From Fistulifera solaris (Eukaryota > Bacillariophyta > Bacillariophyceae > Naviculales > Stauroneidaceae), in contig AP026138.1 of assembly GCA_030295235.1 (NCBI GenBank), positions 620,001-684,000 on the forward strand: DNA of 64,000 nucleotides. The letters are read 5' to 3'. The stretch's first letter is position 1; each line of letters opens with the position of its first letter. Positions 1 to 64,000 of this stretch are shown piece after piece. The notes below the pieces were generated by a model that did no database searches, was not told where the DNA came from, and saw nothing but the letters and a program-made list of their open reading frames with translations. The position numbers and the translations under genes are program-made.

Positions 1-1800
1 TTCTGATGAACCATCCTCTGTACCTTCAACAATACCGACAACAGCCTCGCCATCTACATTCCGAGACAACCAAATTGGAGACAGGTCCGACGCGCCAAGT
101 GACCTCCCCTCGCCCGCAGTCGAAGGGTCGAAAGAACTCGAACTTATCGGTAGACCTCCCTTCGGTGACGATCGCTTAGACGAGTGCCAGGGAGACTGTG
201 ACAGCGACCTTGATTGTGGCTTTGGGTTGAACTGCTTCCGGCGATTGTCTGCTGAGCCTGTGCCAGGATGCACAGGGAGTGGTATGGAAGGCGCCAACTA
301 TTGCTACGTACCACCTCCAGGTCGCTTGGTTGTAACAGGTACGGGGCCCGATCTTTCGCTGGAAAAGTGCGAGGGTCACTGCGAGGACGATTCGGATTGT
401 ACTGGTAAACTGAAATGCTTCAAGCGCCTGTATCTTCAAGAAGTTCCTGGATGTGATGGTCTTGGTGCCGTTGGTATGAACTATTGTTATGATCCGGAAC
501 ACGTCAATGAGGTCGAACCGCCATCGCTTAGTCCAGCAGCTTCGCTCTCGTATTTTCCAAGTGATGTTCCAACGAGTGTGATTGCCTCAGATATCCCCTC
601 TAGAGCCACGGAGTCTGATATCCCCTCGAGCTTGTTTACTTCCGATCTTCAATCGCGCGTTCCCTCCGATGTTCCTTCCACCATAACCACTTCCGATGTT
701 CCATCACAACTGCCTTCTGATGAACCATCCTCCGTACCTTCAACAATACCGACAACAGCCTCGCCATCTACATTCCGAGACAACCAATTTGAAGACAGGT
801 CCGACGCGCCAAGTGACCTCCCCCTCGCCCGCAGTCGAAGGGTCGAAAGAACTCGAGCTTATCGGTAGACCTCCCTTCGGTGACGATCGCTTAGACGAGT
901 GCCAGGGAGACTGTGACAGCGACCTTGATTGTGGCTTTGGGTTGAACTGCTTCCGGCGATTGTCTGCTGAGCCTGTGCCAGGATGCACAGGGAGTGGTAT
1001 GGAAGGCGCCAACTATTGCTACGTACCACCTCCAGGTCGCTTGGTTGTGACAGGTACGGGGCCCGATCTTTCGCTGGAAAAGTGCGAGGGTCACTGCGAG
1101 GCCGATTCGGATTGTGCAGGTGAATTGAAATGCTTCAAGCGACTTTATCTTCAAGAAGTTCCAGGATGTGACGGTCTTGGTGCCGTTGGTATGAACTATT
1201 GTTATGATCCGGAACACGTCAATGAAGTCGAACCGCCATCGCTTAGTCCAGCAGCTTCGCTCTCGTATTTTCCAAGTGATGTTCCCACGAGTGTAATTGT
1301 CTCAGATGATCCTTCCACCGCATTGGCTTCTGATGATCCATCATCCGTACCTTCAGGGTTTCCCTCTGCTTTTGGCAATCAGAACGAAGACAAGTCTGAC
1401 GCGCCTAGTGACTTCCCCCCTCACGCGAGGTCGAAGGGTCGAAAGAACTCGAGTTTATCGGTAGACCTCCCTTCGGCGATGACCGCTTAGACGAGTGCCA
1501 GGGAGACTGTGACAGCGACCTTGATTGTGGCTTTGGGTTGAACTGCTTCCGGCGATTGTCTGCTGAGCCTGTGCCAGGATGCACCGGGAGTGGAATGGAA
1601 GGCGTCAACTATTGCTACGTTCCACCTCCAGGTCGCTTGGTTGTAACAGGTACGGGGCCCGATCTTTCGCTGGAAAAGTGCGAAGGACACTGCGAGGCCG
1701 ATTCGGATTGTGCTGGTAAACTGAAATGCTTCAAACGCCTGTATCTTCAAGAAGTTCCCGGATGTGATGGTCTAGGTGCCATCGGCATCAACTATTGCTA
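1..1800 (+). repeat. Long in-gene tandem repeat (about 714 and 594 bp units)
   Basis: The sequence at 1 recurs at 715. The landmark encoding DECQGDC occurs at about 181, 896 and 1492. The units are multiples of three apart from the homopolymer differences, so they duplicate whole protein modules. The third copy lacks part of the SDVPS linker. Near-identity of the copies suggests recent duplication or gene conversion. Confidence 0.9.
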
Positions 1801-2754
1801 CGATGCAATTGAAGCAACTGACAGTGATATGCCTTTTGCATTCCCCTCATCCGCCCCATCTTTGGTTGGAGTAGTGTCTATGAATCCAGTTACAAGTGGA
1901 ACTGTTCACCCGACAGGACTTTCATTGGCTTGTAATATGGACATCAATCAACGAAGAGTCGGAATCACACAAGTGATTCAAACGGTGTCCTCTGCGGAAA
2001 GTTTGGCCAACCCGATGACAACCCAGCACAAAGCATTGAACTGGGTAGTTAATGATGACGGATTCCGTGTCTGTCCTGGGGACCAAAACGTTTTACAGCG
2101 CTACATTCTTGCCCTCCTGTACTTCCAAACTTCCGGCGATTTCTGGGAGAGATGCTCTGCGAATCAGACAGGTCACCAGGCTTGTGAAGGTGAACCTTTT
2201 TAAGTGCTTCACATGAATGCTTCTGGGGCGGTATTCGATGTGAGTCAAACGTAACTGTTACAGCGCTTCACCTTGATGACAATAAACTATTTGGGCCTTT
2301 ACCGTCGGAAATCGGCGCACTAGAAGATCTTGCTGAGTTGGATATGGATAATAACGCGTTGGTCGGAAAGCTCCCTGCATCACTCGGAAATCTCACGAAG
2401 CTGGAAGTTTTGGACTTGGATGAAAATTTACTCACAGGAGCTATACCAGTTGAGCTCTTCAACGCGACTTCCTTGAGAGTTTTGGATCTTGATTCCAATC
2501 AATTTACAGGTAGTCTTCCCACCCAAGTGTCCCGCCTACACAATCTATATTTTATACAGCTTGACTTTAATCTTATGACTGGAGGGATTCCTTCGGAGCT
2601 GGGTTCTCTGACAGACTTGCGCTTCTTATCGGCCATTCAAGCCGGTTTTTCTGACGCTATCCCATCTAGCCTTTGTGGCAGCGATATCGACATCATTGCC
2701 GATTGTCAGATCTGTACTATCGAGGGATGCTGTTCATCTTGTTTCGACAACTGA
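1..2754 (+). CDS. Cys-rich tandem-repeat LRR surface protein, 5' end outside window
   Basis: Open from the left edge in the frame starting at base 2. Three near-identical tandem blocks each hold two six-cysteine modules (C-x3-C-x5-C pattern ending in NYCY) and linkers rich in SDVPS/PSxxPS. The C-terminus, from about 1920, is a leucine-rich repeat region with an entry motif CFWGGIRC, about five LRRs of the xxLxxLDLDxNxLTGxIP plant type, and a Cys-rich tail. I infer a secreted or wall-bound adhesion or receptor-like protein; the ligand is unknown. The frame changes at three homopolymers: C5 at 820-824 (C4 in the first repeat copy), C6 at 1415-1420, and T5 at 2197-2201. The LRR entry motif continues in the next frame at the last one. 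Assembly error is the simplest reading, but a decaying gene cannot be excluded. The CDS stops at 2754, 67 bp from the convergent RRM gene. Confidence 0.72.
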
Positions 2755-2820
2755 TCTGCATTAAAATACATTTTAAGTAACAATAAACCAAGTCTGTTTG
2801 GCTACGACATAAGAAAGTTT

Positions 2821-5135
2821 TTACTCAAACCAGCGATGCTCGAGCGTCTTCTTGCCCACTCTTTCTGCGTCCTCTTGAGGCGTTATCACTGGGATGGTAC
2901 TTCTGTACTTCTCAACAATTTCTGTGAAATGCTCCTCGTCCTTATTTACTTTTCTTCGTTTGACTGGCTTCACGCCTTTAGTTTTGTGCTTTGAATTTTG
3001 AACCTTGTCATTCTCTTGATGTTTATCATCATTGTGGCTAACCTTACGATCTTCGTTTTTATTAGATTGCGGGGCCGCATCAAGAAATGAAACATCTTCT
3101 TCTCTTTGCTTGCGCTTCTTTTCGCGCTGTCTTGCTCCACGGCTGACCTTCTTTTCCTTTTTATCCGCTTTACCATCCGGAATTTTCTTTTGCTTTAGCT
3201 TGTTGACAAGTTGAGCAGTTCGGTGTTCTGCTTGATGTTTAGCTTTAACCTTGTTCTCGACAGCAAACTCTATAATGAGGCGGGGTATTTTTGACGCCTC
3301 ATCGTCCGTTTCCCCCTTTTCGTTTCCTCGATTTCCTTAGCAAAGATGCTTGTTTGCCACCAGCAACATACTCGGCAGAATATTGAGTATTGTTATTCAG
3401 CTCTCGTAAACATGCCAGCGCATGAATGTGATGCTGAAACTCAACAAAACCAAATCCCCTACTCGGTGGTTTTGGGTCGGTTTTGTCCTTGGAAACCATA
3501 AAATCGCGATTAATAAAAACAGAAGGGATGAATTTCTTGATATTCTTCGGATCAAACGGAATTAAAATGCTTTCCTTCGGCTGTTCCAGTAAGCTCATGA
3601 TGTCCCGGGCTGTTTTATCACCAGTAGCCTTCCAGTGCGCAACGGCGTCTTCAACGGTTACTTTTCTCATGCCTTTCAGAGTAGCTTGGGCAACCAGCGC
3701 TTTCAGAGCGGCTTCATCTACATGCTTCGCTAAATTGCGAATACTCAATCGAGTTGGATTGATAAAAAGAGCGGGCTACGCAATTTTGACTGCTTCTCTG
3801 TCCATGCAGCTTGTCGCTTCAGTTGATCTGTTTCAGGTAGATGCTCCCAGTCGTCTTCGACACGACCTACAGTTTGCAAATAAAGATGACGTCGATCCGC
3901 CCGTAAAGACTGATGATGATCGAATGTATGCGCGCTATCTTTGTCCACTGCCAGATTCACCCGAAGAGGACGACCTTTCAAAGTCAAGCCACCGGCTCCC
4001 GCCTCAGAACTTTTCAAAGCTACAAACGACGAATCCATACCTGCTCCTTCTAGCGCACGTTGTGCACCAGCCGCAGTTTCAAACACAACGAACGCTGTTC
4101 CCTTGAACACACCTTTTTCTTTGACCAGATAGATGCTTGATATACGGCCGAATTGTCGAAAGCACTCGAACAGATCATGTCGAGTAGCATCGAAAGGAAG
4201 ATTTCGCACAAACAACGATCGCTTCTCGGATATCTCTTTCTTTCGTTTCTCCTTTTCGATCTCTTCGTTCATTGTGGTGGAAGCAACACTTTTTTCTTCA
4301 TCCTCATCGACGTCCTTTTCGCTTGCGTCGCTTTCCTCGTCATGTGAAGAATCGCCGTCTTCGTCGGAATTACTAGCTTCCTCTTCGTCAGAGTCACTGG
4401 CCTCTTCATCATTCTCCTCTTTGTCGTCACCATCTTTGTTTTCTTCAAGCTGATTCAATGTTTCTTTTTTGTCTTCACTCTTCTCTTTTGCGGTACCCTT
4501 CTTCATGTTTTGCGATTTATTTTCCTCATAGGTTTGTTTCGACAAACTCCAAGCAACTTGAACTGCTCGTTTCGCCACTTCGATCGACTGGGCTGCTACA
4601 CATTTGGCCGCATCCGCTTTCTTATCAAAGGTAACAAAACCGAATCCACGATGTTGCTTTTGCACCATGGGCAAATGGATGTCATGAATGGTCCCAAATT
4701 GCGACAAGGCCGATCGAATATGCGATTCTTTCGCATAAAACGATAAGTTTCGCAAAATGACTCGACAATGCTTCTTTTTGTAATCGTTAACCTCTGCTTC
4801 CGCATTCGCGGCAGGATGATTCGTCTTTTTCGTTCGTGACGATCGTCCGACGCCAGTGCCACACGAATTCGCACCGCGGTCGACCCCACCATGATCGTGT
4901 GATCGTTCAATGTCTTGGCCGCTTGTTCGGCATCTTGTTGTTTTGTGTACTTCACAAAGGCGTAGGAGGATGATTTGTCTTCATTGTGAATGACGGCGGA
5001 TTTTTTGATGGGACCAATTTGCGAAAAGGCATCTTCCAAATGGTGTCGTCGAATTTCCGATGTCGCCGGAACGAAGCGGACAAATACCGTTGCTTCGGTG
5101 GACTTTTTCTGTTGTTTGGGAGTTGTCGATTGCAT
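2821..5135 (-). CDS. RBM28/Nop4-like nucleolar RNA-binding protein with four RRMs
   Basis: Begins at the ATG at 5135 (MQSTTPKQQKK) with RRM1 (TVFVRFVPATS ... YAFVKY). RRM2 follows (VILRNLSFYAKE ... GFGFVTF), then a long acidic Asp/Glu/Ser linker, RRM3 (LFVRNLPFDATRHDL ... GTAFVVFE), RRM4 (LSIRNLAKHVDE ... GFGFVEF), and a Lys/Arg-rich tail ending LEHRWFE at 2821. Four RRMs with an acidic insert and basic tail match Nop4/RBM28, which acts in 60S ribosome biogenesis in the nucleolus. Three frame changes lie in homopolymers on the plus strand: T5 at 4826-4830, A5 at 3764-3768 and C5 at 3312-3316. Each time the RRM or tail resumes immediately, so I treat it as one gene. It is divergent from eL39, another ribosome gene, across 307 bp. 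Confidence 0.88.
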
Positions 5136-5442
5136 TTGAGACTATGGGAAACACACTCTCTCGCTTCCCTTTCTAATTGAATCTGTGGAAAAGATTTTGT
5201 TTGTTGGTTGGTGGCATTTGTTGCTGTCGGACGGCTTACAGACGCTGAAGCAAGTCCTTCGCCCAACTCGTGACTCGATGATATTCATTCAACGGTGTCG
5301 CGCGCAGCGCGCTAGGAACGGCATTTACCGTTTACCACACATTACTAAAACGATACTCGCGACGAGCAGCGCCGTTTGCTGATCATCGTTGTGTTGTTCA
5401 TCTTGCTGTAGTCTATACATCAGTTTGCAATTAATTATTATC
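5136..5442. promoter_or_regulatory. Bidirectional promoter between RBM28-like gene and eL39
   Basis: A 307-bp gap between two divergent start codons of ribosome-related genes. It contains a GC palindrome GCGCGCAGCGCGC near 5298, unlike the AT-richer surroundings. A similar CGCGACGCGCTCCGCGC stretch lies in the eL39 intron near 5550. No confident TATA box seen. Confidence 0.5.
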
Positions 5443-5947
5443 ATGGTATGTTTTTTCTAAGATAACTTCATCTGTTCGCTGCTATAGCGATGCGCGAGGA
5501 GAACAGAGTGGACGATATTCGTACTGATTTGAGAGGCAACAGCTTTTCGCGACGCGCTCCGCGCAATTTGCTTTTTTTGTGGAGATGGTTTTGGCAAATA
5601 CATGGGGTTCCTTTGTTCTCAGTGAGGATCACTTGCGCTTAGACTTTGTGGAAACGTGACTTTTTAAAGCTATGACGGAGAATGCTTTTTCTCGAGCAAA
5701 AGAGAAGTGATTCGTCGCTGTTAGTTTTCCCTTGCAATCCACGAATTTCTTATTGCACTTTCTCACTCTCCCTGATTCTCTCTCTATTTTTTAGCCGGCA
5801 CAAAAAAGTTTCCGCACCAAGCGCACACTTGCCAAAGCGCAACGACAGAACCGTCCTTTGCCACAATGGATTCGCATGCGAACGGATAACACAATCAAAT
5901 GGAACGCCAAGCGTCGTCACTGGCGCCGTACCAAGTTGGGTCTATAA
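5443..5947 (+). CDS. RPL39: Large ribosomal subunit protein eL39
   Basis: Two exons. Exon 1 is only the start codon at 5443-5445. A 349-bp intron follows (GTATGT at 5446, pyrimidine tract and TTAG ending 5794), and exon 2 runs 5795-5947. The product is 51 residues, exactly the usual eL39 length, with hallmarks [28 protein letters not shown] and the C-terminus [12 protein letters not shown]. It lines the peptide exit tunnel of the 60S subunit. An intron directly behind the ATG is common in ribosomal protein genes and may carry transcriptional enhancer function; that role is inference. No box C/D snoRNA signature was visible in the intron. Confidence 0.96.
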
Positions 5948-6031
5948 ATAGCTGAATGATTGTTTCGAAAAGAATAATTATAGAAGAGTTGAATGGACCC
6001 TACCGAACTGATGGACTGACTTGAAAAACTA

Positions 6032-6970
6032 TTACTGAAATTTCGTTTTCCACGACATGGGGTCGTACACATCCAGTCCATGTTTCCATATAGAGACTCT
6101 CTTGGGCCCCACATAGCGAGAGATGATTGCTTGTGTTACTGTAGGAAACCATTGATACAGATACATTGCACTCAATGTCGGTTGCGTCGCGATCCATACT
6201 TCGTTGTAGCCCTGTCGGGGTCGTTTGCGTCGAATTGCAGCCGTCACAATTTGAGCGCATCGTGGTACCGACATTTTCATCGATTGCGTTGTTGTTCTAG
6301 AACGAGGATGAAAGGGCGTGTCCACTGTCCCCGGGCAAAGGACATCCACGCGCAGTTGTGGTTGCTCGGCCGCCAGTGATTTCAGAAAGCCATGCAACCC
6401 GTGTTTCGAAGCCGCGTACGCCGATGACAATGGTACCGGAAGATGACCCGCCACCGACGATGTAACGATGAAATGTCGTATATCTGGTCGTTCCTGACGA
6501 AGTTGCTGAATCAATCGCATCGGTCCGAGTGTATTGGTTTCAAATAGCTGTCTTACATAGGACGGGTTCATACATTCCACCGTCGATAACTGCCCTCCCA
6601 CACCGGCATTGATCCATACGGCATCGACACGTGCCGGCAACTGGCGTACAACGCGTCGTATTTGTCGTGGTAAAGTGATATCGAAGGGAAGGAGGATCGG
6701 CATGTTCTCGCTACGCGTCTTGTGAGAACACTCCAGTGCGACTTGTTGCAACTTTCGTTTCGACCGAGACGACAAAATCAGTTGAGAGGCTGGCTGCAAG
6801 AGAGCCACTTCTTTACCGATACCGGAACTTGCACCGATAACCCAGAGCGTCTTGTTGTTGGTTGGTGTAGCAAATTGTCGATTCCATTTCTCATAAAAAT
6901 ACAAGGAAGGTGAGCAGTCCAGGATCGAAGTAGTCCATCCTGCCGCAATAACCCACAGCCACGGAAACAT
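6032..6970 (-). CDS. Membrane-anchored short-chain dehydrogenase/reductase (DHRS7-like)
   Basis: Single uninterrupted 312-residue frame. A hydrophobic N-terminus (about residues 1-25) suggests a signal anchor to the ER or lipid droplets. The Rossmann fold shows the cofactor motif GASSGIG (about 46-52), NAG (about 121), the catalytic Ser in TSSVAG (about 171) and YAASK (Tyr/Lys, about 185-189). PG near 212 completes the classical SDR pattern. Substrate cannot be told; relatives reduce steroids, retinoids or other lipophilic carbonyls. It is convergent with eL39, with 84 bp between stops. Confidence 0.88.
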   Translation of the reverse strand: MFPWLWVIAAGWTTSILDCSPSLYFYEKWNRQFATPTNNKTLWVIGASSGIGKEVALLQPASQLILSSRSKRKLQQVALECSHKTRSENMPILLPFDITLPRQIRRVVRQLPARVDAVWINAGVGGQLSTVECMNPSYVRQLFETNTLGPMRLIQQLRQERPDIRHFIVTSSVAGHLPVPLSSAYAASKHGLHGFLKSLAAEQPQLRVDVLCPGTVDTPFHPRSRTTTQSMKMSVPRCAQIVTAAIRRKRPRQGYNEVWIATQPTLSAMYLYQWFPTVTQAIISRYVGPKRVSIWKHGLDVYDPMSWKTKFQ

Positions 6971-7375
6971 ACAGTCGGAGCTATCTCAGCGTTGGTATAC
7001 AGTAAATCAGCTTTATTGTGGGATTGGAAGACTTGATTGTTCATCAAAGATACTTCGACAGAAACAATCAGAAAAAATGGATCCGACGACTTTTTTCATC
7101 ATGTTGTCCTTTGTCGATTATTCCACCTGCGCGCGACGTACCGGTGCACTTTTCTGTGAAGCGGTACCAGATCCATTAAGTACAGACCTTCATTCGGTCA
7201 CGAGTAGCGAGTCAAGGTTCTTTTTTTTTAGAAAATTATTTTTTTATAAAAAAAAGTTGCTACTCTCTAGATTGCTTCTTTGATGCGTCGCTGATCAAAA
7301 AATAGAATCACTGTTTATACATTATAGATTATTCAATTACTGCTCTCTTGAAAACTTGAAATTAGATTTACACTC
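6971..7375. other. Intergenic spacer with T/A homopolymer palindrome
   Basis: 5' region of the SDR gene and 3' flank of the Patched-like gene. Around 7217-7255 there is an extreme T/A tract including TTTTTTTATAAAAAAA, a perfect palindrome. I see no gene. Confidence 0.5.
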
Positions 7376-10119
7376 TCAATCGCTGTCATCGCCACCAGAT
7401 TCTTCATGTCGGGTAATACCTATGTTCTTCGGTCTAGTTGATATTTTTTCCTCTTCACTACTAGCTGCTTCCGGTGGCGCTTCCGCAGATGCAAATGGAC
7501 GCGGGCCGATCAATGAAAGCGCGACAGGGAGAAGGATAAGTCCATGGATTACACCAAGACCCACCGTGATCGCAAACTGCTTCGACAAGATCTCAAACAC
7601 ATACGACGAGGAGAACAGTAGCACTGCAACCGCTAAAAGGTCGACAAGGCACCGCTCATGACCGCCGCTCCAATATCCGCAAGTGCTTCGACCACTCGAT
7701 TATTCTTGTCACTACCACCCTTGACCATGAAGCAATGCCCAACGTGCGCACTGTAGTCGACGGAAAGACCCACGGCCAAAACAATGTTGATCACGCTGAC
7801 CGAGTCAATCACAATGCCCAATGCGTACATAAAACCCAAAATTTCGATGATACAGAATGCAACATTGATTGTGATGAGAAGCGAGGTAATCACGTTAGCC
7901 ACTGTCAACGTCACAATGAATCCCACCGCCAAGATAGCAAGCCCGACATTCAAGAAAAGCTCCCGTTGAATAATTTTGAATCCTTCGATCGTAATGAACT
8001 GATCCGAATACGGATAAGCACTGGGGAGATCGTCCCAACTAGCCACCAGTTCCCGGGTGGCATCCATTGCCTCAATTTGCCGATCGGCATCTTGCATCAC
8101 CTTACCACGGCTCACCTTGGTCAATTGAACATATTGAGACTTGACTCGAATCGCTTCAAGGGATGTTCCATCTTCCGTTAGAGCAATGTCTTGAGCATAC
8201 ATGGCTCCAGGTCCATCGAATGCCGCGTACTCTTTCAAAACGGCGAGAAAGTCCGCTTGTGTCAAAGGCCATCCGTCGTCCCCTAGAGTCACATTGCCAA
8301 TGGCACCGGAACCAAACTCAGTGAGGTAGTCGGAAAGTCCAGACACGACATTACGATACGCTTCCTCCGATACGGGTTCGGCAATATAAGGCGGCATTTC
8401 CGATAGCCCAGAAAGTCTAGATTCAAGGTCCGCCAACTCCGTTCGCGACGCATAGATATCAGAACCCCTTTCGAAAACAAAATACAAATCAATTCCTTTC
8501 GAAGGAAAGAATTCGTCAGAAGCAGCAAAGTAATCTTGTAAGTAGCTGCCTTCCGGGATAAAGCTCCGAGTAGAATCTTCCACTGAAAGATTCATAGCAC
8601 CGTAAACACCAAACGCGATCAGACCAGAGAAGAATAGCAAAACAATTACTTTGCCGGCTCTCGATAGAATAGCTGGTGCATGATAGTTGCGGAAATATCT
8701 GGATACTAAATCTTCCTCGAAGACATCGCCTTCATCGTCTTCCATTGGGTTTTTTCTTGTGCAGCACACGAGACATTCACGACGATTATCTCTTTGACGT
8801 CGTTCGTCCAAAACCAAACAAGCCGTAAAAAATGTAGCAGAGAAGAACCACAAGAAGAAGATCGCGACCGCAGCGTACGCGCAAAAGCTGGAGAGTGCCG
8901 GCAGTGCGGACGCCGAGGAAATAGCAAACGCCACGAGGTCCGTTGCCGAAGTGACTGTAATCGATGTACCCGCACGAGCCAGCGAACGTGCACTGCGAGT
9001 GGCCAAGTCTTCATTTGATTCCGCGGAACGGGCAACTTTTCGTTCTCGATTGAAAGCATTGACAATAACAAAGGCATCATCGACACCAATGCCGAGAAGA
9101 ATGAACGGCAACAAGTTGTGCACCGGCCCAAAGAAGAGACCGAATCCAGAAGAAGCGCCAAAGCCTGCACCCGTCGACAGTCCCACCGTTATAAGTGCCG
9201 CCAAGGCCATGGTCCATCGAGATCCAGGGCCGCATTTGATTTTGCCCATATTCGCCCCGAGGAAAAGAAAAGCAACAATATACGAAACTTGGACTAAGCT
9301 GAGATCACTGGTAATTTCATCGCCGAATTCATCACTGAAGCTACGAGCAGCAAAATAGTCCACAGCCAGCGTCTCGTAGTCTTCTTCAACAGAGGACATG
9401 GCTTTTAAGAAAACTTGTCCTTCCCAGCCTTCGTTGATGGGATCTTGCTCTGTACCGTCCACAACCTCCATACGTTCTTCTAGGAAGTACGACAGCACCA
9501 TCGCCTCAGCGGATACTAACACATTGCTGTCATCAAATACAGCTCCTCCCAAAACTGCTTCCAGATCTTCACGACTACCGTATGCATTTAGCGTGTCGAG
9601 AATATTTTCATCCACCTGCAAGATTTCCAGATCGTAATTCCACTGTTTCAAAATACTGGTGATCAAGCACTGACACACCCCTTCCGTACTGCTGACACAG
9701 GCCCCTCCCGCTTTTGTACACAAATCGACCAGAGTATATTCTGCTCCATCGATTGTTGCTACAGAAGTTGCAATCTCTTTATGCAACTGCATGGCTTCGA
9801 CAAGACTTTCCTTCGTCAACACATTGCCTCCGTCTTGATTCGTCTGAACGATCGCCGTGTTGAAGCGCGACGACGTGGAAAAATACGATTCGTACATTTC
9901 CGTTTCGGCTTGCGCGGTCGTACCCTGCGGAACCCAAAGTTTTGCTTCTCGGTTTTCGGTTTCCCATCGCAGAAAACCGATCCCACAAATCGCCATTAAT
10001 AGAAACGAAAGGACGATGGTTTTCTTCGGGTTCTTGCCGACGTAAAGACCCAACTTGGAAAAGAAACTGCCGATTGCTCCATCGACTTTACTTTCAAAAG
10101 CATCCGTACAAGTCGTCAT
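7376..10119 (-). CDS. Patched/NPC1-like RND-family membrane protein with sterol-sensing domain
   Basis: About 913 residues from the ATG at 10119. Layout: short cytosolic N-terminus, TM1 (TIVLSFLLMAICGIGFL), large lumenal loop with a Cys cluster (CTKAGGACVSSTEGVCQC), and five TM segments forming a sterol-sensing domain with GIGVDDAFV. A second lumenal loop and five more TMs follow, containing GLSVDYSAH. The GxxxD-type motifs in both TM halves are those of proton-coupled RND transporters of the Patched/Dispatched/NPC1 group, so a lipid or sterol transport role is likely; the cargo is unknown. One frame change at A4 7635-7638 falls inside the last TM bundle, and the conserved sequence resumes after it (AVAVLLFSSSYVFE). 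The length matches the diatom Patched-like proteins I know of. The tail is acidic. Confidence 0.88.
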
Positions 10120-10837
10120 GATGCCTGTTGTATTGGTAGAAAGACAATCTAATCGAATTTGTGAGAATCAAAACGAATGATTGAGAAGCGTCGCAACAAT
10201 GTTCACGAAACGGGTTTTCTACGAGATCTGATGATACACGTAGGATGGGGGAAAATGACGTGTTTCACCTTTATGTTTCCTGAGAATTCCTGTGACGTCC
10301 TTTTGTACTCTAAAGTGAGCGAATGACATCATCAATGTCTTGACACTCATTTATACTGTATGTTACTATTTTAACGACTCAAGCGTTTTTCAGTCCCGTC
10401 TAGTGTTAACTATTAGAGCTTCGTGCGCGTACTCACTTTTTTACGACACTCCGTAGAAATGGACAAGAAGGAGAAAACATCTACGATAACTGGAGATAGC
10501 AATAGTAATATAAACATTTTCGTGACTTATTCGCATATTACATCAATTGTCGTTGCTGCTATAGATGGCGCACGGCGCACCACTCCGAACATCAACGAAT
10601 TACTCTCGAAAAAAGACGTTGCAACATATTCGTGCAATCACTCATTGGTTTCGTATAGTCGTGTAGCTATCTATGAGCTGTACCTAACCATCTGGTTTGT
10701 AGTTGCGAAAGACACTCTAGAGGTTGTCATTCACAGAGCGAACAAAAAGGCATTCATACAAAGTATACCTGTTAGATACATCCACTTCAAATACGTCTTA
10801 GAGCACGTCTTAGAGCATTGAACATGATGAATGTCAA
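10120..10837. other. Intergenic region, Patched-like 5' flank
   Basis: 718 bp between the Patched-like start and the end of the first Lin0512 gene. A small direct duplication of GTCTTAGAGCA occurs at about 10795-10818. The open frame here has no ATG at its start and no recognisable domain. I see no supported gene. Confidence 0.45.
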
Positions 10838-11523
10838 TCAGTAACCAACGGTGACAGCCACGCAAACAACAATCATATCCATATTCTTATCGCCCATCGA
10901 CTCAATGGCTTTCCCACTGTTCGCAATCATTCCGCCGTCTTGAATTTGGACGCGTGTTTGACCATAGGGAAAGGCTGCTTTCACCGCGGAAAGATCCATA
11001 TCCGCCTGGTACTTGGAAGGGACGGCGACTAGCACATCCAGTTTCATGGCATCTCGACCTCCCGGTATGATATCTCCAATACTTGGAATCTGATTGAATT
11101 CAATGGCGTTTCGACACGCTCTCACTGGGATAAGCAGTGAATCATCGTCGTGAGCGCGGAGAATTATTTTGAGCGAAAAAGACAACCGTCTTCAAAGCAA
11201 GGTACGCTCTCCGTACTTACCCGCTGCTTTCGTGGAATTTTGCCCATGGGCGTCGGCGCCGAAACCTGGCATCAGTAAATCATATAAGGATGAGAGGTTT
11301 GAATAAGGCAGATTTTTCTGTTATTTGTCTCTACTGACGAGAACGCACCGCATTCTACGAAGAGAATCGTTTCAACATGAGGATCTTCCGATAAAAATAG
11401 TCTCATTGTTGACGGCCGGACGGTATTGGATCGCAGCATTGAAAATGAGGGTCGTAAAACGAATCCCTCAACGGATGTTGCAGCAGCAAAAAGAGCCGCC
11501 AGAGAGAGTATGCAAGAATTCAT
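10838..11523 (-). CDS. Lin0512-family protein, predicted plastid-targeted (copy 1)
   Basis: Three exons: 11349-11523, 11221-11265 and 10838-11124, giving 168 residues with all junctions GT-AG. The spliced protein joins FVEC to GFGADAHG, which is the invariant GxGxDxHG motif of the Lin0512 family. RACRNAIEFN, a PG turn, KLDVLVAVP, QDGGMIANSG and a VAVTVGY C-terminus follow. The family is small, known from bacteria and with an N-terminal extension from plants; its function is unknown. The N-terminus is a signal peptide (CILSLAALFAAATSVEG) followed by Phe and a basic Ser/Arg stretch, the pattern of diatom plastid presequences. No frame damage. The start at 11523 was chosen because it opens the signal peptide; upstream lies the 52-bp repeat array. 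Confidence 0.85.
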
Positions 11524-11644
11524 GGAAAGTAGAGAAATTGTTGCTTTTCTATTGGTGATGTGTGAAATAGGGTCTATAATGTTGCCTGTGCAAGTTATAC
11601 GGAGTAATACGTTCTTGAGTCTGCGGTGAAAAAATACACCGTTT

Positions 11645-11965
11645 CCAGAATTTTTTCTTTTCTGGACCACCCCAGAAATGAATTTCTGTATCATTGAAAT
11701 ACAAGTGGTCCAGAATTTCTGGACATAACCAGATTTTCTGTATGAATGAAATGCAACTGGTCCAGAATTTCTGGACCTACCCAGATTTTCTGTATGAATG
11801 AAATACAACTGGTCCAGAATTTCTGGACCACCCCAGATTTTCTGTATGAATGAAATACAACTGGTCCAGAATTTCTGGACCACCCCAGATTTTCTGTATC
11901 AATGAAATACAACTGGTCCAGAATTTCTGGACCACCCCAGATTTTCTGCATGAATGGAATACAAC
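11645..11965 (-). repeat. Palindromic tandem array 1 (52-bp unit)
   Basis: CCAGAATTTCTGG starts at 11710, 11762, 11814, 11866 and 11918, exactly 52 bp apart, with a degenerate first copy at 11645. On the minus strand each unit reads CCAGAAATTCTGG, 21 bp, CAGAAAATCTG, 7 bp. The spacer is also conserved, so this is a true tandem repeat. The array lies about 120-440 bp upstream of Lin0512 copy 1 and downstream of copy 2. Confidence 0.95.
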
Positions 11966-12294
11966 TCATTATAGTAACTTATACCCCGAGTGCTCACCTA
12001 AAAAGTCACGGTTTTACTTAACCCTTCTAAATGATGTTTGACAGACGAGGACGCATATAGTAAAAGTTTCATTGCTCAAGAAAAGCTGCGTTGCTATTAC
12101 AAAACTTCGTTCGAGGAGAACCGGAGACGTTACCTCAAGCTTGCTTATTTGTTACGACATCCTTGTTTACCAACAAAGCCAACAACGCTGGTCCAGCACG
12201 TCGCAAGTCCTCGTTGTTTAAAAAACAACAATATATGTCGCAGTCGGATCAGTGCATCGCAATCATTATTATTTGTAGCAGTTTCAGACTGGCA

Positions 12295-12859
12295 TTAATA
12301 TCCAACAGTCACAGCGACGCAGACGATCACCATGTCCGCATTTTGATCCCCCAGCTCTTCGACAACACTACCGCTGTTGGCTATCATCCCTCCGTCTTGG
12401 ATCTGAATTCGTACTTCACCATAAGGGAATGCTGCTTTAATCGTAGGAAGATCCAACTGTGCCTGGTATTTTGGCGGCACGGCTAACAAAACATCTAGTT
12501 TCAAGTTTTCTTTTCCACCGGGTATAATGCTTTTCAAACTAGGGAGTTGATTGAATTCAATGGCGTTTCGGCACGCTCTGACTAGTGATTTTATAAACAA
12601 ATCAAATATTGAGTCAATATTTCCTTTGATGCTTCTCAGTTTGCTTTGAACTTACCCGCTGCCTTGGTCGAATCCTGGCCGTGAGCATCCGACCCAAAGC
12701 CTGCGCCACAAAGATATAATAAGTTGACAAATGAACATAATAGACCGATTCAATATATTTTTGCTCAGAGTGTGCACTCACCGCACTCGACAAAAGAATG
12801 TTTTGCACATGAGACTCTTCTGACAGAGTCTGCGCCGTAGAAGCCTTACTGCTCTCCAT
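12295..12859 (-). CDS. Lin0512-family protein, tandem paralogue (copy 2)
   Basis: Same architecture as its neighbour: exon 3 at 12295-12581 (287 bp, identical length), exon 2 at 12656-12700 (45 bp, identical length) and exon 1 ending at 12782. The motif GFGSDAHGQDSTKAA is formed across the first junction, with RACRNAIEFN, QDGGMIANSG and VAVTVGY following. Exon 1 contains SEESHVQNIL; the expected FVECG needs one extra T at the A4 (plus strand) 12792-12795. The start is uncertain. The first in-frame ATG I see is at 12859, but a presequence in an upstream exon (ATG candidates near 12975-12995) is likely by comparison with copy 1. Conserved intron positions prove tandem gene duplication. Confidence 0.8.
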
Positions 12860-13342
12860 AGTAGAGAAGGAAGCCGCAGATATACTACTAGTTATTTTGT
12901 TTCGTCTTTTCTGCAACAAGAAAGAACTTGTTAATAGTTTCAATGGTATAAATCGTTTGCGCCGCAAAGATCAATCGCATCCAAGCATCCATCATCAAAC
13001 GAAATCCTGCACCTCAAGTTGCACTATAGCTTGAAATGTACAACGTTTTTCTCATGACTGGATTTCAATCATGGAGACTTGATACTTTATCCTAACTACA
13101 ACAACTACAAGTGTCTATGCTTTCCTCTAGTACCAGGTATCTGATCTGTCTTCTTACTTTTTGGTTATTCACCTAACGGATCCCAATTTAGTACAAGTGG
13201 ACGTTTTGACCGTCGTTCGCATTGAAATTTCCAAGTTTTCCTAGAAGTCGAAAGCATTTATTTTTACGTTACCTCGACTCCGAGAAGAACTGAAATAAAT
13301 TTGACAAGAGCTATCATTTGCCTGCTCTATGTCAGTTGCTGG
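12860..13342. other. Intergenic, possible hidden 5' exon of Lin0512 copy 2
   Basis: 483 bp. Coding-like sequence continues upstream of 12859 without a stop for about 100 bp, but no clean start or splice site could be fixed. Beyond that nothing recognisable. Confidence 0.35.
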
Positions 13343-14157
13343 TTACCATGAATCTTCCGAAGAATCATCGTCGTCATTCATGTAAATGGGCTGGAGGGTC
13401 GCTGTAAATCGCGCTCGGTTTCGGGTATCTAGCAGATTGGTTGCAGTCAAACGCAACATGCTGGTTCCTGAATTCGCCTCAAACCACCGATTGGTCGTTC
13501 GCGGTCGACTCCAGCGCTCACCGTTTGAATGACAGAACTGATTGCAGGAATGGTGGTAAAAGAAGCTTTCGATACCTTTTTCACCCAGTTCGGTAATACC
13601 ATAGCTCCGTTTGCGGGAGCAGATGGCCACATCCGTCAGTTCAAATCGGGACTTCTTTCCCGTGAATCGATCGAAACGATAGCGACCTTGCAGATCACAG
13701 ACAATCATTTGTCCTCCAGAGCGATGATAGGTGAAATGAGAAAAGGCTTCCATGGCTAGTACACCCCACCCTACGTCATCTTCGTCGGCAATCCATCCAT
13801 TGTTCGAGGTATACTTTCGAAAATAACGAATCAAAGGCTCGACTAAATACTTCTTTCCGCCCATATTATGAAGACTTCCGTGTGTAATGAGAATTTCTTT
13901 GCCATTGTCACACCATCGGTTCCAATCCTCCGCGAACTGGATGGCCTTGGCCGCCACTTGAAAATCCGTCGCATAAAATTCGGTTTCGAGTGCCGAATAA
14001 TGATCCTTAAAGATTTTGCACACACATTCTTGTTGATTCCGGTTGCCTCCGATATAGGTCCCGCGTACGCGAGTCGAAATTGACCTTCTCCAATAATTTG
14101 GCGATGTACGTTCGCGCGGTCGCTGGTGAGATTAGTACGGGCGGCCGACGAGTACAT
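13343..14157 (-). CDS. Atypical alpha-kinase (MHCK/eEF2K type)
   Basis: The alpha-kinase core is clear. The N-lobe has RANVHRQIIGEGQFRLAYAG, then VCKIFKDHYSALETEF with the ATP-site Lys, then FLVEPLIRYF-like YLVEPLIRYFRKY. The catalytic DLQG sits in QMIVCDLQGRYR, followed by ELTDVAI, and the zinc-binding C-terminus GEKGIESFFYHHSCNQFC. The protein ends in an acidic DDDDSSEDSW tail. It is essentially a stand-alone kinase domain of about 270 residues. One frame change sits at C3 14060-14062 (plus strand) between the glycine-rich loop and the VCKIFKD strand. The start given is the first in-frame ATG (MYSSAART); an upstream exon ending near 14241 is possible because coding sequence runs on beyond it. 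Substrate unknown; eEF2 or myosin heavy chain are precedents only. Confidence 0.85.
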
Positions 14158-14721
14158 GATAGCTTTCTTTGTGCACTGAGAATCCCAAACGCGTCTTTGA
14201 TGGAGATGCGAACGATAGCGAAAACTTCTGCACCTCTGCAAAAAATGGCATCTTCAAGCAAAGAAGAAAATAAAGGCGCAAAAGATCGCGGCCCGAGAAC
14301 CGATGCGTCTCTTGACTAAAATCCAGTCATGGGAAAAACGGACAACACTTTGGACCCATAGTAAAACGTAACAGGAACGATCCGAATCGATTTTTGACGT
14401 CAATAGTTGGATAGATCATTCTTCGTATACCAGATCTCAATCTTCATCCAATTGATGCAACGACCACGTGTCTACGAGGTAACATTTACAATCGCAAATA
14501 TCATCCGAGGCGTTTCGTCTCGTGAATGCAATCCGGTCTTGACAAATTCGACGTCCTTACGTCATCGGGCGAACATTTTGTTCGTGATTTTTGCATCATC
14601 TCGTCGCAAAATCCACCATGGTGTGATGTGAAAAGTTGTTGACGCGTTCAGCAAACAACTCATTTTTGAATCCTTACTTGGATAAGCTTACTTCTTTTTT
14701 ATTACATCATAGGATTCATTC
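14158..14721. promoter_or_regulatory. Divergent promoter region, alpha-kinase / HslV
   Basis: 564 bp between two divergent genes. The part up to about 14260 may still encode kinase N-terminus. No specific element recognised. Confidence 0.4.
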
Positions 14722-15462
14722 ATGATACCTTCAATTTCTTCTAGACTTTTTTCAAGAAATGTGTGGAAAACTGCGACGTTCCGCACCTTTGCCTCGTCGG
14801 ACGGATGGCACGGAACGACGATTCTTTGCGTCAAAAAGGATGGAAAGATCTGTATGATGGGCGATGGTATGGTGAGCCAAGGTAACATGATTGTCAAACC
14901 GAATGCTGTCAAGATTCGCAGAATTCCCGATAAAGCCGACGCCGCGAGCAAAGTCACTCCGACGCTGGTCGGGTTCGCCGGCGCGACGGCGGATGCTTTC
15001 ACTCTCTTGGAGCGCTTGCAAGGAAAGTTGGACGAATACCCGGGTCAGCTACAACGAGCGGCTGTAGAAGTGGCCAAGGGTTGGAGAACGGACAAGTATC
15101 TTCGAAGATTAGAAGCGTCGTTGCTGGTGGCGGATGAAAAGGGTGTTTACGAAATGACGGGGAATGGCGATGTCTTGGGCAGTCATGATGGAGTTGCCGG
15201 GGTTGGTAGTGGGAGCCCTTTGCTATTGGTAAGTTCTGAAAATGTGTCTTTAAACATAGTCGAGATAAACGCGATTCTCATTTGCTGATGCAATTTACAA
15301 CCTATAGCCGCGGCGCGTGCTTTGATGGATTCACAGCTCTCCGCAGAAGAAGTGGCACGTAAAGCGATGAATGTAGCTGCCGACATGTGCGTGTATACAA
15401 ATCATCAATTTCTTGTCGAGGTAATAGACGCCAAGGAACCTACGGAAGACGGAGAATCATAA
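14722..15462 (+). CDS. hslV: ATP-dependent protease HslV, mitochondrial
   Basis: Two exons, 14722-15228 and 15308-15462 (GTAAGT ... CTATAG), about 220 residues. A basic, hydroxylated presequence ([20 protein letters not shown]) precedes the threonine protease core. The core starts HGTTIL, and the first Thr would be the N-terminal nucleophile after processing. Typical HslV landmarks: [39 protein letters not shown], then GVGSGSP and AAARAL across the intron, and [12 protein letters not shown] near the end. It would form a dodecamer with the HslU ATPase in mitochondria, as in other protists. One base is missing at T3 15219-15221, so the last residues before the intron change frame; splice phase only works with that base. 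Confidence 0.92.
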
Positions 15463-16610
15463 GAATGGGCGTCCCTCTTATTAAAAGGATGATTATTCCC
15501 TCTAGAACCACTTCTATCAAACCTGCATATCCTGATGTTTTCGTAAAGCTATGATTCATAGGACTCCGATTAGGTGAAATATAACAATTCCAGCCAAGTG
15601 GAATTCCACTGGGGACGACTCGCAATCAATCCTCGCCCGCACCACGTATCAGTCGTTCTAAAATCATTCGCAAGTCATCGTACACGTTAACTATCTAAAT
15701 CGTCATGCTTCGTAAATATTTTCAATGTGATCAAATATTCTGAGCTCTGATGCTGCAACGTTTGACGGACTTTTTAGGTACTGGTAGCGTGATTAATTTT
15801 GTGACTCAAAGTTGCAGCTGATGCTCGTGACGTCGACTTTGTTGCGGGAATACGAAAAAAATTTCATACATTATTCCAGAGTAAAATGCTCGCCTCGACC
15901 GAATGTCGTTGAACTTGAAGCGATCCACGGCTTTTTTCCTTCATGATAACTACGAATGTACATGAAGTCTTCTTTTGGTCTTGTTTCTTGTTTACATACG
16001 CTACTTATTCATTCGTTAATGTTCTATGCGATTGCATGACTGCATAACGAATAACGATGAGGCTCCGAACTACGAGCGTCTTCATCTCATGTCTCGTCTC
16101 CAACTTCTACGCTACCTTTTATGTAATCATGAATCCCAGTTTACTATGGAAGAAGCCCAACGAAATCATCGACATCAGCATCCTAAACTAAGATGTCGCG
16201 ATACAGCTTCGTACTGCCAATCGGCCACGTCCGTTAAGCCCTTTGATAACGTAAAGTGTCAAGTGCCTTCCTGCACAGCATCCAGCGTTCACTCGAGCTA
16301 TAACGTAACAGAAAAGACAATCGTCTGACGTTACAGAAATGTACAAGTGTGACAGAAGCAAGATATCCGACTCTCCATTCGCCTTGTCGGTACAAAATCC
16401 ACAGGATTCTACGCACAGGTGGCGTGGCAATCCATGTTTAGATTCCCTTCCGTAGAAACACTACCGCGACACTTGGCTCGCGAATTCCGAGCGACACATT
16501 CGCCTTTCTCAAAAATTTGCTACCGATCTCATTTCTTTGCCGAGAAAGCTCATCGCATATCTTTTTTTCATCCGATGTTTTTTGAAGAGTTTGACAAGCC
16601 TCACGACACC
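15463..16610. other. Intergenic region
   Basis: About 1.1 kb between HslV and the DUF6824 gene. An in-frame extension of the DUF6824 frame reaches back to 16419, so part may be its 5' coding end. Otherwise no supported gene, RNA or repeat. Confidence 0.4.
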
Positions 16611-17773
16611 ATGCCGAGACCTTTACCCCGCAACAAGAAGAACGAAATCGAAGAAATAGCCGGTTTGCAGACGGTCCCGATTGCCGACCTCACCTGTCAT
16701 GATATCCTGTTGGGTAGAGGAAATGCAGTCGCGCACAGTGAGGGTAACGTCGGCTATCGAGCCATTATCTGGCAGTTTCGGGAGGTCTATGTGGCTGCAT
16801 CGCGTGACAAGAAACAAGAGATTGCACAGCAAGTGATCGACCAAGTCTATGCGCTGGATCCTCCCGGACGATTCCTCGAGTACATATCGGAAGACATGTG
16901 TCGAGAAGTTCCCCATGCTCGTATCCTCGAGAAATGCTGCCAATCGTTGCGAGAAAAGAAGTACAAGAAGAAAGTTCCCGAGACGTATCTTCCTTCGCTC
17001 CGTAAGCAGTCCTCGACGAGTAGTACCTTGTCGAAGACGCCGCGACGTGCCTCCCGCAAGAAAAGATTCTCTCCGCGAAAGGCCAAGACCGTCGCATCAT
17101 CGATCCAGCAGACCGCAAAGCACGAGCCTCCTACAAAGCGAGATGACGAGTTCAATTTGACACAAAGCAAGATCGGAAAACAACCCAAGACGCGAAACTC
17201 AGGAGCCGATGCGCGGGAGGCCGACGTGCAGCAAGTGGAAGATTCCAACAGCCCCTACTGTGACGAAAAGCAAGATGCGACCGAAACCGAGATGGATATC
17301 GAAGAGGAGACTCCTATTTGCGACAATAGAAGCTTCATTAACGCCAAGAAACTTCTTTTGGGCAAAAGGTTCGACCATCTACAACGGAAGCGACGAAGGC
17401 GAAGCCTCCCCCTTTGGAGCAGCCTGCTGCTATCGAGAGCACCGAGCAAGTCGTTGAAAGCGTGGAAGAGTCCGAAAATGAAGTCTTCGACGGCATGTTC
17501 AACATGTTGCCTCTGTCTCTTGTGGAGTTTTACGCCACATCCGCGAGCGACGACCGCATCCATCGCGAAAAGACGCGCGAAGAAAGCATCGAGTCACCCA
17601 CCACCGTCATGGACGATTTTGGTTTCCTTCCACCGGTTCCTTTGCAGATGGCACATTCGCTGTACCTCGAAGGTGAAAGCAAGTGGGTCAACCCCGCGGA
17701 TAATGTCACTGCCAACGTCGTGGCCGCGTGGACGGAATTCGCCACCAGCGGCGCTTTTGCCCGATACGGCTGA
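16611..17773 (+). CDS. DUF6824-domain protein (diatom-expanded family)
   Basis: Start placed at ATG 16611 in a good context (CACCATG); in-frame ATGs at 16575 and 16419 are alternatives. The domain is at about residues 25-125: DLTCHDILLGRGNAVAHSEGN, YRAIIWQFREVY, KKQEIAQQVIDQV, GRFLEY and ARILEKCCQSLREKKYKKK. This is the DUF6824 signature (LLGRG, GN, GGRFL-like), a family strongly expanded in diatoms and suspected to bind DNA; its role is not established. A basic Ser/Arg/Lys-rich region follows, then an acidic, probably activating C-terminus (ESTEQVVESVEESENEVFDG). The C-terminal part lies one frame off; the change maps to T4 at 17356-17359, where one extra T restores continuity to the stop at 17773. 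Confidence 0.8.
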
Positions 17774-18846
17774 GCATTGTCGGCAATTTTTGGTTTCATA
17801 GATACGTAAAATTTATTAGTAGTGTTGACTGTTTACATGCATGATATTCTTTAGCTTTGTGAACAACATATCACTTTATAATTACATCTTCAATATCTTC
17901 ATAGCAGCGCCGTTTGCAGTTTTGGTGAAAAAAGCGTGACGATGGGTCTAGTTTGTACTATGGACTTTTGTGTTGGTTCAGGCGGTTCCTATGTCCATCC
18001 GTCACTCGAAATTCGAATGCTCCAGTCTCGCTCTCGCAGCCTCTCATCCATCTCCTTTCAAAACATTCTTTTATTCTTCTTTGCTTTTTTTGGAAAAGAA
18101 TCATGCTTTATTTATTCCTAATTTCCTAGAGTCTTTGCTTATCTTTCCTCAATAATATCCTTTCTATAGATACTCTGTCACGCATCGGCAGAGAAGACGA
18201 CAACATGAAAGACACCTCTTGCCGTGCGTGTCGTTTTCATCCGTTTTCACAATAGCCCAAAGTGTTGTCCGTTTTTGCCACGACTGTGATTCAGTCATGA
18301 TTGCATCTGTTGTCTTATTCATGTGTGGGGCTCCCATTAAAGTCCCTCCTTGCTTTTAGTCTCTATGCAGGCATTTTGACTATCATTGAAATGAGGTTTA
18401 TCGCTGTAGGACTTGAATTTTATTGAGATCGAGTCGATAAGGTCCGGTTGCTACCTGCATCGATAAAATTCCTACGAGGCCTACGTGGATTTACGTAGAT
18501 ATTCGAAGCGTAGTATCTTCGCTCTTTATCTACGTATTCATTTCAAAGCGTTTGTAATCATCGGGGATTAGTGTGAACGGTCAAGGCTAGTTCAGGGTAT
18601 TATGAAAATACAGTCAACTCGAAGTCTTCTATTGTTGATGCCTTGATCCTAAACTGTTCCGTTCCGCCCCTCAAGGACACATGTCACTTTTTACTATAGA
18701 GAAAAGTGTTGGTTTACGGAGAACACGACTGACCTTACTCTAGTCTTGCCTCCACCCGTCTCTCCGCTTCAAACAAAGCAACAATAAAAAGTACGGAGTA
18801 GGTCCTTCCGTTTTCATTGCCTTGACACTTTTTCATTTGCATCAAC
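17774..18846. other. Intergenic region
   Basis: 1.07 kb. Near 18470-18540 TACGTAGAT/CTACGTGGA-type short repeats cluster, possibly binding sites. No supported gene. Confidence 0.4.
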
Positions 18847-20924
18847 ATGTCCAAGAATATAGTGAAAAACAGAGCTCCCGCCCCATTCAAATATCGGCGG
18901 AGCAATTACTGCGCGAGGCCGCGGATCGACAACCCGAGTCGGCTCCGATTGAACCGGTCGTCAAAGTTCACGACGCGGAAGAGTATCAGGCCCATTTGCG
19001 AGAACGTCGTCAGCATTACGAAGACAATATTCGATACAGAAGAGATGATATTGCCAATTGGATCAAGTATGCGAAATTTGAAGAAGAAAATCAAGAATTA
19101 GAACGCGCGCGGAGTGTTTTTGAGCGGGCGTTGGAAGTCGTCTCGAGTCGGTCGCCCGATTTGTGGTTGCGGTATGTCGAACTAGAGTTACGCAATGAAT
19201 GTATCAATCATGCTCGTAACATTCTGGATCGGGCCGTGCAGCTGCTACCGCGCGTCGATCGTCTCTGGTACAAGTATGCCTACGTCGAAGAAATGGTGCA
19301 AGACATTTCGAAATGCCGCGCCGTATTTGAACGATGGATGCAATGGTTGCCGGACGATAATGCGTGGCTCTCTTTTGCTCGCTTTGAAACGCGGTGCGGG
19401 AACGTCGAACAAGCCGAAAAGGTGCTTCGTCAATACGTCAATGCGTATCCGAGTGCTCGTGCGTTTTTACGCTTTGCCAAATGGGCCGAATTTGAAATCA
19501 ACAACATTGCGCTGGCTCGAACGATATACGAGTCGGCCTTGACCGAATTAGAGCCTGAAGAAGTGCAACAGGCGCGGTTGTTTCGGCAATTCGCATCGTT
19601 CGAAGAGCGGCAAGGAGAATACGAACGCGCGCGTGTCATTTACAATCACGCCCTCAAGCTATTGAATTTGGAGCAATCCGCCATGACAGATGAAGACATT
19701 TCGGAACAAGAACAGCAAAAACGAGAGGAGCTTTATAAAGCATATTTGGCGTTCGAAAAGAAACACGGCAATCGTGAGGGGATAGAAAGAGTTCTGGTGA
19801 CGCAACGTCGGGTCAAATACCAGAAGCAGGTGGGAGAAAATCCGTACGACTATGACTGCTGGTTTGACTGGATCAAGCTAGAAGAGTCACAATTAGACAA
19901 CACAGCAGCAACACGCGATGTTTATGAGAAAGCTGTGGCACAAGTGCCGCCGTCATCGGATAACAAGGATCATTGGCGGAGGTACATTTACTTGTGGATC
20001 TTTTATGCCGTGTACGAAGAACTCGCAAATCATGATTTAGATCGAGCAGCCGAAGTCTATCAAACCTGCTTGTCGCTCATCCCTCACAAAAACTTTAGTT
20101 TCGCGAAAATTTGGATTTACGCCGCACAGCTCCAGATTCGGCGTAAAGATGTCACTGCCGCTCGTAAGCTATTTGGCAAAGCCATTGGTTTGTGCGGTAA
20201 AGAAAAGATCTTCACCGAGTACATCGCCCTAGAACTCGCTCTTGGTGAAATCGACCGATGCCGATCCATTTACAACAGCTACTTGAAAGCTATGCCTCAC
20301 AATTGTAAAGCTTGGTCTAATTTTGCTGAATTGGAAAAATCGGTGGGCGAGACGGAGCGATGTAGGGCACTGTTTGAATTGGCTATCGCGCAGCCGGCAC
20401 TGGATATGCCAGAGGTCTTATGGAAAGCATATATCGATTTTGAAATCGAGGAAGGCGAGGGAAAACGAGCTCGGGCACTGTATCAAAGACTTTTGGAGAA
20501 GACGAACCATGTCAAGGTTTGGATATCATGGGCGCAATTCGAAGCGACTCCCGCTGGATTGGGTATGGATGAATCGCGTAAAATTATGGAAAAAGCCGAC
20601 GATCAATTACGGAAAGAGCAGCTATCGGAAGAGCGCGTCTTGTTGCTCGATGCGTGGCGCGTATTGGAGCAAGAACACGGCGATGTTGACAGTGTTAGTA
20701 AGGTGGAAGCGAAGATGCCTCGCAGAATCAAACGCAAGAGAATGCGACAAGATGAACAAGGCAATGACTTGGGATGGGAAGAGTATTTCGACTACCAATT
20801 TCCCGACGATGAAGGTGCAGGTGCTAACAATTTCAAGATTCTCGAAATGGCGGCTAAATGGAAAGCAGCCAAGGCGAATGCAGCGGACGATGATGATTCC
20901 GATCTTGACAGTGATGATGAATGA
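18847..20924 (+). CDS. CRNKL1: Crooked-neck/Clf1 (CRNKL1) pre-mRNA splicing factor
   Basis: About 693 residues of HAT (half-a-TPR) repeats, e.g. WIKYAKFEEENQELERARSVFERAL, LWLRYVELELRNECINHARNILDRA and WLSFARFE, repeating through to about residue 620. An acidic tail (DDDDSDLDSDDE) follows. This is the scaffold of the Prp19-associated (NineTeen) complex, acting in the spliceosome in the nucleus. The conserved N-terminus [25 protein letters not shown] identifies the start at 18847, although the present sequence changes frame at C4 18881-18884. An alternative start at 18822 would give a long frame, but its first 25 residues are not conserved. It is convergent with the next gene (266 bp). Confidence 0.93.
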
Positions 20925-21190
20925 ATAATGCAATGAGCACGAGCAAATAGTACCATTTACTTATGCCGTGACTGAATAGCACTGAGCTGATGCTGATAAT
21001 AACGGAAAAATCGCTTCCATGGCTATTTTTGGCGAGGGTCATTAATAACAAAACACCAACTCTTCGCATTGAACGACCGGTAAAGATAAGACATTTAAAA
21101 GATAAACGATTGCTGCCTAAGTTCTATGGTCTGTTATTAAAAATCGGTATCCTATTAACAGGTATTTCTTTTCAATAAGTATACATCACT

Positions 21191-21902
21191 CTAAGGCTTT
21201 AACTCTAAATCCATTTCATTGCAATTCAAAGTATAACTCAAAACGGCTTCCAATTGTGCGCGTTTACTATCTTGCGTCGAGAAAATCTGCGAGACTTCTC
21301 TCAAAACTTCCGGATCATGAATACCGCAATATCTCTGGACTGATTGTTGCTCTAAAACGTATCGTGTGTAACGCTGATTGCGCAGTTTTCGCATCAAAGC
21401 GTTCCCTTTCAATAATTGTTGTTCTAATCCTAATGTACAATGCTGTTCCGCATCCAACAAGCGCATATCCCCATTCACGCTCCTCCATTTTGTCAAAACA
21501 GACTGCAATTCTGTCACAAAATTCTGATAGTCTTTGGGCCAATACCATGCCTCCATGATTTCTTTACGCGTCGGTTCTGTGTGGGGTTGAATGGTGGTAG
21601 TACTGGGCGCGAAGCGGACGCGCTTAATTCTTCCGTGACACGATTTGCTCTGCCGCCTATGTTTCGCATCTACAGGCACTGTATGTACGCGCGATTTGTA
21701 AGACCATTGTCGACGCGTGGATAGATCTAGTTTTCGAAGAGAAAAGCAAGGATGCGTGATTCGTGGGATTGATTGTATCTTGTCGGGAAATGGCGGGGGT
21801 TCAGAAAATGTCGTCGTATTTTTGTTGCAGCGGTCGCATACGAAGAGGCTGCGTATCGCTCGCCGACGAGATAGATCGATTGCTTTCGAGAAAGGAGTTC
21901 AT
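21191..21902 (-). CDS. Unknown diatom protein
   Basis: About 235 residues from ATG 21902 (MNSFLESNRS). The N-terminal third is basic and Pro/Ser-rich; the C-terminal part (from KEIMEAWYWPKDYQNFV) looks helical and charged. It carries motifs of a family common in diatoms: ...ISVEAWYxxxDYxxF, RGLE-like LGLEQQLLK, LRNQRYTRYVLEQQ, DPEVLREVSQIFS and A-x-AVLSY. I do not recognise a function. The first ~33 codons are in another frame; removing one A at 21805-21808 (A4) joins them to the rest. The frame downstream is open well upstream of any ATG, which supports the joined model. Confidence 0.65.
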
Positions 21903-22466
21903 GGTGAATGGCTTTTTGACTGTTTATGTGAAAATTAGAGTGTTCGTGCAATCGTGAGATGGTCAACTCCAACCCGTTGGGTAAAAATGAGAGCCGCGAA
22001 AACGGTCGAGTGAGTTTTTGGGGAGAAACTCGCCAAACCTGTCTATGCACTGTGACTCGTTTAACGGAAATCTTACTTAAGACAAGGATAAACAGTGGAA
22101 TCCTTGTCAGTTATGATTTATATTGGGAATATTCTGCTGAACGTTGCACGCAGGACGGGGCGTAGTTTGAGGTCCTGGGTGCACGACAGCTGGCTTAAAT
22201 CTTATGGAGGTCTTTCTATGATGTAACATTGTTCTCCTACTTCCTTTTCTATATTTACCCATCGTATGTGTGACAATCTGTTCCATGTAAGAAAAGGCAT
22301 CTTGACTTCTTTACGCGCATCCGCCACATAAAAAGAGACAGTGTGACTAACATAATTGAAAGGGCTTTTGTGTTTCTTTATGCTCTGGATTTGAATTTCG
22401 GAACAGTTCCCTACAAAGTACACTGGACAACGCCCGACGAAAAACTAGGGACATCTTACTCTTGCG
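21903..22466. other. Intergenic region
   Basis: 564 bp between the unknown gene's 5' end and the 3' end of the beta-oxidation gene. No supported feature. Confidence 0.4.
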
Positions 22467-24622
22467 CTATAGTTTAGCTTGACCGCTACGCACATGCAAT
22501 TCTCGCTTGTAATACTCTTCCACGGTGATCTGAAGTCTGACACATCGTTCCAATAGTTTACTCGGCACGAAATGCTCCGTGCGAGGATGCTTGCGATGCA
22601 GGGATTGTAGCGTGGACAACAAGACCGGAAGGGTAACCTCGTGGTCGGCCCAATACATTGGTCCTCCGCGCCATGCCGGAAAACCGTAGCCGAACAGATA
22701 AACAATGTCAATATCACTAGGAGATCGCGCGATGCCTTCCTCTAAGCATTTGAAGCCTTCATTCACAAGAGGATACAATACTTGTTCGATCATTTCGTCC
22801 TCTGTCGTTGCGGTGGCCCCTCTGGCACGATACTTCTGAACTAACGTCTCCATTTCCGGTGAATGCAGCCCTTTACGACCTTTTCCAATAGCTAAATCAT
22901 AATTGTACCATCCTTTAAACGTTTTCTGGCCCAATCGTCCGTGTTCTGCCACCATGTCGTCGGCCAGCTCCGTGTAGCGATCGGGGCGATTGGGCGTCGT
23001 GTTCCCGGTTCGTACCCAGCCCCGTTCTTTGCGAATATTGTAACCGACATCATTCCCGGCTAAATCGGACATTTGGAAAGGCCCCAATGCCATGCCGAAC
23101 TTTAGAAAGGCTTTGTCGACATCAGCGATACAGTTCTTGGATTCCGTGATCAACAGGACGGTCTCTGCCGAGTACGGCTTCAACATGCGATTTCCACAAA
23201 AGCCATCACAGTTCCCAACGACCACTCCAATCTTGCCGATGCGTTTCGTTAAAGCTTGTAGTAAAGCCACCGTTTCTTTGGATGTTTGCTTTCCTACGAC
23301 AATTTCGACGAGCTTCATCACATGAGCGGGCGAAAAGAAGTGCCAGCCCGCAAAACGTTGGGGAAAATCCACGACGGCTGCCATTTGATCGATATCCAAT
23401 GTACTCGTATTGCTCAACAAAATAGCCGTTTTCGGTACCACTCTGGAAAGCTGCTGAAATATCTTTTGTTTGATGGTCATATTTTCAATCGCCGCTTCCA
23501 CCACCAATTGACAGTCTCTCAAGTCGTCGTACGATTGCGTGGTATGCAATTTGGCGAGCAGACTTTGTTCTTGTGATGCCGTTATCTTACCTCGTGCGGT
23601 TTGTGTCTTGAGAATTTGTTGAATCAATTGCGCGCCTTTCTCCAGAGCTTTCTCGTGGACATCGACGAGATAGACTTGGTACTGGCCCGTCTGCAACAGA
23701 ACTAGCGCAATCCCACTCCCCATGGTTCCAGCGCCAATGACCGCGACGGGTACTTTATCCTTTAGCAAAACGTGTGGGGTGGTGATTGCCAGGGCTTTTG
23801 CGCCGAACGCAACGCGAAGAAAACATGACGTAACGCTTGTCCTTGTTCCGAAAGCAAAGTTTGAATGAACTGTTCGGCTTCCACTTTCATGCCACTGGAC
23901 AAATTAGGAGTCGTATAGACAGCACGCATAGCCTCGACAGCCGCATGCAGACCTTCACTTCCTTGTGGTGGGAATCCTAAGGTTGCCGCATGCAAAATCA
24001 CGTGCGCTTCCGCTGGAGATTCTTTCGGCGGAAGCTGTCCCACTCTAGGAATCGGTGCAGTCTCACCTCGTTGCGCCCATTCCTTCGCTGTTTCTAACAC
24101 TTGATCTGAAACGACATCCACCAGGTTTAGCTGTAGCGCCTTTGTAGCATTCACCGCTTTTCCGGTCAGAATCATCTGACACGCGGCTTGTAACCCCACC
24201 AACCGCGGCAGACGCTGTGTCCCGCCCGCACCCGGAATCACTCCCACTTGGACTTCCGGCAAACCCAGTTTACTTTTGGAGTGTGCCACACGGTAATGAC
24301 ACGACAAGGCAACTTCGAGTCCACCGCCCAAGCAGTGTCCCGTGATGGCAGCGACGACCGGTTTCTCGCTCGCTTCAATCGCCGTGACGACGTCAATGAG
24401 TGAAGGTATTTTACTTTGCTTTGCTTCGGCAAACGAAGAGAATTCAGACAAATCTGCACCAGCGGAAAAGTTGATATCACCACCGGTCAATACAATCGAA
24501 GTAACGTTGGGGTTCGTTTGCGCCGCGGCGAGTTGTTCGAGCAAAAAGCAACGAATTGTGGCTCCCAAAGGATTCAACTTGGCCGATGAGACCGTCGAGA
24601 AATCGATGACTTGTACCACCAT
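22467..24622 (-). CDS. Peroxisomal bifunctional enzyme: enoyl-CoA hydratase / 3-hydroxyacyl-CoA dehydrogenase
   Basis: About 718 residues, near the usual ~720 of the peroxisomal L-bifunctional protein. The N-terminal crotonase domain has GGDINFSAGADLSEF, the oxyanion hole in GHCLGGGLEVALSCHYRVA, and the catalytic Glu region GLPEVQVGVIPGAGGTQRLP. The NAD-binding domain begins VAVIGAGTMGSGIALVL, and the HCDH C-domains carry NRMLKPY and GYGFPAWRGGPM. It catalyses hydration then NAD-dependent oxidation in fatty-acid beta-oxidation. The C-terminus is AKL, a PTS1-type peroxisome signal. The two domains sit in different frames, separated at A4 23767-23770 (plus strand); one base restores PPHTFLLKDKVPVAV, so I call one gene. 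The start is ATG 24622 (MVVQVIDF). A repeat array lies 140-360 bp upstream. Confidence 0.92.
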
Positions 24623-24763
24623 ACTGCAAGTAACTAAATGTTCGGTCGACTTGAATGAAGGAATGTACAATATATTTTGTGCTTTACTTTCTTGCTTTGA
24701 TGTTGATTGCTTCGCGGATCTTTTTTTATTGTAAAAAAAAGTTCGCCTGCGATGGGATATGTC

Positions 24764-24980
24764 AAGAGTTTCTGGACACGCGTGAAGACACTAACTCTCC
24801 AGATTTTCTGGATACGTGAAGACTAATAATTTTCTTGACACATGAAAACAACACCCCCAGATTTCATGGAGACGTGAAAACAATACACTCCCAGATTTCA
24901 TGGAGACGTGAAAACAGCAGTCGCCCAGATTTCATGGACACGTGAAAACAACACACGCCCAGATTTGGAGGTGTGAAGAC
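24764..24980. repeat. Palindromic tandem array 2 (34-bp unit)
   Basis: CCAGATTTCATGG occurs at 24857, 24891 and 24925, a related CCAGATTTGGAGG at 24959, and CCAGATTTTCTGG at 24799. The period is 34 bp (13-bp core plus 21-bp spacer with CGTGAAAACA). Degenerate copies start near 24764. The array sits between the beta-oxidation gene start and the DapF stop. Confidence 0.9.
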
Positions 24981-25108
24981 ACAACACAAGGCTCCGGGAC
25001 CATAAATAATGATATCGATCATTTGACATGCTATTCACATTGAGACAATCATAACAAGTTGACACTTATATTTTTAGAAACAATCTTGTTGCGCTAACTT
25101 AAACTCGC

Positions 25109-26049
25109 CTAGACTTTCGCGGACCCTTCAAATGCGAACGTAGCCGGACCGGTCATATACACATGGCTGTCTGATTCACGCCATTCAATGAAGAGATCTC
25201 CTCCCGGCAAAGTGACTCGGCATGATTCTCCGCGAGGGATCTTGCCCGCACGAATGGCGGCCACCGTGAGGGCACAAGCACCGGTACCGCACGCCAAGGT
25301 CGGTCCAGCACCTCGCTCCCAGACTTTCATTACCAGATGGTCCGGTGCTTTCACTTGCACAAATTCGACATTCGTCTTGGCCGGAAAGACACTGGCTTTC
25401 TCCAAGGCGGGTCCGTCGTTGGCGAAATCGATATCCTTTTCTAGATCATTGACGAAAATAACGGCGTGCGGATTGCCCATACTGACACAAGAAATCTTCC
25501 ATTCTTTCCATTGCATTCGTACGTCTGCTCTACCACAGAGTCACCTTCAAAATTGGGCTCTAACGTAGTGGGGACCTTGGCCGCGGCTAAAATGGGTTCG
25601 CCCATATCGACCGTAATACTGTCTTCGTTCATGACCGGGACAATTTTTCCGGCCAACGTATGAATGTTGTACGATTTCTGCTCTTCACCGAGATCTTTAA
25701 GAAACTGTGCAAAGCATCGAATGCCATTACCACACATTTCCGGCTCACTGCCGTCGGAATTGTAAATGCGCATGGTGAAATCGTACTCGGAGCTGGGTGG
25801 CTTCAAAGCAAAGATGACTCCGTCTCCTCCGATTCCGAAATTTCGATTGCACAACTTTTCTGCCTGTTCGGGCGTCAAGGAGGGATCGTCTCGATCCCGA
25901 TTGTCAATGAGAATGAAATCATTTCCCAGACCATGGTACTTGGAGAACTGTACGGCGTTTCGTACGGTCGTTGCACGTCTGGGTGCGCGAGGCGTCGAAA
26001 AAGCCGATGCGGACATGACGCACAGCAGAGTCACGACTTTTGATAGCAT
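25109..26049 (-). CDS. dapF: Diaminopimelate epimerase, plastid-targeted
   Basis: Converts LL- to meso-diaminopimelate in lysine synthesis. From ATG 26049 the protein starts with a signal peptide ending SASAFSTPRAPRR, a textbook ASAFAP-type cleavage site with Phe at +1, so plastid import is predicted. The enzyme follows: KYHGLGNDFILIDNRD, FGIGGDGVIF, YNSDGSEPEMCGNGIRC with the first catalytic Cys, SMGNPHAV, and ERGAGPTLACGTGACA with the second. Both active-site cysteines are present. One base is missing at T3 25505-25507 (plus strand), between the ECNGK and EWKISCVS segments. Length (about 313 aa including presequence) is normal. Confidence 0.94.
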
Positions 26050-27235
26050 AGTGGTATTATACAAGAGGTTGATCGATCAAACGAGCTCGCTTGCAATTCA
26101 ACTGATTCTCAGACGTATTATAAACCGTCATTACAATTACGTGATTGTTGAAAAGGTTAGGCTTTTTTGGCTTTTTTTCGTCCGCATTTTCCTGCATGCC
26201 GAATGCCGATGACGTTACGCACCATCGCAGTACAGACTGTTGCTGACGCCTAAACCGACCAGGTACAGCTGTCTCGCATATTTTTCCGAAGTCGGTAGCT
26301 CCACGTAGACGTAGTACTGAAAATTCGTCCGCACGGCGACCGGCAATTTTTACCCCGTGTTGTTATCGCTAAAAAATCATGAGACTTTGCGGGGTGCTCC
26401 GGAGGGTTCACACATCAAGTAGAATTGAGTGGTACCATTTGGACATCAAGACCTTGATATTTATTTGTACGGTATTTTTACTAGAAAGTGGTCTCCCACC
26501 ATTGGCGGAAAAATTTCCTGGTACATTTTCTACGTGCTACTATTTTTGGACGACGTCGCGAGACAGCTGTACGGTACCTACTGGTACATACAAAGCTAGC
26601 CGTATTATTTTTCTAGTACAAAGGACTCGAAGACATTGCCGGCTGAAATCGCAATTGCACGAAATTCCTAGATGAGAGCATCATTAGCTTTAGGTCTATT
26701 GTAAAGAGACTGTAATCAAACGCGAAAGAGACAAAAATTCGCGGTGCAGGCTGCATGTACAAATACAAAAGGATCGATGCAGTCTCGCATGAGGAAATCC
26801 AGTCGTGGACTGGTAAAACCAACTGTTTGAATGATAGTAAAAACATGGTTGTCAGGACTCGAAGCCATTGCCAGTTGAAATCGCAATTGCGCGAATTTCC
26901 AAGGTGAGATTAAAATTAGCTTTAGATCTATTATTGTAATGAGACTGTAATCAAACGCGAAAGAGACAAAAATTCGCGGTGCAGGCTGCATGTACAACTA
27001 CAAAAGGATCGATGCAGTCTCATGAGGAAATCCAGTCGTGGACTGGTAGAACCAACTGTTTGGATCATAGTAGAAACTTGTACAGAAACGATACTGGTAG
27101 GACGCAAAGACGAATCATCATCATCACCGCAGTTTGCTGCTTGCTGCGTTGTGCCATAAACTCGACAAAATTGTAACAAAGTAACAACAACATCAATAAC
27201 TTGTTTACCTTCTTTCACTTTCGAACAAACGCATC
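26050..27235. other. Intergenic region with local duplication
   Basis: About 1.2 kb between divergent DapF and NDUFB9 genes. Apart from the 232-bp duplication listed separately there is no supported gene; the open frames translate the duplicated DNA or have no domain. Confidence 0.5.
26623..27085. repeat. Two-copy direct tandem duplication, 232-bp period
   Basis: Copy 1 starts GGACTCGAAGACATTG at 26623 and copy 2 GGACTCGAAGCCATTG at 26855. Shared blocks include CAAACGCGAAAGAGACAAAA and GAGGAAATCCAGTCGTGGAC. There are a few substitutions and small indels, so it is not very recent. It lies upstream of NDUFB9. Confidence 0.9.
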
Positions 27236-27863
27236 ATGCCACCGGGACTGCGACCTCAAAATCTGAACGACATTTTCCAGGCAGCCGCAGCTCAAACGCG
27301 CCAGAAACTTCCCGAGTTGACATCAAACCAAAAGGTCGGTTCGTTTCGTACGTTATGTTCTATTACAATTCATACTTCTTTCTCAAAACCGCTGACTATT
27401 ACAGGTTGCGCGTCTGTATCGCCATTCTTTGAAAACACTATTGAGCTGGGCGATTGATCGAGATGTCTTCAATCACGAAGCCTCTCAATTGCGTGCCCGT
27501 TTCGATGCTCACCGCGGCGTGAACGCTGCCTCCGCAGCTCGTTTGTTGCAGGTAAGAACGACTTGTGTGAGTCTTTTCTGATAAGTTGTCCTTTAGTTGC
27601 TAACAGAATAATAACAGGAAGGACAAGACGAGTTGTTCCGCATGATGCATCCCGACATTTACAAGAATATCGACATGCCGGGTGGATCGAAATTCATGCG
27701 CAACCCTCCTCCTCCGATGGAAGTGTGTTTCCCGGACGGAAACTTGCCCAAGGATGCTCCTCGCTACACCTTCAATCCAGATTGGAGCATTAGTACACCG
27801 GAAAATGGCCGCAATGCCACGGGAACAGTTTTGGTGGATTTCTACAAGAAGAACATGGAGTAA
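27236..27863 (+). CDS. NDUFB9: NADH dehydrogenase (complex I) B22 subunit, LYR-motif protein
   Basis: Three exons, 27236-27334, 27405-27551 and 27618-27863, with introns of 70 and 66 bp (GT-AG) lying exactly between codons. The product is 163 residues. The LYR motif is in VARLYRHSLKTLLSWA, followed by RDVFNHEASQLRARFDAH, and the NDUFB9-specific C-terminal half: IYKNIDMPGGSKFMRNPPPP and a terminal VDFYKKNME. It is an accessory subunit of the membrane arm of mitochondrial complex I and binds acyl carrier protein in other species. No frame problem. Confidence 0.93.
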
Positions 27864-28083
27864 TCGCTGCTTGGCTAAGAAAAGATGTAGCTCATCTGTA
27901 CTTTGAAAACGAATGGAACGAATTAACAATAAAACCGATATTATTTGGAGTTACTTATTAGCAAATGTTGAACGGTGAAGGCACAACCAGGATAGCAACA
28001 AATCGGAATCGATATCAAAGAAACTTTCACTTATATTCTGCAATTACATACTCATTATTCAGTAACATAGTTAGACGAAGCAT

Positions 28084-29581
28084 CTAGTTTTCCTGTAGTT
28101 CGAGGTCATCTTCCAACTGCTTGGTAGACTCTTTCGCATCCGGGGTTCCAAGGTACGTAGCATCCGGTTCAAATCGAGCGAGTTTTCTGTGGACAAGCGC
28201 GATGACCCACGCCGAACAGACACCAGATGCTTCGAGGAATAAGCACAACCGAATGATCAAGTAAATAAGTGGGTTCGACAAAAGGCAACCGGAAAGGCCG
28301 ACGCGATGATGCGCCAAGCGAGTGAGCCGATGATAGTTGTGATGATAGCACCTAGCAGACCTGTGTTGAAGAAATTCTGAATGCCGGCACTGACACCGAA
28401 GATCGTCGTTTCGCCCTCGTCGACGCTGCACGGGCTACGCTGAAAGCGACGATGAACATGCAACACGTGACGCAAATCTGGCGACCGATTAAGAATGCTT
28501 GGAGATGTGATCCGGAAAAGACCAAGTCGCATACCTTGGCTGCCTGCGAATGCTTCTTGACTTCTTCTTTGGGCATGTTGATGACAGCAAAGAGAGCAAT
28601 CTGCATGCCTTCCATCATTCCAACAAACGCCATGAGAACGAACAAGAGCGTGACAGACACAGGCTCAGGGACACCACTGTACATTGTAGTCTTGCCGTCG
28701 AAAAGAGCAACCAAGGTGACTGCTAAGGAGAAGGACAAGATGGCCACAGAGAAAACAATTCGTAGCCAGAAGAAGACAGCTTGCGGGATGGTGCGTTCCG
28801 GTTGGGAATCGGTGGACTTGCCAGTGATCTTGGCGAAAATAATCTGAACCAGGTAAACCGAATGTAGTAGCCCAGACATCTCGATGAAGAGGGAAACATG
28901 CGTTGTGATGAACATGACGTAGTTGTTGATAAAGTCCAACATGCAGTCGGCGGCATTCACCTGAGCAGTCAATTGGCCTAAAATAGTAGTCATCAGAATC
29001 AAGGCGACGCCCGAGTTGATGAAGATCTCCACCATAAAGTCAGGTAAGTTGAGTACACTAGCTCCTTTCAATGCCGATCCACACATGTTGATGACGAAGA
29101 TGACGAGCACAACAAGGAATTGCCTACCGACGATAAAGCGTTCTAGGTTGTTTCCTTCGTGAGCCAATTTCGTCACCTTCAATGCTTTCGAATGCGACTG
29201 AGCATAGAGTGTCTTGTCAATAGGCTGCAGCCCCACGAGGCAACCTTGCCCTCCTTCCATGACAGCCAACCAAAGCGTAAGAACCCAAAGAAGAATGAAT
29301 GCGACAGCAGGGTTGACGTCAGCTGCCATTTTGGTCTGGTCTGTGAAGATGGTGGCGGTGACGACGATGACCGAGAAGAGCAATAGCACAAGCGAATATG
29401 AGTATTTGAACAGCGTGGCAAAGGTGTGGTGCCCATCTTTCACATTATCTTTCGCAGTGTCCTGATCGCTTGACTTGAGCTGTACCTGTGCTTCTTCGTC
29501 GCTGATATCGTCAGACGAGATCGAAGTGTTTCCTTGTTCATACGCCGGCTTGACTGGCAGAGAATCTGGAGTGTTTGACAT
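28084..29581 (-). CDS. SIT: Silicic acid transporter (SIT), copy A
   Basis: About 500 residues from ATG 29581. Ten TM segments in two fivefold halves, each with the SIT motif pair: EGGQ (109-112) with GRQ (152-154), and EGMQ (324-327) with GRQ (366-368). CMLD (213-216) is also present. These motifs define the diatom sodium/silicic acid symporters that take up Si(OH)4 for frustule building. The C-terminus is cytosolic and charged (LEDDLELQEN). Frame changes at G3 28432-28434 and A4 28280-28283 (plus strand) both lie in the last TM region, and the tail aligns closely with copy B after them. Tandem with copy B, same strand, 1.07 kb apart. Confidence 0.93.
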
Positions 29582-29935
29582 GATAACTGATCTTCTTCGG
29601 TGGAGTTACTTGCAATTTGAAACTAAACGGCTGTTAACTTCTTTGGCCTCTCGAAACAACGGCTTTTAACCTTTTTCGCATCAAGAGAAAAATGACAGTT
29701 ATGAGGAACCGACAAAAAACCGCTGAAAGACTGAAAGTAAAATTTTAGAGAAAAACTTCAAATATAACGGTTTCATTAACGCTAAATTCCCGATAACCGT
29801 TAAAATGAGTCTTAAGTAATTCTGTTGATTCCCTATCTAAAGATGCGCGCCCAGAATCATACATTTTATGCGAGACTAGAATTTAACGTACTTAGACTTT
29901 GGACCCCTTAACAAACCAGAAACGAAACGAGGGTC

Positions 29936-30409
29936 ATGTTTTGCATTTCCACGAAAATCGATCGCGGGCTCAAAGAGACAAGGCCCGTTTGTGACCAAGG
30001 GGCATCGAATCCATCGCTCACTGAAAAATCCTTCCATCGCCGAATATTACCAAAAATATCTTTTCATGATTGCAGTCTTGAGTGCCGAGCAACATCCGTT
30101 GAAAAGGTGTGCACGGAACTGCTCGCGCGTCATCCAGATAGCCATCATCGCGAAGACGACTCTTCGTTACATTTGATAGAAAATGATGCCCAAGAGGAAA
30201 GATATTATCGTTTAGGGCGGATGTCAGCAAAGGGTATTGTAGGCGACAGGAGCGCAATATGCACGATATCTACCGACGACGACTCATCACTGATTACGGC
30301 CCAGATCGATTGGGTGCGACGCTCTTTAGTAAGGAGACAGCTGAAGTGGGCCATTTTGCAAAAGATCACGGTGAAAGCAATTATCTTTCAAGCAATTGTG
30401 CAATGCTAA
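29936..30409 (+). CDS. Doubtful small hypothetical protein between the SIT genes
   Basis: A 157-codon frame with a genuine ATG (MFCISTKIDRG) on the strand opposite to the flanking transporters. The composition is mixed, with charged runs (HREDD, STDDD) and no signal, TM or domain I recognise. It may be chance in a 1.07-kb spacer that otherwise holds the promoter of SIT copy A and the 3' flank of copy B. No supporting homology can be claimed. Confidence 0.25.
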   Translation: MFCISTKIDRGLKETRPVCDQGASNPSLTEKSFHRRILPKISFHDCSLECRATSVEKVCTELLARHPDSHHREDDSSLHLIENDAQEERYYRLGRMSAKGIVGDRSAICTISTDDDSSLITAQIDWVRRSLVRRQLKWAILQKITVKAIIFQAIVQC

Positions 30410-30654
30410 GTCATCATTGTATTGCATTACTGACCTTGGGCGCTGGTGATTAGTCGATAATGACATAGCATGTGGAGTGAAGATCGAGTTTCGATGAAAC
30501 AATTTAACCTCTATAGAGCAGAAATCAAGAATTCTAAATTCCTAATTCTTTGAAGCAAATTTTGTTTCAACTTAACTTATTTTTACTTCAAGTAGTTGTG
30601 TCAGTTGATTGATTGGTCAATCCACTGATTCACAAGGTCAAGAATCAGATAGCT

Positions 30655-32175
30655 TTAATTTTCTTGCAATTCAAGATCGTCTTCCAACGTTTTGCCGGCT
30701 CCTCTGGTCTCTGGAGGACCAAGATAACTGACATCTGGTTTATATCCAGCAACTTTTCGGTGCAATCGTGCCAGGACCCACGCGGCGGAACAGATACCAG
30801 ATGCTTCAAGAACTAAACACAGCCGAATGATTAAATAGATGAGCGGGTTGGACAAAAGGCAACCGGAAAAGCTGAAGCAATGATACGCCACGCTAGTGAT
30901 CCAATGATTGTCGTAATGACAGCACCCAGCAGCCCGGTGTCGAAGAAATTCTGAACACCCGCACTGACTCCAAAGATTGTCGTTCCGCCTTCCTCAACAC
31001 TGCACGTGGCTACACGAGCGACGATGAACATGCAACATGTCACACTGATCTGGCGACCGATCAAGAAAGCTTGAAGGTGTGATCCGGAAAAGACCAAGTC
31101 GCATACCTTGGCTGCCTGTGGATGCCTCTTCAGCTCATCTTCCGGCATGTTAATGACGGCAAAGAGAGCAATCTGCATGCCTTCCATCATACCAACGAAC
31201 GCCATCAAGACGAACAATAGTGTAACAGATACAGGCACCGGGACACCACTGTACATAGTAGTCTTGCCGTCGAAAAGAGCAACCAAAGTGACTGCTAAAG
31301 AAAAAGACAAGACGGCCACCGAGAACACAATTCTTAACCAGAAGAAGATCGTTTGCGCGAGGGTTCGTGTCGATTGACTGGAATCGCTAGATTTGCCGGT
31401 GATCTTGGCGAAAGCCATCTGAACCAAGTAGACTGAATGTAACAAACCGGACATTTCGATGAAAAGGGAAATATGCGTAGTGATCAACATGACGTAGTTG
31501 TTGATGAAGTCCAACATGCAGTCGGCGGCATTGACTTGAGCCGTCAACTGCCCCAGAATGGTCGTCATCAAAATTAAGGCGACACCCGAGTTGATAAAGA
31601 TTTCCACCATAACGTCGGGCAGGTTGAGGACGCTAGTACCTTTCAGAGCAGATCCGCACATGTTGATTCCAAAAATGACCAATACAACCAAGAACTGCCT
31701 GCCGATAATGAATCGCTCCAGATTTTCTCCCTTACGAGCCAAGTTTGTGACCTTTAATGCTTTCGGATGCGACTGCGCATAGAGCGTCTTGTCGACCGGC
31801 TGCAGTCCCACAAGACAACCCTGTCCTCCTTCCATGACGGCCAGCCAGAGCGTAAGGACCCAAATAAGAATGAAAGCAACCACCGAGTGAACGTCGGCGG
31901 CAATCTTTGTTTGATTCGTAAATGGTCGCCGTCACGACGGTGACGGAAAAGGCCAGTATCGCCAGTGAATACGCGTATTTAAAGACTGTAATATAATTGT
32001 GACATCCGACGGACGGCATCCTCTCCGCTTTCGGTTGTACCGATGCTTCCTCATCACTGGCAATCACATGATCGAAAGAAAATTGTGGAGCGCTGGCTTC
32101 GGAGGGAACCGTCGACAAAGGCGAGGAGTTGCTGCCGTATTCCGCCCCCGGTTTGATTGGTATCGATTCTATCAT
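30655..32175 (-). CDS. SIT: Silicic acid transporter (SIT), copy B
   Basis: Close paralogue of copy A over the entire TM region, with the same EGGQ/GRQ, CMLD and EGMQ/GRQ motifs and the same LEDDLELQEN end. The cytosolic N-terminus (MIESIPIKPGAEYGSN) and the tail (YLGPPETRGAGKT) have diverged, which suggests distinct regulation or trafficking. Frame changes are at A3 31920-31922 (within TM1-TM2; two bases missing or one extra) and A4 30854-30857 (plus strand). The latter is the same site as in copy A. Function as for copy A; tandem duplication is evident. Confidence 0.92.
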
Positions 32176-33027
32176 GATGATAAGTGTTTTACTGTCGATG
32201 TGATCTATTTATATGCTATAACAGAGCATCGGGGCGTGAGAAGTTGCAACGAGATGGTATCCGAGCATTTGGATCGGCTTTTTCGAAACAAATATTTCGG
32301 ATCGAGGCGGACGCTCTCGGCGCGCTCCCTCCTGCGCTACATTACTGTTTATAGTTTTTCCCTTCGACATTGGAATATTTGAGTCTTGATGGGAAATCCG
32401 GCACTCGAAAAATGACGAGAAAACGGTTGTCGTTGTCGTTTTCTCCCTCAACGGACGATGGCAAGACCGCAGATCTCGTTTGCAGCAAACACAAGGCCGC
32501 CCTTCGCCGCCGCGGGTACTGATATCGTTATAGTCATTTTGTGAACCTGGTTTATTGTGTAAAACGACGGAAGAAACGACAGCATCAAGGCTTCTCTCGG
32601 CTCCACCATTCACGCGATGTTGTTAGACGGTCGTCTGGTCGCTGCACGTCCAATCAGAGGTACCGGTACTTTGTATACACATAGCGAATGGGTAGAAAGC
32701 GTTATTGGGTCTCGATGGTTCGTAGATGCTCGTTTCGGTCTAACTTTCACCGCCGGCTGCTTCCGTTCATTCTCCGTCAGTTGTAGAACCAGCCACTATT
32801 TTCATCCACAAGAAGCCAGTTATATCGCTTCTTTTGCATCCAGTGGACTCTTTCTTCTCGTCCATTCTATTATTGCAGGATATCTGACTGGATTGGGTAG
32901 TTATTGCAACGAACGAAACCGTAGCGAGTAGATCCAGTGTCTTACTGGTCCAACCGTCACTCGTCGTGAATTGTGTGCAATCAACAATCTTATAGAAGCA
33001 AGGGGGAATAGATTTAATTGAATTCAC
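32176..33027. promoter_or_regulatory. Divergent promoter region, SIT copy B / Mei2-like gene
   Basis: 852 bp between two divergent starts. An ATG-initiated 104-codon frame at 32617 has no domain and is more likely leader or chance. No repeats noted. Confidence 0.4.
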
Positions 33028-35614
33028 ATGCCAGCCCCAATGCCATCGGAAAAAGATGAATACAGCGCGGCGCGGGAGCAGTTCTCCAAGGAGTCATCGT
33101 CGTCCGTTGGAGGAGAAAAGATCAGTGCCCGATTGTGGGAAGAAAGTCTCGGCATCGATGATCACAGTTCTATGCACAACAGTTTTCGCTCGCATCGCAC
33201 CGACGTGACGGGCGTGTCCGGATTAACCATGAGCAGTGCGTTTGGTAGTATCCCGCTGCAACCGGGAGAAATCCTGGAGCCGTACGAGCGGCCTCTTTCG
33301 GCACCTCCGCCGCCGGGGTTTTCCGGCGGGGCCGAAGAACGCACGCGGAAAGCGGAACAGGCGTTGCGTCCGTCCAAGCCGGATGAAGACAGTTATGGTT
33401 CTTCGAAAGATAAGAATCACGGCTTTGGAAACTTGGCGGATTATTTAGGAGCCGGTTTGGCGCAATCGATGGAGGATGCGGCGCGAGAAGTGTCCGAATC
33501 GAAAGATGACATTAATTTTCATCGACAAACGCGTCATGCCGCCAACCGGTTGGTGGGTGCAACCGACGCCAGTGCTATAAAACACACTTCCAATAGTTTG
33601 AAAGACGACTTTGTGGCCGCACCGTCGTCTTCGTCTCTGAGAGGCGATTTAGATCGCGGATTTCCGTCCCTACTTTCCACGCCGCAAAAGAAAGTCGGAC
33701 GGTAGTGCTAATAATTTTGATTCCTTATCGGGAACTACTGCTTCCCATCCGACGTTTGATCAACGCTCGCGTTTGAATGGTATTGGTACAAACGTCAGTG
33801 AGCCAGAAGAAGAAGGTCTTTTCGGTCGCGCTGTTTCGGGAGTGGTTTCGAGGAGGGTGGATTATCCGCACATTGGTGCGGATTACACGTTCGATCGTCC
33901 CATGCTTTCTTCGACCGCGAGAGAATTTCAGCCTTCCATGACAGCCGATATCCCCTTGTCGGCAAGCAACGACTCGAATCATTCGACCGATATGAGCCCG
34001 CGTCAAGCAGAAATGGAGCTGGCTTCATTTTTATGGGATCCCAGTCAGAAAGGTGCAAGCCGAACGCTGGCGATTTTGCACGTGTCTTGGCTTCGCGTTC
34101 CGGATGTTCGGTCGGCGTGTGAAACATTTGGAATCTTGGAAACATTTCGTTCCGAGTTTTCGAGTCTGGGGATCTATTTGGTCTCGTATTATGACATTCG
34201 AAGTGCTCAGTATGCATCTGCAGAACTTCAAGCTATTTTACAACGTTTAGTTGTTATGCAGCGTGGAAGTGAAGAAGTTGTTGTGAAATTTTGTATCCCT
34301 CTCAACTCTTCCAGTCAAATGACGATTCGCAGATCCTCATATCGGATCTACCGTTGGAGTACGACGAATTTGCCCTTCGATCTATTTTGTCTTCGTTCGG
34401 TTCAATCAGGTCTATTGGCTCGCAGGGTATGGGAAGTTACTTGGTTGAATTTAATAATATTCAAGACGCCAAGCAAGCTCAGCTTGAGCTTGACAGCACC
34501 CAGCCGTTTGGAGCTAACACCTTTGTCGAATTAAGTATGAGAAGTCCAGGAATCCGGAAACGAGGCCGCGAGTTGTTGAGTCTTCTCAGTCGTTGGAGAC
34601 AGATGAACACGAGACGACAACCAAGCCGCACATCTGATGCACAATCGGTTGGTTCAGGCCATAGTAATCCAGGAGATCCGTGGCGTGGTAAAGCCAACAA
34701 TCCTTTTTCCAGGGATCAACCGAAGTTGTTGGTATGGGTGCTGCTTATGGTGCGTCTAGAACTTCCAATCCACACCAAGAGGCTACTCAAGTGGTCCTGG
34801 GACCCGATGGGCGTTACACTCCTGTTGTTATGCAAAGTAATTTCTCCTCTTTCGCACCGATGGGCGCAACTGCAATAGATCCCCGTCAACAACAGATTAT
34901 TCAAGGCCCCGATGGGCAGATGTATCTTGCTCCTGTTCCTGCTCCGCAAAGTGGAAGTCATTCTTTTGGTGGACACGGAATACAGATGCAGGGATCGCGT
35001 TATCCATATCCTGCAAATGTTATCGCCCATCAAGATCGAAGACCTCCGCCGCAAAGCCGAACGCCCTACTACTCGCATGTCGTCAACGACGCGAGTTCCC
35101 TTCCGGACGGTCGCACCGTTCCGGTTACTCGAACGGGACAGATGCAGAAAGGGACACCCGGCATTTGGTGCTGGATTTAGATGCGGTTGAAGGAGGTCTA
35201 GACACTCGAACTTCTCTCATGGTGAGGAATATTCCGAACAAATATACGCAAAACATGTTGCTATCGGAATTTGCAGAGAACGGCCATGGACCCGGTGTTA
35301 TTGATTTTTTCTATCTACCGATTGATTTCAAGAATCGATGTAACAGAGGCTATGCATTCATCAACTTTATTGATTACCGAGATATTCTGGCCTTCCATAA
35401 GCAGTATTATGGAAAGCATTGGCGAACGTTCAATAGTGATAAGATTTGTGACGTTACGTACGCCCGCATTCAAGGAAAAGCGGCGATGTTGAAGCGTTTT
35501 GAAAACTCAGCTTTAATGGAGAAAGACGAGGAATACAAACCACTGGTATTTTCTAGTTCCGGACCTGACAAAGGTCAACGTCTCCCATTCCCTGATCCAT
35601 CGACAAGGGCTTGA
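33028..35614 (+). CDS. Mei2-like RNA-binding protein
   Basis: About 862 residues. A long low-complexity N-terminus (MPAPMPSEKDEYSAAREQ, PP-rich segments) is followed by two degenerate RRMs: SRTLAILHVSWLRVPDVRSA, and then ILISDLPLEYDEFALRSIL ... GSYLVEF. A Gln/Pro-rich linker leads to the diagnostic C-terminal Mei2 RRM3: RTSLMVRNIPNKYTQNMLL, DFFYLPIDFKNRCNRGYAFI, and CDVTYARIQGKAAMLKRFENS. Mei2-like proteins bind RNA and steer meiosis or development in yeast and plants; a diatom role is inference. Four frame changes, all at homopolymers: A4 33686-33689, T4 34289-34292, T5 34704-34708 and C3 35157-35159. The next domain follows each time, so this is one gene. Confidence 0.87.
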
Positions 35615-35927
35615 TTGTTTTTCCTCAAACCCCTAGTTTTATAAATAAGCGCATTTTTGATGGCTACCTATCATTTTCTAGTCTACGACGCTACCATGTT
35701 CTGGGGTAGACTTTCCGCAGTTCTATTTTACGAAAACAGCGCGATCGTCTTCTATCGAAGAAAGCAAGTGCGGTCCTGGTGTGCCCTGCGCTTTTCCCTA
35801 ACACCAAGTTACGCAAGCCGACGATAGAATGTATAGCGAGGATACTTTCAAAAGAAAAATAATTAAACCAGTTACTTTAGATCACTCTAAAAGCGATTGT
35901 CACTGTTACAGGAACAATACGATATGA

Positions 35928-37743
35928 TCAGCTACACGTTCTTGCGCGAATACCATTGCTTCGCATGTGCTCTTTTACAGCTTCAATCTCAACCTCTTTA
36001 CGGTGAAACATTCCTGCAGCCAATGCTGCCTGTACATTCGTCCTTTTGAAAACGTCGGTGAAATGCTCGGGTTTTCCGGCTCCACTGCTAGCAATAACAG
36101 GTATTGTTACAGCCTCTGAAACGGCCTTCATCAACGCAATATCGAATCCCTTGCACTGACCGTCCATATCAATGCAGTTCAGCATGATTTCACCAGCTCC
36201 TAAAGCTTCGGAACATCGCGCAACAGTGACTGCACAAATGTCGCGTTCCTCTCGACCACCTTTTGCAGTACACTGATACCAACAAAATCGTTCTCCATTC
36301 GGACCAAGCTGGTCGTCCTCTAACTCAACAACGACGTGCTTCTTGTCCGCGCTATCTTTTGATGCAACGTACACTCTTTTTGGGTCAATTGATACAACTA
36401 CAGCCTGCACTCCGTAAACACGCGAGATTGTTTCTAATGAGGTCTCGCCGGTTTTCTTTCCTCCAGATGCTATCAGAGCCTCAGCCGCGTCCACAGCATC
36501 ACTTCCCATGCTAACCTAAATGAAGCATATCAGTCCTGGGACGTTTCATGTCTTTCGACAACTACATGGTAGACCTACCTTATCAGCGCCAGCTCGAAAG
36601 TATCTGGAAGCCACTTCCAGTGCCGACCAAGTTTGACCAGTGGCAGGATCCGAATAACTGCGAATGCCACCACCAACTGTTAACGGTACAAAAATGTTTT
36701 TCGATGCTTCCTCGAGAACTTGTAGCATGGGCATATCTTCAATCACTCCTTGGCGAAAGCTTGTAATGTTCAAGAAAGCAATTTCATCGCCACCTTCCTG
36801 ATAGTATCGGCTCGCGAGCGCGACGGGTTTGCCCAAATTTCGAACACCACCTCTGCCCGTTACAACTCCTTCTTTGTGATTCTCTCGAACATCGTACTGA
36901 TCACCTTTGGTAACGACCAGATCTCCGTGGTCGTTGGTTCGAACATCCAACGCAACAACAACTCGTTTCGTCAGTTGCGTCGTCGCCGTTTCATCAACCT
37001 CCAGTGGTTTTGTCGAGCCGAGAGTGCCGTTTTCGACCGCCTTGTAGTATTCAATGATATGAGATGCTGCTTGAAAGTTCATCAAACAGCATCTATGGCA
37101 ACGAAAGAACTTACCTCTAAAAACGCCCGCATCACTTTCAAACCCGTCGGACCACTCTTTTCGGGATGAAACTGTGTCGCGACAATGCAACCCTTCTGTA
37201 CAGCACTAATAAATCGTTCCCCTTCGTAGATTGTCGAGCTCAACACCCATTCTTTGTTTTCGGCCGTCACCGGCGCATAGAACGAGTGAACAAAGTAGAC
37301 ATCATCGTCGTTATTGACCTTTTCGAATACCGGACTTTCTTGATGCAAAATGCGTCCATTCCAACCAATATGCGGTACTGTCATCTTTGTTTCATCAAAT
37401 TTGATGACCTTTCCTGGAATCACTCCTAGTCCAGGGATGGGAGGCTTCCGGGCTCGTGCTCATCTGACGATTCGAAGAGCGTTTGCATGCCCAAACAAAT
37501 CCCCAAAAAGGGCCGATTTTGGGCCAAATATTGTCGCAAAGGCTCATCAAACCCTTTTTCGTTCAAGACACGCATGGCGGATCCAAAGGCACCGACACCC
37601 GGAAAAATGATAGCCGTGGCTTCCAGAATCTGGGCCGGTTCGGTAATTTCATCGATTTCGAACCCAGCCGCGAAAATGGCGTTGCGAACGGAACGTACAT
37701 TCCCGGCGCCGTAGTCCAAAAGAGATACTTTAAATGAAGGCAT
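35928..37743 (-). CDS. HIS7: Imidazole glycerol phosphate synthase, fused HisH-HisF
   Basis: Three exons: 37115-37743, 36579-37069 and 35928-36515 (introns 45 and 63 bp). The N-terminal glutamine amidotransferase starts [13 protein letters not shown], with the nucleophile Cys in [11 protein letters not shown] and His/Glu in FHPEKSG. The cyclase half has [27 protein letters not shown] joined across the intron to SMGSDAV, and [14 protein letters not shown], so both catalytic Asp are present. It makes IGP and AICAR from PRFAR in histidine synthesis. The fused form is the eukaryotic (yeast and plant) arrangement. Exon lengths sum to two short of a multiple of three, matching two missing bases: near 37448-37452 and at the 37114/37115 splice junction. 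No targeting sequence is visible from this start. Confidence 0.93.
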
Positions 37744-38241
37744 AATTTAGTTCTTTTCGTTCTTGTAAGGATGCCTGGAATGGAAAGTCAACTCTACGTT
37801 TGAAATAAGGCTGTCGCTTTGATGGATGCGAAATCGACGCGTGTGTGCGTGTCTCGTGCCGATCACCACGAGATGGGTGCCACTCGTCTGGTGCATGGTC
37901 AGGCGACGGATGACGGACGCACACAAAGATACCGTCGCATCTCGCATCAATAATTCTCCGTCTGCTACACTTCGTACTATAGTCGTGGCGAAAGGCCTGT
38001 GACTATGGAACTTTGACGGTTTGGGGCCTTCACGAGACACTTCGACGAACCTTCGCGAACAGCGCAAAACAAAACAAAAAACCATCTCGTCGCACTTTTA
38101 TTGTGACGACGATCCTAAAAACTGCACAGACCCAGCCAAAGTTCTTTTCGATTCATTCTCAGTCTCATTGATTCTTTCCGACGGCTCATTCAGTTGCTTA
38201 TTCTAACAAGGACTATTTAGATAACAATTATTCGGGATAAC
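37744..38241. promoter_or_regulatory. Divergent promoter region, HIS7 / ABCG
   Basis: 498 bp between divergent start codons. No specific element recognised. Confidence 0.4.
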
Positions 38242-40496
38242 ATGTCGGAAGTTGAGGAAGGAAAGGCGCCAACAACAACGAGCAAACGTCTCCAATCGAG
38301 CCACAGCAGTGGAATGGAGAGCTCGATTTTGCGTTTCAAGGATGTCAATTTCATCGTTGGAGCGGGTGATAAGACGAAGAATATCTTGACGGACGTTTCG
38401 GGGACCGTACGATGGGGGCGTAAGTCGAACATAGATTTGTAGGTCGTTTTGTATTACAAACTCGTCCGAAATTCTCACTCTTGTGTGCGTCGGGACGAAC
38501 AGGCGTTTTGGCTATCATGGGTCCGTCGGGAGCCGGTAAGGTAGGTCAACGTCTTCAATAGCATCATTCTCCTTTTCTATTCAACAGCTAACTCTCTAAC
38601 GATACCTCAATCTTCCAAATATCCTCTTAGACGACGCTCATTAGTTTGTTGACACTCGATGCGCTCTACGGTAGAGCCGTCGGTAAAGTGACCCTCAACG
38701 GTGTTCCCCTGACGGATCAGATTTTCCGTGAACATTGCTTTGTTGTCAAGCAGCATGACAAACATTGGCCCTACTTGACCTGTCGCGAAACACTCCGTTA
38801 CGCTGCGGAACTCTACGATGTGGCGGCGTCGGAAGATATTGACGCCGTCGTCGAAGAGATCATTCAAAAGATGGGTCTGGTGACCGCCGCGGACACCCGA
38901 AATTCCAGTATGAGTGGCGGACAGCGTCGGCGTTTGTCGATTGGAATTGCTCTGCTCAAGCAGCCTACTCTTCTCTTTCTCGATGAACCGACCAGTGGAC
39001 TGGTACGTATCTTGAGTACTGCCGATAAGTGATTTTTCATATACATTTGATCTAACTTCGTTTTTGTTTAGGATGCCGCATCGTCCTCGAACATTATGCA
39101 AGAGATCGTCCGTGTCGCAAAAGAAGAGCGCATCATTATTGTTTGCACCATTCACCAGCCCTCTACAAAGGTACGTGATACGAGATTCGTATCGACTAGA
39201 TAAGTGCTTTTCATTGACTCAGCGCGAACATTGGTACCAGGTCTACAATAGCTTTGATCAGCTGATGATTATGTCTCGTGGCCGAGAAGCCTTTAGTGGA
39301 GATGTCAAAGAAGCGCTACCTTATTTCGAAAGTATCAACTTCCCGTGCCCACCGGCGACCAACCCAGCTGAATACTTTTTGGATCTTGTCAACTCTGATT
39401 TCTCGGATGAAAAAGTCATCACCGAAATTTTGGATACCTGGGAAGAAAGGCGTCCTAGCGCTGGCTCGTCCCATCACAAGAAAGGATTCGGCGATGATGA
39501 AGAAGGTCAAGAAGGTGTAACGAAAATGAAACGAGCACCGCTTCGGAAAGAGATGGCAATCATGTTTCGCCGTCATGCACTTATGATGCAGCGAGACCCT
39601 ATTCTTTACATTGGCCGGTGCTTTGTTTTTCTCACGACCAACTTAGTCTTTGCCATTGTCTACTGGAATGGAAGGGACTACACTCAAGATCAAGCCATTA
39701 ACAAGTTTTGGGTGGCTCTCTGGTAAGTTCTATGTGTGCACATCTCCATCTCCCTGAAGTAGTTTCTGATCGATAATCACTTTCTTGTCTCTCAGGTTTA
39801 TTGGTGTACCTTCTAACATGGGGGTAGTTGCGGTGTACGCTCTCAACGATGAGTTCAAGTCCATTCTTCGTGAGAGCAAGAATGGCATGGTCACAGGTTT
39901 CAGTTATGTTCTGGCAAAAACTATCCTCGTCTTGCCCATGTTCTTCATTTTTGCACTGTTCGCTCTTGGTATTCCCGCTTTTGCCATTCAAGATAACGAA
40001 CCGAAAGGGTTTGGAGCTCAAATCATCCTTTTCGCTGCATGCATGTTTTCGTTCGAATCTGTCGCAGAAGCGCTTGCCGTCTGGTTCGAAGACCCAATCA
40101 TTGGTATGCTTCAGTTCATGAACTTTTGGTTTGGTGCTTTTTTTGTTTGGCGGATTTCTCATTGCTCCGGATGACATGTACTGGCCTTTCCGTTTGTTTT
40201 ACTACATCATGCCGTATGGGGCATATGCGAGAAGCACGGCATACGAAATCTTTGCGCATGCCACGTTTGAACCATGCGACCGAGCGACGAATCAGCTTTC
40301 GGCAATTTGTATCCCCGAGACGGATGGTGTGAAGGTGCTTGGTGAATTGAGTAAAGTGTTCCCTTTGCTGTCCAGCGATGACAACTTCATCGCTGATTTG
40401 GTCGCGATTCTTGCGATTGGGGTCTTCTACAAAATACTTTACGTCGTCGGAGCTCTTTACAAGTCGACTTTGGTTGCCAAGATTCACGAGAAGTAA
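38242..40496 (+). CDS. ABCG-type half transporter
   Basis: Six exons: 38242-38419, 38503-38540, 38631-39002, 39072-39170, 39241-39722 and 39796-40496, all GT-AG. Order is ATPase then membrane domain, as in the ABCG/White family. The Walker A GPSGAGKTTL is split by an intron between GK and T. The signature is MSGGQRRRLSIG, Walker B LLFLDEPTSGLD is split by another intron, and the H-loop is CTIHQPS. The membrane domain has about six TMs (CFVFLTTNLVFAIVYW, SYVLAKTILVLPMFFIFALF, VAILAIGVFYKILYVV). It likely dimerises to export lipids or small molecules; cargo unknown. One frame change at the T7 run 40138-40144 (one T too many). Exon phases are otherwise consistent. Confidence 0.9.
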
Positions 40497-40629
40497 ATGG
40501 AAGTGGTAAACATATCGTTTATTTGTCAGGTTTACAGACACAGTGCATCTGCATCATCAACGCGTGGCATTTCACTATGGCACAAGGCGACGCGTCCGTT
40601 TCAATCAAATAAATATGTAAAAACTCTAT

Positions 40630-41690
40630 TTAGCGAAAATGAAAACGTCTTCTTACTTTTTTTAATTGCTGAAATCGAGCCGCCAGATCTGCATACGAAG
40701 ATGTCATACCCGTAGCCGTGGAAGCACCGCTCGGAGAGGCGGACGGTGCCGATGGCGGCATGCCGGGTTCATCGCCACCGTCTTCCTCATCATCGCTTTC
40801 TCCACTTATTGTACTGACACCCGTGGATTTTCCATTGGAGTTTAGTGCCGCCGGTACGGTAATTTCCGGCTCGGTCTCGCTGAAGTTATTGGACAAAGAG
40901 GGTGGGACGTATGGCGCAATGCGAGGTACAGAGACAAACGTCGGTGACGATTCACTACCGTGAGCTTTTGAACTAACATCATCCACAACGATACCCAAGC
41001 CAGTTCCCTGTGCTATTCCCACAGAATATCCAAAAGGTGCAGCCATGGGTTGGGAGAGTTGTGCCGCAGTTAGTTTCAACTTGGGCGACCAGTCGACTTC
41101 GTGCTGTTCACAAATTCGCTCCAAGTATATTTGCACCAATGCAGCTGCTGGAGGCTCCACCGATAGTTTATGGACTACTCTTTGGTTCAAAACATTCCCC
41201 GCGTTCTGTAAAGCCCGCTCTTCGAACTCTTTTCCGTACTTCGCTTTGAATTGTTTGCGGATGAGGACAAGTTCGGGTATATCCACTCTATGCGAAGCCC
41301 ATATGATAGTTGACACCACCGTTACCAAATCATTCGGACAGTCTTTACTGTATTCAATGAGTTTCATACGCTCGTAAAGTAGTTCACAGTTCAACTGCAA
41401 TATCTCGTAAGCCTCGATGAGATAGTCGTCACGAATGAGCGCTTCGGCCCGGATCCTCGCTTTCTCTTCTTTCGGTGGGTCTTCGGCCAGCATTTTCGCG
41501 ACTTCCCTCAGATTTTGTTTCTGTAGTGCTGCTTTCTTGTTAGAAGCTATTTGAATCCTACCCACTGCCATTTTTAATTCTGGAAGAAGTGATGTTAGAA
41601 GGAAAGCAAGACGAAATTCAAGGCGCGATTGTCGACATTATGCTACGCACCTGGTTTCAGCTTCTTTGCGTTGAAGCCACCACCAAACAT
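40630..41690 (-). CDS. IST1: IST1-like ESCRT-III regulator
   Basis: Two exons, 41651-41690 (MFGGGFNAKKLKP) and from 41579. Splicing yields the conserved IST1 start GGGFNAKKLKPELKMAVGRI. The IST1 (DUF292) helical domain fills about residues 1-180, with KARIRAEALIRDDYLIEAYEIL and the downstream helices. A disordered Pro/Ser/Asp region follows, with a final SYADLAARFQQLKK, typical of the C-terminal MIT-interacting tail. It regulates Vps4 and ESCRT-III in endosomal sorting and abscission. The end is ambiguous. As given the frame runs to 40630, but shortening the T7 run at 40658-40664 by one places a stop at 40654-40656 directly after LKK, the expected terminus. Confidence 0.92.
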
Positions 41691-41834
41691 ATTGACTCGT
41701 TAATTTCTCAAAGTGAAAGATGGAAAATTATGTGATTACCCGTACCTGGTAGGTAGATCCTTTAGGTAATTAATGATAGCAACATGAAAAAATAGAAACA
41801 CGAATTAAAAAATAATCATGCCGCGCGCAGTGCA

Positions 41835-42620
41835 AAAAAATGCAACACGATCGACACATTGAAAATCCACTATGAAACAGAGTGTTGGTTTACGCCAGCC
41901 AAGACTGGATTGTACAGTAGTCATGAACCGAACAAAAAAGAATTTCGTTTTGCGTCTCTCGCATCCGTCCATTGTCATTCAACTGCGAATATAATTATGA
42001 TTACGGGTAAGTAAAGTCACAACAATGATGATTTTGAACCCGTTCTTAAGAGTTTCTTTTATTTTCACGCAAAAAATCCGAGGATCCCACACCTCAAATT
42101 TCCACTATCAAACGGAGTGTTAGTTTACGCCAGCCAAGACTGGATTGTAAAGTATTCATGGACCGAACAACAAAGGGTTCCGTTTTGCGTCTCTCGCGTC
42201 CGTCCATGGTCATTCAACTGCGAATATAATTATATTTATAGGTAAATAAAATGGCAACAATGATGATTCTGAACTACTTGTCAGGAGTTTCTTTTAGTTT
42301 CACGCCAAAAATTCGTGGATCGACACCTTGAAATGCCACTATGAAATAGAGTGTTGGTTTACGCCAGCCAAGACTGGATTGTACAGTAGTCATGAACCGA
42401 ACAACAAATGGTTACGTTTTTCGTCTTTCGCATCCGTCCATTGTCATTCAATTGCGAGTCTAATTATAATTACGGGTAAATAAAGTCGCAACAATATAAT
42501 TTTGAACTGCTTGTTAAGAGTTTCTTTTTTTTCAAGTCGAAAATCCGAGGATCGACACCTTGAATTTCCACTATGAAACGGAGTGTTGGTTTAGGCCAGC
42601 CAAGACTGGATTGCAGTCAT
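41835..42620. repeat. Satellite-like tandem repeat, ~234-bp unit
   Basis: Four copies. The block GCCAGCCAAGACTGGATTG starts at 41894, 42129, 42363 and 42595 (spacings 235, 234, 232). Conserved flanks include CGTCTCTCGCATCCGTCCAT and GGATCGACACCTTGAA. The last copy is truncated about 35 bp before the LTR element. The core contains the inverted repeat CCAG-CCAAGA-CTGG. Confidence 0.93.
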
Positions 42621-42655
42621 GAAACACAATTGTATTTTTAATAGTTGTCGCGATT

Positions 42656-42744
42656 CCGAAATAAGGCAGTGGTGTAAAATTATGACTACAAGTGTTACAT
42701 CTACCACGGAGGCTTCCCCGTCTGTACTACACTCGGTTATTTCG
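42656..42744 (-). repeat. 3' LTR of the copia-type element
   Basis: 89 bp, identical by eye to 49363-49451. Ends form a short inverted repeat (CGAAATAA ... TTATTTCG) instead of the usual TG...CA. Exact borders are uncertain by 1-2 bp because of the flanking duplication. Confidence 0.9.
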
Positions 42745-45700
42745 GTCCCCTCACGATGAGACCCGAGCTAGGGCTTCAACGTGTCCTTCATAACCGATAA
42801 ACCCTTATTTCATGGAAAAAACAACATAAAAACCATGACGATTCATTCATCGAATCCATCCTTCATCATGTGGAAAATACATCAAAACCACACATCGACT
42901 TGTCCGTGGAAAATACGTCAAAACCACGTATCAAACTTGAAACTTCAATCACTGTACCTGGACGAAAACTTATCCCCAGGAGGCTCATCCCATCGGAATA
43001 GTAAACATAACTACCCAACCAGTGCATCGGGACCTATCGCCTGCATCACTGATGTAAAATACGCTTCACCAGTGGATCTCGTACATTCCCAGCTTGAATC
43101 TTCGTCAGAATATCTGCCAAATTCGCCTTCAGAGGCTCGTAGGATACATCAACAATACCCATCGCAACTCGGCCACGCATATAGTGATATGCCACCGAAT
43201 TGGACTTCTTCTTCAGAACTGATTCAGGAATACTCGAGTTCTTGATCACCGACATATTGTCACCTTTGACAACCGCAGGATCTTCTACCGGCACACCCAT
43301 CATCTGTAGTTTGTACCGTAGACCTTCGATTAACTCGACCGCCGTTTTCATAGCACTAAACTCAGCACCAAATGTCGACGTCTCAATCGAAGTTTGCTTC
43401 TTGCTGTACCATACTGTCAATGACCTGTTCAAATAGATCAAGACACCTGTACGGAACGACGAGTAACATGGTCACCCGCCAAGTCAGCATCAACGAAACA
43501 CGTTATTTGCACAGGCTTACCCAATGGCTTTGGACAATCCGTCGGAATCATAGGCTTAGCATCTCGGTAAAAGTCATTCCAATCAGGTCTAGGTTGTCTG
43601 GCGTGCTCGACATACGAAGGATCGAACACAATCTTAGACCTTTCATGTGACTTCAAATATGCAAAGACATGCACAACCGCAGCTAGATGGCCTTTCCTTG
43701 GCATCGCACTGTGAGACGCAAGCATCGAAACTTCACCACAAATATCAACTCTTCCAAGCTCGACCATCCAGCGTAAAACCCCTATTTGCGAGTGATAAAA
43801 CTGGATTTCGTCGTCATCGCACTCCGGCGATATGTCAAGCTCCGGACGGTACTTCGGTGGTAAAACACTTGACGCCTTCTTCGGGTAAAGCCTCATCTCG
43901 CTTTTCCAACCAAAGACAAACGTTTCGTATTGCTTCCTTCACATATTCATTCGAACTCATCGACCAACAAGGCTTTTCATCACCCAGGAATTGATGCTGA
44001 CCAATCGTCGAACCCAAGTAGCGAGTTGGCTTGCCTATCGAACCTTCTTTCAGAAGAAAGTGTTGATCAAGCTTGTATAGAATAGCTTCCGGCGCCGCAG
44101 AAACACACAGGATGTCATCCGTATAGACCAATACCAACTCGTAGTAACTAGTCCCATCCGCTTTCTGTGCCGGCCGTATCCATACATCGTTATCCGCTCG
44201 ACAAGGTGTAAAACTCAACGACTCATGCAAACACTCACTCAGATATGACCTCCACGCAGCTCCAGAACTCTTCAGTCCGTAAAGAGCTTTCACGATTTTC
44301 GCCTTTCGACCTTTGAACTGTGGACCAAATTCGGCACCGCAAATAATAAAGATTCGTTCTCGAACTGGTGCATTCAAGTACGCATTTCCAATATCTGCCG
44401 CCATAATGTCCAAATCGTTCAATGCCGCGAAGTAGGAAGGCAATCCGCACGCTTCTCTCGATACAACACTAGCATAGGTAATCGAGCTCGGCGGATCCGT
44501 CATGTGTCCCCCCTGCTACGAAGGGCCTTCCGTGTGAAATCTGGTTTTATATCAAAAACCATGTGAACCCCAATCTTGGTAAAACCAGCAGGATCGGGAG
44601 CGTCTTCGTCAAGGATCTGAAACGCCTTAGCTACCGCACGCATCTCTTCGCAATCGCCGCTTCCAAAAAGTCAGTTCCCGTGAGCGATCAATCGCCAATG
44701 CTTCTTCAACTGTCTTTGGCAATGCGATCCCATATTTCTGAGTAACACGAAAGTAGCGCTTAGCCATCGCTTTGATGATCCTGGTCCTTCTCTTGAGCGT
44801 GTAGGGAACCCACCATGAGAAAGCAGGCTCCTCAGCAATCTGTCTCGCAACAGCAAATTCCGCTAACTGTAAAGGGTGAGACTGCTTTAGGTCTTTCAGT
44901 TTCTCCCAAGTAGTAGTGCCATCATTCCATAGACAACACAGTTTCCATCCCTTGGTAGTCCGCTTAGGATACTTTCGGTTGTTGTGGATCACGAATGCCT
45001 CTTCATGCGGAACCGCGCACAACTCTTTCTTGTAGTCCACTATTTCCTTTAGGACATAACTCGCACGCCCATGGTCATCGACTTCGGCATAGATGGCTTC
45101 AGCGATCTGATTCGCATGATAAGCCTCCACTTCACCCGTATCAAATTCAATCTCATACAGAGCGGTATCGAGCAAAGGGTTAGGATGGTACCGGCCAATA
45201 GGATTCCCGTCTTGATCGTGCTTCCGACCTTTAACCGTACCGTACGACATCGAGTCCCCTTGGCGGAAGCATTACCCTTGCCGAGATATATTGATTGTAT
45301 GAATCGTAATCAAACTCATCAGCTTCCTTAATCTCGGGAACTTCGGGATCTTGCGACTCGGTCGGAACATAGTATTCCAACTCTGGGGTGCGCTTCGTCT
45401 TCCGGTATCTCGGTTGGATCCAAGGGCATGGCTCGGTCCTTCAGCTTTTGCTCCAACGTCTGCGTGAACTTTGCCTTTAACTCAGCAACGGCTTGGCTAT
45501 TCTGTTCCTCAACTGACAAAGGGAAAACACTTGTGCGGGAAATCGGTCGACCAGAAGCGGGTAGGATCCTAGCACATAGGACATCACCGACATCGGAAAC
45601 TGGGACCAACGTATCTTCCAAGATGCTTCCTTTCCATATTTTCGTCTTGAGGCGAGATAAACCAAACCCAATCATACCAACCGAACTCACAAATGTGTGA

Positions 45701-48700
45701 AATATCAGCGGTGTCCCCTGTCAAAAGCGTCATGCACTTCACCATCTAACTGTCTTATGGAAAGACAAGAGTGGCTCCGAACATACGCGTGGTAGACCAA
45801 ACATAGGTCCCATAGACAACGTGGGGAATTCGTGCGAATCATAGCACGCCCTATACATCCTTTTCAATTCACGAATGCCGTCTTCAGCGAGGGTTGGCGT
45901 TGGGCGTGCTTCGATCGGCCTAATGGTCGCTTGCACTCGTTAAGCCTTTCGCTTAAACTCTCCTGCTGTCAACTCTCCGGCATTGTCTGGAATTAAAGTG
46001 TGAGGGACTCCGACGCTGACGAAACAAATTGTCAAGCGTGTAATGGGCATCGCTTTTCTTTTCAATTGGGTCCACACATATCCAGTGAAAGGGGGTGCAA
46101 TACACAGCCGCATATTTGTTACCCAGCAGTGAGACACATGTACCGACCAGAATGTCGCAGTACATCTCCGTATTAAGCCGAGGATAACGCAGCTGGTAAG
46201 CAAATGGTTTGAGACGGCAGCGTTCCAGAGACTGTCGAGAAGTCCCGAATTGCCCGTTAAGGCCGTTCGCTGGAGCGTTCGCCTAGCCGTCTCGATCCCT
46301 ATACTCCATCGTTTTGCCAAATCTTCGGGTGTGACATATGCTTTCCGGTTCTTCGTTGAGATTGCGGCACTTGTAAGCGAAGCAGCATACGAATCGATGT
46401 CAAAAGCTGCCGAACCGCTCAGCTGAAATCACAGCAATCGAACGAGCTGGCGGGACAAACGTGCGCTCACTCGTAACCGAACCAAGCATCCTCTGTCCCC
46501 CTAAACGAATCTCAGAGTCAAGGGAAACACGCAATGAGTCCTCATCATGCTGGCGTGGTTAGAATCCATAGGATCCCAGAACGACTCGGAGGTGACGTTT
46601 ACATGGATGCAGTCAACGTCCGAGCTCAGTTCTTTGTCGGTCGGTCGGCGAGTGGGGAAATATGAAATAGTCCCCATCAGTTTCAAAGGAATCTGGAGAG
46701 CTGGCTCAGAAAACAAAATAGAATGGCTCTCCGGGTGACGTTGTTCCGAGGTAGGTGTAGGAGAGGAGTTTCATTCACAACGACTTGGTTGTGCCGAAGT
46801 TGAGCGGGGCTGATCAAGTGTCGATGCATGTTTGAAAAGTAGAGTGACTGGTGAAAGAACAAAACGTGGGTTTGCAGCGTCGTGGGGCAATCGTATGCAA
46901 CCGCGAACTGTACCAATGGGAACTTTGGTCACTTTCCCAAGAGAACTAATGAATGGTTCCACCGAAACTGTTTCACCGGGTATCATACACGAGAACCGCG
47001 TCTTTACCGAACGAGCAAGTATCACAGTGCGAGTCCAATTCAGCTCTACCAGGAGTCTGTTGTCGCATTGCCGCCGCGAACTCGCTGCACCGCCAGTCAA
47101 GGTCGTCGACTCATGCGGTTACCTGTCGACTCAACCACATCGTCACTATCGGAGTCAGCCGTCTCAACAGCTGAAGCATTTCGCTCTCGGACTTAGCCCT
47201 TTCACGAGCATTGCGAACTTCTTCCTGTTTCTCTTTCGGTAACTTGATCCACTCCTTCCATTTGTAGTACGGGACACCATCCTTGCCTCTCTTTGCTTTT
47301 CCGCCCTTTCCTTTACCAGATTTGCCGCCACCTTTCTTGTTGTTACCGCCAGAATTTCTGGTAACCGGAAGAAATGTTGCGAGTGGAACCACGGGTCTTT
47401 GCTGCATCTTGCTTCTTTCTATCAACCTGCTCAGCCAAGTAGTTCATCGCGTTTTCGAAGGTACTTTCCAACACAGCATCAGCCCGGACGCTCGACGCTC
47501 ATCTTTAGTTCATCTGCCCAGATGTTGTCTAGAAAGATTCGCACCTTCCTATCTTCAGTCATCACCTCACCCGCCTCTTCCAAGTCCAAGAAAGCCAAGT
47601 TAAGCTTCTGACAGTAGTCTTCAAAGGTGAAGTTACGCCTTTCCATCATAGAAGACTGTCGAAAGGACTCGGTCGGCATGAGCAATGTTGCGCTTCTGAT
47701 AAGAACGCCCCATATAGTGGGTCTTCAAGGCAAAATAAGCGGCGTCCATCCTTGCTGTAAGCAAAAGGCTTAACCCAATTCCAAGCTGGTCCACCGTGCG
47801 AAACCTGACGAATAACGAACGTTTGTCTTCTTCATACTGGTCTCCATCATGGCGAATGCGACGAACAAGTTCCGACATAGCATCAGGGACACCGAAACCT
47901 GGATCATCAACCCCTTCGATTCCATCGGGATCGACATGCTCCCGCACAAGGTACGACAAAGGCGCACCATAAGCTCCAAGGTGATTGCCAAGTACCTCGC
48001 CGATGTCTTCAATCGTCTTCCGAGCGTTTTCCACCTTCAACAACACATCGATCTTAGGAAGATCTTTGTTGGTCTCACGCATGCGAATGCGCTCGCAAAG
48101 TCCAAGCGCTCCAATCGAGCAAGAGTTGCAAAGCCAGGAACAAACTCGCTGCAAGCGGTGCAAGTGGAAAAGGAAGTAAGCTGACGAACACGGAGCTCAA
48201 GATTGACTCCGATCGCAATACCACGGTTCGGAATCATCGCAGGTACCATCGGTGCAGCCTCCGCTCCAACCGCAGGAGGGACAAAGGCTGGGTTTGGAAT
48301 CAAACCCCCAGGGTTTCGAATCTTCGTAAAGATCTCCTGAACGTACTTATCACTCCGGTGCGTCAAGTCGTCAAACGCTGGTAATGCCTTGGCCATTGAT
48401 GGCCTGACGAGCTGCCGCATCCTCAATAAAGAGGACATCTCGGAGGTAGTTGTTGAATGCAGCAAGATTGGCTGCCATCGTAAACAAGGAGAAAGGAGAG
48501 AAAGTTCACAAATCGGAATGCGAGGGAGATAAAAACGAAACGACGTTTTCTTTTCTTTTTGTGTGCGAAACTGCATCGTCGCTAAAACGTTTGCACGAAA
48601 TTCCGACCCCTTTACTCTCCCTTCGAGAGTGTTGTTTACTGTAGGGAACTCCAGTGTAAAGCGCCAAAAGTGCCCTTATGTACGTAAGGCCATTGTACAC

Positions 48701-49362
48701 ACTAGGCCCTACAGAACAATCGTCCACACCCTCATTTAGCTCTGAATCCGTTCATAGTCAAAAAAAAACAGATCGGCCTAAACAGTATAGAACACGACCT
48801 CGGACAGGCCAAAATACACGCACAACACGATTTCACTTGCGCAACTTCTCGCGAAATCCGACGATGTTGTGCTTTGACCGCCTCTGGAGGAAAAAACATC
48901 CCTCCACCATGAGGACTTCGCAACAATCGGGTGAATAATTCACTCATTTATGTATTCTAGCATTAAAGGTGTATTAGCATGTATACGAGGCGTCCCCCAT
49001 ATTTTACCGACAAGTGACATAATCACTGTGGTCCGATGCATCCATCGACAGAGCCAGAACTGTCAATAAAGGAAAGCAACGGTGCTTCATAAGCGCTAAT
49101 TACCTCACAAACCCAGCCATCTAATCAAGACATATGATTAACATGATGACTCCATGGGGTCGACCTATACATAAGGTCATGATCTCACATTTTCATGTGG
49201 ACAATTGTCGACTTCCGACAACGCCGAGATCATCTCCTTGACCACTCAAGCCCAACAGTTAGTAACACATACATAAGGAACATTACTCTTACGATATTAC
49301 CATTGTTTTCCTGTGTATTACATCGTTTCAGAGGGATTCATCGCGAAACCCCGGTTTTTAAC

Positions 49363-49451
49363 CCGAAATAAGGCAGTGGTGTAAAATTATGACTACAAGT
49401 GTTACATCTACCACGGAGGCTTCCCCGTCTGTACTACACTCGGTTATTTCG
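49363..49451 (-). repeat. 5' LTR of the copia-type element
   Basis: Second copy of the 89-bp terminal repeat. The internal sequence next to it on the minus strand would hold the primer-binding site, but I could not match it to a particular tRNA. Confidence 0.9.
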
Positions 49452-49808
49452 ATTCGCGATGCCTTTCACAAAACCAAAACGTCGCCTTTGACATCACAAC
49501 AAAGCAATGTCGACTTCATTACCATCCTTTGTTCGTCCTCATTGTATTTTATACGCTAGGAGACCAAACCGTGTTCTTCACTTTCACGGTTTTCTAGCAA
49601 TTTTAACCCTCCAAAAGGGCCCCAATTTCGCCGGACGGGGTCTTAAAATGTGCCATAGTTCCCTGTACATCGCTTGGGTGGTCTATAATGGGCTCCTTGT
49701 GTCTAAGGCTTTAAGAAGCTTGAAAACATAAAGGCAGCCCCAGATGATTATCAGACGATATCAAGGCCGCGTTAAATCGAAGTTTCTATTAAATTATGTT
49801 CAGTCCTA
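49452..49808. other. Intergenic flank of the LTR element
   Basis: 357 bp between the 5' LTR and the end of the next gene. The ~234-bp satellite found on the other side of the element is not seen here. No supported gene. Confidence 0.5.
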
Positions 49809-50903
49809 TCACCGTGCACTTGCCAGCATTGCCATCCGAAACTTCAACCAACCGCCCGGAAAGGTGCGAGCGTCACGCCCGTTGACAGCACCACCACCGC
49901 GTATTCTTAGCAAAGGAGCCCAATGACGTGGACCCTTTTTCACTTGGACAGCATTTTCTTTGAGCCAGCACCACAAAAGATGCTCGGAATTCCAATCACC
50001 CTTTCCTGTTTGAGTAGAAACGTCGGCTTTCTTGGACGAAACACCTGAACGGAACCACTGTATCCATAATTCGACCGAGTTCCAGAAATTCGTTCCCTTC
50101 TCCAGATCACCATCTTGGCCACTTTTCACGTAATCGAAAAATCCTTGCGCTTTGGCCTGAACGTATATTCGAGCCGCCGCTGGACCCGCTACGGCAAAGC
50201 GATCGTTATTTTCATCATCGTCGTGTACTTGCCAAGACGGCACGATCAATTCGTTGTCGGCGATATTACAATGAAGGTCGACTTTGTCGGCCAGAAACGT
50301 GTCGGGACGCGCAAACACAAAGAGTTGGTACTCTTTGTCGTTCTGGAGGACATGTTGATAGGACTGCATCATAGAATTGCCTTGTCGGAACATGTTTTTC
50401 AATGTATTGAGCGTCCATCCTGGACCAAACTGCATCAAATGCTCTTCTCCGAGCCACGTGAGATTGCGGGCGTCAAAGTCGGCCTGACGCGTTTGTACGA
50501 GTACGTCATTGCCTTGTCCTATCGTTTCAAGAAGAGTGGTGACCGATTCCATTTCAACGTTGACTTCGCCGTTTTTTGGGTTGGTCAGCGTTTTAATGTC
50601 CGAATAAAGGTGCATGGAAACATCAAACTGAATGTGCGGATTGTGATCCATGAGATTTTGTCGATAGGCTCTCCATACTACAGGAAATGATTTCGGTAAC
50701 CCAAAGAGTATAAAAGCCGCTTGACATTGCGTATGATTGTACACGACTTTGGGATCTTCAACCAATTGGAAGAACCAAAAATGACACAACAGATTGAGCG
50801 ACAGCACGACGAGAAAGAGCATGACGGCAAATCGTACGGAGAGCATGTTTCGCCGTTTCCCGTAATGATGCTTTTTGTACGGGGAGTGTCTCAAGTGTCT
50901 CAT
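49809..50903 (-). CDS. Type II membrane protein, putative Golgi glycosyltransferase-like
   Basis: 364 residues in one clean frame from ATG 50903. A basic cytosolic tail (MRHLRHSPYKKHHYGKRRN) precedes one TM (LSVRFAVMLFLVVLSLNLLC), the topology of Golgi enzymes. The lumenal domain begins AAFILFGLPKSFPVVWRAYR and contains FDVSMHLYSDI, FVFARPDTFL and GWTLNTLKNM. An RPD-type acidic motif and a Trp-rich C-terminus resemble uncharacterised diatom and plant proteins with a GT-A-like fold. No donor or acceptor can be named. The gene lies just beyond the LTR insertion and is intact. Confidence 0.7.
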   Translation of the reverse strand: MRHLRHSPYKKHHYGKRRNMLSVRFAVMLFLVVLSLNLLCHFWFFQLVEDPKVVYNHTQCQAAFILFGLPKSFPVVWRAYRQNLMDHNPHIQFDVSMHLYSDIKTLTNPKNGEVNVEMESVTTLLETIGQGNDVLVQTRQADFDARNLTWLGEEHLMQFGPGWTLNTLKNMFRQGNSMMQSYQHVLQNDKEYQLFVFARPDTFLADKVDLHCNIADNELIVPSWQVHDDDENNDRFAVAGPAAARIYVQAKAQGFFDYVKSGQDGDLEKGTNFWNSVELWIQWFRSGVSSKKADVSTQTGKGDWNSEHLLWCWLKENAVQVKKGPRHWAPLLRIRGGGAVNGRDARTFPGGWLKFRMAMLASAR

Positions 50904-51393
50904 CCTGTCTTGTTAATTGTATTGTTACAGAACGTATGCGGTGGAGTCAAAACGAAAAAGATGCTATGACGACAAGAAGGGAAATCATCATCGAGCCGCA
51001 GTTTTTGGCCGCACTTTTCACAACGCAAAACCTAGTTAAAGAGCGTGGACCCTTAGGGTTAAGGTACTGGTACTCGCCCCTTGATTTTCCCAACGGTCCG
51101 TTCCGACTTTTCGGATCTCCGTTGACATACAAACTCAAAGGAAATAAATTTCATACTTAGGAGACAACATATTCTTTACTTAGTAGGATTTTTCTCGCGG
51201 ACGAAAAAAGCCCAGCAACGAACAGATCGTGGTGGAATTTGGCTCGCAAGAGGTGCGCTTGACAAGAGTGAACTGGAGGGAGAAAGCAATATAAAGGACC
51301 TGATTATCATCGTCGTCGCGGAGCTACATCTGTGCAAAGTGTTGTTATTCAAACGATCCATCGTCAGAACGACGGTATTCAGACATCGGAATC
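50904..51393. promoter_or_regulatory. Divergent promoter region
   Basis: 490 bp between the type II protein and the next unknown gene. No specific element recognised. Confidence 0.35.
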
Positions 51394-52323
51394 ATGGAAA
51401 TTGCTGACAAGAATGCGTATTGGATAGCTCATCAACCCATACGTTCTTTATCTGACGAGGACCGAGCCAAGTTGCAGCGTCGTGCCCCTTTTCTTTCCAC
51501 TCGGTCCGTCCCGGAAACCCCAAGTTCGACGCTGGATCCTGAATTGCGGACTATTTTTGAACGAAAACTGAAATCATCGGCATTCTTCAAGCCTGTAACG
51601 GAGGTAACACCGCAAGATGTACCTGAGGAGGCTCTCCCTCAAAGTGCATCATCCGTGCAAAAGAAGAAACAGTTGAAAGAACAGAATCCGAAGAAATGAA
51701 ACAGTCTTCAACCTTATTGACGCGAACTATGCTATTTGCCGAGAGGCGCAGGAAAGAAGGAAGAGAAGTGTTTCGTCGACGAATGGTAAGCTTTCATTTT
51801 GCTCTTGTGTGTCTTCTTCAAAAGTTGTTGTCTCACGATACTTGAAATCCAGCAAACTTCCGCTTGCAATCCATTGAATGAAACGGAGGCTGCAGTCGAT
51901 AGGGAATGCGCCCGTGCGAGACCGTCGGTCAATGATCGAGTGGAGATGTTAGAGAAGGAGGAAACGACACCGGAAAAGGATGCGGATACTGTTCTCAGTT
52001 TTCCGAATCCGGTTGATACCAGCTTTTCATCTGTCGATTTAACTGATCGGGAACACCTTTGGACGACTTCTCGTCCCAATGAGTTTCTCGCCCAACTCAA
52101 GCAACTGAGTACTAGAGTGGCGCACATGATTTCGTCCGAAGAACGTAAAGAAGAAGAAAAGGACGCGGACGAGAACGATCCAATTTACAGTGCTCGCTTG
52201 AAAGATGCGGAAAAGGCCAATCTAAAGTGGTACGAACGCCCCTTCAAAACCCACCCTTTGGATTACATACCCAAACCCAACTCCAGATTCAATTGTCTCT
52301 GTCCGGGGATGGTTGATTTCTGA
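51394..52323 (+). CDS. Unknown charged protein, two exons
   Basis: Start at ATG 51394 (MEIADKNAYWIAHQPI). The frame shifts at A4 51659-51662; with one more A it continues through EETVERTESEEMKQ to the exon end at 51785 (RRRM). Intron 51786-51852 is GTAAGC...CCAG, and exon 2 starts QTSACNPLN. The total is about 286 residues: acidic, Glu/Ser/Thr-rich, no TM, helical middle (FLAQLKQLSTRVAHMISSEER) and a C-terminus NDPIYSARLKDAEKANLKWYERPFK. I do not recognise the family. Two separate short genes would be the alternative reading, but the exon-intron fit and composition favour one. Confidence 0.65.
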
Positions 52324-53092
52324 TTAAAAGGACTAATGCAGAATTTGATTTGAATCGAAAATTGTCAACAATGCCGTGTACGTTACGCTATTTTTGTGCC
52401 ACCAGACAAGTAACTCCTTGTAATCGTTTGTTTGCCCTCGAACCGATCCCCATTTCGTTGTACATAAGAAATGGCTCGCTGCCCGTCAACGCTTGTCTCT
52501 AGCTAGTCGCTCGACGAACCATTATGAAGTACGAAACAATTATTTGTTTTAGGTCACTAGTTAGAGCATCGCTTTATCAGGCTTTGTCTGCTTTGGACTC
52601 AGTCCCAACTAGCTAGTTCGAAGAATCTTACCGCATTTGTGAAAACAATCCAAATCCGTTTTTGTCAGAGCTCACATCCAATCCACGGAAACTGTCAGCA
52701 TCGTCCTGATTCAAAAATGGCGCCAGGTTTTGGCGCTGCGGCCCACGTGCAACAGTCGAGTCCTCAACGGCGATGGAGATTCGGTTCAGGGAACAGATGG
52801 AACGTCGTTTGCGGTTGGTTCTCTTGTCAACAAACCGTCGGATGGGTCACCCTAGAGAGGTATATCGTGACTCAATTGGAGAAACGACCTGGGACATTGC
52901 GCCGTGACACTGTGACAACTTGTAGAAGAATGTCCGAACGTTGGGCGATAGTAAGTCAATAAGTACTCAGTAGATGATGTGTCCTCGAGTTTTTTTTTTG
53001 TCGGCATCGCGATCTGTGTGATTTTTGACCATGACACCATTGCCTATGGAAAGAGAGCCAACAATAAAGCCCTCTTCTGGATACTGTAAGAA
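52324..53092. other. Intergenic region
   Basis: 769 bp. CTAGCTAG-containing segments near 52500 and 52610 form a weak inverted pair. The 107-codon frame at 52639 shows no domain. No supported gene. Confidence 0.4.
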
Positions 53093-54501
53093 ATGGCGTT
53101 CAGTATTCATCAGCAGCGCGCTCTCGCTGTGATTCCCAAAGTCACCGGTAATGTCTCTGCCTTTTTCAGTGGCTTAATTATATATACCATTGTGCGCAAC
53201 GAAAATCGAAGAAGTCGGACGTATCATCGCCTTTTGTTTGGTATATCCTGTTGCGACGTTTCTGCTTCACTTTGGTTAGCCTTATCGACATGGCCGGTTC
53301 CCAAATCGAGTGGCTTGCTCTGGGCCATCGGCAATGACACATCTTGTAATGTACAAGGATTTTTTACACAATTTGGAATCGCCAGTTCATTTTACAATGC
53401 CAGTCTGTCCGTTTACTACGTACTTGTAATACGGTATGGCTGGAAAGAGCATCAATTACAGAAAGTGGAACCCTTACTTCATTCATTTCCTTTGCTGTGG
53501 GCTACAATCAGCGCGATTGCGGGCTTAATCAAGGGAGTATTTGGCGCGGCTTCTTTGTGGTGTTGGGTGGCGGCCGAAAATAAAGTCTTTCGTTGGGCCG
53601 CCTTCTATGGTCCACTCTGGCTTATGATAGGGATTGTGACTGTCAATACTACTTTAATTTATGTGCACGTTCGAAAGATTGAAAGAGCTGCTACTCGGCA
53701 CCATTTATTTCGAGACTTTTCGTCGACGTCTCCTGTCCCGGCTTCGTCTTCCGCTGCCGCACCATCTCAGGAATTGTCCTCGCAGCCGTCTACCCGAAAA
53801 TCTTTATCCAGCAATTTCAGTTTACGCTTGTCGTTCGAAGCGGTCCGCAGTAGTTTGAATACGACCGATAACAGCGCCGTGACGGAGGCAAGGCGAGAGG
53901 ATATCAATTTACGGCGAGCACGGCTGCGGACAAGGTCTCGCTACACACGCGAGGTGGCGATTCAAAGTTTTCTGTATGCCGGTGCTTTCTATTTGAACTG
54001 GTTCGCGTTGACGGTAAGTGTCACAGCGGATCACTAAAAAGTGTTGCGAAGGGATGTATCTCACTTTGACGACAACGGCAGATTACGCGACTCTTGCAAC
54101 AAGTCAACGGAAAAGTGTATTTTCCCTTGCTGTTACTGGCAGCATTGACCGTCCCTCTTCAGGGGCTTCCTAATTTTCTAGTCTACCTGCTACCTCGCCT
54201 CAAAAAACTACGAACTCCCCAAGGGCGAGAACGAATCGCCCATGAAATTGCTTCGCGGCTGAGTCGTCTCACTTCGGTTGGAAAGGAGCCCGGTGCATCT
54301 TCGGGTCACAGTGAGGTTGTCGACTTTACACCACAGTCCGAACTCTTCCCCGAAATCGAAGCCATTGACGCATTGGTTGAAGAAAGTGACAATCAAGACA
54401 GTTGCGAAGATCTACCTACATTAATCAAAGATCTCGAGACGGATATCAATGAACTAGAAGGCAAAAGCTCGTCACCCAATCGTATAGAAGAAACAGCGTA
54501 G
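53093..54501 (+). CDS. G protein-coupled receptor, cAMP-receptor-like class
   Basis: Two exons, 53093-54013 and 54082-54501 (68-bp intron, GTAAGT...GGCAG), 446 residues. Seven TM helices: TM1 near GNVSAFFSGLIIYTIV, and TM2 in LLFGISCCDVSASLWLALS. TM3 is in FGIASSFYNASLSVYYVLVI, with a Cys in TSCNVQGF that may pair with one near ASLWCWVAAE before TM5. TM5 is WAAFYGPLWLMIGIVTV; TM6 (SFLYAGAFYLNWFALT) is cut by the intron and TM7 is YFPLLLLAALTVPLQGLPNF. The long basic/Ser third loop and the WCW motif resemble Dictyostelium cAMP-type receptors, the class found in diatoms. The C-tail is acidic. Ligand unknown. No frame errors. Confidence 0.85.
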
Positions 54502-54583
54502 AAAGGATCCGTTGATGTGTCCTTATTGTTTGTTAAAATAAAAAGATAGAGAATTGTATTGTACTACTCGTGTGACTTCTTTG

Positions 54584-55594
54584 TTAAGCGGGTATCTTGG
54601 CAGTGACTTGTGACAAGTCACCTTGCACTTTGGAAACGCAAACAAAATTTCCATCCAAATCCGACTTCCACAGTTGCACCGTTCCTCCATCACCCGACGA
54701 TGCCAAGACCGTACCCGTAACATTCCACTGACAACGCCAAGCATTGGCATCAATCGTCTGTGAAGACTCGAGTTTCAGATGCTTGTTGCTGGAAATGTCA
54801 TTGCTTTTATTGTCCGCCGCGTCCCGACGAAATTTGTAAACGCGGAGTTGTTGATTCTCCGCAGATGCGATATAATGAAAGCGTCTACCGACATTCGGAG
54901 CCCACGCGACATCGAGCACATCTCCCTTGGCGGGTGCTGGCAATTGGACCAGTGGTTGCCACGCACGCGCCGATTCACTGTAACGATAAATGACAAGATG
55001 ACTGCCCCCGGCGACCAGTGTCGGCGGTTCGAATCGTCCATTGCACCAACTCAAACAGGTACATCCCAACTTGGATCCTTCCTCGAAGGATTGTAAGGCG
55101 GCTGCAAGTGGCCATTGGGACAAATTCATAATATCGACCGCCTCATAAATGCGGACACACCCATCCGCACTTCCGACAGCCAATTTGAGACCCCAATGTC
55201 GCGGCGCAAATTCGAGACACGTGACACCCCGACGGGCTTCTGTCAATGAAGCACGCAACGTCCATCGACTCGCCATCGTATTGGTCGTATGACTCCGTTC
55301 TTCCCAAATCTTGGCGTCATGATCACTCCCGCACGTGGCTAAAATGGACCCAAATTCCGGATGCGCCCAACACACACTCGTGACCGAACCACGATGAGCT
55401 TGCCATTGCGCCGCGAGCGTCCATTCTCCCGAATCCGTCAAATCCCACACTCGCACGAACCGATCTCCGGAACACGTGGCAACGCGCCGTCCGTACGTAT
55501 CAAAACTGACCCAGTGCACGTAATCGAGGTGCATCGAGGGAATGATTTGGGTCGATTGATTGACGTGAACGAATTCCGAATTGTCTTCGGTCAT
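54584..55594 (-). CDS. SEH1: Nucleoporin Seh1 (WD40)
   Basis: 336 residues, one clean frame from ATG 55594. WD40 blades are visible: DYVHWVSFDTYGRRVATCSGDRFVRVWD, HRGSVTSVCWAHPEFGSILATCGSDHDAKIWEE, GVTCLEFAPRHWGLKLAVGSADGCVRIYE, and the terminal WNVTGTVLASSGDGGTVQLWK. The SADGxVRIYEA and HxEFGxxLAxCSxD patterns distinguish Seh1 from its relative Sec13. It belongs to the Y-shaped Nup107-160 complex and to the SEA/GATOR2 complex. It is tail-to-tail with the GPCR gene (82 bp) and divergent from the third repeat array. Confidence 0.92.
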   Translation of the reverse strand: MTEDNSEFVHVNQSTQIIPSMHLDYVHWVSFDTYGRRVATCSGDRFVRVWDLTDSGEWTLAAQWQAHRGSVTSVCWAHPEFGSILATCGSDHDAKIWEERSHTTNTMASRWTLRASLTEARRGVTCLEFAPRHWGLKLAVGSADGCVRIYEAVDIMNLSQWPLAAALQSFEEGSKLGCTCLSWCNGRFEPPTLVAGGSHLVIYRYSESARAWQPLVQLPAPAKGDVLDVAWAPNVGRRFHYIASAENQQLRVYKFRRDAADNKSNDISSNKHLKLESSQTIDANAWRCQWNVTGTVLASSGDGGTVQLWKSDLDGNFVCVSKVQGDLSQVTAKIPA

Positions 55595-56019
55595 TATTGT
55601 TAATGTGAGTTTTTGTATTATCTACAATTATGTCAATTGACTGGCTGGGAATGAAATGAATGAATCAAGTAGTTTATGTTAATTTTATTTCATTTCATGG
55701 TGTCATCATTCGTTGCACATCGCAAATATCGACGCGACGTGTGATGTGATGAGGGATCCACCGCTGGATCTCTCGAGCGACGGACAGGTCAAACAATCGA
55801 AGGGAAAACAAAACACGAGGACAAGAGGATGGCCATTATCATGACTGTTTAGTCCTTAAATAACAACATTCACAGCGACAAATCCATTGATTAATAGTTT
55901 GTCAACAATCGAAGCTTTCTTTCTCATTTCATTCATTTGTTATTGGGTGCTGTAGATGACGGGACTGCTGTCTCGTTAAATCGTCATCGGTGTTTTTGCT
56001 CTAACAGAAAATATGTTGT

Positions 56020-57040
56020 GGCCCAGAATTTCTGGAATCGTTGTTTTTGGTAACACAGAAATTTTGTGACAGCTCTGGATATTTTGGGATTTGAAAGTTT
56101 TGTCTCTAACAGAACTTCTGTGCACATTCCAGAAATTCTGGAATTGGTGTAATGGCCTCAAACAGAAAATCTGTGCCAATTATTCTGGAATCGGTGTTTT
56201 GGGTCACACAAAAATGTTGTGCACGTTCCAGAAATTCGGGAATTGGTGAAATCGCATCTTACAGAAATTCTGCGCTATTCCAGAAATTCTGGAATCGATG
56301 TTTTGGGTCACACAGAGATGTTTTGCATGTTCCAGAAATTCTGGAATTGGTGAAATCGCATCTTACATACATTCTGCGCAATTCCAGAAAATCTGGAATC
56401 GGTGTTTTTGATCACAAAGAGATGTTGTGCACGTCCCAGAAATTCTGGAATTGGTGAAATCGCATCTTACAGAAATTCTGTAATCGGTGTTTTGGGTCAC
56501 ACAAAGATGTTGTGCATGTTCCAGAAATTCTGGAATAGTTGGTTTCGCATCTTACATACATTCTGCGCTATTCCAGAATTTCTGGAATCGGTGTTTTGGG
56601 TCACACAAAGATGCTGTGCACTTTCCAGATATTCTGGAATAGTTGGTTTCGCACATTACAGAAATTCTGCGCAATTCCAGAAATTCTGGACTCGGTGTTT
56701 TTGGTCACACAAAGATGTTGTGCACGTCCCAGAAGTTCTGGAATTGTGAAATCGGTAGTTGCAGAAATTCTGCGATATTCCAGAAATTCTGGAATTGTTG
56801 TTTTTGGTCACACAAAAATTGTGTGACCGCTCTGGATGTTTTGGAATTGATGGTTTTGCCTCCAACAGAACCTCTCTGCTCATTCCAGAAAGTTTGGAAT
56901 CGTTGTTTTGCATCTACCAGAAAATCTGTGCGTTTTCCAGAAATTCTGGAATTGGTCGTTTGGCGTCTATCAGAAACTCTGTAGTGGTCCAGAAATTCTG
57001 AACTTTGAGCTTTGCGCTCTCTTTTCAGAAAATCTGGAAA
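56020..57040 (+). repeat. Palindromic tandem array 3 (52-bp unit, about 20 copies)
   Basis: CCAGAAATTCTGG or close variants start at 56023, 56129, 56176, 56228, 56280, 56332, 56384, 56436, 56521, 56573, 56625, 56677, 56729, 56780, 56885, 56937 and 56989, with degenerate copies at 56075, 56832 and 57025. Most intervals are exactly 52 bp. Two spacer types alternate over much of the array: TGAAATCGCATCTTACAGAA..., and GTTTTGGGTCACACAAAGAT... The first gives the 13+21+11+7 layout seen in array 1. One unit is shortened near 56470, probably by recombination between copies. Confidence 0.96.
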
Positions 57041-57326
57041 TTGGTTGTTTCTAGCAGCCAGGCAGCCAGACATTCTCTGTCTATTATTTATTCGAGGAAA
57101 CAACGCCTGTCGTACGGGTACTGCTTGGAAAAGATGACGTCGTATGAAAACAGGTTGGAGGGAAAAACAGCTGCCCTCGTCACTCGTCACAGAAACGAGT
57201 GTCGTTGTTGTGAGAAGACACTTCTTTTGAATTTGCAACCATATTCTCTTGGTTCTCTTGACCTTCAAACAATCTCCGACGATACAGGCGAAACATTCCT
57301 ACATGTAAACACCATTAAATCTGGTC

Positions 57327-58196
57327 ATGAAGCGTCACACACTCGCCCTGGCGGGCCCGATCCTTCTTCTTTTGCAGAACTGCACAGTTGGCACAGCGTT
57401 TCAGCCCACTGTATCGTCGGCACCACCGCAATCTTTCAACAAAGACTACATTCATGACTTTTGGAGCAAGCCTCGAACGGGATTGGAAGTCGAAAGTCAC
57501 GTCCGAATATGTTTATCCGATCCCAAGTATTCATCCGAGGATCGTCCTTCGATTCAAATTCTATCGAACGAACCGCCTCTCTTGGTCGTACATAACTTTC
57601 TGTCGCCCCAAATGTGCGATGACATCATTCAAACAGCTCTCCAAACGGGAAACATGCGCCGTTCGACCGTCGGAAGTCAACAGGAAACAGCCGAAACTCG
57701 CACCAGCTCCACTGTTTGGATCCAAGAACACGAATGTCCGGATCCACTTCGCTTATTGGCCGACAAGGTGTCCTCCATTACCGGCTTGCCGACGTCGCAT
57801 ATGGAAAATCTGCAAGTCGTACGGTATGATCCCGGACAAGAGTTTCAAATGCATACGGATCATCAAGATTCGTTCAATGATTTAAAATGTCGTGGTCGAT
57901 TGGCGACGTGTTTGATTTATTTGGCCGCGCCGGTCGCCGGAGGAGAAACGTGGTTTCCGGAATTGACCTCGGCCAGTAATGAAAAAGGTGTATTGGTGAC
58001 ACCACGACGGGGATCGGCCGTTCTCTTTTGGAATACGGTCGAAAAACCCGGCTGTCCCAATTATTCGGCGGACATGTTTCTCCATGCGGATCCGCGCATG
58101 CTGCATGCGGGTCTTCCGGCCAGTGAAGGTGAAAAATGGGTCTGTAATCGGTGGATCCATCCGGTAGATTTTGGTGCCGGTGTGCGGGGATTATAA
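57327..58196 (+). CDS. Prolyl 4-hydroxylase-like 2OG-Fe(II) oxygenase
   Basis: 289 residues, one clean frame. The N-terminus is a signal peptide (TLALAGPILLLLQNCTVGTA) followed by FQPT; Phe at the cleavage site recalls the diatom plastid motif, so plastid or secretory location is possible. The double-stranded beta-helix core has VVRYDPGQEFQMHTDHQD with the HxD iron ligands, LATCLIYLAAPVAGGETWFP, the distal His in RMLHAGLP, and Lys in EKWVCNRWIH for 2-oxoglutarate. All three iron ligands are present, so it is probably active. It may hydroxylate proline in secreted or plastid proteins; the substrate is not known. The third repeat array ends about 290 bp upstream. Confidence 0.9.
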   Translation: MKRHTLALAGPILLLLQNCTVGTAFQPTVSSAPPQSFNKDYIHDFWSKPRTGLEVESHVRICLSDPKYSSEDRPSIQILSNEPPLLVVHNFLSPQMCDDIIQTALQTGNMRRSTVGSQQETAETRTSSTVWIQEHECPDPLRLLADKVSSITGLPTSHMENLQVVRYDPGQEFQMHTDHQDSFNDLKCRGRLATCLIYLAAPVAGGETWFPELTSASNEKGVLVTPRRGSAVLFWNTVEKPGCPNYSADMFLHADPRMLHAGLPASEGEKWVCNRWIHPVDFGAGVRGL

Positions 58197-58356
58197 TCAA
58201 AGTGAAGTGTGTTTTGTGACTGCGCGATTGAGTTAGCGAACAAATAACAGTATCGAGACACTTTAACAAAAGAATTGCGAAGAAATTACTATCTTTTGAA
58301 ACGATATACTTCGTACGTAATTCAAATCATTACTTAGTGGTTCGATGGCTTTGGCT

Positions 58357-59382
58357 CTACTTCATAAAATTATAAATCACGGCACCGAAACCAATGGCCA
58401 GACAGATGCACATAATGTCGACGCAGAGTTTATCACCCGATCGCCCAACTTCTTCCAAAGTCTCTTTCATGCGACTGTTTACGTTGGTCATGCGATCCGT
58501 GACCTTATCCATTTTATTATTGACATTATCCAACATGGCGGACTGTCGTTTCACTTCTTCTCCCTGTAATGCGGCAATCTCGGCTAGATCTTGAATTCCT
58601 TCCCCAATCTCATCCAATTGACGATCAAAGTCCGCATCACGTTCTTCAATCTGCATAATTTGTTGACGCTGTCCGTCTGTCATGGCAACGCCTCCACCGG
58701 TGCCGGCCCAAGACGCTTTTTTGTTACTGGTTCCTATAAATAAATTGAAAAACAATCGAAGTGATGCGTGAGTTTCCGACGTGATTGCAGTGATCATCAA
58801 CGAACGATTGAACATACCCGAATCGGAGTAAAGCGACTTGGTATTCAGACTGACTCCTGTTCCAGCATTGCGATCTTTCGCATACCCTCGCATTTGTGCT
58901 TCCTTGACTTTTTCAATTTCCGCATAGAGTCGTCGGACCAATTCGGATTGCACTTCCAATTCTTCGGGAGTGAATTTGGATTTCTTTTTCCGCGCTTCTT
59001 TCTTATAAATAGCGTCCATTTCATTCCATTCATCGGATGCCTGTCGAATCTGTTCACGAATTTCGGCTTGCATTTTAATAATCTCTTTCGCGTTGTCTCC
59101 ACCGAAGCCGGCTTTTTTCTTTTTCTTTGGTTTCTTTCAATAAATTGTGAATCGTTTTCATGCGATCGACGACGGTGCTTTTAATTTCTAGGAAACGCGA
59201 GCCCTTCTTTTCGGCCTTTTGCCTTTGCCCATGACGGCAATATTTTGTGCCTTTTCTTTCTTCTCTTGCTCGCTGGTTTTCGGCTTGGCGCCAATGTCCT
59301 CTTGGATCGTGTACAATTTGGTTAACAAATCGGTCAGTTCTTCATCCTGTTTTGCCGGCTTTTCGTTGCCTTCTGCGACCAT
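58357..59382 (-). CDS. SYP7-type Qc-SNARE
   Basis: Two exons, 58818-59382 and 58357-58733, with an 84-bp intron beginning GTATGT that joins YSDSG to TSNKKASW. Order: helical N-terminus (DEELTDLLTKLYTIQEDIGA), Lys-rich stretch, a second helical part (IKMQAEIREQIRQASDEWNE), and the SNARE motif (EERDADFDRQLDEIGEGIQD ... NNKMDKVTDRM) with a central Gln in the zero layer. A C-terminal TM (CVDIMCICLAIGFGAVIYNF) follows. The form matches plant SYP71-73, which act at the ER and plasma membrane. Two frame changes lie in homopolymers, T4 59217-59220 and T6 59113-59118 (plus strand). Start ATG 59382. Confidence 0.87.
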
Positions 59383-60117
59383 TCTTTATTGTTGTTTTCG
59401 TATACTTGAAGAGGATGAGGAGAAAGTTGGTGGATAAAAGGGAATAATAACAAAAAAGACGATCAACAAAAACTGCCAGAATGAAGCGGGCACACGCACC
59501 GCTGCAGTTGTGTCCGTTTGGAACGACCGCGATGACTTTCTTTTATTCACGCCGTACTGAGTGCGTACAACGCACAGACATTATTTCGCAGTATAGGCTA
59601 TAATGTAAATTACTTTTTTGGCATGACTTGATTATTTCAATCATTAGACGACATGAGGGACGATCGTTCCATTGTTCGCTTGCTTCATGTCTTTGAGGTG
59701 TTATCGTTTCTCGCCAATAAATACCCGATGTCATATATATCCTTCTTATTTTATTTGCAGTAGTATACTATCGCTTTTTTAATTTTTTAGAAGGAAACTA
59801 TATTATAGGCCATAATATGATTATGTGCTACATGACTGAGAATTGAAGTCACGAGAAGTGCGCTTGCGCGCCACGCAAGCCAAGACTACTATTTTATTCA
59901 TAGTGATAGTCACGCGCGCTTCTCACTGCCGCGAAGGCTGGTAATAATAATAATCATAACTAAATATCGTATAAGCTGCCCGGCGCGCATCACTTAGATA
60001 AGATTAAACTCGTCAAGAAACCAACCCAGCCACTCGATCTCCATTCACATTTTTAGCATTCCAAAAAGAAGAAAAGAAAAAAAGAAAACAAAAGCAAACC
60101 AAATCATTCAAATCAAA
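59383..60117. promoter_or_regulatory. Divergent promoter region, SYP7 SNARE / kinesin
   Basis: 735 bp, AT-rich, with a local GC-rich inverted pair: GAGAAGTGCGCTTGCGCG near 59851 and CGCGCGCTTCTC near 59911, separated by about 45 bp. It could form a stem or bind E2F-like factors (GCGC cores), fitting a cell-cycle kinesin; this is inference only. Confidence 0.45.
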
Positions 60118-63100
60118 ATGTCGTCGATTCCTCAAAGAAGAACGGTGCTGGGGGAGTCGAGTGTGAATTCGAACGAGATGAATCATCATCACAGTAGTCC
60201 GTCCAAAAAGTCTCTCATTCCAGGCGCAAGAAAGACCAACATACCCGACAACAAAGCCAGCCTTTTGGTGAGAAAGAGCAAGGTCGACACTGTATCGAAA
60301 TCTGGAGGTACTGTGGATATCAGCAATGTTCCAGGCTTGCAAGGTGAGTGATTCATGGTTCCATGCATACGGTGAATGATCATTGATCGTATGAGCCTCA
60401 CTATAATTTTGTCTCCTCCAGTGGCCGTTCGAGTGCGCCCACTCAACAGTAGCGAACAACAGCGTGGGAGGGTTTGGAAAGCTCTCAACAAATACTCTTC
60501 CATTACTCAAACGACGCGAGATGGTGAGCCGTTGGCCAAATCGGAACGAGTGATTGGCAAAACATTCTTCACGTATGACAAGTCCTTTGGAGAAAACACC
60601 AGTACGGATATGGTGTACGAGTCGGTCGCCAAAGGCATTGTCCACTCGGTACTTACCGGTGTGAATGGAACGGTCTTTGCGTACGGTCAGACGAGCTCCG
60701 GGAAAACGTACACTATGCAAGGTGCCGGCAGCATTGCGGATGGGGCCAAGCCGGGCGCCGGTGGAATCATTCACATGGCTGCCAAAGATATCTTTCGCCA
60801 AATCGCCATGACCCGTGATCGTAGCTTTGTTGTGAAAACCAGTTTCTTGGAAATTTACAACGAAGAAGTCCGCGATTTGCTCAGTGCTGATGACAAAACG
60901 CTGTCCATTCGAGAAAATGGTCAGAAGGGAGTCTTTGTCGAATGCACGGAAGAAACAGTTTCTGATGCGAAAAGCTTGGTGGATGTCATTCATCGTGGTG
61001 AGCAAGCTCGAGTGGTGGCATCTACGGCAATGAACGAGCGTTCATCGCGAAGTCACACCATTATCCGCATCACCGTGGAGAGCTCTTCGAAATTTGAAGA
61101 TAAGGAGAACGTGTCGACGACTGGTTTGGAATACGACACGATTCGTCACTCGACATTGAGTCTCGTTGATTTGGCGGGGTCAGAGAGTGTAAGATTGACG
61201 GGTGCTACTGCTGATCGGCAAAAGGAAGGAGGCATGATCAATCAGAGGTAAGTTAGAGCTGGTGTTGAAAGCAAAGTGCATGATGTGTAATGTCAAAAGT
61301 CTCACTCCCTCTACAGTCTTCTAGCTTTGTCTCGCGTCGTATCAGCGCTCGGTTCCTCCAATCAAAGCTTTGTGAACTTTCGCGACTCGAAGTTGACCAG
61401 AATCCTGCAATCGACTTTGTCTGGAAACTCGAAGATTTCATTTATTTGCTGCATTACTCCATCCGAAGGGTGCTTGGAAGAAACACGTTCGACGCTGCAA
61501 TTCGCTTCGCGCGCAAAACGTGTTAAGGTCCAAGCCGAGGTGAATGAGGTTGTGAACGACAGTGCAACCATCGAACGCCTTCAACGTCAATTGACGTCGG
61601 TACAGCAAGAGGCGCAGAAGAACGAGGCAGAAAATCGCCAAAAACTGGCCATGGCGTTACTTGAGTCAAAGAATGCCCAGCGAGACTTAGAGCTTGCGGA
61701 AACAAAGAATAAAAAAGTCCAAGAGCTTATCGCCAACGGTGAGCACTTCTTCGGTGGTGCAATGGATACTACTCGCGTTTCAAACAGTAAAAGGCGCCTT
61801 TCGGAAGCAGATGTGCTAGGAACGCCGAAGAAAGCAATGACAGAAGTGGCGGAACCGCCGTCGGACACCCGCGCGTACAAACTATCTCGGGTTACGAAAG
61901 AAACCACTGCTGACATCGAACTCCTTCTTGCCACCCTTCGTGCGAAAGACCAGCGCTTGGAAGAAAGGCAAGGCAAACTCTCTGAGATTTTATTGGTGTT
62001 GCAGTCGGCAGACCAAGAGTTGAGAGAGGCCCTCGGTGAGAATGAGCTTCTAAGCGCTCAGGATGAGCGATCGCGTTTGGAAATATCTTCGCTAAATTCG
62101 AAAATTCAGGTCCTCAAAGCAGAGCTTGCTTCCCAGGATGAAGCTTTGAAAAGGAAAGAAAGTTCGCTTCAAACTGTAAATGACAGCTGGCAAAAGAGAT
62201 CTCGCTCCGAAATGCCGTAGAACAAGACGTAGAGAGACTCACTAGAGAAGCTCGTGACTTACAAGAGCAGCTTGACATCGTGAACAAACAGATTGAAGCG
62301 GCAGCGACTGTGTTTGAGGAGAAACTATCACTGGCATCGCAACAAATGAAACATTTAGAAGAAGAGAAGACTGCAATTGAGGCTCAATTCGCTCAAAAGC
62401 AAGAACGTCTTACGGAGTTGTCAAATAAATTGGTCGAATCAGATGAAATGCTCAGACAAACCCGTGTCCTTTTGTTTGATGCGGGCTTTGAACGAGACCA
62501 GCTACTTTCGAGAAATCAGCAATGCTCCCTTCTAATTTCTGAGCTGCAACAGTCAGTTGCCGAGTATGAAACGAATCTTGCTCACATGGTGGTAGCCTTG
62601 CGAACTGTCCGCGAAGAACTCTGCGAACAGGCCGATCGAAACCAAGCGCTGGAAGATGAAATAAACGCCCTTGAAGCTTCCGAAACCTCCTTGAAGAACG
62701 AACTTGTCAAACTGAAGTCGGAGCTGGAACATATGTGCACCCAGAACGCTTCTCTCGAGGAAGAAGTTGCTTCGTCGAACGCTGGTCTGAAGTCCCTTCA
62801 TGAAAAGGTGTTACATCAGGATTTACTTATCGAAGACTTGAATCAGAAAGCAGAGAAATACGACAAGGCTGTGTTGGAGTGTAAGGAGGCGTCTACAGCA
62901 CTTGCGAAGGCCGAAGATTTTGTTTCGCTGGTCAAAAAGGAACTTGACGAACAAACATCGCAATCCAAGCAATTGACAATGGAGCTTGAGAACTCCAGAG
63001 CGATTATGGACGATCTTCGGAGTGCTATGTATGACAAAGATCAGATGGTAAATGAATTGAAACAAAGCCTTACATCGGTCCAGAATGATATGAAAGCAAT

Positions 63101-64000
63101 CGATGAGCAACTTATTGTCTTCCGAGAGGAGAATGCATATCTTAAGGATGCCGCGGCGCATAGCCAAGACACAATTTCGGGTTTGGAACAGAAACAAGCG
63201 GAAGCAGAGCTTCGAAGTGAATCGCTGGAGGTATCGTTGGCCCAGCTAAACATCATCGAACAGCGCCTTCGAGCTGAGCTTGATTTCAAAGCAACTGAAC
63301 ATCTAAAACTCGTTTCAGATTACGAATGTAAGGAAAAGGAAATGCGAGAAGCGATGCGAATCCTAGAGAATATGCGAACTGAGTACGCTTCCATCAAAGC
63401 GGAAAATGGAGAGAAACAAGAGCAGTTGGTTCGTCTTGAAAGAGAGAACATCGTGTTACAGAAGGAACTTAGCGAGCAGAGCAATGTTGTTACTGAACTG
63501 AAAAGTTCTAAATCTACTCTCGAAGAAGAGCTAAAGGCTCGTGCTGCTGAGATGGAAGAAAGGAATGGTCTAAATGAAGTCTTGAGAGCTCGTCTGCAGG
63601 AGTATTCGGACTTGGATGCTCAGCTACAACGCGAGCGTGAAGCTCAAGAGATCTCTGCCGCAAACCATGAAGGAACCATCTCCGCCCTTGAGACTCAGCT
63701 GTCAGATGCTATGGCCAAAGTGCGACGTCTTGAGCAAGAAATTGAAGAAGCACATGCGTCCGAAGCAAAGCTCCGCAGCGAGATAAGCGAGAATAGCAAT
63801 ATTATTGAGGAACTGCGTAACCAAGGACAGAGTTTTGAAAGCGTGCTGTCCGATAAGGAGTCGGAGCTAACGTTGATAGGGAAACACCTTGACGAATCCA
63901 GAAACGAGGTTGCCCAGCTTCATGAGATGATGGATACTTGCAACAAAAGATGCACTGAACTGGAAGCTTTGGTTGCCGATCAAGCAACAAAGATTGAAAT
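60118..64000 (+). CDS. Kinesin-7 (CENP-E-like) motor protein, 3' end outside window
   Basis: Exons 60118-60343, 60422-61247 and 61317 onward, open at the right edge. After a basic Ser/Lys N-terminus the motor domain has VAVRVRPLN, the P-loop GQTSSGKTYTM, switch I NERSSRSHTI, switch II DLAGSE (interrupted later by an intron at NQ/SL), FRDSKLTRILQ, and the neck FASRAKRVK. The organisation matches kinesin-7/CENP-E plant-type kinesins, where an N-terminal motor is followed by a very long coiled coil. The remaining ~2.4 kb reads as continuous heptad coiled coil (e.g. LEQEIEEAHASEAKLRSEIS). One frame change at A4 62192-62195; one more A keeps the coil open to the edge. Likely role: chromosome congression on the spindle. 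Confidence 0.92.

Follow-up and report, generated by a model that had tools for sequence, protein, structure and literature searches.

A dispersed, apparently undescribed minisatellite family with a palindromic core in the allodiploid diatom Fistulifera solaris

Two tandem arrays in the window (the whole stretch of 64,000 nucleotides of Fistulifera solaris DNA that was analysed), referred to as arrays 1 and 3, are, as judged from their sequences, distant members of one dispersed short-tandem-repeat family. We put the probability at about 0.55 that, in this allodiploid diatom, they form part of a minisatellite family spread through the genome, whose core is conserved through binding of a dimeric protein and whose arrays are tolerated passengers. 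A minisatellite family with such a palindromic core is apparently undescribed, and the core is probably bound by a putative dimeric protein and not an essential promoter element.

Arrays in the window and abundance of the core

Array 1 (11628..11965, minus strand) consists of ∼6 units of 52 bp of the GGT-core-ACC subtype, while array 3 (55987..57076, plus strand) has ∼20 units of ∼52 bp of the TT-core-AA subtype (TRF, with edges and strands from the profile). TRF reports 5.8 copies with a 52-bp period for array 1 (11659–11966), which contains five exact cores. For array 3 it gives overlapping rows with periods of 52, 104 and longer across 56105–57000, and longer repeat blocks of 104, 189–207, and 293 bp are also present. 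The initial annotation had described both arrays as having a 52-bp period made up of a 13-bp palindrome (A), 21 bp, an 11-bp palindrome (B) and 7 bp, and TRF and the sequence agree on this. The order is 13-21-11-7 on the plus strand of array 3 (example of B at 56262..56272, plus strand) and 13-7-11-21 on the plus strand of array 1 (examples of the 13-bp core at 11710..11722, an exact match, and of B at 11730..11740, minus strand), so that array 1 carries the unit of array 3 on the minus strand. Downstream of array 1 in the unit direction lies Lin0512 copy 1 (10841..11560, minus strand; Pfam match 10841–11191, with the 5′ exon to ∼11560 placed by eye from the ORF list). The gene to the right of array 3, formerly labeled a prolyl hydroxylase, is a 2OG-Fe(II) oxygenase gene according to Pfam (57309..58193, plus strand). 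A solitary exact core outside the arrays (47349..47361) has no unit around it according to the profile.

Array 2 (24763..24980, edges set by eye) does have the 34-bp period previously assigned to it (TRF, 24843–24966, 3.7 copies), but the proposed kinship of its core is doubtful: the repeat mostly carries CCAGATTTCATGG, which is non-palindromic and differs from the core at three positions. The profiles do not match array 2, the single exception being a 10-bit match with the GGT-type profile. Its repeat resembles the 34-bp repeats found at three other loci (L016, L021, and L023). Array 2 is possibly a relative, at most.

The core CCAGAANTTCTGG occurs exactly 2624 times in the 51.7-Mb genome, compared to three times for the reversed control, and its center letter is A or T in 2514 of these occurrences. 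Within the window there are 22 occurrences with at most one mismatch, where 0.08 are expected, and none of 100 dinucleotide shuffles reached this number. The full form of palindrome A is T-CCAGAAWTTCTGG-A. Palindrome B is weaker, and both are carried by the ∼52-bp unit. The units are arranged head to tail, in arrays that hold from a few to ∼40 cores. The letters at offset 2 from the core are TT..AA in 1055 genomic occurrences, GT..AC in 877 and mixed in 180. A two-core pattern gave no matches in viral contigs and one match in prokaryote genomes, in a bacterial contig with a different ∼21-bp repeat that we take as unrelated.

Kinship of the units and conservation of the core

A profile was based on 136 units, with the unit direction set by palindrome B. 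This full profile matches arrays 1 and 3 as well as all 17 array loci on contig C1, which had been picked from exact core matches. The matches to the window arrays are partly circular, because 14 of the 136 units come from the window. When these are excluded, the profile built from the remaining 122 units still matches array 1 on the minus strand and array 3 on the plus strand, and nothing else in the window. One strand prevails within each profile-matched array, also when the window units are left out, and the full profile has no match in shuffled or reversed array-free DNA.

The spacers were compared using the 116 of 136 units with a recognisable palindrome B. A direct comparison of the first spacers from arrays 1 and 3 gives no significant likeness (a score as high was reached by 68 of 300 shuffles), in line with the earlier statement that their spacers differ. 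They are not unrelated, though, as each resembles arrays of the other subtype elsewhere: tested against 300 shuffles each, array 1 scores above all of them with the other TT..AA-type arrays, and so does array 3 with the other GGT..ACC-type arrays. A profile built from TT..AA-type arrays elsewhere matches array 1 with 48.6 bits on the minus strand and 19.8 on the plus strand, and between the two subtypes the first spacers show a higher likeness than any of 60 shuffles. The kinship would not show from arrays 1 and 3 alone.

Among the 136 units, 52 bp is the commonest length (69 units), followed by 53 bp (21) and 51 bp (16), with the remainder within 49–58 bp. The 52-bp period is therefore the usual but not a fixed one, and this range leads us to reject the suggestion that 52 bp, as five turns of B-DNA, strictly phases the cores to the same side of the helix. 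The initial annotation also saw in the conserved geometry a sign of selection on spacing or of a copying mechanism. Since the spacers are distantly related across the wider family, the shared geometry would be best explained by common descent, and the spacing is not strict. Convergence is not needed, as the profile and spacer comparisons point to one family.

The core varies less than the spacers in all 17 arrays with at least six units, units with decayed cores included (mismatch 0.095 vs. 0.228), although the units were cut where the core match is good, which biases this count toward core conservation. The letters flanking the A core, which were not used in finding it, show between-array agreements of 1.00 and 0.86, compared to 0.46 for spacer columns, and for palindrome B the agreement is 0.61 (permutation P = 0.013). 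Anchoring on the middle motif instead, intended to avoid this bias (n = 339), gave an exact core upstream in 112 cases, against 1.6% expected, and at least five mismatches upstream in 133; the motif contains palindrome B and can catch A cores out of register. The shuffled control gave 19 matches. Our best guess, which agrees with the dimeric-protein binding proposed before, is that the A core is conserved through binding of a putative dimeric protein.

A purely neutral dispersed minisatellite, in which the core conservation is an artefact of core-based finding and cutting combined with recent amplification and homogenisation, is an unlikely but serious alternative. Homogenisation within arrays and higher-order repeats are indeed seen, as blocks of 213–214 bp at two loci (L009 and L025) and of 104 and 207 bp in array 3, a mark of ordinary satellite turnover. 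Near-identical units occur on unlinked contigs, with units at most one change from a C16 unit found on C3 and C23, pointing to recent spread, and array presence differs between homoeologous sites. Against neutrality speak the lower core mismatch in every array counted, strongly diverged spacers included, and the conservation of the unselected flanking letters. A hairpin or cruciform element, for which symmetry and not sequence would matter, is the least probable of the alternatives and disfavoured for the core. None of the 28 cores with two changes had them at mirror positions (∼2.5 expected by chance), and this lack of compensating changes favors sequence recognition over hairpins. At offset 2 there is covariation, with pairing in 85 of the 117 distinct flank types where 51.6 are expected, while offset 3 shows a slight excess (53 vs. 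44.9) and offsets 1 and 4 none. We read the covariation at offset 2 as two subtypes, but a process that preserves symmetry would produce the same pattern. The core also reads as GAA-N-TTC, in one subtype flanked to give TTC-CA-GAA, and the arrays might thus consist of heat-shock-factor sites. A heat-shock element would allow variation at the third A of GAA, and this is the most variable core position (among 77 single changes, 16 fall at position 6 and 10 at position 8). Heat-shock factors of oomycetes, which are also stramenopiles, bind GAATTC, TTCNGAA, and TTCTAGAA according to passages of one study (PMC11267843). The gap positions of a heat-shock-element dimer (2, 3, 11, and 12) show no greater freedom than the other positions, with 1, 7, 6, and 3 of the 77 changes, i.e., 17 in total and fewer per position, and the GT..AC subtype (877 sites) lacks the outer TTC/GAA. 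We regard this reading as disfavoured and only marginally probable.

Placement and subgenome distribution

Gene positions were taken from a hexamer ORF score, which leaves out introns and UTRs. The placement set comprised 22 arrays (20 clusters of at least two cores and two 34-bp arrays included by hand, array 2 and L016:7010), of which 21 could be placed; the one at the edge of L025, lacking a gene to its right, was excluded. The gap of array 1 came out too long, as Lin0512 copy 1 was called by its second exon and copy 2 was missed, and is still tandem. Both Lin0512 copies are on the minus strand, which puts array 1 on the 5′ side of copy 1 and on the 3′ side of copy 2. By these ORF-based calls each of the 21 arrays occupies a gap that adjoins the 5′ end of at least one gene, with 11 arrays in tandem, 10 in divergent and none in convergent gaps. 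The expected share of convergent gaps is 16.7% by length after subtraction of the array bases (P = 0.02), 23.3% for array-free gaps alone (P = 0.004) and 28.7% by gap count (P = 0.0008), and that of divergent gaps is 27.5% by length (P = 0.04). Random placement relative to genes, which would have reduced the arrays to ordinary minisatellites in the initial annotation, is thus not what we see. Spacing along the chromosome does not differ significantly from uniform placement for the 18 arrays in the first 1.1 Mb of C1 (CV 0.71, P = 0.08 vs. uniform; positions rounded by hand).

The genome has paired homoeologous contigs and includes an exact copy of a 23-mer published for F. solaris. Matches support the pairs C3/C4, C9/C10, C15/C16, and C23/C24; for the remaining pairs we assume that they follow contig order. 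Among the sites listed there is a strong bias to one contig per homoeologous pair: odd-numbered contigs have 96 of the 100 core sites listed out of 180, and 47 of the 50 listed out of 110 in a second search. For array 3 no even-numbered contig up to C26 is among the matches listed, and beyond C26 the array-bearing contigs among these matches are even-numbered. None of arrays 1, 2, and 3 has a counterpart at the corresponding homoeologous site on C24. At seven homoeologous sites, four arrays were present on C23 only, two on the other side only (one as a weak relic) and one was shared (C15/C16).

These data bear on the idea of selected promoter arrays that regulate the neighboring genes. The absence from convergent gaps and the 10 arrays in divergent gaps would suit it, as would array 3, which fills 979 of the 1882 bp of its divergent gap, about half. 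On the other hand, convergent gaps free of arrays have a median length of only 233 bp and, being so short, may simply leave little room. The units of array 1 point toward Lin0512 copy 1 as described before, but this does not extend to a general rule, since the units of tandem-gap arrays matched by the profile run with the genes in 7 of 10 cases and against them in 3 (one-sided P = 0.17). The proposed role as shared cis-regulatory arrays is weakened because the homoeologous C24 sites lack all three window arrays and the listed sites are nearly all from one subgenome, and we find selected promoter arrays improbable. Carriage as cargo of a non-autonomous transposon, comparable to oyster Helentrons, would account for the presence of the arrays at many unlinked places, in either orientation. 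It is disfavoured and more improbable still, since different arrays rarely have flanks (up to 400 bp) in common. In a comparison of 27 arrays, including the ∼21-bp-repeat array of the bacterial contig, which shared no flank, only 12 of 1431 flank pairs match and most are otherwise explained: two are orthologous (C15/C16), six come from the 34-bp repeats at L016 and L023, three from a short element located close to L011, L018, and L037, and one is a 28-bp match.

The preferred reading, a minisatellite family with a protein-bound core, would involve arrays that grow and homogenise via unequal exchange or conversion, with new sites seeded by some route. The A core would be kept as the dimer site of a sequence-specific protein, while the arrays may be mildly selfish passengers that are tolerated in promoter gaps and dispensable for the neighboring genes. 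As an improbable, speculative extension, the palindromic arrays might go back to one parent, which would have contributed them genome-wide, in hundreds of promoter gaps, a number extrapolated from the 18 arrays in 1.1 Mb. The same parent would also have supplied a dimeric DNA-binding protein of its own, perhaps as two paralogues for TT..AA and GT..AC half-sites. Arrays and protein would physically mark one subgenome, with homoeologs expressed or packed differently.

Implications and comparison with known systems

Should a protein indeed recognise the core, this diatom would be a natural test case for subgenome marking: a single nucleus contains gene pairs with and without an array. Even as a plain repeat family the arrays provide a simple sequence label separating the two parental genomes, and shared and unshared sites allow timing of array birth, loss, and homogenisation. 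No description of the palindromic arrays was found in the titles and abstract openings listed from the open-access literature, and a text search there for the core letters gave unrelated matches only.

The CENP-B box of alpha satellite is a protein-binding box in a satellite. The likeness lies in a short conserved box within faster-changing units, suggesting a DNA-binding protein, whereas the diatom arrays are small and intergenic and protein binding is putative here. Allopolyploids have subgenome-specific repeats, i.e., families expanded in one parental genome, as appears to be the case here. The present host is a diatom, with a few arrays in the other subgenome and one shared site among those examined. 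Promoter motifs with subgenome bias are described for F. solaris itself, where ∼61% of homoeologous pairs are reported to show a subgenome preference in expression (PMC5935921). In both cases the subgenomes have different promoter sequences. The earlier study names TABASTA as its motif, and the passages considered do not mention palindromic arrays (PMC5935921). In Crassostrea gigas, satellite-like arrays are carried by Helentrons (PMC7492417), and like the diatom arrays they are short tandem arrays of related units dispersed over the genome. The diatom arrays differ from them in lacking a generally common flanking module, in their bias to one subgenome and in their palindromic core.

A tandem repeat family and its subtypes

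Arrays 1 (11628–11965, minus strand) and 3 (55987–57076, plus strand) of the window are tandem repeats of a 52-bp unit containing a 13-bp palindrome A (CCAGAAWTTCTGG), the core, and a weaker 11-bp palindrome B (CAGAAAWTCTG). The core is flanked as GGT-core-ACC in array 1 and TT-core-AA in array 3. With at most one mismatch it occurs at 22 sites in the window (0.08 expected); the exact core, for which arithmetic from 4^12 gives a chance expectation of ≈0.004 sites in 64 kb, has 2624 sites in the whole genome (51.7 Mb) vs. 3 for the reversed pattern. At its centre, 2514 of the 2624 exact sites have A or T and 110 have G or C; the genome-wide flank subtypes are TT..AA (1055 sites), GT..AC (877) and mixed (180). 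A solitary exact core at 47349–47361, within the minus-strand open reading frame 47111–47443, may be a stray copy.

Twenty stretches of 10 kb were fetched, 17 of them surrounding core clusters listed in the first 1.1 Mb of contig C1. All 17 contained at least two cores (at most one mismatch), and the remaining three contained none. A single consensus, CCAGAAATTCTGGAATAGGTGTATTTCAGTCATACAGAAATTCTGTGCATGTT, was obtained by aligning 136 units from 21 arrays, and the resulting profile matched array 3 on the plus strand and, for array 1, gave its best match on the minus strand, with no matches in shuffled or reversed array-free DNA. As 14 of these units stem from the window, the profile was rebuilt with the other 122; it still matched array 1 (best 65.7 bits) and array 3 (best 61.1 bits), and nothing in the window outside them. 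Even a profile of units from TT..AA-type arrays only (77 units) matched array 1 at 48.6 bits.

The initial annotation described the spacers of arrays 1 and 3 as different. This is true of the direct comparison, where 68 of 300 shuffles were equally good and there is no likeness beyond chance, but array 1 resembles the TT..AA type, and array 3 the GGT type, above all 300 shuffles. Spacer likeness between the subtypes likewise exceeds all 60 shuffles, and both flank types co-occur within several arrays. Membership of arrays 1 and 3 in one family is thus well supported, and from the profile and spacer comparisons together with the mixed-flank arrays we read their common geometry as common descent, in place of the selection on spacing or geometry-fixing copying mechanism first proposed. 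The GT..AC subtype looks younger than TT..AA: among the matches listed, identity reaches 84–94% for the better ones to array 1 at other loci and is mostly 68–77% for those to array 3.

Array 2 (24763–24980, 34-bp period) may belong with 34-bp repeats that lack an exact core in three of the fetched stretches, L016 (67 bp as a double unit), L021 and L023. In L023 (4193–4366 and 5792–5880) a 52-bp array has 34-bp repeats to one side and related 46-bp-period repeats to the other, a pattern that would fit growth of one subtype inside the other. Other repeats were also seen. The window has a 235-bp tandem repeat without the core (41849–42613, 3.3 copies), and stretch L024 (8367–10000) a 429-bp tandem repeat, 96% matching, which is ≈80% similar to part of L018 and partially like L009, L010 and L011. 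For an 80–110-bp element at L035:1130–1240 (C16:981930–982040), ≈60 weaker copies are listed across the genome and from both subgenomes, on C15 in places at 214–226-bp steps; it is possibly another dispersed tandem family.

Distribution between subgenomes and placement near genes

A Pfam scan of ten window ORFs found a silicon transporter, taken here as a diatom mark, among its matches. The window lies on contig C23, and one of its beta-oxidation proteins has a counterpart on C24 with 93% identity; further contigs are paired likewise. A 23-mer published for a Fistulifera solaris gene (PMC8536745) has a single exact match in the genome, which we therefore assign to F. solaris or a very close relative. 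F. solaris is described as an allopolyploid diatom (PMC5935921). Among the places listed, the array family is strongly one-sided between the subgenomes. Of the 180 TTCCAGAANTTCTGGAC sites in the genome, 100 are listed, every one on C1–C17, and 96 of these lie on odd contigs; for CCAGAASTTCTGG, with 110 sites in the genome, the share is 47 of 50 listed. Up to C26, even contigs have none of the listed array 3 matches (a part of the 227 in total), and beyond C26 those listed sit on even contigs and none on odd; the listed array 1 matches include four even-contig loci up to C26 (C4, C6, C10, C16).

Seven cases were compared at homoeologous sites. No array is present at the C24 counterparts of arrays 1, 2 and 3 and of the C23:686.5 kb array, or at the C3 counterpart of the C4:500.4 kb array, and a two-core relic at C24:655.3 kb (weak profile match, E 0.03) has no counterpart in the window. 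One array is common to C15 and C16. The family therefore predates the split at one site, and its later expansion or survival has been mostly one-sided. Unit sequences also seem to have been transferred from locus to locus and across subgenomes, since C3 and C23 carry units with at most one change from the C16 unit, and the four C16 units have 49–51/52 identity to the C23 array vs. 47–48/52 to the orthologous C15 array.

ORF-based gene calls gave a position relative to genes for 21 of the 22 arrays; 11 lie in tandem gaps, 10 in divergent and none in convergent ones. Relative to gap length minus array bases, P is 0.02 for the absence from convergent gaps and 0.04 for the divergent excess. The proposed location upstream of genes therefore fits, but convergent gaps are short and insertion into them may simply do harm, so regulation does not follow from placement alone. 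Array 1 itself lies between the two members of a tandem pair of minus-strand Lin0512-family genes (10841–12970).

A transposon carrier is disfavoured, as no common transposon ends were found in flanks of up to 400 bp for 27 arrays (a set that includes one unrelated bacterial locus, with one flank empty at a locus end). Only 12 of 1431 flank pairs were similar: two belong to the orthologous C15/C16 pair of arrays, six involve the 34-bp repeats in L016 and L023, three are due to one short element that lies close to three arrays, and the last is a 28-bp match.

Unit length and probable constraint on the core

The 52-bp period had been equated with five turns of B-DNA. It is indeed the commonest length (69 of 136 units; 106 at 51–53 bp), but other lengths are kept, with 53 bp in 13 of 16 units of L012 and a repeated 213-bp block of 52-, 52-, 54- and 55-bp units in L025. 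These unit lengths can be accounted for without a fixed helical phase.

In all 17 arrays of at least six units, mismatches are rarer in core than in spacer columns (means 0.095 vs. 0.228), a comparison which takes in units with decayed cores but is biased because its cutting points were picked by core match. The main rival, somewhat unlikely in our view, is a neutral repeat family whose core constraint is overstated. A less biased measure is the letter immediately to each side of the A core, which played no role in core detection; between-array agreement for these two letters is 1.00 and 0.86 vs. 0.46 for spacer columns; palindrome B reaches 0.61. Of 339 units detected via their middle part, 112 show an exact A core upstream vs. 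1.6% expected from the divergence of the middle itself, although the middle includes B, 133 of the 339 have at least five mismatches where the core should stand, and 19 matches came from a shuffled control. Core constraint is likely.

None of the 28 two-change cores has its changes at mirror positions (≈2.5 expected by chance), giving no sign of compensation, and the 77 single changes are uneven: positions 6 and 8 together take 26 of them, whereas positions 2, 12 and 13 take just 1, 3 and 3. Even though offset-2 letters covary (paired in 85 of 117 vs. 51.6 expected), the pattern suggests that it is the sequence, and not a hairpin, that is recognised. With a probability of roughly 0.55, we favour a dispersed minisatellite family, mostly a passenger of promoter gaps, whose core is held by a putative dimeric DNA-binding protein that we infer to bind it.
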